From assembly GCA_021018995.1 (NCBI GenBank), contig CM037598.1, positions 46,577,185-46,641,184 on the forward strand: DNA of 64,000 nucleotides. Reading direction: 5' to 3'. The notes under the pieces are model-generated. The model was not told the DNA's origin, ran no database searches, and saw only the letters and a list, made by a program, of their open reading frames with translations. The stretch's first letter is position 1; the number at the start of each line of letters is the position of its first letter. Source of the DNA: Chloranthus sessilifolius. Taxonomy: Eukaryota > Streptophyta > Magnoliopsida > Chloranthales > Chloranthaceae. Of this stretch, positions 1 through 64,000 are shown in pieces. A program made the translations under genes and the position numbers.

Positions 1-1485
1 GTGCAGGACTCAAAGGTGGAGTGGCTAATATGGATGGGTGGCTGGAATGGTGGGTGAAGGTAAGGTAGGGATTGGGTCAATGGTAAAAGGAATGGATAAG
101 GGTATTGATGTGGTGATGGTGGAGATGAATGTTGAAGTGCTGGAAGGTATGGAGACTGGAATGGAAGGTAGGGAAACTAATATGGATGGTGTGATAGAAG
201 GGATGGTGGTGAGGCTAGCCCTCTCAGAGCTGACAGAGGATACAACTAGGACAAATGGGGGCACAAATGGAGTAGCAGATGTGAGTAAAGGATCATAGGA
301 GATTGTTGCAGAGGTTTCAGGTGGAGGTATGGATTTAGTGACAGCTGTAGGGTGAGGCTCTGAGCTCACAGCAGCAAATGGGGCTGCATGTGGAGCTTCC
401 ACCTTAGTATCTGTACTGGACTTGTGTTTACTCTCACCCATGAGAGTCCTACTGGCAGACCAGGCCCTCTTCCCAAAAATTATAGGGGTCACCTTTACCA
501 CTGGCTCATCTACTTCGAACACAAACTCCTTTCTTTTTAACAAGGTCGTGATGAGCCTGCTGTAAGGGAGCCCAGGTAGAGCTTGAGCCTTCCTACACTT
601 GTCATTCACATCCACCATGGCCTCAAACACCAAATGAGCAGCATTTATGAATTAGCCCTTGGAGAAGAAATATAGGGCATCCAATATTGGCACTCTCCTC
701 TCTTAATGGTGTCCACTCACATAGATGTTTTTCCTCAAAATTGAATCAAAGAATTGCATGTTGGGGTGTAAATCTCTTCTCATAATTGACTCCCCAGCCC
801 CCACAATGCCTTGAGTGAGGTGCCTGGCCATTGCTTTGAAGGAGACATTCTTAGCCAGGCCATAGGTTGGATCAAAAACAGAAGGGACTCCCAATGCTAT
901 CCCAATATCTCTATAATCCACCACCATCTACATATGATCAATCAAAATTACAAGGCAGGGCTCAATTGAATCTGGCTTGGTTTGTTTCCTGAGATTCTGA
1001 TACCATAACTTAACCAGCCTTGGGTAAGATATTTCATTCAGTGGGCTCAACATGGGTGTCAAGCCTACCTTCACCAAATAATTCAAAGTGTCCTGACACT
1101 CCTCTACCTTAGAGAAATAGGGGGTGTCAACCATAGTCTCTGAGATCAGACCTAATGCATCCACAAATTCATTGGGTGTGGATCTGAGCAAAGGGACTTC
1201 AGGATCCAATTCAGGGTCAGGCTCAGCCTCAGGAATTTCAGGCACAAGGTTAGGTTGTGTCTCAGGGACCTCCTCAACAATGTCTTCACTGGTTTGAGCC
1301 CTCTTTGATTTCTTGGATTTCTTAGATTTCACAGTTTTCTCAGCCTGGTCCATGACCAATTTTCTCTTTACAAGTGGGGTCTCCTTAGGCTTGGTGGTTT
1401 GCCTAGTGGATTTCCTAGTGCCTTTGGTGGCAGATTTAAAAGGCACTTTGAAAAGATTAGCCAAGATGTCCTCTTGATCAGCCAT
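1..1485 (-). pseudogene. ORF3 of element A (putative plant transposon protein-like), 3' truncated
   Basis: Starts at 1485 (MADQEDILANLF). Residues 1-70 are strongly basic (KSKKSKKSKRA at about 53-63), followed by an acidic Pro/Glu stretch and then a globular region with the motif YPRLVKLWYQN shared with the ORF3 copies of C and E. A stop near 928 breaks the frame; homology continues through GIVGAGESIMRRDLHP (about 760-830) and, in another segment, MVDVNDK, YSRLITTLLKR and a Pro/Ser/Thr-rich tail that runs to the window edge. The globular part resembles the family Pfam calls a putative plant transposon protein (PF20167, from memory, not searched). Function unknown; the basic N-terminus suggests a nuclear, nucleic-acid-binding protein. 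No membrane segment is visible, which argues against an envelope-like role. Confidence 0.75.
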
Positions 1486-1741
1486 TACTCAATCAACACA
1501 ATATCAATCACTACTAATTCAATAACAATTACCACAAAAACCTCTTGAATGCTCAAATGACCCAAACAAACTAAAGATTGAAATACCATGCTTGTAAATC
1601 ACAAAGAGGAGCTGAAGAAAAGCTTACCAGCAGAAACCTAGGGTAAAAGATCTTAAAATGCACAGCATCAAACCAGTTCAGTCCAGATGCAAAGTGTAGC
1701 TTTTGATGAATTGAAGCAATGGGAAAAATAGCCAGGAAGTT

Positions 1742-2026
1742 ACTATAACAACCAGTGAGATAAAGAGAAAAAGCAAAATGGAAAAATCGCTAGAGCAAAT
1801 CTAAAGCGCAAAGAGAAGCTGTCGAATGGAAAAAATGAAGCTGTCGTTAGGTTTAAAGCAGTGGGAAATGACTTTCGACAGGATTGGGGCAAGGTGTCGA
1901 CAGGTTTATGCAACCTGTCGAAGAGTAGAAAATCACTTATCCGCGCGATAGGTGTATGCAATCCGGTCGAAGAGTTCAAAAGACATAAATAATAATTCCA
2001 AGAGGTTCACATACCCTCTCGACAGG
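1742..2026 (-). promoter_or_regulatory. Motif cluster and TATA-like box upstream of element A ORF3
   Basis: Between about 1825 and 2026 the TCGACAGG motif recurs (for example ttcgacaggatt near 1873, tgtcgacaggttt near 1896, cctgtcgaagag near 1915, ctcgacagg at 2018). On the minus strand a TATA-like TATAGTAA (1742-1749) lies about 260 bp before the ORF3 start at 1485, downstream of the cluster in the direction of transcription. The same arrangement is seen ahead of ORF3 in C and H. The TATA-like box is weak; the motif cluster is clear. An internal promoter for ORF3 is an inference. Confidence 0.5.
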
Positions 2027-3119
2027 TGTTGGGATTCTGCCTTGTGTTCAAAAAGGAGTTTAAAATCAGACAATTAAAGAATCTATGGATAGCACACACC
2101 AAGGCAGGCTCACACACAGTCCTGCAAGTATTCAGGGCCTGTTGTAATAAGTTTTAAAAAGGTAAGTAAGAGTTTGTCCCACAGGGAGTAGTGATCTAAA
2201 CCTAAAAGGTGTATAGTAGACCTCCAGATCTGGCTACAAATCTGTTAATTCTAATAAGAAAGAGAGCTTTTCGGGTGTCACTAGATCTAATTTATAGAAC
2301 TGAAATCAAACTAAACTAAGAGATGGAGGAAGATGGATGGTAAAATAAAATATAAAATGGGGAGAAATAGACAGCTAGGGCCTGGTTTTCATTGCAAAAT
2401 AGATCAAGATCTGAGGATATGCAGCCATCCTTCATTTAGCTACAAGCGCAAATGCAAGGTATAAGAATCTGATTTAGACCGATGATTTAGATTGATCTTA
2501 AGGCTATGATCTATCCACTTAAATGGTCACAGATCATCCAATAGATTTCCTCCAATCTGATGGTTTGGATTGATCTTAAGGCAATGATTTATCCACTTAA
2601 ATGGTCACAAATCATCCAATAGATTTCCTCCATTCCGATGGCTTAAATCAGAACAAGATAATCACTACAGATGTTGTGGATGCAAGGCCACAAGCTCAGG
2701 CACCCACAAGCATATCAAACCCAGGGAAATCAGATGGTCATCAAGAGATCTATCAGTTAAGTGGGTGGGCTAGTCCCATCTACACAAATCCGATCAAGAA
2801 TCTAATGGGACCACAAGATCTTTATATTTAATTAAGCTTTAAAATCAATCATTTATTACTTCAAACAAAACAACTTACAATAACTTGTTCCTAGATCTGT
2901 AGTCTATGCATCGATCAACATTTCTTCATGTCGAATTACAATTACAAACTAGATCTAAGCTGCTACCTAGATCTAATCCAACAGGTTGGATTAGAGAGAG
3001 AAGGGGGAAGAGAAAAGGAAAAATAAAACCTAAAACTAAACCTAAATGAGCTAAGGAGAATTCAGGTTATTCCTTTGTTCCTACTTTCCTTGCTGAAGAA
3101 AAATAGCAAAATAGATGGA

Positions 3120-3127
3120 TATTTATA
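3120..3127 (-). promoter_or_regulatory. TATA box of the solo LTR
   Basis: TATAAATA on the minus strand, placed in mid-LTR as expected for the U3/R boundary. Corresponding boxes occur in the other LTRs of the window. Confidence 0.6.
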
Positions 3128-3424
3128 GGTATGCATCGATCCATGTGCCTTGAGTTGCAGCCAATCAGAGAGCAGAGGACTCAATTCTGTTATGCACAAT
3201 TGAGGTGTCTTTATTTTGACCAAGGAAAATTGCATGTGGACTGTTATCCCATGTGCAGAGTTTTGTGCCCAGCTGATGTGTCTTTGCAGCTCTCAAAAAT
3301 GCCCCTGTCGGCCACTGATATTTGCTAATGGAACCCGAGATAAATCTCTAAGATGTGTGGGACATTGGGATGTGTGCCCTAGAAGCATTGGAATCCCCAA
3401 AATGTCCCTAAAGTATGAAATAGA

Positions 3425-3890
3425 TGGCTGGAACCCATGCCTCGATAGGTTGAAGCTTCAGAACTTTACTCTCGACAGGTTCAGGCAACTGTTCGATAGG
3501 TTGGAGCTTCAGAACTTCAATCTTGATAGGTTCAGGCAACTGTTCGATAGGTTCTTTTAACCATTCGACAGGATGCTCGACACGTTCAAACAACCATTCG
3601 ACAGGATGCTCGATAGGTTCATTTTCAGCATCAGAACCTCTCGACAGGTTCTCGATAGGTTCAAACAACCATTCGATAGGTTGCGACAGGTTTAATTTTA
3701 GCCTTTTTTCAGCACTGTAGCTTGATTTCGTCACATACCAACTCGTGGGGTTCAACTGACCACTCGAGAGGTTGGATCTTATCATTTTAAACCACTCAAG
3801 GGGTTGGTTTTCAACATGAACCACTCGTGGGGTTCACTAAATCATGCATTTAAACCACTCGAGTGGTTGCACCAGCCCTCTAAACGGCTC
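3425..3890. repeat. Dispersed TCGACAGGTT motif array in the solo LTR
   Basis: About a dozen copies of (C/T)TCGA(C/T)AGGTT between 3440 and 3690, spaced irregularly by unique sequence, followed by a second variant form (ccactcgtggggttc, cactcgagaggttgg, cactcgagtggttgc) to about 3870. This is not a tandem repeat because the spacers differ. C/T variants at the inner position fit CpG decay or real degeneracy. Lies in U3, upstream (minus strand) of the TATA box. Confidence 0.8.
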
Positions 3891-4416
3891 GAATTCTTCA
3901 AGTTTGTAGTTGTGCTGCTCATGGGCTTCCATCATCAGCTCGAGTAGATGAACTTCAACACTTAAAGTACCCGAGTGCATTAATGTTGTAGCTGTAATAT
4001 GCCACTTGAATTGCTTTGCAGCTGTTTGCATAAAATTCCATGAGGTGCTGATTTGCTGTTGTCTTTCATCAAAGGTGCTGCCTTGCTACAAACACAAAAT
4101 GTTGTATCACTGCATAGCACATTAACCTTTAGGCTGCACCACACTCTCTCTCAGCAGGTCTTCAAGGCCCCCAGAGCATGCTAAAAAGCCCCAATGGTGT
4201 TAACCACCATGGCGCCTTTTCAATAAATCCATCAGCTCCATTGTTAAACACAAAATTCCTTCTTCTTGGCTTCAAAAGCATGGATTGCAGCATTAAGCTT
4301 TTATTTTGATGTTATCTATAAAAACACACTTAAAAGACATTATTAACATGCTCAAAGGTCCATCATAGGTCAGGTTAAGGGTTAGAAAGTGGTATATTTC
4401 AGTGCTCAACAACAGG

Positions 4417-4943
4417 TTCTTTGAACTCAATATACAATCCTCTCGACAGATTCTAGGCTCCAAATAAATCATGTTGAGGAGTTCATAGAACCTCTCGATA
4501 GGTATCCTGAACGTGTCAAGAATTCATCCAAAAGTCTTCAGAACCTGTCAAAATGCTCCCGGATCCTATCTACAACCATTTTACACCTTCAAACCTGTCG
4601 AGAATTAGTTCACACCTCTCGACAGCTTCTAGATCTTGTTGAAAAGTAAAGTGGGAACTCTCAGAACATGTCGATATGTTCATAGAACCTATCGACAGGC
4701 TATATTTTAGTTTAAACAGGCTTGTAATTAATTCCCAGTTCATTTCTCAACAGATCTGACACTCCAACTCAGGTTACTTCACCAATTTGACTCATTATCC
4801 TACCTGAGGTACAGACAGACATGGAAAATTTATGTATAAAGCCACACAGAACTGAAACAAAGACAGAAAAAATTAGAAAATAAATAAATAACCAAACACA
4901 TAATTTATTATACATAGTGTACATTTGTTGAAACTCAATCATG
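4417..4943 (-). other. Remainder of the A pol-ORF3 spacer and pol deletion scar
   Basis: No gene. 4417-4700 holds further motif copies (cctctcgacagattc, cctctcgataggt, cctctcgacagcttc, ctatcgacaggc), which continue the cluster interrupted by the solo LTR. 4760-4943 is T-rich on the minus strand, with short hydrophobic frames; similar T-rich sequence follows integrase in element C. The junction with the protease remnant near 4944 marks loss of about 3 kb of pol. Confidence 0.6.
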
Positions 4944-5530
4944 TCATGGAGGTTCATGATGGCAGATGGTCAGTACAGGCTCCACCATATTTTCATAAAC
5001 ATCACCAATATCGTCACAAAGATCATTACAATGTAGCAGCTTAGGCAAAGCCTCTTTCACAAGCTCATCAGAAACATCAATTAAAAAGAAATCCTCACTA
5101 TCCAAGTGAGGTTGATTGGTTGCATTATAAATATTTAATTTTACCTTCATATTGCCAAATGACACTTGCATTACTCCTAATCTACATTCAATACAAGCAT
5201 TGGCAGTGGCCAAGAAAAGTCTACCTAAAATCACAGGAATGGAGGTGGTACACTTGCTTGGCTCCATATCAAGAACCAGAAAATTTGCTGGATAGAAAAA
5301 TTTGTCAACTCTAACTAAAATATCCTCTATCGTTCCCACAAGCCTCCTTTCAGATCTATCTACTAGTTGTAGCACCACATGTGTGGGCTTTAGTTCTCCC
5401 AAGCCTAACTTCTCATATACAGAATATGAAAGTAAGTTTACGCTAGCTCCCAGATCTAATAAGGCTTTCTCAATAGTATGACCCCAATGATGCAGGGGAT
5501 TGTGGGAACTCCAGGGTCTTGAAGCTTGGT
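4944..5530 (-). pseudogene. Retroviral-type aspartic protease of element A
   Basis: Pepsin-like half-enzyme that would cleave the gag-pol polyprotein. The first catalytic loop DLGAS is encoded at about 5442-5456 with the Asp codon intact (5454-5456), followed by NLLSYSVYEKLGLGELKPTHV and the flap region. The second signature reads ILGRLFLATANACIECR (about 5170-5220), the normal C-terminal ILGRPF-type motif with P changed to L. A single-base loss between the upstream PTIPCIIG segment and the catalytic loop breaks the frame near 5485. The coding region then stops and RT is absent. Orthologous blocks occur in C (33480-34150) and G (62913-63820). Confidence 0.85.
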
Positions 5531-7478
5531 TGGAATTGTACTAGACAGTACTTGGTTCACTTTCTCAGCACAAAAGACCTTCTTGGATAAGCGTATCCTA
5601 GACTGTCTTTTGTAAGTGCACAATTCTTTCAGAAATTTTACATAAGGCTAAAACTTGCTTTATGGCATCAAGTAAAGGCAAGTTGATCTTTACTTGTTTG
5701 AAAGTTTCTATCATCTCCTCAACCTTAGCATTCCCCTTGTCAAAAGGAAAAGCTGCTTTCAATGCATTAGGAAATGACAAATGGGGCACTGTCCTCCCAC
5801 TTGCAGCCTTAGCAAGTTCATCAGATTTTTCTTTATTTTTATTTTCAATTTTTTGTTGGGACACATCACCCCTCTTATTTTTTATATGTTGCTCCTGCTG
5901 CATATTTTCATGGGTTGTTTTTTCATTTGCTGCGTTTTTCTCATCAGGCTCAATACCGACTTCGTTATCCACCGGCTTCCCACTCCTCAAGGTTGTGATA
6001 GATTTGACTTCTTCATGGGAAGGAGTCTCACCAACCATGTATTGACCCTTTGGATTGTTCATGGGCTGACTGGGCAGTCTTCCCTCTTCTCTCCTAGCCA
6101 AAGAATTAGATAGCTGACCAAGGTGGTCCTCTATCTTCTTGATGCTTTGACTGTGGGAGTTAATAATTTGAGATAAAGGGCCTAAATTTTACAGTGAAGC
6201 CAGAACTTGCTCTTCAAATGTGAGGGACCTAGAGAGTGTTGGGGCTGGTGCACTTTGATGCACAGGCTGAACCATTGGTTGGGCCATAGGTTGTTGGTAT
6301 TGGGGCCTTGGAAAATAATTTTGCTGGTATGGCTAGGCATTCCTATAAGGCATGGACTGTTGTGGCTGCAACTACTGCTGGTTTTGAAAATTATCTTGTC
6401 TCCACCTCAAGTTGGGGTGGTTTCTCCAATGATAGCCAGCAGTAGGTTGTTGTCCATAGGACTGAGCAACATTCACATGTTCCATCATAAAATCTGGATA
6501 TTAGGTAGCTGAGGGACATTACTCAAGGAAGTGAGTGGGGGACTAGCATATGACACATGCCTCCTCCACTTTAGCAGCCAATGGAGATTGCATTGTTCCC
6601 ATGAGCTTATCAAACTTTTGGGTCAGGCTGTTCACTTTTCTCTCCAAATCATTATGTCCACTCACCTCATATATTTTTCCTCTGGTAGTATTTTCTCTCA
6701 CCAATCTAGGGGTCTCAGCATATCTTGCCCAGGTCTCCCTTTGCATGAAGTTTTTACTGATGATATCAAATAACTCTCAAGCCTCATCTGTTATCTTGTG
6801 GAGGTATGTACCACCACAAGAAGCATCAACCACATCCCTGCTTTTAGGATCAATACTTTGATAGAAACTTTCGATAAGCTGCCATTCAAGAATTTGGTGA
6901 TGGGGACATTGCTTTAACAGTTCTTTAAATCTTTATCAAGCTTGGTGAAAATCTTCAGTTGGGGCTTGAGCAAATGAGATAATGCACTTCCTCAACTGAC
7001 TTGTTTTGGACATGGGGAAAAACTTGGCCAAAAACTGAAATTGAAGGTCATTCCAGGACTAAAAACTGTGGGTTGGGAGCATTGACAACAAAGTTCTGGC
7101 TCTATCCTTTAGTGAAAAAGGAAAGAGTTTCAACCCGGTTGCTTCCTTCCCCAAACCTATAATATTGATAGTAGTGCAGTCTTAGAAATTTATCTTACTT
7201 ATATGGGTTTTCTTTGCTCAGGCCATGGTATGAGGGTACCATTTGTATGATAAAAGACTTGATCTCATAGTTTCCTTGAACAGCAGGAAATTGAATGCAA
7301 AAGGGGGATTGTACACCCTTGGTGCATTGAATTCCTTTAAAGTCCTAGGTTGCTCACCCATTGCAGGATTATCAACCACAACTACAGGTGTGTGTATGGT
7401 TTGCTTAGGTCTAAGAAGTCTTTCAACTTCAAGATCTAAAGGAGCAATCTCAGGATTAAGAGATCTCCTCCCAAGCAT
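5531..7478 (-). pseudogene. Gag polyprotein of element A
   Basis: Start placed at 7478 (MLGRRSLNPEIAPLDLEVER), matching the MLGKRS and MFGRRT starts in C and G. The capsid-like part covers about 6560-7478 but is broken by several stops and frameshifts. A CCHC zinc knuckle with spacing C-x2-C-x4-H-x4-C is readable around 6516-6560 (CVIC..SPTH....C), with two stop codons inside. The linker to protease (5598-6101) is Lys/Glu-rich and contains the conserved ETFKQVKINLPLLDAIKQV block just before protease. Role: virus-like particle formation and RNA packaging in the cytoplasm. Confidence 0.82.
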
Positions 7479-7795
7479 ACACATAGCAGAAACCAAATTC
7501 AAAACTGAAAATCACAGCACAAAATTCAATCAAAACAATCATAAAATACTCAACTAATGTTACAAATCTATAAAACTACAGATCTAGAAATGTAAGCAGA
7601 GTTAAGAGATGCAAACGTAAGCAATGCTTGTTCTTTCAAGTGATACAGAGCTCCTCTTAGCTCCACAGATCCAGAGATGAAACAGAGTGAAACTACAACA
7701 AAAATTAAAGCAGCAATTAATCAAATACTTAACAGGCAGTTAAAAATCTAATTCGAAAAATGAGAACTTAGATCTATCACTTTTAAAAATACAGA

Positions 7796-7813
7796 TCCCC
7801 GACAATGGCACCA
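7796..7813 (-). other. Primer-binding site (tRNA-Asp) of element A
   Basis: The minus strand reads TGGTGCCATTGTCGGGGA, the complement of the 3' end of plant tRNA-Asp(GTC) apart from three transitions relative to TGGCGCCGTTGCCGGGGA. It lies 9 bp inside the LTR end and fixes the element's orientation. Confidence 0.88.
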
Positions 7814-9001
7814 AAAACTTATTGTTGTCCTTCCTGCCTCACAATTATTATATGATTAAAATAGCAGATTAACTGAACAAATTACAGCAATGTTGAATCC
7901 AGCCAAGCATGTAGTCCTGCAAGAATCAGGGCTGTTACAGTAAGTTTTGATAGGTAAATAAGGGTATGTCCATAGGGAAATGTATCCTAAAGGATGATAA
8001 ATCTCCAGATCTATGGTAGATCTGACACTCTATCCTAATTTAAACTAAACTAAAGCAGGAAAGAGGAGAGGTTTTATGGTTTTGTCACTTTAACTACAGA
8101 CTACAAAAGATAAATGCTATTGATCCAGATCTAATCAAACACAAAGATAAGGGGAGATATAGAAGAGATGAAAATTCAAAAGGGTGAGAACAGCAGCTAG
8201 GGATATTGGTCTCTCACTAAAATCAAAGGAATCAAAGGTAATGTAGAGAACTAATTTGTAACAATCCTCTTTTCTGGCTCTAAGCTTCCCATGCTCCCCT
8301 GAATCCACCAATGGATCAAAGCAATCATGAGGTTAGGATCTGCCCTTCTACTTGATATAATCCTATGTTTATGATCTGCTCTTCTACTGGATACAGTTCA
8401 TCCCCGAGATTACTCCAATCTATTGATCTACCCAGGTTCTCCCGGCAAAAGTGATGTTTAAGAATTCAATCTCCACCAATGGATCATGGAAATCCTGAGG
8501 TTAGGCACTGCCCTTCTATTGGATACAGTCCTAAGTTTATGATCTACCCTTCTACTGGCTACAGTTATTCCCCGGGATTACTCCAATCTATTGATCTTGA
8601 TTGGAACAAGAAAACTATTACAGATGTTATAGATGCCAGGCTATCAGCTCCCCATTTCTGGCTGGCATCCACAGGAGTATCCAATTCAGGGAAATAAAAT
8701 ATGAAAAAGTAAAATATAGATTAGAATCACCTTTAAAACCCATAATTATATTACAAACTTATAATACTATTGTGCCCAGATCTACAATCTGTGTAATATA
8801 CAGTTTCTTATAAACCTTTGAATCTCTCAATTTACAGCTCAAGACCTCACCCTAACTACTGAAAAGAGTTTAGCCACTCATGCTTGGCTAAAGAGAGAAT
8901 GGGAGAAGGAGGAAGGAGGGAAAATTTGGAGGGAAAAATGGATCTCGCCCTAAGCTCTGGTTCTCTCAAACTCTGAATCGTTCTTCTGTATTTTCTTTAA
9001 G

Positions 9002-9009
9002 CTTTTATA
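9002..9009 (-). promoter_or_regulatory. TATA box of the element A LTR
   Basis: TATAAAAG on the minus strand, downstream of the motif array in the direction of transcription. Confidence 0.6.
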
Positions 9010-9269
9010 CTCTCCTCCTCTGTCCCCAGATCCATTTCAGCCAATCAGAGCACAATTTTTTTATGCTAATATGACTGATTTCTCTTCTAGAAGCTCTCTC
9101 TCATTGGCTCTCAACTGGCAAATACATGTGAAGTAGTTAAGGTTTCCATTCGTTCCCAACTATGTGCCAAACATACCCCTAGGGGTCGCTGAAGTGCTTT
9201 AGAACTCGTGCACAGAATTTTGGAAGTGGCAGTTGCTGAAGAAACACGCTGAGAAGTTGCCAAAATGAG

Positions 9270-9890
9270 TGTCGAGAGGTTTAGGGGATCCTCTCAACGG
9301 GTTCTAGATCTGCTTTATGTTCACATCGACAACTTGCATTAGCTTTTGACAGCTTCGCAGACTTCTCGACATGATTGATGTGGCTCTCGATAGGTTTGGA
9401 CACATCTTGACAAGTTAATGAAGATCCTGTCGACAGCTTGGGACAACATCTCAAGAGGTTGATTTAAACTTGTTGATAGGATTGAAGGCTTATTTCTTCA
9501 TTCTGCCTAGTTCTACACTCATCCCCTCGACAGGTTATACTCAGCCTGTCGACAGGTTATACAATCTTCAGTGAAGTGTTCGACAGGTTGGCTCAATCCT
9601 CGCGAGAATGAGCGTTGCTTCAGGTAAGTTGTCGACAGGTTATCTTGTACTGCTCGACAGGTTCAGTTGAACCTCACGATAAGTATCTGGAACCTCTCGA
9701 CTTTCTCTGTACCTTGAAGTATCCTCCCGATAGATCCACGTCTGTACTTCCAACCTCTCGGTAGGTGCTGAAACCTCTCGAGGTCATCATCTTTTCAACT
9801 CAGTACCTCTCAACAGCTTCTTATACACATGTTCAACCTCTCGATTGTTTCATTCCTTGCTCTCAGAACCTCTCGACAACTCTACTTTGT
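9270..9890. repeat. Dispersed TCGACAGGTT motif array in the A LTR
   Basis: At least 15 copies or near copies, for example cctcgacaggttata near 9525, cctgtcgacaggttata near 9545, gttcgacaggttgg near 9578, ttgtcgacaggttatc near 9630 and gctcgacaggttcag near 9653, separated by unrelated spacers of about 10-45 bp. The same core is found in the solo LTR and in the spacer before ORF3. Confidence 0.8.
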
Positions 9891-10181
9891 GCTTCCACAG
9901 TTGGCACACATCTTGGGTGTGATGTTTTTCCTTTATTCAACTCTCAGCAACCCCTTAGTAGGTTCAATCTTTATTCCTTGCAGCTGGACTTGGTCTCAGG
10001 CATTTTCCTGTTGGGTAGCACAGTGCTTCTTAGGCTCTTTTAAGTGAATATCTGCACTAAGCTACAATTTATTGCTTATCTACAAAACACACTTAAAATA
10101 CTTTATTAGTCATCTCAAGGGTTCACCAAAGGTCAGGTTATGAGGTGACAAATGATATTTTTCACTAGTTAATACTTAACA

Positions 10182-10411
10182 CTTACCTTCTCCAAAAGCC
10201 CTAAAACCCTAAATACGAGGACTATATGCTGAAATAATAGTATATAGTTGAGACCCAGGCTAAAACAATAGCTCTGTGACTCGGACCCGAACCGGCCCAG
10301 GGAAGATCCCAAATTTCGTGCCCTCATAGAGGCACACAATTTGATTGCACGCATGGATACACCCGCATAATTGGTCCCACTTGGATAAGATTTGCTCCTC
10401 TCGCAGACCGT
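10182..10411. repeat. Repeat X, left fragment
   Basis: No ORF. The last about 75 bp (attgcacgcatgg...taattggtcccactt...cgcagaccgt) align with 45730-45802. Taken with 28698-28736 this is one unit of a diverged tandem repeat of about 115 bp, cut by insertions B and C. The first 150 bp have no match elsewhere in the window. Confidence 0.65.
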
Positions 10412-11921
10412 TGATCGGCTTACTATGTATGTCTAATTAAGTCTTAACCTATTACAAGCGCACAATAAAAATTATAGAGCTAGTATAGGATCGTTCTCAG
10501 GAAAAAGTATTATCTTATTTATATATTTCTATTTTAAAGTTTATATTTATCTTTTAAGGTTCTAAACTACTTGAGAAATATGAATAAAAGAATGGTTTCT
10601 TAATCTAAAGTGCATAAAATAAATCCTAATCCTCCTTCAGATTCAGGTCGTCAATCCCAATCTTCAGCCATTGGATATTTATAAAAATAAATAGTACCGT
10701 TACACCATATCGCAGTCTTCTAGAATTTGGTCATTAATTAAACACTAAAATTCCTTAACATGGATTTAATCTAATCAATAATTTCCTAAAATCTAAGCAT
10801 CAATCAAATTCTAGAAAATTGAAGATGAAAAAGTAAAAACCGTTACACTAATTTGCAAATCTCAACCTGAGTCATTAATTCCAATTAAAACTTGAAGATG
10901 TTTACAAAGCAGTAAATAAAGTAAATAAAATCTAAACTAGAAAGCAAAGTAAATATATCTTTCACCCCTCAGCCGCAGTCATCAATTGCTTCTGAGAAAT
11001 TAGGATATCTACACTAATCTTCAGCACCCAATAGCAGTTGTCAATTGCTCTTAAAAACCTCTGATATCTAATCTACTCTAACTATTTTAAACTACTAATC
11101 GAAAGAAAATCCAACCTCAGTTATCAATTGATGCTGAAATTCTTCGATCCCTTATTTCTACATCGGACTCTTGTATTTATAGATCATAAGGAGTCGGTTT
11201 ACAAAGTCTTCTAATTCTAATAAAAGAAACTACTAAAAGATTCCTAATATGACTCTAATTCCTAATTTTATTCTTCCTTGCTTTCAACTGTAGATGTGCT
11301 TCTAGATTGTTCTCCTTTATTTCAGCAACCGAGATTTCCTAAGAGTTTATCTTCATCAATCTCCTCAGATCCGTGATTCATCAAACTTCTAATTTCAGAG
11401 ATCTTCTAATTCAATGCATGACGGTGATAATCTTCATTCACATGATCAATAGATGTAGCAGCGGAAAAAGCTTTCCACAATCGTAAATTTCGATTGTTCT
11501 TCTTTTCTTAGAGAATCGTAAATCACGATTTCTCATTTTCACACAACTTTCTTTTTGGACGATTTCCTATAATGAATGATTTCTTTTCTTTTATCACTTT
11601 TTACTCCTTTGTCACTTTCTAAAGAATCGTCTTTTGAAGAATCGTAAATTATGATTTCTTAGTTTTCACTTTCTTTTCATCTTCAGCTTTAGCACACATT
11701 CGTAAAGTATGATTTCTTGACTTTCAGCATTGGCGAATCGTCTTCTCTTTGCTCAATCATCTTTTTACTCCTTTTCGAGTTCATTTTGATGAATATTAAC
11801 ACTTTGGCTCGCTTTTATTATTTTTCCTTAATATTTGTATATTGTTAACTTGTTAGTAGCAAACTAAGTCCCAGCATCACTAAGTTAAGGGCGATAAAAT
11901 AGTAAATTTTGTGACTGATCA
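10412..11921 (-). repeat. 3' LTR of element B
   Basis: Plus-strand start TGATCGGCTTAC, end GTGACTGATCA. Minus-strand TATA box TATAAATA at 11174-11181. The segment 10620-11130 contains many 'cgtcaatt/agtcatcaatt' style repeats. Near-identical to 14935-16250 plus 28509-28697 in order and content. Confidence 0.85.
11480..11760. repeat. AATCGTAAATTACGATT motif array in the B LTR
   Basis: Imperfect palindromes built on AATCGT...ACGATT: cacaatcgtaaatttcgatt near 11487, gaatcgtaaatcacgatt near 11513, gacgattt near 11556, gaatcgtcttt near 11626, gaatcgtaaattatgatt near 11639, cgtaaagtatgattt near 11701 and gcgaatcgtcttc near 11732. The partner LTR has the same set at 16010-16245, some decayed to AATCAT. 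Sits in U3, upstream of the minus-strand TATA. Confidence 0.75.
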
Positions 11922-12115
11922 CACCCCCAAACTTAAGCTTTGCTAGTACCTAGCAAACAAGAAAATATAAAATATTTAAACCATAAATTTAAATGTCACT
12001 TTCGTAGGGAGCACGATTGCATTTAGCGGATGCAACAATCCTTTAAATCCTTAGTTGATCCCTAGTGGAGGAGTTGTAGTCTCCTGAAGGTTTTCAGTGA
12101 AGTTACCTGCAAACT
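11922..12115 (-). promoter_or_regulatory. Conserved 3' domain and polypurine tract of element B
   Basis: Directly inside the 3' LTR the minus strand reads ...GCTTAAGTTTGGGGGTG, the polypurine tract that primes plus-strand DNA. Upstream lie blocks shared with C (43080-43250) and E (56280-56455): the CTCCTCCACTAGGGATCA block, a small hairpin (stem TTGCAT/ATGCAA at 12017-12022 and 12030-12035) and the block with GTGCTCCCTACGAAAGTG. The LTRs of these families differ, so conservation here is striking. Confidence 0.75.
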
Positions 12116-13610
12116 TCAAATAATTTTGGATTTTTCAAAATATATTTGTTTTAGAAATCTGCACTACTAATTAAATTAATCATCATATGTTTGTTATGAT
12201 TTTTAAAATTTTCAAATCCTTCACATTTACTCTCCATCACGGTAATTATCCTTGATCAAAACTCAGCAATTTCAATTTTATACAGTATGGAGTGTGTGCA
12301 TATTAGTGAAAAGTTTATTCATCATAGATTTTCTAAACTACAGATTTAGAAAATATTTTCATCCAAACTCTCACTATTGGCACTCTCAAAAAAAATATCA
12401 AAATTTTTGGTTCTCTCATTATGATATGTATGATACTTTTCACAGGACAATCAACTAAGGAGGTAAATCTCATAGAATAGATAATCAATTCTGATCATAT
12501 GACTTTTTCGTTCATTCATAATATCGATTTCATACATATCTACTAGACTCATACTTTTACAAATCATAAATCATAAAGGTCTTTTCTCCAGCTTGTAATG
12601 GAGTTTTGGGATAGGGTTCAAAAGTTTCTGAGAATTTAGTTCTTCCTTCTCTATCTTCTTTCCTTCTTTTCTATTTTCAATATGTATCCAAAAAGTTGGA
12701 TAACTTCTTCCCATTTTTCTTTCTATTTTCCTTCTTGTATAAATCCCTTTTGTTTTTCTTCAGTTGGAAGCTTTTCATGAAATCGTCTTTTATGATTTTC
12801 CTTTTCTTTTTCACATATTTCATACGATTGTATTTCTTCTCAATTGTACCCTTTTCAGTAGATCCTTTATCTATTATGGCTCATACTCCTTTCACTCCCT
12901 CTTCTTCCTTTCTTTTTACATTCTAAACTCTCAGAATTTATAAGGGTTAAAGATAGAAAGCTTTGAGTAGTGCATATGGTTAAAGGTTTATAAAATATTG
13001 GTACAAAGAAATTCGATTTTAGGCTTCTAATATGGGTTCAAAGGATAAATTTTTCTTAGGATTTTGGCTGTTTTGGCTCTGGTGTAACAAAAGATGGTCT
13101 TTGGTCATTTTCACGATTTACTAGTATGGATGTCTTATTGCTTTGACATATTTAGCAGGCAGTTCTAAATAAAAAAATCATCATAATCACAAAGTATCTT
13201 GATTCTAAGTTCAGCAATATGAGATTTCTCAGAAAAAGTTTCAAAAAAAATTTAAGCTTGAATAAAACAGTCTCTTTCAGAATATAAAGAGGATATATTA
13301 GCCCAGGATCTCACTGGTTTTGTAATTTGGAAACTATGATCTAAATTTTGCAGTTTAAATTAATTATATAGTTTCAAACATTCATCTGATACAGTGTTAA
13401 AAAGTGCTATGCATGAATTGCAACTATTTTATTTTGATTGTTGAACTTTTGCTATGATGGATTGTAAAGTTTTCAAGAAAAAAAAATTCTATCACAATTT
13501 GCATATAATGATTAACTCTAGACTAATGTTATATTTCTTAACTAAAAACAAAAGTAATTTTTTTTTTTTTAGATAAAAGCAAAACAAAAACTGCTACTTA
13601 CGAATATGCA
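12116..13610 (-). other. Non-coding interior of element B
   Basis: AT-rich with long T runs on the plus strand. The short hydrophobic frames it generates are composition artefacts. 13260-13450 aligns with 50630-50830 in the related copy B'. No gene seen. Confidence 0.6.
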
Positions 13611-13617
13611 CAGATTT

Positions 13618-13665
13618 ATGTATCCCCCCAAACTTAAATAGGATAATGTCCTCATTGTTACAAAA
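13618..13665 (-). promoter_or_regulatory. Second internal purine tract with hairpin (element B)
   Basis: The minus strand reads CAATGAGGACATTA, then a short spacer and TTTAAGTTTGGGGGGA. The AATG/CATT arms around AGGA can form a small stem. Counterparts: 41561-41601 (C), 54871-54912 (E) and 51050-51080 (B'). It lies about 1.7 kb from the LTR-adjacent purine tract. A further purine-rich copy follows at about 13750-13765. Confidence 0.65.
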
Positions 13666-14039
13666 CAGGGGACACAGCAAAAATATATTACCTTAATGGT
13701 GCTTTCTAAGTTATCGGGTCTATGATTGGCATTAGGACTCAACAATGATCCCCCAAACTTTGGGAGAAACTGCTTCCGGTATATAAAAATTTGCACTATA
13801 AAGAAATATTTAGAAATAAAAATTATCATTTATATTAAACAAAATATTTACATAAGAGAAAGAGAAGATTATATAAAGAAATAAACTTAGAAAAAATCTA
13901 GACACACACTAAACTAAGACACTGGCAACAACGTCCGAAAAGGAGTCTTCAATGAAGATCGGCCCTTGGCTTCTCACCAAAATTTATCCCGTCAAAAATG
14001 GTTTGCCTTCCTAACTCTGGGATGTCCTCAACTTGCTGC

Positions 14040-14348
14040 TCATGGTAGAGGAACTGCAAGCCAGAAAGGGGAATAGCGGAGATTAGGGAAAATCAGAGGG
14101 AGGTAGTTGAGCAGGGGGTGGATGAGGGGAAGAGGAGGTGAAGATGGGAGGTGTGTCAAAAGAGGAAGGTGGTTATATTTTTTTCTTTTTCTTCTTTTTA
14201 TTCTTTTTCTTTTCTTCACCAAAATCTTCTGAACTTCCTCGTACTCGTCCCACAGGAACTGCAAAGGGACTAGCTCTTATGCTAGTGGTGGGTCCTCCCA
14301 TACTGGAAAGAACTTTATTGGGTTATAGTTGGTTTTATCGTCTGTCAT
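14040..14348 (-). pseudogene. Small ORF4 (PIKFFPVWEDPP...FLWDEYEEVQ) of element B
   Basis: Begins with ATG at 14348 (MTDDKTNYN) and runs through PIKFFPVWEDPP, one in-frame stop at 14277-14279, then PLQFLWDEYEEVQKIL, a Lys/Arg-rich run and a Pro/Leu-rich tail ending at 14040. The same protein is encoded by element C at 41156-41450, with the same block order but different stops. Conservation between two families with unrelated LTRs suggests a real small protein. I do not recognise the family. The basic run after WDEYE could be a nuclear signal. Confidence 0.6.
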
Positions 14349-14910
14349 GGGTAAGGATGGGATGGTAGGGACGAGAAGGAATGATTTTGCAAAGGATGGA
14401 CTGATCCTGTATTTGAAGTGCTTGGATGGTGGAATACAAATCGTCATTTTAAATTTTCTCATCCTTCCGAGCTTAATTGTCATAATGATTCTACAGAAGG
14501 TTAGTTGGCAATAAATTGGACATCGGCTGGAATAAATATAAAATGTCATACGATTTATTATGTATGATGATATCGAAGAGTACATATGATGGGTAATAAT
14601 AATTTTCATGCAATAGCAGAATGCTTATTTAGCAGCGTATGTATACATGAAAGACTGAGGTGAGTTTGAGCATAACTACTTATTTTTATGTTTTAAGCAT
14701 TATATGATTTTTATTTTAGAGAACAGAGAGAAAAGCAAATCTGAGTTTCTAAATTTTATGACCGACAGAAGTTGAAAACTTTTAATTCACTGCTCCGAAT
14801 AAACCTGCGAAAGATTAAGAAGTGATGAAAGAAAGTTAAAATATAAAGAAATATAAAAAGAGAAAGATAAATATTTATTTTAAAAACGAAAATATAAAAA
14901 GATAAAAACT

Positions 14911-14928
14911 TCCCCAGCAACGGCGCCA
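14911..14928 (-). other. Primer-binding site (tRNA-Asp) of element B
   Basis: The minus strand reads TGGCGCCGTTGCTGGGGA, one transition from a perfect complement of the tRNA-Asp 3' end; 6 bp from the LTR end. Confidence 0.9.
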
Positions 14929-14934
14929 AAAACT

Positions 14935-16250
14935 TGATCGGCTTACTATGTATGTCTAATTAAGTCTTAACCTATTACAAGCACACAATGGAAATTGTAG
15001 AGCTAGTATGGGATCGTTCCCACGTACAAGTATCATCTTATTTATATATTTTTATTTTAAAGTTTATATTTATCTTTTAAGGTTCTAAACTACTTGAGAA
15101 CTATGAATAAAAGAATGGTTTCTTAATCTAAAATGCATAAAATAAATCCTAATCCTCATTCTTCTGATTCAGGTCGTCAATCCCAATCTTCAGCCATTGG
15201 ATATTTATAAAAATAAATAGTACCATTACACTGTATTACAATCTTCTAGAATTTGGTCGTCAATCAAAAACTAAAATTCCTTAACACAAATTTAATCTAA
15301 TCAACAATTTTCTAAAATCTGGGCGTCAATCAAATTCTAAAAAATTGAAGATGGAAAAGTAATAACCGTTACACTAATCTATAAATCTTAACCTGAGTCT
15401 TCAATTCAACTTAAAACTTGAAGATGTTTACAAAGCAGTAACTAAAGCAAATAAAATCTAAACTAGAAAGTAAAGTAAATATATCTTTTACCCCTTAGCT
15501 GCAGTCGTTAATTGCTTATGAGAAACTAGGATATCTACACTAATCTTCAGCACCCAATAGCAGTCGTCAATTGCTCTTGAGAAACCTCTAATATCTAATC
15601 TACTCTAACTATTTTACACTATTGATCGGAAGAAAATCCAACCTCAGTTATCAATTGATGCTAAAATTCTTCGATCCCTTATTCCTACACCGGACTCTCT
15701 TATTTATAGATCATAAGGAGTCGGTTTACAAAGTCTTCTAATTCTAATAAAAGAAACTACTAAAAGATTCCTAATATGACTCTAATTCCTAATTTTATTC
15801 TTCCTTGCTTTAAACTGTAGATGTGCTTCTGGACTGTTCTCCTTTATTTCAGCAATCGAGATTTCCTAAGAGCTTATCTTCATCAATCTTCTTAGATCAG
15901 TGATTCACCAAATTTCTAATTTCAGAGATCTTCTAATTTAGTGTATGGCGATGATAATCTTCATCCACGTGATCAACAATAACAACAAATGTGGCAGCGA
16001 GAAAAGTTTTACACAATCATAAATTATGATTGTTGTTCTTTTACTAGAGAATCGTAAATCATGATTTCTCAATTTCACACAGCTTTCTTTCAGGACGATT
16101 TCTTTTCTTCTAGCGCTTTTTACTCCTTTATCGCTTTATAAAAAATCGTCTTTTAAAGAATCGTAAATTACGATTTCTTAGTTTTCACTTTCTTTTCATC
16201 TTCAGCTTTAGTGCACAATCATAAAGTATGATTTCTTGACTTTCAGTAGC
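14935..16250 (-). repeat. 5' LTR of element B, main part
   Basis: Homologous to 10412-11750. TATA box TATAAATA on the minus strand at 15701-15708. Motif copies at 16010-16245 (aatcataaattatgatt, gaatcgtaaatcatgatt, gaatcgtaaattacgatttc). The LTR is interrupted after 16250 by element H and resumes at 28509. Confidence 0.85.
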
Positions 16251-18372
16251 TGTGATAGCCCGAATTTTGACACCCTGAAACCCGTGCCATCTGCACAACC
16301 CTCGAGGTCATGCCCCATAAGCCTGCACGGACATTTCGTATACCCAAGCAACAATAAAATAATTTAAATACATAAGAACTGAATACTGAGCTAAATCTCT
16401 AGTTCTATAATATAAGTCAAAACGCATAACTCAAAAAGGTAGTTCTGATCTCATGACACTGCATGAGCAAGAGAACCAACCCGAACCATCAGTGACGACT
16501 TAGCAGTCACCCTGGATGGTTCGCCAAAAGAAAGTCTCATTTTATATTACATTCTCTCAAAATAGGGCTGGACATACCAAGTCGTACAACTTTTCTCACC
16601 AAAATCTATCAAAGTACGCAAGGGTTCTCTAGAAGAAGTCCTCAGGAGGGGGCTCAGACTCCTCCTCAGGCACGTAATCCGAATCCTCCTGATCAACATC
16701 TCCCAAAGAAGCAGTAGCAGCTGACACTAAACCTGCGACGTATAGTCTAAAGAGTGAGCTACATCATAGCTCAATAGCGAAACAACTGCATAAACATATA
16801 AATCTATCTTACTCACATATATTCCACGACATTTAGAAACATGATTTATCAATAAAAATAGCTGAAAAATAGTTTAAGTTACTACAAGTATGAACTGAAT
16901 GCATTTGTTACTCTACATGTGTTTACTTGTTCTCAACTTGTTTACATAAGATAAAGATCGGCCTCAAAATTTAAATCAATAAGTTAAATAATTCTCGAAG
17001 CACTATAGCCTCAAGCCCTGATGGAATACCCACTATCGTCGTCCAATCAGACTATTTTTCATTCATTTTTCATTCATGTAATACTACTCAAGTCCCTTCC
17101 TCATAAGCAACGGGGCATAAAGCTCACATACATCATTAGAATGTTATACTAGTGTACGGATTGGCCGCCGTACCGGTCACGAATATCCTATCGAGTCAAT
17201 CACGGGTATACCGCCGTGTCGGTGGGGTATTCACCAAACGTTAAATCAAATGTGCAACTACATATATTTATTCACCGTGTGATGGTGCTAAACATAGTAT
17301 TTTAGGCCTGTTCAATTCTCATTTAATTAACTTCACATTACACGGATGTTCACGATTTTCCATACATTCTTGGGATGTAATCAGCTCATATGCATCACTT
17401 AGATGCCCTTATAACATTCACATACTCATAGCATACTTATTTTATTACTTAATGTTCACACACACACACACACACTTTAATTTCACATGTTCCACTACTT
17501 TTCAAGGAAAACATGCGCATCTCTATGCTCTCAACGCATAACTATCCATTTCTATATTACTACATACATGCTCTTATAATTAAAGTACATGTTCAAGGTA
17601 TTCCCTACCTCACGTGTTTGAATTCCCAAGAGTCAAGGTCCATAGTGGCTTTCCATGCTCCCATTCAAGCGTTCAACCTAAATTATATCATATCACAAGC
17701 AAAGCATTAAGAACGATGCGTAAAAGAAGGTACAAAGCCTTCCCAAAACTCCAAGGTCTAAAATAAAACTCACTCAGAAACTGTCAAAATCGATTAATCG
17801 ATCACCTTATCGATTAATCAAATTTCTAAAATCGATTAATCGATCCCAAAATCGATTAATCGATCCTAAAATCGATTAATCGGTTTTCCCAGACTTCTCA
17901 TTTTTGAGTCACTGGGAGTACACAGACGATTAATAGATTTCAAATCGATTAATCGAAAGCTAAAAGTCAATTAATCAAATTCATTTTGATTAATCGATTT
18001 CAGGCATCAGTGCCCAGATTTGTATTCTATCAAAAATTGATTGATTGATTTTCAAATCGATTAATCGATTTTGACAGGAACTCAGCCCTCTTCGGGCATT
18101 TCCTCTAGCTTTGTTCTCTCTAAACTTTTCCTCTTTCTATCTCTTTAATTCACCATTAAATCATTAAATTAATGCACAACATCATACACATTGCAATCTA
18201 ATAAAGCCTTACCTCAAATCCATCTCATGATTGATTCAATGACTTGGGTCATGGGCTAGGGTTCTTAGCTCGATTCCCTGGATCCCCATGCGTTATTGTT
18301 GTGATTAATGGCTCACGTGCTTCTTCAATTCGCAATCCACACAAAATCCTCTAGCATTTACTCCCTCCTCCT

Positions 18373-18406
<34 letters not shown>

Positions 18407-18668
18407 ATAAATCCCTAACCACCTAACAATCCAAAGAGAAATAACTTCTCTTTATCCTTTAAGCTATTAGCTCATTCCATACATTTGGTACAAAGCACAC
18501 ACACCTATGACAGGTGTATGTAACTTCATAAAAACTTCTAACACCACACTCACATCAAACTTAATCTAACCTAAGTCATCAAAGTGACTTTCACTTGGTT
18601 TCACCAGTGCCCAGATGAGCATGCATCCCGAGGACACTATTCAAAAACAAATTTTTAGGGATGTTACA
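16251..18668 (-). repeat. 3' LTR of element H
   Basis: 2418 bp, TGTGATAGCC...GGGATGTTACA. Contains (CA)n at about 17458-17475, (CT)n at about 18380-18402 and the ATCGATTAATCGAT array at 17780-18075. Partner of 26116-28503. Confidence 0.88.
17780..18075. repeat. ATCGATTAATCGAT palindrome array in the H LTR
   Basis: About ten copies or half copies of the perfect palindrome ATCGATTAATCGAT, usually preceded by AAA, at irregular spacing; three nearly intact copies fall between 17832 and 17882. Decayed forms are attgattaatcga and cgattaatcaaa. Matching array in the 5' LTR at 27670-27922. Confidence 0.88.
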
Positions 18669-19029
18669 TTCTCCCCACCTTGGGAATTTTCGTCCTCGAA
18701 AATGTATCCAAGGGTTTCCCTTCATGGAAGACCCACACACATTGATACATGACAATCTATACAACATCAATTACATCACATCCTGCATGAAGCTCAACTA
18801 CATTTGTAGATATTATCAGAAATTAGAATTGCAGATAAACAAAGATCAAAATTGTATTAACTAAAAAGAAACAATGGCAACCATGCCATAACATTCTATA
18901 CATCGGTTAAACTTCCCCAAAATACATGTCCAGCTCCCCAATCGTTTACTTTTTCCAAAATATTCTCCAAAATACACAAAAATAATTACAACCCAAAACA
19001 AATACAACGAAAAAAGAAACATCCAAAAC
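18669..19029 (-). other. Polypurine tract of element H and short 3' leader
   Basis: The minus strand at 18669-18684 reads CCCAAGGTGGGGAGAA, adjoining the 3' LTR and fitting a chromovirus purine tract. 18685-19029 is A-rich with no gene. Confidence 0.7.
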
Positions 19030-20461
19030 TAGCAGTCATGCAGTCCCATCCCTTGGCTGATCCTCCTCATCATGCTCATGTGTACCAGAACCCGAGGCAT
19101 CAAGTGTCCATGTCCGCACCGCCACTATGCATTGATGGTAATCGCTGGGATACATAAACTGCATGGTCTGGTGGAGCAGCACCTCATGAACATTCAGACG
19201 ATGTGGTCCATCCAAGTGTTGCTCTCCTCCATACGTCAGTGGTGCTCCAGCATCTGGCAGTTGTTCTCCGCCATGAAGGCGAGAACATCTTCTATAGTAC
19301 TCGATGGTGGGGCCTGAGATGCGCGTCTCTTGTGAGACTGTACGGGAGTAGTAGGAGCGAACTGTGTAGGAGCAGGAGGTGGTACAAAAGTTTACTCAAT
19401 AGGCTGTACAGGGTTAGGAGGCTACTCCCCTGCTGCTGGTTGGTCCTACTATGGTGGGGCGTCACCAGCATGGGCAGGTGATGGGCCCTCAGGTGGTAGC
19501 ACCTTCTTCAGAAGGTTGTAGCTTCGGCTCCATGAAGCGATGGAATAGGTTTTAACGTGATTTGTAGCCCTCAACTCGGTCAAAGGAATCAGATACTCTG
19601 CAGTGGCAGAGTAGCACTCAAGCATGCTCGAAATAAGCTGAGCGTAAGGCATACGCTCCTTTGTTCTCAAGGGTCCCTTCATCATTTTACCCTTGAGTAA
19701 ATTATTCCCTCCATTACCAATTTAGTGGCATCGAACTAACAGCTGCAGTATGCCGCGTGCAACGCCTATTGGACCAACTCCACTCTCTTGGTGTCATGGC
19801 GCATGGGATAGAGGTTGCATTTTATAATCGAGTCAAGCATCCACAAATGAGGGGCAAAGTCAACCCTCTGTACAGACTTTTCGGATCTCTTATTTCCCTT
19901 TGTCATCTCAGTTCTAATTTCCTCAAAATTTATGGGTTGTGGGAAAGGGGGTAAAAGATTGCTCTCAGGCACGTACACGGGAAAACATTATAAAGATTCA
20001 TGAATGTGGCGCAGGGTAAAAAGATACTTACGACCATCAATTTCGGTTGTAACGGTGCCGGTCTCTCTACCCTCCTTTAATTTTTAATAAAACAACCTAA
20101 TTAACCTAGGATAATAATAGTCATGGAATGGTTTCAAAAGGTTACCGAGGCTCACATCAAAGAGGTATTTTTGGGCCCATTTTGTCTCGCCCTCAACCTC
20201 TGGGTCCTCAAAGAGAGCTTGGTCTATGATGTATTCATATTCAAAATCTTTTGTAGCCCACCATTCATTTGGTTGGGGTAAATGGCCGAGCTGAGGTGGT
20301 GGTGGTGACGATTCGCGTGATGACGCTTCCGTCGAGTAGGATGATAATGATGATGATGATGATGATGGTGAAGGTGATAGTGGTGGTGGCACGGCGTTCT
20401 TATGCCGTACGGGTAATTTAGAAACCACTTGCTTCAAAGCTAGCCGAGTTTTAGGCGGCAT
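19030..20461 (-). pseudogene. ORF3 of chromovirus H (putative plant transposon protein-like)
   Basis: Starts at 20461 (MPPKTRLALKQVV), with a basic N-terminus, a Ser-rich tract from a GAT-type triplet run (20335-20370), WWATKDFEYEY, and YYYPRLIRLFY at the frame end near 20084. The latter matches YPRLVKLWYQN and YPRLVQLFYQH in the ORF3 copies of A and C. Downstream pieces in broken frames continue the fold: DSIIKCNLYPMRHDTKRVELVQ (about 19766-19850), PYAQLISSMLECY (about 19615-19655), then a Pro-rich stretch and a helical tail (STIEDVLAFMAENNCQMLEHH, 19240-19300). It lies after integrase and before the 3' LTR, in the element's sense strand. Such an ORF is not a standard part of Tekay elements as I know them. 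Function unknown. Confidence 0.7.
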
Positions 20462-20704
20462 TCTAGGTTTAAAAGCAAAAAAATTTTGAAACCTAGGGCT
20501 GGAATTGACTCAAAGTAGAAGGAAATCGCAAGATTTAGGGTTTACCTTTCGTATTCGATCCAATGGCTAGGGTTTTGGATTTGTTTCCGATCTCGAAGCC
20601 CCCAAATCAATGCAAGTCTCGCTAGCCAAAGGAAGAAGAAAAGGCACTCAAAAGAAAAAAAATCTATTTGAAATTTGAAATGGGAAAATTTTCCCAAAAC
20701 TGTT

Positions 20705-20890
20705 ACTTATAGGCAAAAATTGATTAATCGATTTCAAAATCGGTTTTCATCACTTAAACTCAGCTGCTCGAAATCGATTAATCGAAATTGACTATTATTA
20801 TTTTTCCAGGTTTCTCAGCTCACTGATGTGAGCCAGTCGTTCAATCGAACAATTTCGATTAAAATCAAAATCGATTAATCGATTTTGACA
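20705..20890 (-). promoter_or_regulatory. Motif cluster and TATA-like box upstream of H ORF3
   Basis: Holds attgattaatcgattt, gaaatcgattaatcgaaatt and aaaatcgattaatcgatttt, the same palindrome as the LTR array, within about 170 bp. Immediately downstream on the minus strand is CTATAAG (20706-20712), about 245 bp before the ORF3 start. The layout (motifs, TATA-like box, leader, ORF3) mirrors C and A. Promoter function is inferred. Confidence 0.6.
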
Positions 20891-21189
20891 TAACTGCAAA
20901 ATTTTTTTTTTTTTTTTTCTACTCCTTATTTTTCCTCACTAGCCTCTATGTTTTTGTCAGTTTTTCTATGGCTTTTAAGCTAACTTCTTGCTGACACTTC
21001 TTCTACTTCTCAGTACATATTGTCCATTCATTTCATGAAGCAATTACCATCATGCTAAACATCTTTGATTTCACAAAAGGTCCATTTACAACCAACATTT
21101 TTCTTTTCATTTCCTGAATAAGTTGACATAGACGTGTGAACTTTTGCTTACATAGACTTGTCAAATTTATAAAAATACATGCAATGATC
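20891..21189 (-). other. pol-ORF3 spacer of H
   Basis: Poly-T run on the plus strand near 20900-20918, then AT-rich sequence without a gene. The chromodomain that should follow integrase is not readable here beyond its first residues. Confidence 0.5.
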
Positions 21190-22331
21190 CAATTATGCTC
21201 TTAGCTCTCTGCAAACATCTATCATGGTCATATCTTCATGCATTTCGATCGGCTGACCACCTAAGATATGGGCAGGGTCATTTAAAAACTTTGGAGCATA
21301 GATACATGAAACACATTATGTACCTGATCAAACAACAGAGGTAATCCAATGTGATATGCAACCTCACCAACTCGACCCAAAACCTCAAAGGATCCAAGGT
21401 AACGGGGACTCAGCTTTCCTCTCTTCCCAAATTTCATGACGCCTTTCATGGGTGATACCTTCACAAACACCTGCTCGCCAACGGCATAGTCCACACTCAT
21501 TATTTTGATATCGGCATAGCTCTTATGTCTGCTCTGAGCTGACTTAAGTCTCTGTCTTATCATACGAACGATAATGGCATTATCTTCAAGCAATTTCGGT
21601 CTCAATAGAAACTTTTCACCGGTCTCTTCCCAATTGATAGGCGATCTACATCGCCTTCCATAGAGAGCTTCATAAGGTGCCATTCCAATACTCGCCTGAA
21701 AGCTATTGTTGTATGAAAATTTGATCAATGGTAGGTGTTGATCCCATGATCCTTGTAATTCAAGCATACACACTCTGAGCATGTCTTCTATCACCTAATT
21801 TACCCACTCTGTTTGCCCATCGGTCTGTGGATGGAACACTGAACTAAAGTCCAATTGCGTACCCATGCATTCTTAAAACTTCTTCCAAAACTTTGAAGTA
21901 TATAATAGGTCACGATCAGAGGCAATGCCACTAGGAATCCTGTGCAACCGTACTATCTCCTTCATATACAACTCTGCGAGTCTTCCTGTTGTGTATATCG
22001 TGTAATAGGGTAAGAAGTGTGCTGACTTGGTTAGTCGATCCACGACTACCCAAATGGCGTTGTATCTCTTTGTTGTACGCAGTAACCATATAATAAAATC
22101 CATGGAGATTGTTTCCCACTTCCACTCCGGTATAGGTAGAGGTTGCAATAATCCAGCAGGGTGTCTATGGTCTACCTTCACCTACTGACATGTCAAACAC
22201 CTTGACACGTACTTGGCTATGTTTTGCTTCAGACCTCACCACTAGTAATTCTTCCTCAAGTCTTGATACATTTTGGTGTTACCGGGGTGGATTGCATATT
22301 TTGATTTATGAGCCTCATCGAGAATAGTTTG
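21190..22331 (-). pseudogene. Integrase of element H with start of a chromodomain
   Basis: DDE-type integrase that inserts the cDNA. In order: a zinc-finger remnant (CLTCQ, about 22185-22200), KVDHRHPAGLLQPLPIPEWKW, first catalytic Asp in ISMDFI (about 22105), second in ASDRDLLY (about 21920), then a broken QTE region near 21800, and the C-terminal SH3-like part YNNSFQASIGMAPYEALYGRR to VHNVFHVSMLQSF at 21282. Homology continues in another frame as NDPAHILGG...MHEDM to about 21200, the usual lead-in to a Tekay chromodomain; the domain itself is lost or unreadable. Several stops and frameshifts. Confidence 0.85.
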
Positions 22332-24130
22332 CTACAAATCGACATCAATTGGAATACAAAGGCATCCCTTGAATAGTAAGGAACCATCTTCTTTCACTAA
22401 GAATTTTGGTTTAGTGCCCTCAATCACAACTTGTTGGCTTTTAGTTAACTCCGGGTCTTTCATCTGTAGCTCGTGAATATGCTCAAAGATCATCAATCTC
22501 ACTGTGATGTTGGCCAAGAAAGCCCCTGTAGCTTGCACCTCGATATTTGTATCATACAATGAAAGATCTTTAAACAACTTCCATTTGTCCATCCCCATGA
22601 TCAGATTAGCTAACTGAGCTGAACCCTTACGACTCAAGGCATTTGTGATGACATTAACCTTGCTTGGGTGATATTGTATGGAGTAATCATAATCCTTGAA
22701 AAACTCTATCCACCTACGCTGCCTCATATTCAATTCCTTCTGTGTAAACAGATACCTAAGGCTCTTATGGTCAGTGAAGATCTCAAAGGTCTCACCTTAT
22801 AAATAATGTCTCCAAATTTTCAATGCAAATATGACCGCTGCTAGTTCTAGGTCGTGTGTCAGGTAGTTCTTCTCGTGATCTTTCAACTGCCTAGACCCGT
22901 AAGCAATCACTTTCCTATATTGGTTGAGCACGTAGCCCAAACCATTATATGAAGCATCACTATATACCATAAACCCTCCACTGCTTGAAGGAATCGCTAG
23001 CACTAGAGCTGAAGTGAGTCTCTTCTTGAGTTCTTGAAATCTCTTTTTACATGCTTCACTCCACTCAAATCTCGCATCCTTCCTTGTGAGTCTCGTAAGC
23101 AGTCTCGATATTTTAGAAAATCCTTTCACAAAACGTCGATAGTAGCCAGCTAGACCAAGGTAACTGCGGATGTCTGTTACTGTCTTTGGTTGTTCCCATT
23201 TTACCGCTGCTTCGATCTTAGCTGAATCTACTGTGACACCATCCTTTGAGATAACATGTCCCAAAAAGCTAACTTTCTCCAACCAAAACTCGCACTTACT
23301 GAGTTTGACATATAGTTGGTGTTCACGTAGACTTTATAGAGCAACTCTCAAATATTCTTCGTGTTCCTTCTTTGACTTGGAATATATCAAGATGTCGTCG
23401 ACGAATACTACGACGCAAGTGTCCAGGTGTGGTTTAAACACCCGATTCATCAAATCTATAAATGACGTTGGTGCATTCGTCAAACCAAACGACATCACTA
23501 AGAACTCGTAGTGTCCGTACCGTGTTCTGAATGCTATCTTCTAGATGTCCTCTGCCTTGACTCTTAGCTGATGGTATCCAGATCTCAGATCGATCTTGGA
23601 AAAATACCTTGCTCCTTTTAGCTAATCAAATAAATCGTCAATCCTAGGCAATGGGTATCGATTCTTGATAGTTAGTTTGTTTAACTGGCGATAGGCGATG
23701 CACAATCACATCGACCCATCTTCTTGACAAACAAGATTGGTGCTCCCTAAGGAGAGACGTTCGGCCTTACAAACCCCTTATCTAAAAGCTCTTATAACTG
23801 CTCTTTCAATTCCTTCAACTCAGTAGGAAACATTCGGTATGGTGCTTTGGAAACATGCTTCGTTCCAGGTGCTAAGTCGATCAGGAATTCCACCTCTCTA
23901 TCAGGAGGTAATCTTGACAATTCCTCCAAAAATACATCCTCAAATTCACTCGCAACTGTGATCTTCGAAATAATTTTTTTTCCTTCCTTATCTTCCTTCA
24001 AAAACGCCAAGTAACCACTGCACTCCTTTCGGATTAAGCCCTCGGCCCTGACTGTCGACACAAGTGGCCTAAATGTCGATCTCATTCCCCGAAATTGGAA
24101 CGATCTCCTCATATTAGGTCTGAAGATGAC
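22332..24130 (-). pseudogene. Reverse transcriptase and RNase H of element H
   Basis: Minus-strand DNA synthesis and template removal. RT begins with FEDVF.EELSRLPPDREVEF (about 23890-23960) and LAPGTKHVSKAPYRM. The catalytic box is FVDD (about 23393-23408), followed by ILIYS, then [11 protein letters not shown], and [12 protein letters not shown] in the connection. RNase H holds [13 protein letters not shown] (about 22940-22980) and the [21 protein letters not shown] block, then [28 protein letters not shown]. Breaks near 22797, 23282-23790 and elsewhere separate the readable blocks. Confidence 0.88.
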
Positions 24131-24600
24131 GACTTTGTTTTTACAATCAATCGTTGCACAATGAGCGGACAACCAATCCACACCAAGGATCATGTCGAAT
24201 CCTTACATATTTAACAGAACTAAATTCGTTGCCAGTTCATAGACGTCCCCATCTCTGATGGTTACTATCACCGATTTACACACTATGTCCGTATTGATCG
24301 ATTCCCCAATCAGAATAGAATCGCTAAGATAAAATCCAACGTCTGTGGGTTGACCTTCATCTTCTTTGTAAATTGAGGAGTAGTAAATGAATGGGTAGAC
24401 CCCGGGTCTATCAACACTCTAGCTTCATAAGCTACGTCACTTCCCTTTCCGTACAATTGTAAGGTACCTATATCATACATATATATATAACATACTTATA
24501 TATCAAATCTAATACACAGAGATGAGTCTATACTACCTCCTACATGGATGCACCGTCTCTATCTAAAACTTTAAGAAATTGAAATTCTTAATTTTTTAAA
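24131..24600 (-). pseudogene. Aspartic protease of element H
   Basis: Catalytic motif VLIDPGSTHSF with its Asp codon intact at 24406-24408, and the C-terminal MILGVDWLSAHCATIDC block at 24130-24193, which leads into RT in the same polyprotein. Chromovirus proteases of the Tekay group normally read DPGST at this site, so this is the ordinary form. Stops separate the two blocks. Confidence 0.8.
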
Positions 24601-26012
24601 AGAAACTCTCACCATGGATAACGTCATTGATATTTTATGCTTCTTGGGCAGTAACAGCATATGCTCTTCCTTGTACGATCGACTTTCTTGTTTGTATCGG
24701 TCTTGGCATGGAAGCAGAAGTCATTCTCTCTTTACTCATCTTAGGGTAATCTCGGATAATGTGTCCCATCTTTCCACACTTGTAGCAACCCCGAGTACCC
24801 CTTCTACAATCTGTTATTTTATGAGACTTGCCACACTTGGCACAAATCTCAACCGTAGTAGCAGATGCTTCCTGTGAGAAACCCTAGGTAACTGATACTC
24901 CAATGGTGGTTACAGGGTTCTCATATCTTATTGGCCTCCTCGACGCAAGCACCAGTAATCTCAGGTAATTTGTTTGTTGCACTGGTCTGATATAAGCGGT
25001 TTGAAACTACTGTCTCTGTATGGGTGCTACAAATTGCAGCTTTTTATTTATCGGCTCGTAGTTTCCCACTTTACTTTGATCTGTCCTTCCTCTCCCTTGT
25101 TGATCTCTCCTTCGGTATCAATCTTCATTGTCTTCTTCTATCACCAAGGCCTTTCTCATAACCTCTCCATAGGTTTTCAATTCAAATGCTGCTACCCTTC
25201 GCCTAATGTCTGGCCTTAAGCCGCATTATAGTCTCTTGGCTTTCATCAAGTCCGTAACTACGAAGTCAGGAGCAAAACGAGCAACCCTCATGAACTCTAC
25301 TCTATAGTCTCTCACCGACATCCTTCCTTGCTCGAGCTAAAGAAATTTAACTTCTATTTGATTACATACTACTTCAGGAATGTATTGTTTGTTAAATTTA
25401 TGCACAAATTCCTCCCATGTCCATGGAAATTCTGAGGTTTTCTGAGCCCTAGTCCTAGACACGGACTTCCACCGTGGGCCTGCCTCCCATCTAACATATA
25501 TGCTGCCCAATGGACACTTTCATCTTCAATGCATGTAAGCACACTGAACACTTTCTCCATCTCACTCAACCAATTCTCTACATCCATTGGCTCTACTTGC
25601 CCTAAAAAACTCAGAGGACGCATCCTCCTAAACTCTGTGAACGCAGAGGGAAATGCCTGTGTAGTACCCTACTGGAGGTGTAGGTGGCTGATGCTGGTCA
25701 TTGGTATTGTGAGCTGCCAAGGATGCCACTTGCTGAGCCATGGAATTTGTCATGGTTTTCATGGTGTGCATCATCCTCTGACGCTCTTCTCTCTCTTCAT
25801 TTCTTTCTCTTAACCCTTTCTTGTTCTCGCTGATCCCTATCCTAACGTTCTCTATTTTGATTCTCTTCTTAGTCTTGGTTCCCCTGATTACTATCTCCTG
25901 GGGCTTCATTATTCTCCAATGGCACTCTATTCGAAGCCGAGACAAAATTGTCTCTGCTCTGCAAGTTTCTTTCATCGCCGCCCCTGGGCTGACCTCTTCC
26001 TCTAGAAGACAT
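24601..26012 (-). pseudogene. Gag of element H
   Basis: ATG at 26012 (MSSRGRGQPRGGDERNLQSR), a Gly/Arg-rich start, then Gln/Arg/Glu-rich coils (RERNEEREERQRMM), MRPLSFLGQVEPMDVENWLSEMEKVFSVLTC at 25530-25623 (the conserved capsid start of Tekay gag), and a CCHC zinc knuckle CYKCGKMGH at about 24755-24790. At least two in-frame stops follow the N-terminal 50 residues, plus later frameshifts. Confidence 0.83.
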
Positions 26013-26100
26013 CACGCTCTACACATGAAATCACAATTTCATTAGCAGAAGGTCCTATGCTCTGAGAAAATCAAGACTTGTCAGAATTTCAAAAAGAAAA

Positions 26101-26113
26101 GGCTTTGATACCA
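26101..26113 (-). other. Primer-binding site (initiator tRNA-Met) of element H
   Basis: The minus strand reads TGGTATCAAAGCC, one transition from the usual TGGTATCAGAGC-type site; 2 bp from the 5' LTR end. It distinguishes H from the Asp-primed elements around it. Confidence 0.88.
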
Positions 26114-26115
26114 AC

Positions 26116-28503
26116 TATGACAATCCAAATTTTGGCACCCCAAAACCCGTGCCATCCGCACAACCCTCAAGGTCATGCCCTATAAGCCTGCACGGACATT
26201 TGGTATACCCAAGCAATAATAAAACAATTTAAATACATAAGAACTGAATATTGAGCTAAATCTCCAGTTCTATAATATAAGTCAGAACACATAACTCAAA
26301 AAGGTAGTTCTAATCTCATGCCACTGCATGAGCAAAATAACCAACCCGAACTATCAGTGACGACTCAGCAGTCACCATGGATGGTTCACCAAAAGAAAGT
26401 CTCGTTTTATATTACATTTTCTCAAAATAGGGCTGGACATACCAAGCCGTACAACTTTTCTCACAAAAATCTATCAAAGTATGCAGGGTCCTCTAGAAGA
26501 AGTCCTCAGGAGGGGGCTCTGACTCCTCCCTAGGCACGTAATCTGAATCCTCTGGATCAGCATCTCCCGAAGCAGCAGCAGTAGCTATCACTAAACCTGC
26601 GACGTATAGTTTAAAGAGTGAGCTACATCATAGCTCAATAGGGAAACAACTGAATGAATATATAAATTTATCTTACATATATTCCATGACATTTGGAAAC
26701 GTGATTTATCAATAAAAATAGCTAGAAAATAGTTTAAGTTACTAAAAGCATGAACTGAATGCATCTGTTACTCTACATGTGTTTACTTGTTCTCAACTTG
26801 TTCACATAAGATAAAGATCGGCCTCAAAACATAAATCAATAACTTAAATCATCCTCGATGCACTATAGCCTCGAGCCCCGATGGAATACCCGCCATCGTC
26901 ATCCAATCCGACTATTTTTCATTCATGTAATACTACTCAGGTCCCTTCCTCATAGCGATGGGGCATAAAGTTCACATACATCCCTGGGATGTCACACTGG
27001 TGTACGGATTGGTCGTCGTACCGGTCACGAATATCCTGCCGAGTCAGTCATGGGTATACCGCCGTGTCGGTGGGGTATTCACCAAACCTTAGATCAAATG
27101 TGCAACTACATATAGTTATTCACCGAGTGATTATGCTAAACATATTATTTTAGGCCTATTCAATTCTCATTTAATTAACTTCACATTACACGGATGTTCA
27201 CGATTTTTCATACATCCTTGGGATGTAACCAGCTTATATGTATCACTTAGATGCCCTTATAACATTCACACCCCCTTAGGATGTCACATACTCATAGCAT
27301 ACTTATTTCTTTACTTAATGTTCACACACACACACACACATACACACTTTAATTTCACATGTTCCACTACTTTTCAAGGAAAACATGCACATCTCTATGC
27401 TCTCAATGCATAACTATTCATTTCCATATCACTACATACATGCTATTATAATGAAAGTACATGTTCAAAGTATTTCCTACCTCATGTGTCCCTATCTCAC
27501 GTGTTTGAATTCCCAAGCGTCAAGGTCCATAATGGCTTCCCATGCTCGCATTGAAGTGTTCAACCTAAATTATATCATATCACAAGCAAAGCATCAAGAG
27601 CGATTCATAAAAGAAGGTACAAAGCCTTCCCAGAACTCCAAGGTCTAAAACAAAACTCACTCAGAAACTGTCAAAATCAATTAATCGATCACCATATCGA
27701 TTAATCAAATTTCCAAAATTGATTAATCGATTTTCGTAGACTCCTCATTTTCCAAACACTGGGAGTACACAGATAATTAATCGATTTCAAATCGATTAAT
27801 CAAAAACCAAAAATTGATTAATCGAATTCATTTCGATTAATCAGTTTTGGGCATCAGTGCCCAGATTTGTATTCTGTCAAAAATCGATTGATCGGTTTTC
27901 AAATCGATTAATCGATTTTGACAGGAACTCAACCCTCTTCGGGCATTTCCTCTAGCTTTGTTCTCTCTAAACTTTTCCTCTTTCTATCTCTTTAATTCAC
28001 CATTAAATCATTAAATTAATGTACAATATCATACACATTGCAATCTAATAAAGCCTTTCCTCAAATCCATCTCATGATTGATTCAATGACTTGGGTCATG
28101 GGCTAGGGTTCTTAGCTCGATTCCCTGAATCCCCACGCATTATCGTCATGATTAATGGCTCACGTGCTTCTTCAATTCACAATCCACACGAAATCCTCTA
28201 GCATTTACTCCCTCCTCCTTACTCTCTCTCTCTCTCTCTTCATAAATCCCTAACCACCTACCAACCCAAAGAGAAATAACTTCTCTTTATCCTGTAAGCT
28301 GTTAGCTCATTCCATACATTTGGTACAAAGCACACACACCTATGACAGGTGTATGTGACTTCATAATAACATCTAACACCACACTCACATCAAACCTAAT
28401 CTAACCTAAGTCATCAAACTGACTTCCACTTGGTTTCATCAGTGCCCAGATGAGCACGCATCCTGAGGATACTATTCAAACCCAAATTTTTGGGGATGTT
28501 ACA
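26116..28503 (-). repeat. 5' LTR of element H
   Basis: 2388 bp, TATGACAATCC...GGGATGTTACA; the start has decayed from TG to TA. Carries the palindrome array at 27670-27922, (CA)n at about 27323-27345 and (CT)n near 28220-28240. Fewer palindromes than its partner: the segment equal to 17830-17875 is missing here. Confidence 0.87.
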
Positions 28504-28508
28504 GCAGC

Positions 28509-28697
28509 GGTGAATCATCTTTTCTTTGCTCGATCATCTTTTTACTATTTTTTGAGTTTATTTTAATAAATTTTAACACTTTGGCTCTCTTTTACTATTT
28601 TTCCTTAATATTTGCACATCATTAACTTGTTAGTATAAACTAAGTCCAAGCATCACTAAGTTAAGGGTGATAAAATAGTAAATTATGTGACTAATCA
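28509..28697 (-). repeat. 5' LTR of element B, resumed after H
   Basis: Aligns with 11735-11921 (tttgctcgatcatctttttact...gataaaatagtaaatt.tgtgact.atca). Ends at 28697. Confidence 0.85.
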
Positions 28698-28736
28698 ACC
28701 ACCCTAAGCCCGAATCATGCGCTTGAATCAGGGTGC
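28698..28736. repeat. Repeat X, middle fragment
   Basis: accaccctaagcccgaatcatgc... aligns with accgcctcaagacccgattgcatg at about 45801-45825. It is trapped between the right end of B and the left end of C. Its last five bases GGTGC are the left target duplication of C. Confidence 0.7.
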
Positions 28737-31221
28737 TATTAAGACCTTAAAAGTACCACTTTTCACCCCTTAACTTAATCTCTGTTAGACCCTTAATCAT
28801 TTAATAAACGTGTTTTAAGTTCATTCTGTAGGTAATAAGCAGCAGCTGCAATTAAACCCCTAACCATGCCAACAAGCCTACTGCTGACCCAAAAGCCCCT
28901 CAGAAATGGGAAGGTAGAACTCAGACAAAGAATTGGGTGCAGCAGAGACATAGCAAAGCAGAAACAAATCAAGAAGAATGCCTCGCGCAGATGTCGCAGG
29001 GCTCAATTGAACCAAAAAATGCATCGCACAGTTGTCGTGGGCTTCTGAAGGGAGCACCCCAACTGGTCGTGCAGCCTTCGCATCATTTGCACACAGATGG
29101 ATGTCAGCAGGGAGTAAAAAATATATATATACTTCACACGGTTCTCGCAAGGCTCAGTCTTAAGCGCTCGTGAAGCACTCATGCAGCCTCGCGCAGCTCA
29201 AGAGATGAGTTTTCAACCTTCACACGATTCACTGAATAGAGAGAGCTCCAGGCATTCCAGCGCGCGGCTATCGCGCAGTGGTCGCGAGACACATACTTTC
29301 AAGGAACTGCTCACGCGATCCAGTAGCCCATGTGCATTATTTTCTTCACGAGGATAGCCGCGGGATTCATCAAGGAATGAACTGCGTGCGCCATTCTCGC
29401 ACCATTCAAATGGAAAGACCAATCCCGCGAGGACCAAAGCATTCCCGCGATGATCAAAGTACCAACTCCGTGACTACAAGAGCTTCAAGTCAAAGCAACC
29501 CTGCGATGCCAATTCTACCTCGCGACAAGATCAGCAAATCTTTTCTACTCAGTGAGGATCAGATTCTAAACTTCTCCCCACTTCTGCAGGGGCAATCTGG
29601 GAACTTCCAGTAATTAAGGCACGCACTCTAATGCTCCAATCTCTGTGCACACGCGCCAAGGCATCTAAGGGACAAGAATGGGCCACAATTGCATTGATGA
29701 AATTAGGGTTTTCCTAACCCTAATTCACAGAGAACCAACTACTATAGAAGCACAAGCCTAGCTTAGGTTTAAAGGACTTTTGGTCTTGACTTCTGTGCTT
29801 CTTCTTGAAACCGACTGTAGAATTACAGTAGGCTAAGGTTAGGGTTTAGGAGTTTTTCTTTTTCCTTTTTTTTTCTTCTCTCCATAGTCCAGCACTTGCT
29901 AGCTATGCCTTTTGTATGATTATATGGTATAATTTTTAATGGAGTTTTTATAATAGGATCTATTGCATGTATGGGATGGTGTTTTTGTTGTGAGTTGTTC
30001 TGTACAAGGCTACTGCCTTGAGATCCTCCATTGCTAAGTTATATTGTAAGCAATGGAGGATTGCTTTTAAGGTCTTATTTAGATCCAAGTGACCTTTGTG
30101 TCCAGGTTAGCCATATTGCAGGCCTTCCCCCACCACGGGATCTACTAAATCTGAATCCCCATGGGAGCTTGAACTGCTAGCCTTGTGAACATGGTGGCGG
30201 CAGTAATGTTCTTGTTCTGTCTTTGACCTCTGTGAGGAGGATAGCCTCTGTGGATAGTTTGTGACCATTCAAGTGGACAGATTATAGCCCTAGGGTGAGG
30301 CCAATCCACAGATCTAAGGCAGATTCTTCTTCTCTGCACTTGTGCTTGTAGCCTTGTGAGAGATTGTGCAGAGATAGACTCCCCTATATTTGTATAGACC
30401 CACCATCAGATTGCTGATCTGATTTGGCTGTAGAGATTATAGGCTTGTGACTGGATCACTACTGTCTTTCTAAAGTAGTGAACAGCCAAGCTTAAAAGCT
30501 AGTACTCAAACTCTTTCTGGTCTTGTGTGTCCAGGCTCGTGCACTTTGTAGGCCTAGCCCCACACACAGAACTTTAGAGGATGAGGTTCCTATGGATTCT
30601 TGAGCTTGTAGCCTGGATGAAGTAGTGCCTACAATGATAATCTTGTTCTGACCCATCTCTGTATTGTGGTTCCCCTATTGGATAGTCTGTGACCATTTAA
30701 GTGGATAGGTTATAGCCATAAGGGATTGGATCATGGCACAGGGATGAGTTGGATCCTTTCTCCTCTTTGGTGATAATGTAGCCATTGGACAGGACTTCTA
30801 TAGCAGCAGATCTGAGTCTGAGTTATAAGACCCATCAGATCTGTACCTAATAACATACTTCTCACCCTTTTATATTTATTTCCTCACACTCCATCCTCTT
30901 TCTTAACCCTTTCTATAGTTTAGACATTAAGTTACCTTACGATTTAGATTTTAGTGACCTTAAATCCCCTTCCATTTAGGATTGCCTGATCTGTAGTCAG
31001 ATCTGGAGACCCTACTAAAGATAGCTCCCTTGGAGCTTTAGATCAACTTTCCCTGTGGGACAAACTCTTACTTATCAAAACTTGCTACAATAGGCCCTGT
31101 ATCTTGCAGGACTGTGTATTTTTAGGCCTGCTGCTCTTCAATTCATCATCCATTTTCACTACCCCATTCTTATCACCATCTCCAATAAAGTTAGTAGCAA
31201 GCACTAAAAATATCGTCAACA
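28737..31221 (+). repeat. 5' LTR of element C
   Basis: 2485 bp. U3 holds the TCGCGAG-type array at about 28970-29530; the TATA box has decayed to TATAGAAG (29743-29750; the 3' LTR has TATATAAG). The 3' part contains paired segments with ccatt.aagtggac.g.ttatagcc (near 30265 and 30692), an internal duplication shared with F and A. Ends ...TCGTCAACA. Confidence 0.88.
28970..29530. repeat. TCGCGAG/TCGCGGG motif array in the C 5' LTR
   Basis: Cores such as cctcgcgcag, tctcgcaaggctc, cctcgcgcagctc, tatcgcgcag, gtcgcgagac, cacgcgatcc, cccgcgaggacc, cccgcgatgatc and cctcgcgacaag, at irregular spacing over 550 bp. Many are decayed at CpG (cgtg, cacg). Same array in the 3' LTR (43495-44040) and the solo LTR F. 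Confidence 0.78.
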
Positions 31222-31227
31222 AGTTTT

Positions 31228-31245
31228 TGGCACCACTGCTGGGGA
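31228..31245 (+). other. Primer-binding site (tRNA-Asp) of element C
   Basis: TGGCACCACTGCTGGGGA, four transitions from the Asp complement TGGCGCCGTTGCCGGGGA; 6 bp after the LTR. Confidence 0.88.
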
Positions 31246-31543
31246 TTCTTGATCTAATAGTAGACTCTAGATTTTTGTATTCTTTATTCTTTGGTAGTTG
31301 TACTTGTGAATAATTGATACTGCTGATTTACATTTGGAATTTTTCTTGCAGATCTGGACCGTAGCAGAGAAGGAGAGTAGAATTGCAGTGGGAGTCTAGC
31401 TACCTCTATTTTCACTTCTCTAACCCTCAAAACCTCAGTTTATTTCTCCTTTGAAGATTCCATAGCAGTTGATTAGGATAGTTGTAAATTTTGTTAAGTG
31501 CAATGTGCCTGCGAATAGTCTTCCCTGCTGTTGGTGTGTGTGC

Positions 31544-33330
31544 ATGTTAGGAAAGAGATCCCTCAGTCCTACATTAGAGCCTGCTAACCCTGAGATAGAA
31601 AGGGGTAGAAGACCGAGAAGGCACAGACACACCACAGTCGAGCCCCCTATTGAAATTGAGACAGCAGTTATGGGTGAAAAGCAACCCAGAACATTGAAGG
31701 AATTGAATGCTCCGAATGATTATAATTCTCCATTCAACATTCAATTCCTAGATGTTCAGGGAAACTACGAGATTAAAACTTCCATCATCCAAATGCTTCC
31801 CTCTTTCCATGGGCTTAGCAAGGAAGACCCTTACAAGCACATTGACCAATTCTTGGCCCTGTGCACGACATTCTCCATTGCTGGTTTGGGACCAGAAGCC
31901 ACTAGGTTAAGGCTCTTTCCTTTTTCCCTAAAGGACAGGGCCATGACCTGGTTATCTACTCTCCCAAACAACAGCATCACTTCCTGGAAAGACCTCCAGA
32001 TAAGATTTATGTCTAAATTTTTCCCAGAGACCAAAACCAGCCAATTGAGGAAAGGCATACTTGCTTTTGCCCAGTCCCCAACTAAAGATTTTAATCAAGC
32101 TTGGGACAGATTTAAGGAGATGCTCAAACAATGTCCCCACCACAAGATCCCTGACTGGCAGCTTGTCCAGAGCTTCTACAATGGGATTGATGAGAAAAGC
32201 AGAGACATGCTAGATGCCTCTTGTGGTGGAACGTACATGCATAAAACTGCTAATGAGGCATGGGACTTGTTCGGGGTCATTAGCGAAAATGCTTTCCAGA
32301 AGATGTCCTCATCTAGATCTGTTCAAGAGCCTTCTCCTAAGCTGGGGTTGGCTGAAACTTCTAAAGGAAAGATGTATGAAGTTAGGAGAAATGATGACCT
32401 GAGAATGCAGATGGCCAATCTTTCGGATAAGTTTGATAAACTTTTAACTGTGGTGCAGCCCAGAATGGCTGCACAAGTGATGGAGGCATGTCTAAAATGC
32501 CAATCTCCATAACACAGTGGAAGAGTGCCCATCTGTAGGCAATACCCGGAGTATGTGATGGAACAGGCTGCTGCTGCCCAATCTTTTGGACAGCAACAAT
32601 CTAGTGGCTACAATAAACAGCCATATGGATATCAGCACCAAAATGCTGGTTACCAATGGAGAGACCACCCAAATTTGAGGTGGAGGCAAGACAATTATAT
32701 GCAGCCACAACAGATGTTGGCCTTACATCAAAGGCCACAGCAGCAGTTTAACCTGGGTTATGCCCCAAGGTTGAATTTCTAGCAGCAATAGTAGCCCCAG
32801 AAATAAAATCAGTTGGTAGTTCCTCCACCCCAGCCCCGAAGTGATTCTTTCGAGGACCAGGTTTTGGCCTAATTGCAAAGCCTTGGACCCTTGAATCAGA
32901 CTGTGACTTCTCATAGTCAAAGCATAAAGAAAATAGAAGAGCAATTAGGCCAAATAGCCAATTCTTTGGCTAAAAGAGAAGAGGGCAAGTTGCCAAGCCA
33001 GCCAATAGCCAACCCTAAGGGGCAGTATTCGATTGGAGAAGGCTCCTCAAATTTTGAGGGGGCTAATGCCATCACAACCCTAAGGTCTGGCGGGTTAGTA
33101 GACAACCAGGTGGGAAAGGAACAAGGAGAGGTCATTCCCAAGGAACTGTCGAGTGAAAGTAAAAGAGACTTTGTTAGAGCACAGAGTCAAGAATTGCCTG
33201 CTACCCTTCAACAAGGGAAAAATAAAGAGGCTGTAGTTGGGCCTCAGCAGGAGATAAAAGCAGAAAAAAAGAAAAAAATAATAGTTCAGTTATAGGCTTG
33301 CAGCTTAGGAACCAGCAGTACCTCAGCTGC
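31544..33330 (+). pseudogene. Gag of element C
   Basis: Start chosen at 31544 (MLGKRSLSP), as in A and G, rather than the longer open frame from 31469. The capsid part is the best preserved gene of the window: it is open to 32512 and includes PRTLKELNAPNDYNSPF, the MLPSFHGLSKEDPYKHIDQF block, WDLFGVISENAFQ, and SDKFDKLLTVVQ. A zinc knuckle starts at about 32488 (CLKC) and its His/Cys half continues in another frame (H....ECP, about 32512-32530), so one frameshift falls inside the knuckle. A Gln-rich linker, then REEGKLPSQP and GQYSIGEGSS blocks lead to the protease. It would form particles and package element RNA. Confidence 0.88.
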
Positions 33331-34150
33331 CATTTCCTCAAGCTTTGAGTGGCCCTGCCCCTTTTGATAAGGGGCAGGCACAAATCGAGGAAATGATGGA
33401 GACCTTTAAGTAGGTCAAGATAAATTTATCCCTGCTTGATGCAATCCGACAGGTCCCAGCCTATGCAAAATTTCTGAAAGACCTTTGTACTCAGAAAAGG
33501 AAGGCCAGAGGCCATTTGTCCAAAAAGGTCTTTACAACTGATACAGTTAATTTTGTATTAACCATGACAATGCCTGAGAAGTTGCAAGACCCAGGGATAC
33601 CCACTATTCCCTGTATAATTGGAGACCACACGATTGGAAGGGCCCTTCTAAACCTTGGAGCCAGTGTTAACCTACTACCATATAGTGTGTATCAGCAGCT
33701 AGGTTTGGGGGAGCTGAAGCCCACCCCCATTATTCTATTGATGGCTGATAGGTCTGAGAGGAAACCCATGGGAGTGGTTGAGGATGTCTTAGTGGGGGTA
33801 GACAAGTTCTTCTACCTTGCAGACTTCCTTGTTTTGGACATGGACTGCAACAAGAGTACATCCCCGATACCTATTATTCTGGGCAGACCATTCTTGGCCA
33901 CTGCCAATGCATGCATTCAATACAGGTCTGGGATCATGGAGGTCACTTTCGGACATATGAAAGTTTAGCTTAATGTGTACAACAGTGCAAAGTACCCTCA
34001 GCTAGACAATGAGGAATGCTTTGCAGTGGATATACTAGAAGAAATTGTTGAAGAAGAACTGCCCACTCTGCTAGAGTGGGGCAACATTGTCACTAATTTA
34101 ACTGAAGTTTGGAACATGGTAGAGGAAGGAAGCCTAGCTTTAATGCCATA
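33331..34150 (+). pseudogene. Aspartic protease of element C, catalytic Asp lost
   Basis: Preceded by the conserved block METFK*VKINLSLLDAI; the stop TAG (33411-33413) replaces the Gln that A and G keep at this place. Main open part 33516-33968: PTIPCIIGDHTIGRALL, then NLGASVNLLPYSVYQ, where the catalytic Asp is Asn (GAC/GAT to AAC, one G-to-A step), and the C-terminal ILGRPFLATANACIQYRSG. A and G encode Asp at this position. The enzyme would be inactive even with its frame open. Confidence 0.85.
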
Positions 34151-34154
34151 AGAC

Positions 34155-35860
34155 ATGTCCCCATTGAGGTCTTCTGTGGGCTTAGTGTGGCATTCCAATT
34201 GGAAACCTACATTGCTACCCCTTCCTCCAACCAACAATGCACCAATCCTGCCATCCATCCAACAAGCCCCTGATCTGGAGCTCAAGAAGCTTCCAGAGAC
34301 ATTGAAATATGCTTTCCTTGAGAAAGATGAAAAACTTTCTGTAATTATCTCCTCTTTTCTTACCAATGAGCAAGAGGAGGAATTGCTAACAGTTTTGAGG
34401 AAGCACAAGAGAGCAATTGGCTGGACCATTGCTGATCTAGGAGGGATTGATGCATCAATCTGTATGCATAGGATTCATCTAGAGGAGGGCTCAACACCAT
34501 CCAGGGAAATTCAGAGGAAACTGAATCCTCACATGCAGGAAGTGGTCCTGAAAGAAATCATTAGATTGTTGGATGCTAGGGTAATTTATCCCATTTCTGA
34601 TTCTAAATGGGTGGCACCTATCCAAGTGGTGCCCAAGAAATCTGGCATAACAGTGATCACAACCGAGTCTGGAGAGCTGAGACCAGCCAGGGAGACCACT
34701 GGCTAGAGAGTTTGCATCGATTATAGAAAGCTCAACTCCAAGACCAGAAAAGACCACTTCCCTCTCCCCTTTATTGATCAAATTTTAGATAAGTTGGCTG
34801 GGAAGGCTTTTTACTATTTTCTTGATGGGTACTCATGGTACAATCAGATCCCTATGCACCCTCTTGATCAAGAGAAAACTACTTTTACTTGTCCTTTTGG
34901 CACGTTTGCTTACAGAAGGATGCCTTTTGGACTGTGTAATGCCCCAGCCACCTTTTAGAGGTGTATGTATGCCATCTTTTCTGATATGATTGACAAATTC
35001 TTAGAAATTTTTATGGATGATTTTTCAGTTTATGGGGATAGCTTTGACCAATGTCTGCAACACCTCCACCTGGTCTTACAAAGATGTGAGGAGACCAATT
35101 TGGTCTTAAGTTGGGAAAAGAGCTAATTCATGGTAACACAAGGTATTGTGTTAGGCCATGTAGTCTCTAAGGATGGAATTGATGTAGACAAGGCCAAAGT
35201 TGACCTCATTGCAAATTTTCCCCCTCCAAGAATAGTCAAACAAATCAGATCTTTCCTTAGACATGCTGGATTTTACAGGAGGTTCATCAAAGACTTCAGC
35301 AAAATTGCTAAACTATTGTGCTACCTGCTCTGCCAGGATGTGCCCTTTGACTTTTCTGCTGAATGTCTTAAGGCTTTTGAAACTTTGAAATTTTGCCTCA
35401 CCTCTGCCCCTGTACTCCAAACACCTGACTATACCCTACCCTTTGAGTTGATGTGTGATGCATCCGACTTGGCAATAGGTGTTGTCTTGGGCCAGAGAAA
35501 AGATAAGCTGCATGTGGTCATTGCATATCTCAGCAAATCACTTGCTGAAGCTTAGCTGAATTATACAACAACTGAGAAAGAGCTTCTGGCAGTAGTTTTT
35601 GCTGTGGACAAGTTTAGACCTTACCTAATTGGGTCTTAAACTGTCATCTTCACTAACCACTCAGCATTAAAGTACCTACTGTCCAAAAAGGATGCAAAGC
35701 CCAAATTGATTAGATGGATACTCTTGTTGCAGGAGTTTGACATTGAAATTAAAGACAAAAAGGGTGTAGAAAATGTGGTGGCTGACCACTTGTCCAGAAT
35801 TATCTTAGAGAAAGGTGTTGATGACCTTGCTACAAATGATGTCATCCCGGATGAGCAACT
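34155..35860 (+). pseudogene. Reverse transcriptase and RNase H of element C
   Basis: Blocks in order: LEEGSTPSREIQRKLNPHMQ (about 34480-34535), VICDYRKL-type block broken by TAG at 34704-34706, YFLDGYSWYNQIPMH, FAYRRMPFGLCNAPATF followed by TAG at 34956-34958, catalytic FMDD at 35010-35021 (FMDDFSVYG, the usual Athila form), GHVVSKDGIDVDKAK, and RFIKDFSKIAK. RNase H: CDASDLAIGVVLGQR (about 35450-35500), TTEKELLAVVFAVDKF, and NVVADHLSRI at about 35775-35800. At least six stops. Confidence 0.9.
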
Positions 35861-37179
35861 GTTTGTCATCCAATCCTTGGTTCCTTGGTATGCACATATT
35901 ATCAATTATCTAGTTAGAGGCAAGATTTCTGCCCATTGGATAAAAATGGACAAAGACCTATTTTTCCCACAGGTCAAATTCTTTTTCTGAGAGGAACCTT
36001 GCTTGTACAAGTATTGTGTAGACCAAATCATTCGGAAATGTATTTTCGAAAGTGATGTCCCCAGTATTCTGGCCATGTGCCATGAAAATGCCTGTGGGGG
36101 TCATTTTAGTGGGAGAAAAATAGCTGACAAAGTGTCACAGTGTGGGTTCAATTGGCCTTCTCTTTTCAGAGATGCCAAATACACACTGCAAGACCTGTGA
36201 AAGATCTCAGAAACTAGGAGGGCTGTTCAAACAAAACTCAATGCCTTTACAACCCATCCTTATTGTAGAACTGTTTGATGTGTGGGGTGTTGACTTTATG
36301 GGCCCCTTTCCTCCTTCAAATGGTTTTCATTTCATCTTAGTGGCAGTGGATTACGTTTCCAAATGGGTAGAAGCCATTGCCACAAGAACAAACGATAATT
36401 AGGTTATCCTCAAGTTTATAAAGCAGAATATCTTCTCGAGATTTGGCACCCCTAGAGCCATTATCAATGATGGGGGTAGCCATTTCTGTAACAGAAATTT
36501 TGAGAGCTTGCTCAAGAAATATTTTGTCACCCATAGGATTACTACTCCCTACCACCCACAAACCAGTGGGCAAGTTGAAATTTCAAATAGGGAGATCAAG
36601 CACATCCATGAGAAAACTGTGAGGACTGATAGGAAAGATTAGGCTGACAAGCTTAATGATGCACTGTGGGCTTATAAGACTACCTATAAGACTCCCATTG
36701 GTATGTCCCCTTTCAGACTGGTTTATGGCAAGGCTTGTCATCTCCCAGTGGAGTTAGAATACAGGGCCTATTAGGCCATTAAACATTTAAATCTAGACCT
36801 AACTTCTACTGGTCATCACAGGTTGCTGCATCTATCAGAATTGGAAGAACTAAGGATGGATGCATATGTCAATGCCAGGATCTACAAGGAAAGGTCCAAA
36901 GCTTTCTTTGACAAAGGGCTATTGAGAAAGAGTTTCATAGCTAGCGACAAGGTTTGGTTGTTTAACTCCAAACTTAAATTCTTTCCTGGTAAATTGAAAT
37001 CCAGATGGGAAGGTCCCTACATTGTCATGCATGTTTCCCCATCTGGTGCCGTGGAAATCAATGATCCCAAGTCTTGGAGAACTGTGAAGGTGAATGGTCA
37101 GAGGCTTAAGCCTTGTTTTGAAAAACCTGTCGAACCCATGGACACCATTCACTTTCAAGGGGATCCTTCTTCAAACTGA
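35861..37179 (+). pseudogene. Integrase of element C
   Basis: HHCC zinc part: [19 protein letters not shown] (36078-36135) and CERSQ after a frameshift near 36170. Core: first Asp in [11 protein letters not shown] (about 36285-36310), second Asp in INDGGSHF (about 36460-36485), Glu in [12 protein letters not shown] (about 36565-36600). C-terminal part to PCFEKPVEPMD and stop at 37177-37179. TAG stops at 36640-36642 and 36772-36774 both replace Trp expected in this block (KDW, AYW), a G-to-A transition. No chromodomain, as normal for Athila. Confidence 0.9.
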
Positions 37180-37619
37180 TCCACAGGTGTGTCATTATTA
37201 TATCATATGTACTTTGTTTTTGGTAGATTTATCTTGCTTTCTTTTGTTTAACTTCTCTAGGATTTGTTAGTGGTCCCATCTGAATCTGGACCTGTCTGGT
37301 CTAAACTTTTTATGCTTGGTTTGATGCTTACTGATCTTTAATTGATAAATTTTATTTGAATGCATAATGTGGGAGGTTGATTTTTATCGTCCTTGATTGA
37401 ATGGTTGATTTTAAAGTGTCTAGAGGTATCCAGGGTGAGAGTTATGCCTAGGATCCAACCACAGCACACTGGAAATGGAAAAATAGAGAGCACATGCTCT
37501 CTGTTTGATTCTTCTTGTCATTTGGGTCCAAAGGGAGCCTGGAGACTCTACTTTTACTACAAACACATACTTCATCACCGGTCATGAGTTTATATAAAGG
37601 CATGAGGTTAAAAAGGAAG
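37180..37619 (+). other. Post-integrase non-coding segment of C
   Basis: T-rich sequence without a gene; corresponds to 4760-4943 in A by position and composition. Confidence 0.5.
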
Positions 37620-38060
37620 TCTGGGGGACTCTCGTGTAGTTCACATGAAAACATTCAAGAGCTATCGCAAGATTCAAGTGCACCTGAGAACCTCTCGCGT
37701 GATCCACATAGAGCTATTCATTAGTTATCACGAGATTTAAAGGCTATCGCGAGGTTCAGCGGGACACCTGGGAGACTCTCGCACACAACAGGTATACTTC
37801 ATTAGCTGTCACGAGATTCTAAGGGTGTGACGAGATTCAAAGTGAACCTCAGAACTTTTCGCACAATCCAAATGGAGACCTGGGAGCCGCTCGCACAATT
37901 CACATGAATTCATCTCACACTATCGCGCGCTCCAAGGTCAACTTGGGAGATTATCGCGCAATCCAAATTAAATAAACACCTTCGCTAGGTTCATTTTCAA
38001 TCTCGTGACCAGATGTTCTAAAGCGCGCCGAGCTTCGCGATAAGTATTTTAACCCCGCGC
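37620..38060 (+). promoter_or_regulatory. Motif cluster and TATA-like box upstream of C ORF3
   Basis: At least 14 motif copies in 430 bp: actctcgtgtag, ctatcgcaagattc, cctctcgcgtgatcc, ttatcacgagattt, ctatcgcgaggttc, actctcgcacac, tgtcacgagattc, tgtgacgagattc, ctatcgcgcgctcc, ttatcgcgcaatcc, aatctcgtgacc, cttcgcgataag. This is the LTR motif of the same element. Directly after it lies TATTTTAA (38045-38052), about 285 bp before the ORF3 ATG, followed by a leader with aaaccctagc. The cluster is certain; promoter function is inferred. Confidence 0.65.
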
Positions 38061-38329
38061 TTGTCTCCCTTTCCAGTATTCTCTTCCTTCTTCCCTCTGT
38101 GAAACCCTAGCTTTTGGAACTCTTCCCTCTCTCTCCTCTAGCATCAATCCTACAGCTCACCATTCACTCCATGAATATACAGAGTTGTTCCTAGCATCAC
38201 CACCATCTATTGCCCTCTGATCAAAGATCTCGTGGTGCCCTGTGTGTCAGATCAAACCTAATCCTAGGATTTTAGGGTAAGCACTTAGATCTCTATCTTC
38301 ATTCCTCATATTCGAAGACAGAGTTTGAA

Positions 38330-40578
38330 ATGGCTCCCAAGAGTGCATAGAAGAGAAAGGGAAAGGATAAGGCCCCTGCTGAGACCACCCCTAAGAAGGC
38401 CAAGACTTCAAAGGCACCTAAAAAAGGAAAGGAAGTGGTTGAGGAGGCGGAGGAGCCAACCCCTAAGTTTTCTACTCCTTCTAAGCTCATGGTTTCAATC
38501 CCATTAGAGCCTGAGATAGCTTTTTACCTACCATTTTTTGAGAAGGAACCTCTCTCTGCCCCTGCCGTGCAGTTTATGAGCAAAGCGAGCCTGATACCCT
38601 TGATGAGAGGAATTCCAACACTAGGCTACCCTAGGCTAGTGCAACTATTTTATCAGCACATCAGGGTCAAGAAGGACAAGGATGGACAAGTATGCTTGTT
38701 GGTGCTGATTGATGATTTTGAGATGCTAGTGAGCCCTAAGGTGATATATGAAGTTTTGGGCATCCCAGCCGCATTCGACCCTAGCTGTGGATATGGCCCC
38801 CCCTGAGAGCCTCCATTGATATAATTGTAAGAGCTTTGACCAGAGGTTTAAAGGCCACAGGGGATTCGATCAGAAGGAGAGAATTGGAACCTGAACTCCT
38901 CTTCATTGACCAAGCCCTGTAAAAGAGCGTTTACTACTCAGGACATCAGCAGGAGAGGAGAACTCCCATCGCGGATGCTGTCTATTCCTTCCCTCTTGGC
39001 CATGGCTTCCATGCAGCCTGGCTCATCTTCGAGGTAATGAAACATACCCAAACACAAGACCAGATGCAGACTGAACTCACATCCATCCAACCCACCCTAC
39101 AGACATTAACCAACCCACCCATCCCTCAACAATCCACTACAACCCCCCTGGTCCTTTACACTGACAAACATACCCAAACTGACACCATCCCTAACTCCCA
39201 ACCACATCCAACACCCATAATCCCTTTTACACACCCAACCCTCCCATTCCCTTTCATCCCTTTCACCATTCCCATTTCCCCCCCCCCACCCATCACCCCC
39301 TGCTCCTACTGAGCCTCCACCATTTTGCTTTCCCCCTATACCCTCCATCCCCCCTCTTATCCTACCCCCTCCAACATTCAATGACAAACATACACAAACA
39401 GACCCAGAACCTATCCCCGTCCCCCCACAACTAGACTTCCCCACTATTATTCCTCCTTTCCCACCCCAGGACCAATCACAGTTTGCTCCTTCCACTTCCT
39501 ATCTGCCCATCGCACCCAAACATTTTTTTTACAGCTCCCCTACCTCACCATCCTCCATGCCATGAGGGACAATCCATATCTTAGGAAGGAGGCCCACAGA
39601 AATGAAGGCCAAACTTCCATTGAGACCCCCCTGCTGCAGCAGATCGATGAAATGAAGGAGGCCCATAGAAAACAACTACTGGGCATCTCCTTGGGGTGGA
39701 CTAATATCCTGGAGGCCTATCAGAAGGCCAAGGCTTCAGCGACTTATAATGAGTTGAATTTAGAGCTGGAAAAAGCCAACACTGCTGCAGAGAAGGCCAA
39801 AGCAAGACTTTTTGAGAAGAGGCTCAACAATGCCCAGGAGATCTTCCGAATCCAAAAGGAAATCCATGAGACTGACCTCCTCAAACACAAAATCCAAATA
39901 GCCTCATTGGAATCTGCATTGGCTGCTGCCAAAAATGCTCCTCTGCAGCCCATCCCACTCTCTGTTCGCATGCCAGACCCAGAGCCTAAAGCTACTCCAT
40001 CTCCAGCTGCCCAGTCTGAGGAGGCACAACCTAAGACCCAGCAAGAAAAAGGGAAGGCCCCTGCTGCCCCTCCTGCCTCACCTCCTATAGAGCAGCCTCC
40101 ACCTACCAAGGCCTCTGCTGCACCTCCACAAGAGCAAACTTATCGTAAGCAAAGGAAAGTCACTGCTAAGAGGTCTACTCCCAAAGTTGCCTCTATCAAA
40201 ATTAGCAAAGAGCCAGCTGCCCAGTCTGAAGAGGCAAAACCCCCTGGCTAGCCTGAGCCCAAAGCAAAAGGGAAGTCCCCAGTGGCCCCCACAGAAGAAG
40301 CCAAAGGAAAAACCCCAGTTGCCCCAACTGATGAAGCCAAAGGCAAATCCCCTGCGAAAAGAAAAGGAAAAGCCCCTCAACCACCCAACGAACCAAAAAT
40401 ACCCAAGCAACCAAAAATGAGGGTGAGGGCACCAAAACTTACTGCCAAGAAAACACCAGCCGAAGCAAAAAAGGCAAGGGACGCAAAGAAGAAACAGGAC
40501 AAAGCTGCCCTTAGGGAACATGCTAAAAAGATGGGCTGGGATTTCCTGACCGATTCTGATTCAGATGCTTCCTCTTAG
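38330..40578 (+). pseudogene. ORF3 of element C (putative plant transposon protein-like, coiled coil)
   Basis: ATG at 38330 (MAPKSA, then TAG at codon 7). Basic Lys-rich N-terminus (KKAKTSKAPKKGKE), globular part with LGYPRLVQLFYQHIRVKKD (38620-38680), VLIDDFEMLVSPKVIYEVLGIP, then after a frameshift RALTRGLKATGDSIRRRELEPELLF and VYYSGHQQERRTPIADAVY (38835-38990). A Pro/Thr/Ser-rich linker spans about 39060-39530, followed by a coiled coil (39660-39950: NELNLELEKANTAAEKAKAR and onward) and a Lys/Pro/Ala-rich tail with degenerate EEAKGK-type repeats and KRKGKAPQ to an acidic end DSDSDASS. Layout suggests a chromatin- or nucleic-acid-binding protein. No enzyme motif, signal peptide or membrane segment seen. 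Confidence 0.78.
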
Positions 40579-41155
40579 ATTAGATTATATTGTACTTAGA
40601 TTGTCATTACAATTGGATTTTTTTTTTTTTCCAGTTAATATAATTTTCATTTTTTATTTCTTGTATATTGATCTTTTCAGTGTACTTGTTTAAGCTTTTT
40701 CTAGTTTCATCTTCATTTCTTTCAATTTTGTCATGGGAGATGTATGTCGGCAGGCTATGATTATTTCAAATACGAATCCATGTGCAAGGTAGATATAGAT
40801 GGCAACTGACTGGATGAAAGTACAGGATTCAAATGTTTTCATGTTCATATTCGTGTGCCTATGCGAGTTTCCTCGCATGAGTCGACATACGCACAACAAT
40901 TCCACACTTTCCTTTGTCATTTAAGCGATACACAGGATCCCCTTAAATCACAAGCCTATCTTTAAACCTTCATTTATTGTGCGCTCTCTTTTCCCATAAT
41001 CGGTTGTGCGTTTCTTCATTCCCCACACAATGATCATTTATTGCCAAGCTTGGAAAGAGGCAAAACTTTAAATCGGCCGATTCATGTTCCACCGTCCAAT
41101 TCTTTTAAATTGGCCCTTAGTTCCTCTTCATCTCATCCTTCATCTTTTTCATACC
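40579..41155 (+). other. ORF3-ORF4 spacer of element C
   Basis: No gene; T-rich at 40620-40680. The last 50 bp before the ORF4 ATG are pyrimidine-rich (ttcctcttcatctcatcc), like a plant 5' leader. Confidence 0.45.
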
Positions 41156-41450
41156 ATGGCGGATGACAAACCCTTCGAGTTCCCCATCAAATTCTACCCC
41201 ATCTGGGAGGATCCCCCACCGCCTAAGGAGTCAGACCCATTATAATTTCTTTGGGATGAGTATGAAAAAGTCTAGCGGATCCTGGCAAAGCAGGAGAAGA
41301 ACAAGGAGAAGGGAGAGAAGAAGAAGAGAAAGATTGACCCCCCTGCATCTCCCCCACCGTCTTCCCGCAACCCTCCCCCACCGACCCCCCCCATGGTCCC
41401 TGTTCTCCCCCCCTCTCTTCTTTTTTATTTTTTCTGTAATAAATTTTCTT
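41156..41450 (+). pseudogene. Small ORF4 (PIKFYPIWEDPP...FLWDEYEKV) of element C
   Basis: ATG at 41156 in a good plant context (accATGGC). Reads MADDKPFEFPIKFYPIWEDPP, then TAA, FLWDEYEKV, TAG, RILAKQ and a Lys/Arg-rich run, then Pro/Ser-rich. The homologue in B (14040-14348) has Gln at both stop positions (PLQFLWDEY, EEVQKIL), so both stops are CAA/CAG to TAA/TAG changes. Protein family unknown; 3' end uncertain. Confidence 0.6.
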
Positions 41451-41560
41451 TTATAATGAAAGTTTTCATTTTGATCTATATTGTTCAGTGTAGCATTTTC
41501 TTTATTTCTGTTTCTCTGTTTTCTTCTCTGTAGTATCTACTGCACTTTCTCACCTTTGAA

Positions 41561-41601
41561 CCAGTGAGGACACTGCTCCTCATGGTTTGGGGGTATGGCA
41601 G
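41561..41601 (+). promoter_or_regulatory. Second internal purine tract with hairpin (element C)
   Basis: CAGTG-AGGA-CACTG (5 bp stem, 4-base loop), 10-base spacer, then GGTTTGGGGGTATGG. The same order is found in E, B and B'. 1.65 kb upstream of the LTR-adjacent purine tract. Confidence 0.7.
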
Positions 41602-43079
41602 GATAGATCTGCCATTAGAATAGTTAATTTTAGTATAGTAATGGTGGCATAACTAGGATGAATAAAGTCAATTTCCACTTAACTTGATACAATGAGGAAA
41701 CTTGTAAAAAATTAAAATATTTTTGCAGACTTTTCGAAACTGAAAAAGTTAAAATCTTGATACCACCATGAAGCTAATATCAGAAAATGTTTTAGTTAAT
41801 ACTCAGTGAACCTAAGAGGAGAGAAACAGATGAAAATACACCCCATGGGTTGATTTGAGGACCATACCTAGTGAGATTTGGGCCCATCATTTCCTTTTCA
41901 AGAGTTTTTCTGACATTATTTCTGCTCTGAGGACTGATTGAATCAAGACTTTTTACTAGAAGTTGTGCACCTCCAAATCAAAACTAATTGGCAGCACTCA
42001 TGATACTAAGGAAATGACCCAAGGCCTTCATTTGGACAGTTTGAACCTGAAAATCTAACCCTTTAAAAGTTGCCCTTTTGCATACACCAATTGAGCCTTA
42101 AAATCATACTTTTCATTCACAAACACCAGAATACTTGCACGTTAACCTCATGACCTGAGTCAACCTCACCCTCACTCTGAGAATTCAGAAGGTAAAGGAG
42201 AAGGAGTTAAAGATACTGAGAATGGTCCAACATTCTGTGGAAGGTGAAGAAAAGCAACTTGTGAACAGCAGTGTATCAATGGCAATTGTGTGGCAGTTCA
42301 TAATAATAAAAAATTAAAATAAATTAAAATAAATAAATAAAAATGATGAATGAATAAAAACAAAAAGAGAAAAAGAAAGAGAAGTCTAGAGAAGAACATC
42401 ATCTGAATATTGAAAAGAAGAGGAGAAGCTTGCCACTTTGATTCTAGAATATATCAAGTAAGATGAAGTTTTACTGAAATGAAGGTTGTGAAGTCATGAA
42501 TCACTCCTTACCTTGCTGATTTCTTAATTTTGATTCCCTTTTTACCCCTTGATTCTTTGCATCCCTCACCCATAAGCCACATTACAACCCATTTAAAAAG
42601 ACCTTGTAGATCCAAAGTAAAATGAGTTGTCATGTGGAGATGAGGAGTTGTCCAATCTATGGTGAAAATTCTTGAAGACGTCAGAAATTAGAAGCTTTGC
42701 CTATGCTCATGCTTGCAAACCCATTTGGGGTCTGTAACTGCTCTTGAGCTATTTTGAATGTGAACACCCTCAGATTATTAATGTTGAGAGATAGCCCTAG
42801 TGAGAATTGGGTCTGAATTTTAACCTCATTGGGGTTGTATCCAACCTAATTTTTGAATGAAAGGCAAGCTGGGTACTGATTTTTTTTTATACATTGAATT
42901 TCTAATGTTAAATGAATGGTGGTAAGGCACACACATGTTAACTTTTAAGTTTTAAATGGCCTGCAGCATTGCTACTGTTTCCTCTAAGTGTTAAAAAAAT
43001 TGGGTGTGGAATGAAGCTTTAAACATTTAAATCTGTGTTGTCATTATCTGCACTATACTTAATTGATTCTAATGGTGAA
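41602..43079 (+). other. Long 3' non-coding region of element C
   Basis: AT-rich, no ORF of note. It aligns in patches with E 54913-56279 (for example accataccagtgagatttgg, aaaatgagttgtcatgtggagatgag-like, and tgcctatgctcatgcttgc segments), so it is an inherited untranslated domain and not random filler. Confidence 0.65.
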
Positions 43080-43250
43080 GTTTATGGGTGTCTTCACTAA
43101 AAACCCTCAGGAGACTTCACTCCTCCACTAGGGATCACCTAGGGGTTTAAAAGGCTTGGTACATATGCTAAATGTACCCGTGATCCCTATGAAAGTGGCA
43201 TTTAAATTATAGCTTTGCTAAGGGACTAGCAAAGATTAGGTTTGGGGGTG
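43080..43250 (+). promoter_or_regulatory. Conserved 3' domain, hairpin and polypurine tract of element C
   Basis: Blocks: TTCACT..AAACCCTCAGGAGAC, CTCCTCCACTAGGGATCACC, a hairpin with stem GGTACAT/ATGTACC around loop ATGCTAA (43158-43178), CCCTATGAAAGTGGC, GGGACTAGCAAAG and the polypurine tract AGGTTTGGGGGTG ending at 43250. All blocks recur in E and B. The tract primes plus-strand synthesis; the rest has no known role that I can name. Confidence 0.75.
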
Positions 43251-45723
43251 TGTTAAGACCCGAAAAGTACCACTTTTCACCCCTTAACTTAATCTCTGTT
43301 AGACCCTTAATCATTTAATAAACGTGTTTTAAGTTTATTCTATAGGTAATAAGCAGCTGCTACAATTAAACCCCTAACCATGCCAACAAGCCTACTGCTG
43401 ATCCAGAAGCCCCTCAAAAATGTGAAGGTAGAATTCAGACAAAGAATTGGCTGCAGCCGAGGCACAGTAAAATAGAAACAAATCAAGAAGAATACCTCGC
43501 GCAGATGTCGCAGGGCTCAATTGAACCAGAAAATGCATTGCGCAATTGTTGCAGGCTTCTGAAGGGAGCACCCCGACTGGTCGCGCCGTTCGCGCGCAGA
43601 TGGATGTCAGCAGGGAGTATAAAAAAATATATACTTCGCACGGTTCTCGCAAGGCTCAGTCTTAAGTGCTCACGAAGCACTTGCGCAGTCTCGCGCAACT
43701 CAAGAGATGAGTTTTTAACTTTTGCGTGATTCACTGAATAGAGAGAGCTCCAGGCATTCCAGCGTGCGGCTGTCGCACAATGGCCGCGGGACACATACTT
43801 TCAAGGAACTGCTCGCGTGATCTAGAAGCCCATGTACATTGTTTTCTTCGTGAGGATAGCCACGGGATTCATCAAGGAACGAACTGCGCGCGCCATTCTC
43901 GTGCCATTCAAACGGAAAGACCAATCTCACAACGACCAAAGAATTCTCGCGATGATCAAAGTACCAACCCCGCGACTGCAAGAGCTTCAAGTCAAAGCAA
44001 CCCCGTGATGCCAATTCTACCATGTGGCAAGATCTGCAAATCTTTTCTACTCAGCGAGGATCGGGTTCTAAACTTCTCTCCACTTTTACAGGGGCAATCT
44101 GGGAACTTTCAGCAATTAGGGCACGCAATCCAAAGCTCTAATCTCTGTGTACACGCCCCGAGGCATTCAAGGGACAAGAATGGGCCGCAATTACATTGAT
44201 AAAATTAGGGTTTTCCTAACCCTAATTCACAGAGAACTGACTGCTATATAAGCCTAAGCCTAGCTTAGGTTCAAAGGACTTTTGGTCTTGACTTCTGTGG
44301 TTCTTCTTGAAACCGACTATAGAATTACAGTAGGCTAAGGTTAGGGTTTAGAATTTTTTCTTTTTCCTTTTTTTTTCTTCTCTCCATAGTCAAGCACTTG
44401 CTGGTTATGCCTTTTGTATGATTATATGGTATAGTTTTTAATGTAGTTTTTGTAATAGGATCTATTGCATGTATGCGATGGTGTTTTTATTGTGAGTTGT
44501 TCTGTACAAGGCTGCTGCCTTATGATCCTCCATTGCTAAGTTATATTGTAAGCAATGGAGGATTGCTTTTAAGGTCTTATTTAGATCCAAGTGACCTATG
44601 TGTCTAGGTTAAACACATTGCAGGCCTTCCCCCACCACAGGATCCACTAAATCTAAATCCCCATGGGAGCTTGAGCTGGTAGTCTTGTGAACATGGTGGC
44701 GGCAGCAATGTTCTTGTTTTGTCTTAGACCTCTGTAAGGAGGATAGCATCTGTGGATAGTCTGTTACCATTCAAGTGGACAGATTATAGCCCTAGGGTGA
44801 GGCCAATCCACAGATCTAAGGCAGATTCTTCTTCTCTGCACTTGTGCTTGTAGCCTTGTGAGAGATTGTGCAGAGACAGACTCCCCTATATTTGTATATA
44901 CCCACCATCAAATTACAGATCTGATCTTGCTGTAGAGATTGTAGGCTTGTGACTGGATCACTGTTGTCTTTCTAAAGCAGTGAACAGCCAAGCTTAAAAG
45001 CTAGTACTCAAACTCTTGCTGGTCCTGTGTGTCCAGGCTCGTGTACTTTGTAGGCCTAGCCCCACACACAAAACTTTAGAGGTTGAGGTTCCTATGGATT
45101 CTTGAGCTTGTAGCCTGGATGAAGTAGTGCCTACAATGATAATCTTGTTCTGACCCATCTCTGGATTGTGGTTCCCCTATTGGATAGTCTGTGACCATAT
45201 AAGTGGACAGGTTATAGCCATAAGGGATTGGATCATGGCACAGGGATGAGTTGGATCCTTTCTCCTCTTTGGTGATAATGTAGCCATTGGATAGGACTTC
45301 TATAGCAGCAGATCTGAGTCTGAGTTATAAGACCCATCAGATTTGTACCTAATAACATACTTCTCACCCTTTTATATTTTTTTCCTCACACTCCATCCTC
45401 TTTCTTAACCCTTTCTGTAGTTTAGACATTAAGTTACCTTAGAATTTAGATTTTAGTGACCTTAAATCCCCTTCCATTTAGGATTGCCAGATCTGTAGTC
45501 AAATCTGGAGAGCCTACTAAAGATAGCTCCATTGGAGATTTCGATCAACTTTCCCTGTGGGACAAAATCTTACTTATCAAAACTTGCTACAACAGGCCCT
45601 GTATCTTGCAGGACTGTGTATTTTTAGGCTTGCTGCTCTTCAATTCATCATCCATTCTCACTACCCCATTCTTATCACCATCTCCAATAAAGTTAGTAGC
45701 AAGCACTAAAAATATCATCAATT
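43251..45723 (+). repeat. 3' LTR of element C
   Basis: 2473 bp, starts TGTTAAGACC, collinear with 28737-31221. Array of TCGCGAG-type motifs at 43495-44040; better preserved than in the 5' LTR at several CpGs (for example cctcgcgcagatgtcgcagg, tctcgcgcaac). Intact TATA box at 44245-44252. Confidence 0.9.
44245..44252 (+). promoter_or_regulatory. TATA box of the C 3' LTR
   Basis: TATATAAG, in the context gctatataagc...aagc; also present in F (minus strand, 57993-58000). Confidence 0.65.
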
Positions 45724-46870
45724 GGCGCACAATTCGATTGCGCACTACTCTTAAAGTGCGCAATTGGTCCCACTTAGACTAGGCTTCTCCCTTCCGTAGA
45801 CCGCCTCAAGACCCGATTGCATGTCGGACCTAGGGAGCGCAATTGATTACATGCCCCACCACTGAAGAGTAATTGGTCCCCTATTGGACCTGGTCCTAAT
45901 TCCTATGATTGCCCGAACTTTCCAATCAAGCGCACATGAGCAAGCGCTTAATTAGATTGCACGCCCCACCACAGGCGCACAATTAATTCCAAGCGAGTTG
46001 GAACTAGGATACTTGGCTGAGCTAGTTAGCCAGTCACTCACTGAGTCCGTGACCAACTCATACTAGATTAAGCACCCTGGACAAGGCACACAATCCAATT
46101 ACACGCACTGGATAGGGCGCGCAATTGGAGCAGACCCACCATTTTCGCACCTGCCCCAGGGCGCGTAATTACCCGATACCTATAAAAAGACCCCCTGTCT
46201 CACAACTCAGACATCACGAATTCTCTAATTTTCTCTCCTCTCTCAAGCTTAGCTCTTCTTAGAAAATTTGAGGTTCCCTCTGGGGTTCTCAAAGAAAGGG
46301 GTTGAGCTGCTTTCCTAGACTTCTAGAAGTGCAGACTCTTCTCTAGGAGCCCCACGTAGTCGAGCTAGCCAAGTAGCTCTGATTCTAGGAGTATAAGCGG
46401 AATAAGAACCCTTAGCGTTAGATCCCTAGGAAATCCCTGCCCAAAATTCTTAGCCTAGAGTCAATTAGGTCCTTAACCCTTTCCAGTTTTCAAAATCTTA
46501 GCCACTCGATTTTCCCAATGGAGCTTACGAAGGGTACCCGAGAACGGGGCCGATCCTCCTTAGCATAGTGGGCCAAAACCCCCTTTTTAGAGTAGATTCC
46601 CAGTAGGATTAGGAAACCAAACTAGCTAGACCTAAAGGCAACTCATAGCTGCTGGAGTTGGCTGGCCGACGTTCAGCAAAGGAGTCAACCCGTATCTTTG
46701 GCATGATCAATGACGTGTTGCAGTGTCGATAAACATCTGCAACTAGCGATCACATCTAGACAGGTAATCTCTATTTAAAATTTATTTTTTTTTTCTTTTC
46801 AGTATTTAATATTTCATAGTTTATTATTCTATCACCCTAGCCATAGTCCACGTGGATCGAATTGGGCCAC
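45724..46870 (+). repeat. Repeat X, right fragment (LTR-like, with TATA box)
   Basis: 45724-46160 holds repeated GCGCAATT / GCGCACAATT motifs and at least two more copies of the about 115 bp unit with 'taattggtccca/caattggtcccac'. TATAAAAAG at 46181-46188 is a plausible promoter for plus-strand transcription, followed by a pyrimidine-rich leader (ctctaattttctctcctctc). This arrangement (motif array, TATA, leader) resembles the other LTRs, so X may be an old LTR. No ends or primer site were found. Confidence 0.5.
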
Positions 46871-47229
46871 TTCCTCCGGGGACTGAAAGGAACTTATAAA
46901 ATGAGCGTACCAACACCACAGTGCCTTGAGTTTCGTATAATAAACATTTTCAAAACAACACCTATTTTCAAATCATGTACCATCTGGTATGTGATCAAGA
47001 AAAAAAAATTATACTTTTTATTTTTTCCAATGGTCAAAATCGAGGTCAAAGTTTGGGTAATGCCCCATATATTTTGGTGCATTGAATGTTTCTTCTCCCT
47101 TTCACCAAATTTTGAACGTTTGATATGCATCGGATTATATCCAAACTTTTTGAGTAAGCTATGATCATTATTGGATCACATCTCATTTTTGAATTTTGTA
47201 TCTACCAGTCAACCACAGCTGGACCAATA
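46871..47229. other. Unassigned AT-rich segment
   Basis: No gene, motif array or match elsewhere in the window. It may include the start of the Copia LTR that ends at 47377. Confidence 0.3.
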
Positions 47230-47695
47230 TTCTCGTGGGTCAAATAACAAACAAGATACTCTCACCTAATCTCTTATCCTTCTGTTGTGTCATCCCTTAT
47301 ATTATGGGATTCTTTTACTTGTAACTCTATTTATTTACCACAATCAATGAAAAGACATAGATGAATTAAGCTTAACATGGTATTAGAGCTCTCTAGCTCT
47401 CACAATTTTTTCTCTCTCTAGAATCTTTCACTTATCTCTCTCTCTAATATCTTTCTCTAGCTAATTTTTTTTCCTACTTTACTCATCATGACCACAAACA
47501 GTGATGATTCCCATTCAACCTCCTCTCCATATTTTCTCCATCCATCTGATAGCCCAGGCCATGTACTCATTTCCCAAGTCCTCGCAGGCGATAATTACCC
47601 AACCTGGTTTCGCGACATGAGAATGGCTTTAATGGCCAAAAATAAATTCAGCTTTTTGGATGGTTCACTCCCAAAACCCCCACAGATTCTAGTAA
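47230..47695 (+). mobile_element. Ty1/Copia fragment: LTR end, primer site and gag start
   Basis: LTR 3' part ends ...CTTAACA at 47377, directly followed by TGGTATTAGAGC (47378-47389), the initiator-Met site typical of plant Copia elements, a pyrimidine-rich leader and gag. The element breaks off at about 47695. The LTR start was not located. Confidence 0.75.
47488..47695 (+). pseudogene. Copia gag N-terminus, truncated
   Basis: MTTNSDDSHSTSSPYFLHPSD, then SPGHVLISQVLAGDNYPTW and MRMALMAKNKFSFLDGSLPKP: the conserved first 70 residues of Copia-type gag (the 'PYFLHPSD...L.G.NY..W...M..AL.AKNK..F.DGS.PKP' pattern). After PKPPQ the sequence changes abruptly to unrelated DNA (about 47690), so roughly the first fifth of the gene remains. 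Confidence 0.8.
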
Positions 47696-48005
47696 AAGTG
47701 CACGGGCGTTGCACGCATTAATTTAAGTGTGGAGACACCATGGAATTCATCTGATTTAAATGTCACAATCTAAATATCTTCGATGTCTATGACATGACTC
47801 AACAGAATAATTGGTATCATCTGATCCATATTTGACAGCTTTGACTCATATAATAGATATTTTATTTTGTGCCTATCTTTTGCATTAAACAATTTTAGAC
47901 CATGACCTTCAAATCCGATGGCTAAGATGATGTTTGTGCACTTGGCTTACGTTCTCCAAATACCAAGTCTTTCCTTTAAAGGATACCTCTAATTATACCA
48001 ATGTC
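47696..48005. other. Unassigned segment next to the Copia break
   Basis: Begins with gtgcacgggcgttgcacgc, a self-complementary GC-rich core in AT-rich surroundings. No gene and no other match in the window. Confidence 0.3.
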
Positions 48006-49063
48006 TTGTCTATTTATGTTGTTCTAATTAAGTCTTAACCTATTGCAAGCGCACAATGAAAATTGTAATGCTAGTATAGGATCGTTCCCACGAGGAAGTG
48101 GTTTATCTTTGTATTTTGCTTTTCTGAAAACTTATATTTATCTTTAAGATCCTAAACTACTTGAGAAATATGAATAAAAAAATAGTTTTTAAAACTAAAG
48201 TACAGAAAATAAATCCTAATCTTTAAACATCAGGATTCGGGTCGTCAATCAGTTTCCTTCTATTCTCAGATATTTATGAAATTAAAATACCGTTACACTA
48301 TATATCAAGTCTCCTAGCATTGGTCTTCAATCAAAACTGGAATTCTATCAATACAGATTTAATCTAATATACAATCTCTTAAAACTTGGGTGTCAATCAA
48401 ATTCTAGAAAACTGAAGATGGAAAATAAAATATCATTACACTAATCTGCAAATCTCAATCTGAGTCATCAAATTAAATCAAAACTTAAAGATGTTTACAA
48501 AGCGGAAAATATGCAATAAAATAAATCTAAACTAGAAAGCAAGGTAAAATATATCTTTCACCCCTCAGCTGCAGGCGTCAATTGCGTCTGAGAAACTACG
48601 GATATCTACACTAATCTTCCAGCTCTCAATCTCAATCGTCAATTGTGATCGAGGAACCTTAGATATCTAAACTAAACTACTCTAAATTTGATCAGAAGAA
48701 AACCCAACCTCAGTCGTCAATTGATACTGAGAAATTCTTTGATGATATTATTCCTATGTCGAGCTCTCTTATTTATAGATCATAAGGAATCGATTTACAA
48801 TGTTCTAATCCTAATAAAAGAAAATACTAAAAATAAAAGAATCCTAATATAATTCTAATTCCTAATTTTTTCTTCCTTGCTTCCAGTGGTTCATGGCTTC
48901 AGGACTTTCTCCTTTATTTCAGTAATCGAGATCTTTAGGAGTCTATCTTCATCAATCTTCTAAGATCTGTGATCACCAAACTTCTCATTTAAGAGTTCTT
49001 CTATTTTGATACATGGTGGTGTAAATCTTCACTTAATCAGTAGCAATGACAAGCTTCAGTCTA
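48006..49063 (-). repeat. B', a diverged B-family LTR, partial
   Basis: Aligns with 10430-11440: cttaacctattgcaagcgcacaatg, atcgttcccac, cctaaactacttgagaaatatgaataaa, and the several cgtcaatt-type repeats. Minus-strand TATA TATAAATA at 48770-48777. Cut at 49063 by insertion I just where the B LTR motif array begins. Confidence 0.75.
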
Positions 49064-50560
49064 TGTGTAGACACCCAAATTCTGCCCAAGGCCCGATCAG
49101 TCTGTACTCCGGGAGAAATGCACCCCTATGCTTCCGATGGCACTCCTGAACCCTTGGGAATCTATCCAGACCTTTAGGAATCACCTAAAACCTATTAGAA
49201 CCCCTCCCCCAACCCTCAGAGATCACCCCTAAACCCCAGGATCCCTTCCCAGACTCAACTTAAACCTTTCTGAGCATTTGATGGGAGGAGAGTTATAATT
49301 TTTTATACAGACTATTGCTGAGGATGAGCTATATGCTGTTGGAAATAGGACTTCTCCAGCTTTCCAATGAGCCAAAGATCACCCAATTTGGAGTTGTGGT
49401 TCAAAAGTTATGACCGTTTGAAGTTTCACATAAAATCATGACTTTTTGCTCAGGCGTATGTATTACATACGCCCAGCAAATTTGGCCCCAATTTGGTCAG
49501 GCGTGTATGTATTATATATGCCTGGAATTTTTGGGCCAAATTTGGCCAGGCGTATATAATACATACGCCCAGCATAGGTGGCCACCAACACGGGCACCCA
49601 TCTTCTCAGATTCCCCCTGGTTTTCATGAAAATTACTGTGCATAAGCTTGGCGTATGTAATATATACGTCTAGCTTAGCTACAGTATCTATCATTAAATG
49701 CTCAAATTTCGTATATAATACATACGCCCAGCATAGGTAGCCACCAACACGGGCACCCATCTTCTCAGATTCCCCCTGGTTTTCATAAAAATTATTGTGC
49801 ATAAGCTGGGCATATGTAAAATATACGTCTAGCTTAGCTACAATATCTATCATTAAATGCTCAAATTTCCTTCATCTGGTTTGGCCCTTGACCATCCCCT
49901 TAGTTAAGGTGGGTGTCTTGAGGTTGGTTGCACCCCCTTTGAGCTTATTGGCAACCCTTAAGTCACCCATGGTCTCACCCCATGATCCGCCATTGAAACC
50001 AATTTCCCAAACCTCTAGGACCCTAAAAACCTAAAAAACCTTAGATGGAAGATTACCTAATTACTAAACCAATTAGCTCTTAAGTAACCCTCTAACCCAC
50101 CTCTTCTCTATAAATAGAGAGCCCCCCCTCTTCCCCAAAGGGTTGAAGAATTAAGATTGAAGTTAAGCTTAAGAGAGAGAGCCCTAGTGAGAGAAAAAAT
50201 ATATTTTGCAACCAGAATTCCAGCATGCTTAGTTCATCCTTTTCAACCCTTTTCAACCATTAGATCACCCCTTGTTAGCCAAGCTTAGTCCCTAGCTTCA
50301 TCCTACACTTCCTATCTACCGAATCTTAGCATTAGAACCTATTCTTCTACCATTTAAGTCATTTAAAGCCATCGAAAGCACGCCAAAGTGAAGGTCTTCC
50401 ACGGTGCAACAAGGGCCCGTGAGCTCCGGCTCACCCCTCTTCCTCTACCTTCTTGGTGTTTCCTCTGTCCAAGGATTCCAGCCGTTACGCCGCAGAAATT
50501 TTGGTTTGGCTCAAAGCTTGATAGGACCATATTGCCTTCAAACAAGGGGAAGCTCCGCCC
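49064..50560 (+). mobile_element. Insertion I: LTR-like sequence (TGTAGACACCC type), truncated
   Basis: Starts TGTGTAGACACCC, a common start of plant Gypsy LTRs. Contains the motif array of GCGTATGTATTACATACGC (49438-49830), a 159 bp tandem duplication (49551-49709 and 49710-49868), TATAAATA at 50109-50116 followed by a leader, and no ORF of note. Right end uncertain, with no recognisable primer site, so a truncated LTR is likely. Confidence 0.6.
49438..49835. repeat. GCGTATGTATTACATACGC palindrome array and 159 bp duplication
   Basis: Seven or so copies: caggcgtatgtattacatacgcc-type at 49452, caggcgtgtatgtattatatatgcc at 49499, caggcgtatataatacatacgcc at 49547, ggcgtatgtaatatatacgtc at 49650, cgtatataatacatacgcc at 49710 and ggcatatgtaaaatatacgtc at 49807. 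The last three come from the duplication. Confidence 0.8.
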
Positions 50561-51480
50561 ATTTATTTTATTTTTTTTGTTTGGCCATAAAAACAGTAAA
50601 GAAGTTCAAAGGAATTGAATTGATAGATAACAGTCTCTCTCTCCAAAGAAAGGAAAAGCTAGTCTCTAAAGCTCATTGGTTATATAATTTTGAAACTATA
50701 GTCTAAATATTACAGTTTAAATCAATCTATTATTTCAAACATTCAATCTGATACAGTGTTCTTGAAGAGCCAAACATGAATTGTAAGTGTTCTATTTTCT
50801 TATTGTTAAACTTCTACTACAATGGATCGTTAGGTTTTCAGGATTCATAATTTTTCTATCATAATTCACATGTGATGATTAAATAATCCTAATATTTACA
50901 AAACTACAAAACTATTCTAAAATAAGGACTACTAAAAACTGAAACAGAAAGAATTTTTTATTTTTTTTCTGCAAAAATGCTAAAAGTAATGCAAAAAATA
51001 AGGTGTTATTTACAAAATTAAACTACTATATACACAAGTTGTATATTCCCCCCAAACTTAAACTGGACAATGCCCTCATTGGCACAAAAAAATAGGGGAT
51101 ATTGTCAAAATTTCTATTTTATCATAAATTACTTAAAATTACTGATATTACACCGGATGAAAAAAATCTTGCCATAAGAATTTCCCCCAAACTTGAGAAA
51201 AAGTACATCCGACTTAATCTTAGATCATAAGTAACAAAAATGGGAAAGAAAAATAGTAACTATATTAGAAAGTTAGTCAAAGGAAAATTTAATATATCCA
51301 TGGAATATTTACAATGACGTGGAAGGAAAACTATAGATAGAAAGAACTGAAAAATTAAAACTAATTATATGAAGGGTATAAACTTAAAAAAAATCTAGAC
51401 ACACACTATCTATAACACTAGCAGTAACATCTGAGAGAAAAGATGTCTTCAATAAAGATCGGTCATCAGGTTCTAACCAC
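50561..51480 (-). mobile_element. B' internal region fragment
   Basis: Aligns with B 13260-13980: 'tttgaaactatagtctaaat.tt.cagtttaaat', 'cattcaatctgatacagtgtt', the purine tract with hairpin CAATG/CATTG around AGGG (minus strand, 51050-51080), a second purine tract near 51185, and 'aaaaaatctagacacacacta'. The stretch between the LTR part and here is missing. Confidence 0.7.
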
Positions 51481-52117
51481 CTTCAATCAGAGTCTCTCAT
51501 TCCTTCCTACCACAATTTGGTAGGATCGCTCCCCCAAGAGTTGCGGAACACTCCTCCCTGTCCTTCAAATCTCTCCCAAATAGAGCACATCATAGATTTT
51601 CCTTAGAAGAAATGCAACGCCACTGTGAAAGTCTTTTGAAGAGTGGGGAAGTGAATACATCTCTAGATCACCCTTCACTCATACTACTCCCCTGTGAAGA
51701 TTCTACGAAGAGATTGTAGCGCAAGCAGGGGGAGAAGATAACCAATGGAGAGGGTGGCGAGGGACAGTGCAACCCACCATCAACATAAAGGAACTCGCAC
51801 TCAGGGTGAATTGTAATGGTGTAATGTTTAGGAAGTGGGGGAAGATGGGTTCTTGAAATATGGTTTCGAATTTAGGTTAGGTTTAGGGTAAAGGGTAGTT
51901 TCGATGGAAGATTCAGCATCTAGTATAGGTCACTGGCGCTTCAAATTTTCTACTTTCTTTACTGCAATCAGGAGCTCGGCCTTGTGTATCTCAAGGATTC
52001 TGTCAAGTCATTTACTGAAATCTCTTAGGTTATTCTCTTCTGTCATAAGGGCTAGAGTTATGAATAAGGAAGATGAAAGAGATGGGTTTATTCTCTTCTG
52101 TCATAAGGGCTAGAGTG
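51481..52117. other. Junction region between B' and E
   Basis: No convincing gene. A 29 bp segment (ttattctcttctgtcataag...) occurs twice, at 52030-52058 and 52088-52116, with a period of 58; the second copy ends where ORF3 homology of E begins. It may mark the breakpoint that removed the 5' half of E. Confidence 0.45.
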
Positions 52118-52121
52118 CTAG

Positions 52122-54713
52122 GGGACACTACTGTACCTGAAGGAGGGATTGTTACCCCTACTTACACCCTTGAAGGAGACTGTGTATCCTAGGCTGGTTA
52201 AATTGTGGTACCAAACTTTGAAAAGGAAGGTGGTGGCTGGGAAAGAAGCTATGCTAAAAATTTTGATTGATGATTGGAAAATCACAGTGGATAGCGAGGA
52301 TATTGGGATGGCTTTGAGAGTCCCACACAAATTTGACTCCCCTAGATCTGAGGGAGCACCCAAATGGGTTACATTCAAAGAAATGGCTAAGGAGCTCACC
52401 AATGGAATTGTGGGCTCTGGTGAATCTTTGATGAGACGAGACCTCCAACCCAGTCTCAGATTCATTAATGCTATTTTGAGGGAAAATGTCTATGTCACTG
52501 GGCACCTGCAGGAGAGAAGGCCCGCAGTGGTGGATGCCTTGTACTACTGTTGAAAAGGAAAATTTTTGAATGCACCTCAGTTGATTTTTGAGACAATGGT
52601 GGATATTAATGACAAAGTGCTTAAAAGACAAGCATTTGCTAAAGGAGGTGGGCTGCCTTTTAGCAGGCTCGTTACATGCTTGCTCAAGGCTGGGAATTAT
52701 GTAGTCAAAAGGAATGAGCCAATGGAGAAGTTGACCACAAAAGTAAATGGGAAAAGGGAATGATCCACTAGCCTAACCTTGTTTAGGAAGAGTAAGCCAG
52801 TTGAGATGGAGGAGGCTGAGGAGGTGCCCACCACCATGGCAGCAGATCTTCCTACTGAGATACCCTCATCCATCCCTTCACCTAAATTACCTATCCCATT
52901 ACCCACACCTACACCCACGTTGCTTTTTCCCTTTGTATCAGTCCCTCTTCCAATAGACCCCTCTCCTCCAACCTCTGAACCATTTTTACCTCCACCCACC
53001 ACTCAGGTCTTCCAACCTGAAGTCCTTAAACCTCCTACATTATCAAAGCCTACCCCTACCCTGTCTTCTCCACCCATTGACCAACCCGTTTCTGGCTTCC
53101 CCCTCTCCAATCCCTTCTACATACCCAGGGTTTAGACCAGTTCACCACTACTGGGTTCACTGCCCTCATGACATCCATTGTGGAGGATGTTGCTCATGAG
53201 TACACCCCACTCCCTGACTCCCCACACCCCACTCCTCCTCATTTTAACCATGCACCCTCCTCCCCTTTCCAACCCATTCCAACACCTGTCCCCTCCAAAC
53301 CCATCATGCCTAATTCCCTCACGCAAATTCTCTCTCTACTATAGTGCATTGAATCCCAGTTGACCACCAACACCAACAACCAAGCACTTATGAGCTCCTG
53401 CCTTCAATCCATTCAGTCCACCCTTACTCCATCTCCAACCCCCCAACCTCCTCACACTTCCCCTCTCTCCCCTATTCCTACACCTCTTCATTTATCTCCT
53501 CCATCTTCCCCCATTACTTCACCTTCCACAGCTGCTACCTAGTCTGAGGAGGTAGTAGTCCCTCCATTTTGCCCCATACCTATCCCATCCCCATCTTTTA
53601 CCCCTTCCTCACCCCCAATAGTAGCCACTGAAGCTGTTGTATCATCTATCATCCAACCTCCCACTCTCCCTACACCTGTCTTCCAAGATGCCTCCACCCA
53701 AACTGTTCCATGTGAGGAACTATTTTTCTCCATCCCCTCCTCTTCTTCCACTCCACCCCCTTCTTTGCCCATTATCCTCAGGTCCCCCATCTACATACCC
53801 CCTTACCTCACCCTGCTGTATGTAATGAGGGGCAAACCCTACATCCATCGAGATGTCCTGAGTGGTATGGCTGCCCTCCGAGCTTCCTTGGAAGTCTCCT
53901 ATGAGGAGCGGATTGCTTTCATGGAATTGGAGCAAAGAATCCAGCTCTAGGATATCTCTCAGGGCTGGAAGGAAATCCTGACTTGTTATGAGTCTGCCAA
54001 ACTTCTTGCTGAGGCTCAGACTCGCATTACCGAGTATGAGAAAAAGCATGCTGAGCTTCTCCAGAAAAAATTAACCAATGCTCAGGAGATACTCAAGGCC
54101 AGAAAGGAACTCTCTGAGTCAGAACTGCTTTATGCAGCGAAGAAAATAGATATTCTGGAGAAAAGAATTGCTTCATTAACTTCTCAACCATTTCAACCTA
54201 CCCCTCTTCCTACAGCTCCACGCTCCAACCCTCCTGCCACTCAACCTACTCCTACCCCACCTGTAGATGTTCCCCCCCCCTCCAGCCCAAGATCTTCCTA
54301 CAGTTAAACCTTCCCCCCCACACTCTAAGAGGACTTATACAAAGAGAAAAGTTACTACCAAGAGATCTGTTTCCTCTACTTCTGCTCACAGTAAAGGGAA
54401 GGAACCTGCTACCCAGTCTGAAGAGGTAACAACCACCAAGCCCCCACCCACACATGACACCTCCTCCACCTTACTCACAAAGGAGGACAGAAGGAAAGCT
54501 GCTGCTGCCTTTGGTCTCAATCCTACTACCCTTTTCCTTCCGATTACGATTCGACTCGCCTCCTTCGCTAAGACGCCTGAAACCTTGCGCCGATGGGAGG
54601 CTCCCAAGCAGTCCACCAAGGAGTCCCAACCAAAAAGCAAAGCTCCTTTATCAAAGGACGATTTGAAAATTTTGCAAGATTTATATGATTGGCCTGATGA
54701 TGCTTGTAAATAA
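52122..54713 (+). pseudogene. ORF3 of element E (putative plant transposon protein-like, coiled coil)
   Basis: The basic N-terminus is missing. Reads LLYLKEGLLPLLTPL, YPRLVKLWYQTLKRK, LIDDWKITVDSEDIGMALRVP, GIVGSGESLMRRDLQPSLRF, NVYVTGHLQERRPAVVDALYY (to 52553), then MVDINDKVLKRQ and LPFSRLVTCLLKAGNY. A very Pro-rich linker (52830-53800) is followed by a coiled coil (about 53880-54180: SYEERIAFMELEQRIQL, then EYEKKHAELLQKKLTNAQEIL in another frame), a basic part KRTYTKRKVTTKRSVSS (54318-54370) and the C-terminus DLKILQDLYDWPDDACK. C has KQRKVTAKRST at the equivalent place. At least four breaks. Confidence 0.78.
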
Positions 54714-54870
54714 ATGTAGTTTAGGATTCTTTCTTTTACTGTTTTGTCCCTTGTACATATTTTTTCTGATTAAATAGTAATTCCACTTTGTATTATACCT
54801 TTCTTCTTACTTATTTTTCCTTCTGTTCTGCATATTTTTGATATTTTTTCCTTGCTACCATGCTCTCTCA

Positions 54871-54912
54871 ACAGTGAGGACACTGTTTAATTTAGGTTTG
54901 GGGGTATGGCAG
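54871..54912 (+). promoter_or_regulatory. Second internal purine tract with hairpin (element E)
   Basis: CAGTG-AGGA-CACTG, then TTTAATTTAGGTTTGGGGGT and ATGGCAGG. Flanks of both parts are identical to C. 1.55 kb from the LTR-adjacent tract. Confidence 0.7.
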
Positions 54913-56279
54913 GTGTACCAATGAAATGAGTTAATGCTAGTGCAGCTATGTTGAAATTTTTTGAAAATAAAGTGATTTCCCACCTGATTTTTGGAAAAAG
55001 AGGAAATTAAAAACTTTTTAAAACTAAAATGAGCTGTATTTTTAACATTTTTCATGAAGCAAATGCCAAGAATTTTCAGAATATGGATGTGTAGTGAACC
55101 TGAAATGAGAGAAAATTGTAAGGATACACCCCAGTAATTTGATGGAAGGCCATAGCCAGTGAGATTTGGCCTAAAAAAAAAAAAAAAAAATTTTTTTTGA
55201 AGAGTGTCTTGGCAATTTTTTCTGCTCTAAGGACTAATGGGATCTAATTTTAATCACTAGAAGTTAGGCAAATCCAAGTTGAAATAGCTAACAGCATTCA
55301 TGACATTGGAGACATGAAGTAAGGCCATCCCTTGGACAGTTTAAGCTTAAAATGTCCCACCTTTAAACTGCCCTTGATACACACCATTTGAGCCCTAAAA
55401 ATCCCAATTTTCTTTGATGAAAACCAGAAAATTTGAACCCAAAACCTTTTGACTTGTTTCAAATCACCCTTAATCTAAGAAGAAAAAGGAGGAGAAGTGA
55501 GGTTAGAGGAGCAAGGTTCGATGATTGGTTGAAAAAGAAGGAAGCACATTTGGTGGTGTTGTGGCATTCTAGCCCGTAAAAAAAAAAATTTAAAAATAAA
55601 AAACAAAAGAAAAGAGAAGTCACTTCATTTGAAAATCTACAAGAAGATAAGAAGCTGATGAAGCTAATCACTTCAAGTCTGCAAATTCAAAAAGAAAATG
55701 AAGATGTGTTAAAATGAAGAAGGTTGAGTTGCAAATCACCTCCTTACTTTTACTAATTTCTCAATTTGAATCCCTTTTATCCTTTTATTCTTTGTAGAAC
55801 TTCACCCATAAGCCACATCACAACCCAATAAAAAGACCTTACTGATCTGAAATAGATTGAGTTGTCATGTGGAGATGAGAATTTGTTTAATCTATGGTGA
55901 AATGAATTAGAAAATTTTAGAAGTTAGAGCAATGCCTATGCTCATGCTTGCAGTCCTATTTGAAGGCTGTAACTGCTCTTAAGCTGTGTGAAATGATGCA
56001 CCTTTCTATTTTTGGGTCTGAAATCAAAGTTGTTTGGGATATTATTAAAACAAAATTCACAAATTAAAAGTGAGCACTGCATCAATTTTCTGACACAATG
56101 CCTTGACATGAACGGACTGATAATGAAGGAATTACAGTAGAATTTCAGGTTTTAAACTGATGATTTTTCTGCTGAAAATCCTCTAGAATTGAATGCACTT
56201 GGTGTGGAATTTCTTTTATCTCACTAAGCTCTGTTTTAGCATGTTGCACTAGTACTAACTGATTTTATTGGAGAAGTTT
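54913..56279 (+). other. 3' non-coding region of element E
   Basis: No gene. Patchy homology to C 41602-43079. Contains an A18/T9-type run at about 55173-55199. Confidence 0.6.
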
Positions 56280-56455
56280 GTGGGTACCTTCACTCAATAC
56301 CCTCAGAAGACTCTCCTCCTCCACTAGGGATCACCTAGGGGTTTAAAAGGCTTGATGCATATGCTAAATGCATCTGTGCTCCCTACAAAAGTGGCGTTTT
56401 AGTTTTCTTTATCTTTCCTTTGCTCAGGGACTAGCAAAGCTTAGGTTTGGGGGTG
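56280..56455 (+). promoter_or_regulatory. Conserved 3' domain, hairpin and polypurine tract of element E
   Basis: Same blocks as C: CCCTCAGAAGACT, CTCCTCCACTAGGGATCACC, hairpin with stem GATGCAT/ATGCATC around loop ATGCTAA (56354-56374), CTCCCTACAAAAGTGGC, GGGACTAGCAAAGC, and AGGTTTGGGGGTG ending at 56455. Against C, two stem pairs are changed on both sides. Confidence 0.75.
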
Positions 56456-56570
56456 TGTTAATTAGTGAAAAGTGCCACTTTTCACCCTTTAACATGAGCT
56501 TTGATAGACCTATGAGTTGACTAATAAGTGCCTATTGAGCATATTTTATAGATAGCAGTAATAAGCAGTC
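56456..56570 (+). repeat. 3' LTR of element E, first part
   Basis: Starts TGTTAATTAGTGAAAAGTGCC; similar to the C LTR start (AAGTACCACTTTTCACCCCTT) in its first 60 bp. Interrupted at 56570 by F; resumes at 59010. Confidence 0.8.
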
Positions 56571-59004
56571 TGTTGTTGTTATTTCTCCAGTGTGAAAAGA
56601 AACAAAGATGGATTCAACACATCTGAAAGAAATCAAGACCTACAAGATACAGGGCCTGTTGTAGCAAGTTTTAATAAGTAAGAGTTTGTCCCACAGGGAA
56701 AATGGTCTAAAGCTCCAAAGGAGCCATCTTTAGTAGGCCCTCCAGATCTGATTACAGATCTTGCAATCTTAAATGGAAGGGGATTTAAGGTCACTATTAT
56801 TTAAATCCTATGGTAACCTAATGCCTAAACTACAGAAATGGTTGAGAAGAATGATGGAGTGTGAGAAAATAAATATAAAAAGGGTGAGAAGTAAGCTATT
56901 AGGTACAGATTTGATGGGTTTTATAATTCAGACTCAGATATGCTGCTATAGAAGTCTTGTCCAATGGCTACATTATCACCACAGAGGAGAAAGGATCCAA
57001 CTCACCCCTGTGCCATGATCCAATCCCTTATGGCTATAGCCTGTCCACTCAAATGGTCACAGACTATCCAATAGGGGAACCACAGTCCATAGATGGGTCA
57101 GAACATGTTTATCATTGTAGGCACTACTTCATCCAGGCTACCAGCTCAAGAATTCATAGAAACCTCAACCTCTAAAGTTCTGTGTGTGGGGCATAAGCCT
57201 GCATATGTGCACTAGCTTGGACACACAGGACCAGCAAGAGTTTGAGTACTCGCTTTAGATCTAGCTGTTCACTGCTTTAGAGAGACAGCAGTGATCCAGT
57301 CACAAGCCTACAATCTCTATAGCCAGATCAGATCTACCATCTGATGGTGGGTCTATACAAATACAGGGGAGTCTGTCTCTGCACAATCTCTCATAGGGCT
57401 ATAAGCACAAGTGCAGAGAAGAAGAATCTATCTTAGATCTGTGGATTGGCCTCACCCTAGGGCTATAACCTGTCCACTTAAATGGCCACAGATTATGCAC
57501 TGAGGCTATCCTCCTCACAAAGGTTTGAGATAAAACAAGTAGATTACTACCATCACCATGTTCACAAGGCTACCAGCTCAGGCTCCCATGGGGATTAAGA
57601 TTTAGTGGATCCTGTGGTGGAGCATAGGCCTGCGTATGTGCACTAGCCTGGACACACAGGTCACTTGGATCTGAGTAAATCCTTAAAAATAATCCTCCAT
57701 TGCTTACAATATAACTTAGCGATGGAGGATCTCAAGGCAGCAGCCTTGTACAGAACAACCCTCAAACATCAATCCCATACATGTATAACATCCTATTATA
57801 AAACTTCATTAAAACTGTTCCAAATAGACATACAAAGGCATAGCCAGCAAGTGTTGGGCTATGGAGAGAAGAAAAAGGAAAAAGATGCTGCCTAAACCCT
57901 AACCTTAGCCTACTGGAACTCTACAACCGATTCAAGAAGATAGGAGGAATTCAGTCCCCCACCTCCTCCCTTAAACCTAAACTAGGCTTAAGCTTATATA
58001 GCAGTCGATTGTGGGAGCATTAGGGTTAGGAAAACCCCAATTTTAATGATGCAAATGTGGCCCATTTCTGTTCCTTGGATGCCTCAGGGCGTGTGCATGG
58101 AGATTGGAGCATTGGAGTGCATGCCCTAGTTGCTGAAAGTTCTCAGACTGCCCCTACAGAAGTGGGGGAAAGTTAAGATCTCGAGCCTCACTAGGTAGCA
58201 ATGGTTTCCAAGTCTTGTCACATGATAGAGTGGTCGTCACGGGATTGAATTGGCTTGAAGCTCCTACAGTCGCGGGATAGATAATTTGGTCATCGCGGGA
58301 ATGCTCTGGTCGTCACGGGATAGGTACTTTGGTCATCACAGGAATGCTCTAGTCGTCGCGGGATTGCGCTTTCCATTTGAGTGATGCGGGAATCGCGCAC
58401 ATAGTTCGTTCCTTAGTGAATCTTGTGAGGATCCCCATGAAGAAGTAATGTGCATCGGCCTCTGGATTCTGCGAGCAGTCCCCTGAAGATCTGCATCCCT
58501 CGGCCACTGCATGACAGCTGCATGAAGAAGTGCCTGGAGCTCTCTCTCCTCAGCTTGTCTGAGTGAATTGTGCGAGGATTAAATACTCCTCTCTTGAGCT
58601 ACGCAAGACTATGCTACTGCTTACAACTAAGCCTCGTGAGAACTACGCGAAGTCTACTTCTCAAGCCATTCTGTCATTAATCTGCGTGAGAACAGCGCGA
58701 GCAATTGGTGTGCTGCCTTGAAAAACTTGCGACAACTGTGCGAAGCATTTTTCTCTGAGGCCCACTTTGGCATTCACTGTGTACATCCAGGTGTGTTCTA
58801 CCTTGGTGTTTCTTTCCTCTGTGAATGGGTTACCAGTTGCTTGGAGTTCTGGTGCAAAAGTAGGCTTCTTAGCAAGGTTAGGGCCTTATCTACAGCTACT
58901 GCTTATTACCTACAAATTGGTCTTAACACACATTTATTAAATGACTAAGGGTATAACAGAGGTTAAGTTAAGGGGTGAAAAGTGGTACTTTTCAGGACTT
59001 AACA
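56571..59004 (-). mobile_element. Solo LTR F (C-related family)
   Basis: 2434 bp, TGTTGTTGTT...GGACTTAACA, flanked by perfect duplications CAGTC (56566-56570 and 59005-59009). Reverse complement is collinear with the C LTR from its start to the 'ggccctgtatcttg' segment; the last about 65 bp (U5 end) are unrelated to C, so F is a sister family. TATA box TATATAAG on the minus strand (57993-58000). TCGCGGG motif array at about 58195-58720. Confidence 0.9.
58195..58720. repeat. TCGCGGG motif array in F
   Basis: gtcgtcacgggattg, cagtcgcgggatag, gtcatcgcgggaatgc, gtcgtcacgggatag, gtcgtcgcgggattgc, tgatgcgggaatcgcgc, cctcgtgagaac and acagcgcgagc. Here the reverse complement of the C motif predominates, since F is inverted. 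Confidence 0.75.
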
Positions 59005-59009
59005 CAGTC

Positions 59010-59370
59010 ATTGTGCAGAAATCCACGCTAAAATGCTCCATAAGAAGGTCTAGCTCTCACCACAACTCTGACCCAACTATGGCACACAGAAGGGCCCCAT
59101 ACCAATGACCACTTGGGGCATGCAGCAATAGTAAGGCAGCGTTGAAAAAGGAAAAACAGGCTGAGAACAACCTGTCGATAGGATCTGAAAGCTGAAAAAG
59201 GAAGAAATCATGAAGATGGGGAGAATTCGATAAGATCCATAACCTATCGCGTAGTCGGAAACAACAAGGGAGAATCTTATCGAATGGTTGCCTGAGCTTG
59301 ATCAGAACCTATCGAAAAGTTTGAGAACCTGTCGATAGGAGCCAGAAGAGAACCTATCAAAACCTATGAG
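59010..59370 (+). repeat. 3' LTR of element E, continued
   Basis: Carries its own motif, near CCTATCGATAGG: acctgtcgatagg (59170), cctatcgcgtag (59241), cttatcgaatgg (59276), cctatcgaaaag (59308), cctgtcgatagg (59327) and cctatcaaaacc (59352). Cut at 59370 by G. Confidence 0.65.
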
Positions 59371-59639
59371 TGTTGACAAGTGAAAAATACCATTTTTTCA
59401 CCCCTAAACTTAAGTCTTAATAGACCTTTGAGAGAACTAAATAACTGTTTTGAGTGCCTATGTTGCAGCTAACAAGAAAGACAGGCTTAACCATAAAAGC
59501 AGCTTAAAAGTGCCAAAAAGATGACAATCCATGGCAATCCAAAGGAAGGAAGTGAAGAAACAACCTCATCAGCTGCTGAAAGATCTAAATTGAAGAGGCA
59601 AAGACCTATAAGAGAAGCAGGGAACAATTCGAATAGAGA

Positions 59640-59910
59640 AATGCACTACAGAGTTCTTTTCGCAAAGAACCTGCACTGTTCGTAAAGAACCTGGAACTCT
59701 GCGAAAAGGACTAAAGCTCCAGGCTTAGCGTTCGAAGAGCATTTGAACTCTTCGAAAAGAAGATTGAACTTTGCGAAAAGGAGAAGACACAATTCGAAGA
59801 GCATCTGAACTCTGCGAAAAGAAGATTGAACATTGTGAAAAGAGCTTCAGAAGCCACAGCACTTTGCGAAAAGGCCCCTAAGCTCTGCGAAAAGGTATTT
59901 TGAAGAATCA
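59640..59910. repeat. CTCTGCGAAAAG motif array in the G LTR
   Basis: Ten or so copies in 260 bp: cttttcgcaaagaacc, gttcgtaaagaacc, ctctgcgaaaagga, gttcgaagagc, ctcttcgaaaagaag, ctttgcgaaaagg, attcgaagagc, ctctgcgaaaagaag, attgtgaaaagagc, ctttgcgaaaagg, ctctgcgaaaagg. Irregular spacers. Confidence 0.8.
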
Positions 59911-60245
59911 CAGCATTAACAAGGGCAATTCAGTAATCTGTTGCACGCATCCCAATGAATTTTAAAACCTAGAGACATTCCAGAGGGTTCTAAGCATGAT
60001 TCAAAGGAATATTCCACCCCACGTGAGCACCTAGAGAGGGAATCACTTGGCGGGAACTTCTAGAAACTCTAACAAACTTTCAAAATGCATAACAGAATTG
60101 ATGCCCTTTTCACCTGATTGGCTGAACCAGATCGAGGAATTCGATTGGCGTAGATCTGGATCCCCGTGCTCAACTACCATTGGTCAATACAGATCTGAGA
60201 ACCGCTGATTGGTTGATACACATCCGAGCTGGACCTGGGGAAAGC

Positions 60246-60253
60246 TATAAATA
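60246..60253 (+). promoter_or_regulatory. TATA box of the G LTR
   Basis: TATAAATA in gctataaatagacg, downstream of the motif array. Confidence 0.7.
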
Positions 60254-61226
60254 GACGAAGCATTTGCCCAATTGGGGCATCCAGATTTTGAGTTTCATTT
60301 CTAATCCCCCATTTCCCATGCAACGTCCGCAATCCTTATAATAGCCTACTTTGTACTTGGCATTTGAGAGGCTGTGAGATATCTTAACTCAAAGGAGAGT
60401 TTGCATCCAAGATCGCAAATCCGAGAGGTCGTAAGTGTTTCGTAAATTGTAAGAATGAATTTTAAAAGGTTGTTGTAAGCTATGCATTCTCCATTGGACT
60501 CATGTCAAGGGTTCCCTCCGATCTCCTGAGTACATTAGACTCCTTTAGATTCATTGTTTTGCATGCGATTTCCCTTGATTCATTAATCCTGTAAGAATTA
60601 GTGTTGGTAACCTAGTACCTTACAGCATTTGTAGTGATGTTCCTGTTCTGAATTAAGGATTTGGATTGAAGACTATTGGATGGTTTGTGGCCATTAAAGT
60701 GGACAGACCATAACCATAAGTACAATCTAATCCTTGAATTAGATTTATCTCTCTTACATCTGTGCTTGTAGCCAGATGAAGATTGGATCATCTCTGATAA
60801 GTTGCAATTATTCTCATTAGCTGTCAAAGACCAAATCAGATTTAGATATTACTTCTCCATCTTTGTTTCAATCATTCCCCCAACTCGGATCTGGATCATT
60901 TAGTTAAAGTTTTCTTGGTTTTTAGTTAGTTAAACATGACAAATTCAAACCTCTTATCAGTAATCTAGATAGGATAAGGAGCCAGATCTGGTAGCTCAGA
61001 TCTGGAGGTTTATCTTACATTTTAGACAAATTCTCTGTGGACGATCTTTCACTCACTTACTTTTAAAACTTGCTACAATTGGTGATCTTGCAGGCTAATT
61101 CTCTTCTAAGCTTGTCTTTGATATTTCTTTACTCTTTTAATATTCTAGATTGATTATAATTTAGCGATAAACTTTGTTTCAAAACACACATAAATCAACC
61201 ACACTAGGAAGCAACCACACGTTTTT

Positions 61227-61244
61227 TGGCGCCGCGTTGAATTT
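61227..61244 (+). other. Primer-binding site of element G (tRNA-Asp, altered)
   Basis: TGGCGCCG matches the tRNA-Asp complement exactly, but the following CGTTGAATTT does not; only the first 8 bases, or about 11 with a 2-base insertion, can pair. Placed 7 bp after the LTR like the other sites. Confidence 0.6.
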
Positions 61245-61418
61245 GTTCTAAAATAATAGATAGACCTAAGTTTTCCTTTTAATTTTGTTTATCAGTACTA
61301 AACTATTCTATTGTTTATACTTGTGCAGTTATCCAATTTTCGAAGAAGGGAAACTACTTAAAAAGAAATTTGGAAGGTTTGCTGTGAATAATCAGATTGA
61401 TTTTATTTTCTGAGTTGT

Positions 61419-62912
61419 ATGTTTGGTAGGAGGACTCACCGAGAGATTCTCCCATTGAATTTAGAAGTTGAAAGGCTACTACGAACCAAGCAAACAACAC
61501 AGAATTCTGCTACTATGGGTGAAGAACCTCGACTTTTGAGGGATTACTTTGCACCTGGTGCTTATAATTCCCTCTTTTGCATTCAATTTCCTATTGTGGA
61601 AGGAAATTATGAGATCAAATCCTCAACTATCCAAATGCTCCCTTCCTTCCATGGGTTGAGTAAGGAAGACCCATACAAACATGTGGATGAATTCTTGGCT
61701 CTTTGCACCACATTCAACATAGCTGGACTGGGTCCAGAAGCAACCAAGCTTAGGCTCTTTCCTTTTTCATTAAAGGATAAAGCTAGAGCATGGTTATCCA
61801 TGTTAGCACCAAATAGTATCACTTCATGGAATGATTTACAATGTCAATTTTTAGCCAAATATTTCCCAATGTCTAAAACTAGCCAATTGAGACAAAGTAT
61901 CATTTCATTTTCTCAAAATTCAACTGAAACTTTCCATGAAGCATGGGAAAGATTCAAGGAACTGTTAAGGCAATGTCCTCATCATCAAATTCCTAGGTGG
62001 CAGCTGGTTCAAAGCTTCTATCAAGGAATTGATCAAAAAGGCAAAAATATGGTGGATGCTTCCTGTGGAGGCACTTACTTACAAAAAATAGTTGAAGAGG
62101 TTTGGGACTTATTTGAAGTGATTGGTGAGAATTCAACTCAGCTGGAATCTTTGTCAAGAGAAATTGAAAATCTGGCTAGGTTGAACAATCACCAACCCAC
62201 AAAAGGGAAGATCTATGAGGTGAATGAGTTGGAAAGAAAAATGGATAATCTAACCACAAAATTTGATAGATTGATGGACTCACTTAAAACTCCAAATGTT
62301 TCAAGAGTAGAGGAGGCATGTCTGATATGCTCCCTACTCATTCATTGATCAATGTCCCTGCATCACAGTTCCCAAATTTAATGGTGGAACAAGCTCATCT
62401 TGCTCAATCATTTGGACGAGATGCGATCAAATGAATATCCATGGAGACACCCCAACTTGAGGTGGAACCAAGGGAATTACCAATCCCAACGGCAACAACC
62501 AAAGAATCAAATGCCTTTCAACCTGCATTTTATCGGTCAAACCAAACTTTTAGAACCCATTCCACAACAACTGCGGACAATGATTCAAACCCCCTCCAGG
62601 TCCCCTTCTTTTAAAGATCAAGTCTTAAATTCACTGCAGAATTTAGGATCTTTAACTTAGACTGTGAACTTTCACAGCCAGAGCATAAAGAAGATTGAAG
62701 AAACATTGGGACAGCTTTCGAATACCTTGGCAAAAAGAGAGGAAGGAAAGTTACCCACCAACCTTTGAACAATCCCAAAGGGCAGTTCATGGTTGGAGAA
62801 GCTTCTAATTCACATGAAGAAGTAAAACTGTCACCACTTTGAGAAGTGGAAAAGCGATAGATAACAAAGTAGGCCAAGAAGAAAGAAATGAGGAAGAGGA
62901 TAAAGATATGCG
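61419..62912 (+). pseudogene. Gag of element G
   Basis: MFGRRTHREILPLNLEVER start, then MGEEPRLLRDYFAPGAYN, IQMLPSFHGLSKEDPYKHVDEF, LSMLAPNSITSWNDL and QCPHHQIPRWQLVQSFYQGID; open to 62348. The zinc knuckle begins CLIC (about 62318) with His and Cys following over a frameshift near 62345. 62349-62912 is the linker in broken frames, with REEGKL and KGQFMVGEAS-like pieces and HSQSIKKIEETLGQLSNTLAKRE. Confidence 0.88.
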
Positions 62913-63820
62913 ATGAAGCAGCATAGTGATAGCAGTAGGGTTGCTGATGTACCTCAGAAAAACCAAAAACATGAAAAACAAAAAATTAAAAAAATTTCTG
63001 AAAATACTTCTAAAGCTGTAGATGAAAGATTGGTTCCTCATTTACCATTTCCACATGCAATGAAATCAGATTCCTTTGATAAAGGGAGCACAAAAATAGA
63101 TGATATGATGGAGACTTTCAAGCAAGTAAAGATAAATTTACCTTTGCTTGAGGCAATCAAACAAATTCCAGCATATGCAACATTTCTGAAAGATGTGTGC
63201 ACTCACAAAAGACAATCTAGGATACAGTTGTCCAAGAAGGTCTTTGCTGTGGAAAGAATTAGTCAGGTGTTATCCATTGCTACACCTCCCAAACTTCAAG
63301 ATCCTGGAATCCCCACAATCCCTTGCATTATTGGGGAACACACCATTGAAAAGGCTTTATTAGATCTGGTGTTAGTGTCAACCTACTTCCATATTCTATA
63401 TGAGAAGCTAGGTTTGGGAGAATTAAAACCCACTCATGTGGTGTTACAACTAGCGTGCATGATCCGAAAGAAAGCCAGAGGGATAATTGAAGATGTATTG
63501 GTAGGAGTAGATAAATTTTTCTATCCTCCTCATTTTCTACTTTTAGATATGCGACCAACCAAAAGCAAAACTTCCATCCTTATTTTGGGAAGACCATTCT
63601 CGGCTACAAAGAAATGCTTGCATTCAATGCAGTGTCCGGTATTATGGAAGTCTCATTTGGAAACATGAAGGTAAAATTAAATGTTTATAATGCATCACAC
63701 AATTCATCTCAAGAATGTTTTCATGTTGATCTATTGGACGAACTTGTGGAAGGAACTTTACAACAATTTCTAGGTGAAGACTTCACCACGGATATCAAAG
63801 ATGCTTGGGGATATCTTTGA
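62913..63820 (+). pseudogene. Protease of element G
   Basis: METFKQVKINLPLLEAIKQ, then PTIPCIIGEHTIEKALLDL. The DLGAS-type catalytic loop is disrupted: after Asp-Leu one base is missing, and a second small deletion near 63400 restores the frame at YEKLGLGELKPTHV. ILGRPFSATKKC at 63585-63620 is followed by another frameshift into GIMEVSFGNMKVKLNVYNAS, ending at 63820. 63821-64000 is the linker towards RT. Confidence 0.82.
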
Positions 63821-64000
63821 AAAGAAGCAAGTTGTATCTCCAATTCTGAGGAAATTAATGTTGTGCAAGGAACTCTTAAACAATCAGCAAGTTTTTCTTC
63901 TTGGAAACCTGCTACTCTCCCCCTTCCACAAACATCTAAGGTACCTTTGATACCTTCTTTTCTCAGCCCACCTGATTTATAACTAAAGAAGCTACCCGAA

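Follow-up and report, generated by a model that had tools for sequence, protein, structure and literature searches.

Family-specific palindrome arrays in LTRs and in front of additional open reading frames suggest self-recognition by plant Ty3 retrotransposons

In the CACTA (En/Spm) transposons, TnpA binds dispersed, CpG-containing 12-bp subterminal family motifs and affects methylation, which makes it an element-encoded binder of family motifs, but one that acts at the termini of a DNA transposon rather than in LTR U3. Foamy virus Tas (Bel1), whose gene lies near the 3′ end and which has few binding sites, acts on the LTR and on an internal promoter, in a vertebrate retrovirus unlike the plant elements described here. 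EBNA1 recognizes multiple 18-bp palindromes in oriP, which in FR follow one another as 30-bp units, and FR acts as an enhancer once EBNA1 is bound; the critical 3-bp gap in DS thus gives 21 bp centre to centre (PMC3820569). As EBNA1/oriP belongs to a DNA virus and serves replication and segregation, the analogy is limited to site layout. VANC proteins of Arabidopsis VANDAL elements target a short element-specific motif in introns and upstream regions that diverges between related families, matters through its density and grows by tandem repeats; the VANDAL motif is the 9-base YAGTATTAY, which contains no CpG (PMC5735166, PMC10398659), and ‘palindrom’, ‘helical’ and ‘spacer’ do not occur in the text of PMC5735166. 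VANDALs are DNA transposons with a known binder, whereas the elements here are LTR retrotransposons with a putative one.

In Athila, Grande (gene23) and Retand (TRP28), an additional open reading frame (aORF) lies between pol and the 3′ LTR, as it does here. Gene23 is nuclear and has its own promoter (PMC7264820), and DNA binding has been predicted and a regulatory role proposed for TRP28 (PMC11963269). The Retand aORFs are antisense, whereas those described here are in sense with gag–pol, and the passages on aORFs in these two papers describe no cis motif common to the LTR and the aORF promoter.

Motif arrays in U3 and their helical phase

The window is a 64,000-nt stretch of Chloranthus sessilifolius (CM037598.1, 46,577,185 to 46,641,184, forward strand). 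An earlier note on this DNA reported eight LTR families, each with its own repeated short motif, and this observation was confirmed: all eight motifs, each in its own U3, were more frequent than in 100 of 100 dinucleotide shuffles. A family-specific short motif is present at high density in the non-coding DNA of these elements, as it is in VANC-type systems. The U3 arrays are as follows.

2027..4411, minus strand: solo LTR S1, with its own A-type array at 3436-3949 and a TATA box at 3127
9243..9964, minus strand: E1 LTR U3, where about 24 A-type palindromes (AACCTSTCGASAGGTT) form an array; TATA box at 9009
11479..11714, minus strand: B 3′ LTR U3, AATCGTAAATTACGATT sites
16015-16233: B 5′ LTR, second copy of the B U3 sites
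17788..18070, minus strand: E3 3′ LTR U3, 11 E-type palindromes (AATCGATTAATCGATT)
27675..27917, minus strand: E3 5′ LTR U3, 9 E-type palindromes
28978..29511, plus strand: E4 5′ LTR U3, C-type sites (ctCGCGag)
43492..44062, plus strand: E4 3′ LTR U3, C-type sites; TATA box at 44245
45722..46165, plus strand: I-family U3 cluster (GCGCAATTGG); TATA box at 46181
49454..49828, plus strand: S3 (H in the earlier note) U3 cluster (GCGTATGTATTACATACGC); TATA box at 50109
58183..58748, minus strand: solo LTR S2 U3, C-type sites; TATA box at 58000
59169..59366, plus strand: A2 LTR U3, 6 A2-type sites (AACCTATCGATAGGTT)
59623..59896, plus strand: G LTR U3, 12 G-type sites (CTTTTCGAAAAG); TATA box at 60246

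When motifs were sought de novo with no symmetry imposed, the consensus came out symmetrical for the LTR and internal arrays of E1, for S1 and G and for the LTRs of E3; it did not for A2, the E3 internal region, E4 (both LTRs and internal), S2, I, S3 or B, where the symmetry score is too crude to be relied on.

The A and G types are clearly phased to the DNA helix and the E type less clearly, with steps near 21, 31 and 52 bp, so the palindromes at helically phased distances that characterize EBNA1/oriP have a parallel in these types, to a lesser degree in E. Steps in the E1 LTR are mostly 20-23, 30-32 and 52-54 bp, those in the G LTR are 31, 20, 21, 31, 20, 21, 21, 20, 21, 31 and 21, and phasing was replicated in clusters outside the window. 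By CpG distances, nine regions peaked at 10.3-10.6 bp; R at 10.5 had p < 0.05 in five of them (E1 LTR, S1, G, A2 and E3 3′ LTR) and p 0.05-0.064 in the other four. The CpG distances of the E1 internal array lack a 10.5-bp peak, although its called sites have one; the absolute phase of this array is 0.74 (offset 2390). With all site calls, absolute phase is 0.94 for G and 0.84 for E3; a later computation left out one outlying call in G and two in E3. The best period of the E type is ambiguous (16.7 in the window, 6.8 in new clusters). No phasing was found in the C type (new clusters R 0.25, p 0.16), in the I, H and B types or in the 3′ LTR of element N2 (R 0.39).

A second cluster upstream of the aORF

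An aORF placed as in Athila/Tat-type elements is present in the E4, G, N2 and N3 layouts. In most of the testable aORF elements, a further cluster of the family's own motif lies immediately ahead of the aORF.

25-651 and 703-927: further pieces of the E1 aORF
928..1488, minus strand: E1 aORF, intact N-terminal piece, with a lysine-rich stretch and then a conserved core
1816..2028, minus strand: E1 internal A-type array, block 2, separated from block 1 by solo LTR S1
4437..4701, minus strand: E1 internal A-type array, block 1, between gag-PR and the aORF
20084..20509, minus strand: E3 aORF, intact N-terminal piece
20718..20884, minus strand: E3 internal E-type sites upstream of the aORF, three with at most one mismatch to ATCGATTAATCGAT; TATA-like CTATAAGT adjoins the last site
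37416..38045, plus strand: E4 internal C-type cluster between pol and the aORF
38351..38806, plus strand: E4 aORF core piece
39385-40251, plus strand: E4 aORF basic C-terminal piece, coiled-coil-like by eye
52122..52553, plus strand: A2 aORF core piece, weakly matching PF20167; the region upstream of it is absent from the window

Judged by sequence matching, the LTR motif and the aORF-upstream motif agree in 9 of the 11 aORF elements that could be tested within 324 kb (in 6 of the 8 that lie outside or leave the window), a layout resembling that of foamy viruses, with the same sites at the LTR and upstream of a gene. A prediction set beforehand was then applied to 12 A2-family copies on 12 contigs and held in 11; the remaining copy (L045) has no matching cluster. 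Spacings upstream of the aORF in this family peak at 9.9 (R 0.73), and at 10.5 they give R 0.68 (p 0.0001, n 106). Element N6 (aORF at -33683) lacks a matching upstream cluster and has a C-type LTR cluster about 4 kb downstream, and N7 (Tekay-like aORF at 77957) has no motif in common with an LTR. The left flank was predicted to hold the E1 3′ LTR, but this prediction failed, with no A-type cluster of at least five sites in L019 or L020, and no significant motif emerged de novo ahead of the aORF in N2, N3, N5 and E3.

The aORF contains none of the Pfam domains PF03078, PF04195 and PF20167 above cut-off (PF20167 is sub-threshold in one piece, with E 0.014 and 15.7 bits against a cut-off of 45), and DUF1985, the VANC family, is not among the matches listed at E up to 10 for the aORF pieces scanned (fragments of 45-288 residues). 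The fold that AlphaFold2 predicted for the A2 aORF core with five sequences is not confident (pLDDT 33.5). Two aORF pieces used as protein queries retrieved no relative (E 0.001 and 0.01), tblastn found no aORF match in viral contigs, and the LTR-start pattern had 0 hits in viral and genome contigs.

Specificity, selection and other readings

The U3 regions of plant LTR retrotransposons carry host factor sites, and each family could have gathered sites for a different plant transcription factor, in U3 and upstream of the aORF in parallel; the H, I and B families, which have clusters but no aORF shown to be present in the window, fit this reading. We nonetheless consider it unlikely. Motif type tracks aORF clade, an agreement that may come from shared ancestry of whole elements, and LTRs homologous over their first 100-150 bp bear different motifs. 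To our knowledge, helically phased arrays of 16-bp palindromes this long are also unusual for host promoters. Specificity is graded, because A-type matrices also match the E4 internal and G clusters. Counting off-diagonal matches above all 40 shuffles, the E1 LTR matrix hit the E4 5′ LTR (4) and E4 internal (6) regions, the E1 internal matrix E4 internal (7) and E4 pol (13), S1 E4 internal (8), A2 E4 pol (11) and G (5), E3 G gag (7), E4 the E1 LTR (6) and E4 R-U5 (5), and G E1 internal (3), E4 internal (4), A2 (3) and G gag (7). The E4 internal matrix found no clusters in E4's own LTR.

Self-directed integration or chromatin tethering, in which the aORF protein would hold incoming cDNA or the integration complex at old copies, is suggested by the heavy nesting of elements in the window and by solo LTR S1, whose target duplication (ACAGG) lies within a motif copy of E1. 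A target duplication is readable in two of five insertions (S1 exact, E3 with one mismatch), however, and that of E3 lies outside a motif by eye; the location of the arrays ahead of TATA boxes and the aORF better suits transcription, and we regard this reading as very unlikely.

It is highly improbable that passive tandem duplication made the arrays and that their spacers have diverged since. Local duplications do occur (S1, 51 bp × 2.2 and 33 bp × 1.9; E3, 20 bp × 4.8; G, 21 bp × 4.9; S2, 43 bp × 2.2; H, 159 bp × 2; E1, 22 bp × 2.1), and spacers within families are slightly more alike than shuffled ones. Against this, steps of 31 and 52 bp, which are not multiples of 21, still keep helical phase, and one element assembles its motif twice, with a different spacing order at the two places. 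CpG is retained in the clusters but not elsewhere in the Athila-like elements, although E3 clusters show no enrichment (odds 0.8); the retention may hint at methylation loss. Substitution is also slower in motifs than in spacers in the three families tested. Between E4 and S2, transversions affect 3/108 ungapped columns in the CpG core versus 49/462 elsewhere (p 0.009 with the narrowest core, 0.10 and 0.03 with wider cores). In B copies, whose eight loci were located through the motif itself with that site masked in the comparison, substitutions are fewer in motif columns and gaps more frequent (95/408 versus 314/2,664 in spacers). An 11-copy comparison that counted a column as motif when 4 or more of the copies had it called, and so favours conserved columns, gave a gap contrast of 0.003 versus 0.172, or 0.007 versus 0.014 under a fairer column choice, under which the substitution contrast did not shrink. 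Conservation of motifs above spacers thus held for substitutions and did not for gaps in B copies. The selection for multiple binding sites that the earlier note proposed is supported by phasing in some types, slower substitution, CpG retention and the twice-assembled motif.

Rotational nucleosome signals also have a period near 10.3 bp, and the phase persists over hundreds of bases, but it is hardly credible that the phased CpG-containing sites serve to position nucleosomes or as structural DNA signals instead of binding a specific protein, as family-specific 16-base palindromes are far more informative than dinucleotide signals and C-type clusters occur unphased.

A proposed self-recognition loop

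The presence of own-motif clusters in U3 and before the aORF suggests that the aORF protein recognizes the DNA of its own family, and an element-encoded binder that works like VANC, with the aORF as candidate gene, is plausible; a transactivator resembling Tas or EBNA1 would fit equally well. We think it probable that the aORF product is a dimeric DNA-binding protein that acts on the LTR of its element and on the promoter of its gene, forming a self-amplifying, family-specific loop. We infer that this protein is the binder and dimerizes, that the region upstream of the aORF is a promoter and that binding leads to activation or relief from silencing. A symmetrical site of the element's own family would be arrayed in the LTR U3 and in the presumed aORF promoter; the aORF product, most likely nuclear, would bind these palindromes as a dimer, with dimers side by side along one helix face in the A, G and E types, and binding would switch on, or keep unsilenced, both the genomic-RNA promoter and the aORF gene. 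Protein and sites would diverge together, and we propose that families thereby stay independent. The broader claim, that plant Ty3 aORFs are self-encoded family-specific regulators that coat phased palindromes in the LTR and their own promoter and keep both active or unmethylated, seems to us evenly balanced. Such systems would be used by Athila-like lineages and perhaps by Tekay-like ones, and would seem to be abundant in the genome studied here.

A large plant genome consists to a great extent of LTR retrotransposons, and how their families escape silencing is at stake. The function of aORFs has been reviewed as unknown (PMC7264820), and a 2026 paper, directly after describing VANC, leaves open whether ORFs in Athila and Tork act on methylation (PMC12844716). 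The aORF and its readable target site form a testable pair, one predicted protein and one predicted site, for which related families serve as specificity controls. If the proposed loop is real, it would be an LTR-retrotransposon counterpart of VANC and of the viral EBNA1 and Tas circuits, would provide a natural set of co-evolving protein–site pairs and would suggest why families turn over in plant genomes.

Motif clusters in the U3 regions

Judged from its elements, the window (C15:46577185-46641184 of a 2.17 Gb genome) is plant nuclear DNA composed of nested Ty3/gypsy elements. Most of these we take to be Athila-like (one has the primer site TGGCACCACTGCTGGGGA at 31228) and one, E3, is presumably Tekay-like, from its integrase and initiator-tRNA primer site. 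The first 100-150 bp are common to the Athila-like LTRs; past this point only E4 and the solo LTR S2 align over their full length, and the others give short weak matches. A second B-like LTR (48015-49031, ~79% identical to B) appears to have been broken by the S3 LTR, the two spanning 48015-50882 with borders set by eye.

The earlier note had claimed that each LTR family carries its own dispersed short motif. The A motif is carried by E1 and the solo LTR S1 (with a variant, CCTATCGATAGG, in the A2 family), C/F by E4 and S2, and E by E3; the G, B, I and S3 (the note's H) motifs are as that note named them. The observation is confirmed and extended: in 19 of 19 region tests, 0 of 100 shuffles reached the motif count, under mismatch limits of our own choice. 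In a motif-blind scan, 36 of 318 scan windows exceeded all 60 shuffles, and 30 of these 36 were motif clusters. De novo palindromic EM re-found the A, C, E, G and I motifs; the B and A2 motifs did not reach significance, and 1 of 14 controls did (AGATCT, in the R-U5 of S1). The clusters had also been placed ahead of the TATA box where one is visible, and this held in 8 of the 10 LTRs tested.

AGATCT is a second repeated palindrome, without CpG, with 64 occurrences in the window where 20.5 would be expected. It is found in the R-U5 of Athila-like LTRs (for example, 2031-3110 and 56636-57980) and is densest in that of S1 (8 in 1.08 kb).

Helical phasing and CpG retention

Centre-to-centre distances between neighbouring A- and G-type sites fall mostly at 20-23, 29-33 or 50-54 bp. 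Within the window, R was 0.99 at 10.32 bp in G (one outlying site call dropped), 0.86 at 10.30 bp in E3 (two dropped), 0.66 at 10.40 bp in S1 (whole array) and 0.64 at 10.56 bp in the E1 LTR. CpG-to-CpG distances, which involve no site calling, showed a 10.3-10.6-bp peak in 9 of the 14 motif regions (including two LTR pairs, and with p < 0.05 at 10.5 bp in five of the nine) and in 0 of 3 controls; I, H and B gave no 10.5-bp signal in these distances. In new clusters outside the window, 113 A and G spacings (one spacing <15 bp dropped) gave R 0.76 with a best period of 10.3 (p 0.0001 versus jittered spacings), and C-type clusters showed no phasing (R 0.25, p 0.16).

When one A2-family copy supplied the site calls and the other ten the differences, these were fewer in motif columns than in spacers (0.150 versus 0.225; transversions, 0.047 versus 0.085), and the motif value was the lower one in 11 of 11 copies when each was taken in turn. 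Among aligned columns of B copies, substitutions were 56/313 in motifs versus 810/2350 in spacers, about half the rate, and gaps were commoner in motif columns. Between E4 and S2, CpG-core transversions were 3/108 versus 49/462. CpG is almost absent from Athila-like gag-pol and R-U5 and is kept in the clusters (odds of 7.2 in E4, 6.3 in E1, 10.8 in S2, 3.1 in S1, 2.9 in G and 1.9 in B); those of E3 are not enriched (0.8). The earlier note's interpretation is partly supported: helical phasing in some types, slower substitution and CpG retention favour selection for multiple binding sites, and an element-encoded, VANC-like binder is plausible.

A comparison of the two E4 LTRs shows decay to TG or CA at 37 of 65 CpG sites in U3. 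We infer that CpGs within motifs decay once a copy is dead, and that selection or hypomethylation had preserved them in the lineage until insertion. Local duplications helped the arrays to grow, and growth of this kind is described for VANC targets (PMC5735166).

A second array and the additional open reading frame

In E1, E3 and E4 an additional ORF (aORF) follows pol (in E1, gag-PR) and precedes the 3′ LTR, and matrices derived from each LTR match the element's own internal region directly upstream of the aORF: 18 matches versus 0.5 in shuffles for E1, 10 versus 1.6 for E4 and 5 versus 1.4 for E3. Applied to the other two internal regions, the E3 and E4 matrices gave no more matches than background; that of E1 cross-matched the E4 region (6 versus 1.3). 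Within an element, the LTR array and the internal array differ in spacing order, so these are not simple copies of one another. The Tekay-like element N7 (L010:3139-3732, minus strand) has an aORF and no recognisable matching array, having either a different site type or lost its own.

E1 (1-10177) encodes gag and protease, followed after ~240 bp by the internal array, which leaves no room for reverse transcriptase or integrase; its layout is non-autonomous, with the aORF and both arrays retained. Its 3′ LTR was not found. S1 (2027-4411) splits the internal cluster, having inserted into one of its motif copies (target duplication ACAGG).

The aORF core (YPRLV..FY) is common to E1, A2, E4 and E3, with 33-58% identity to A2. 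With A2 and N6 (a further aORF element) typed by LTR motif and E3 left out, core identity was 0.61 for the 12 pairs sharing a motif type and 0.37 for the 43 pairs of differing type (permutation p 0.0002). The N terminus is lysine-rich in E1 and E4, and the C-terminal part of E4 and A2 appears by eye to be coiled-coil-like and basic. The sole Pfam match of the aORF was sub-threshold (PF20167), and AlphaFold2 gave no confident fold for the core.

In the E4 aORF, a 36-bp tandem repeat (40262-40352) encodes a repeated peptide of 12 residues, which calls to mind the tandem peptides of the VANC variable regions (PMC5735166). A short ORF (...FPIKFYPIWEDPP...) begins at 41158 (plus strand) in E4, and by eye a similar one seems to recur at ~14340 (minus strand) inside B, an element that is otherwise non-coding, in its internal region.

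A candidate self-encoded regulator

Symmetrical sites suggest a dimer as the binder, phasing suggests that neighbouring dimers share a helix face, and the two cluster locations suggest control of both the genomic-RNA promoter and the aORF itself. The candidate aORF protein would probably bind its family's sites as a dimer, with adjacent dimers lying along one face of the helix in phased arrays; the U3 array would then control the genomic-RNA promoter and the upstream array the aORF. The effect would be activation or removal of silencing, and the retained CpGs argue slightly for protection from methylation.

The layout would resemble that of foamy-virus Tas, with an LTR plus an internal promoter (PMC8670036), and of EBNA1, with 18-bp palindromes in 30-bp units and also with a critical 3-bp gap (PMC3820569); evolutionary behaviour would resemble that of VANC (PMC5735166, PMC10398659). 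A review gives aORF function as unknown and describes Grande gene23 as nuclear and as having a promoter of its own (PMC7264820), DNA binding is predicted for TRP28 of Retand and a regulatory role proposed (PMC11963269), nuclear signals occur in one Athila and one Tekay aORF (PMC11728184), and action of ORFs on methylation in Athila and Tork is left as an open question (PMC12844716). In searches of an open-access library we found no account of motif arrays common to an LTR and an aORF promoter. A self-encoded regulator with family-specific arrays is of a kind known from DNA transposons and viruses; such a system in plant LTR retrotransposons, helically phased and with a matched array upstream of the aORF, appears to be new.
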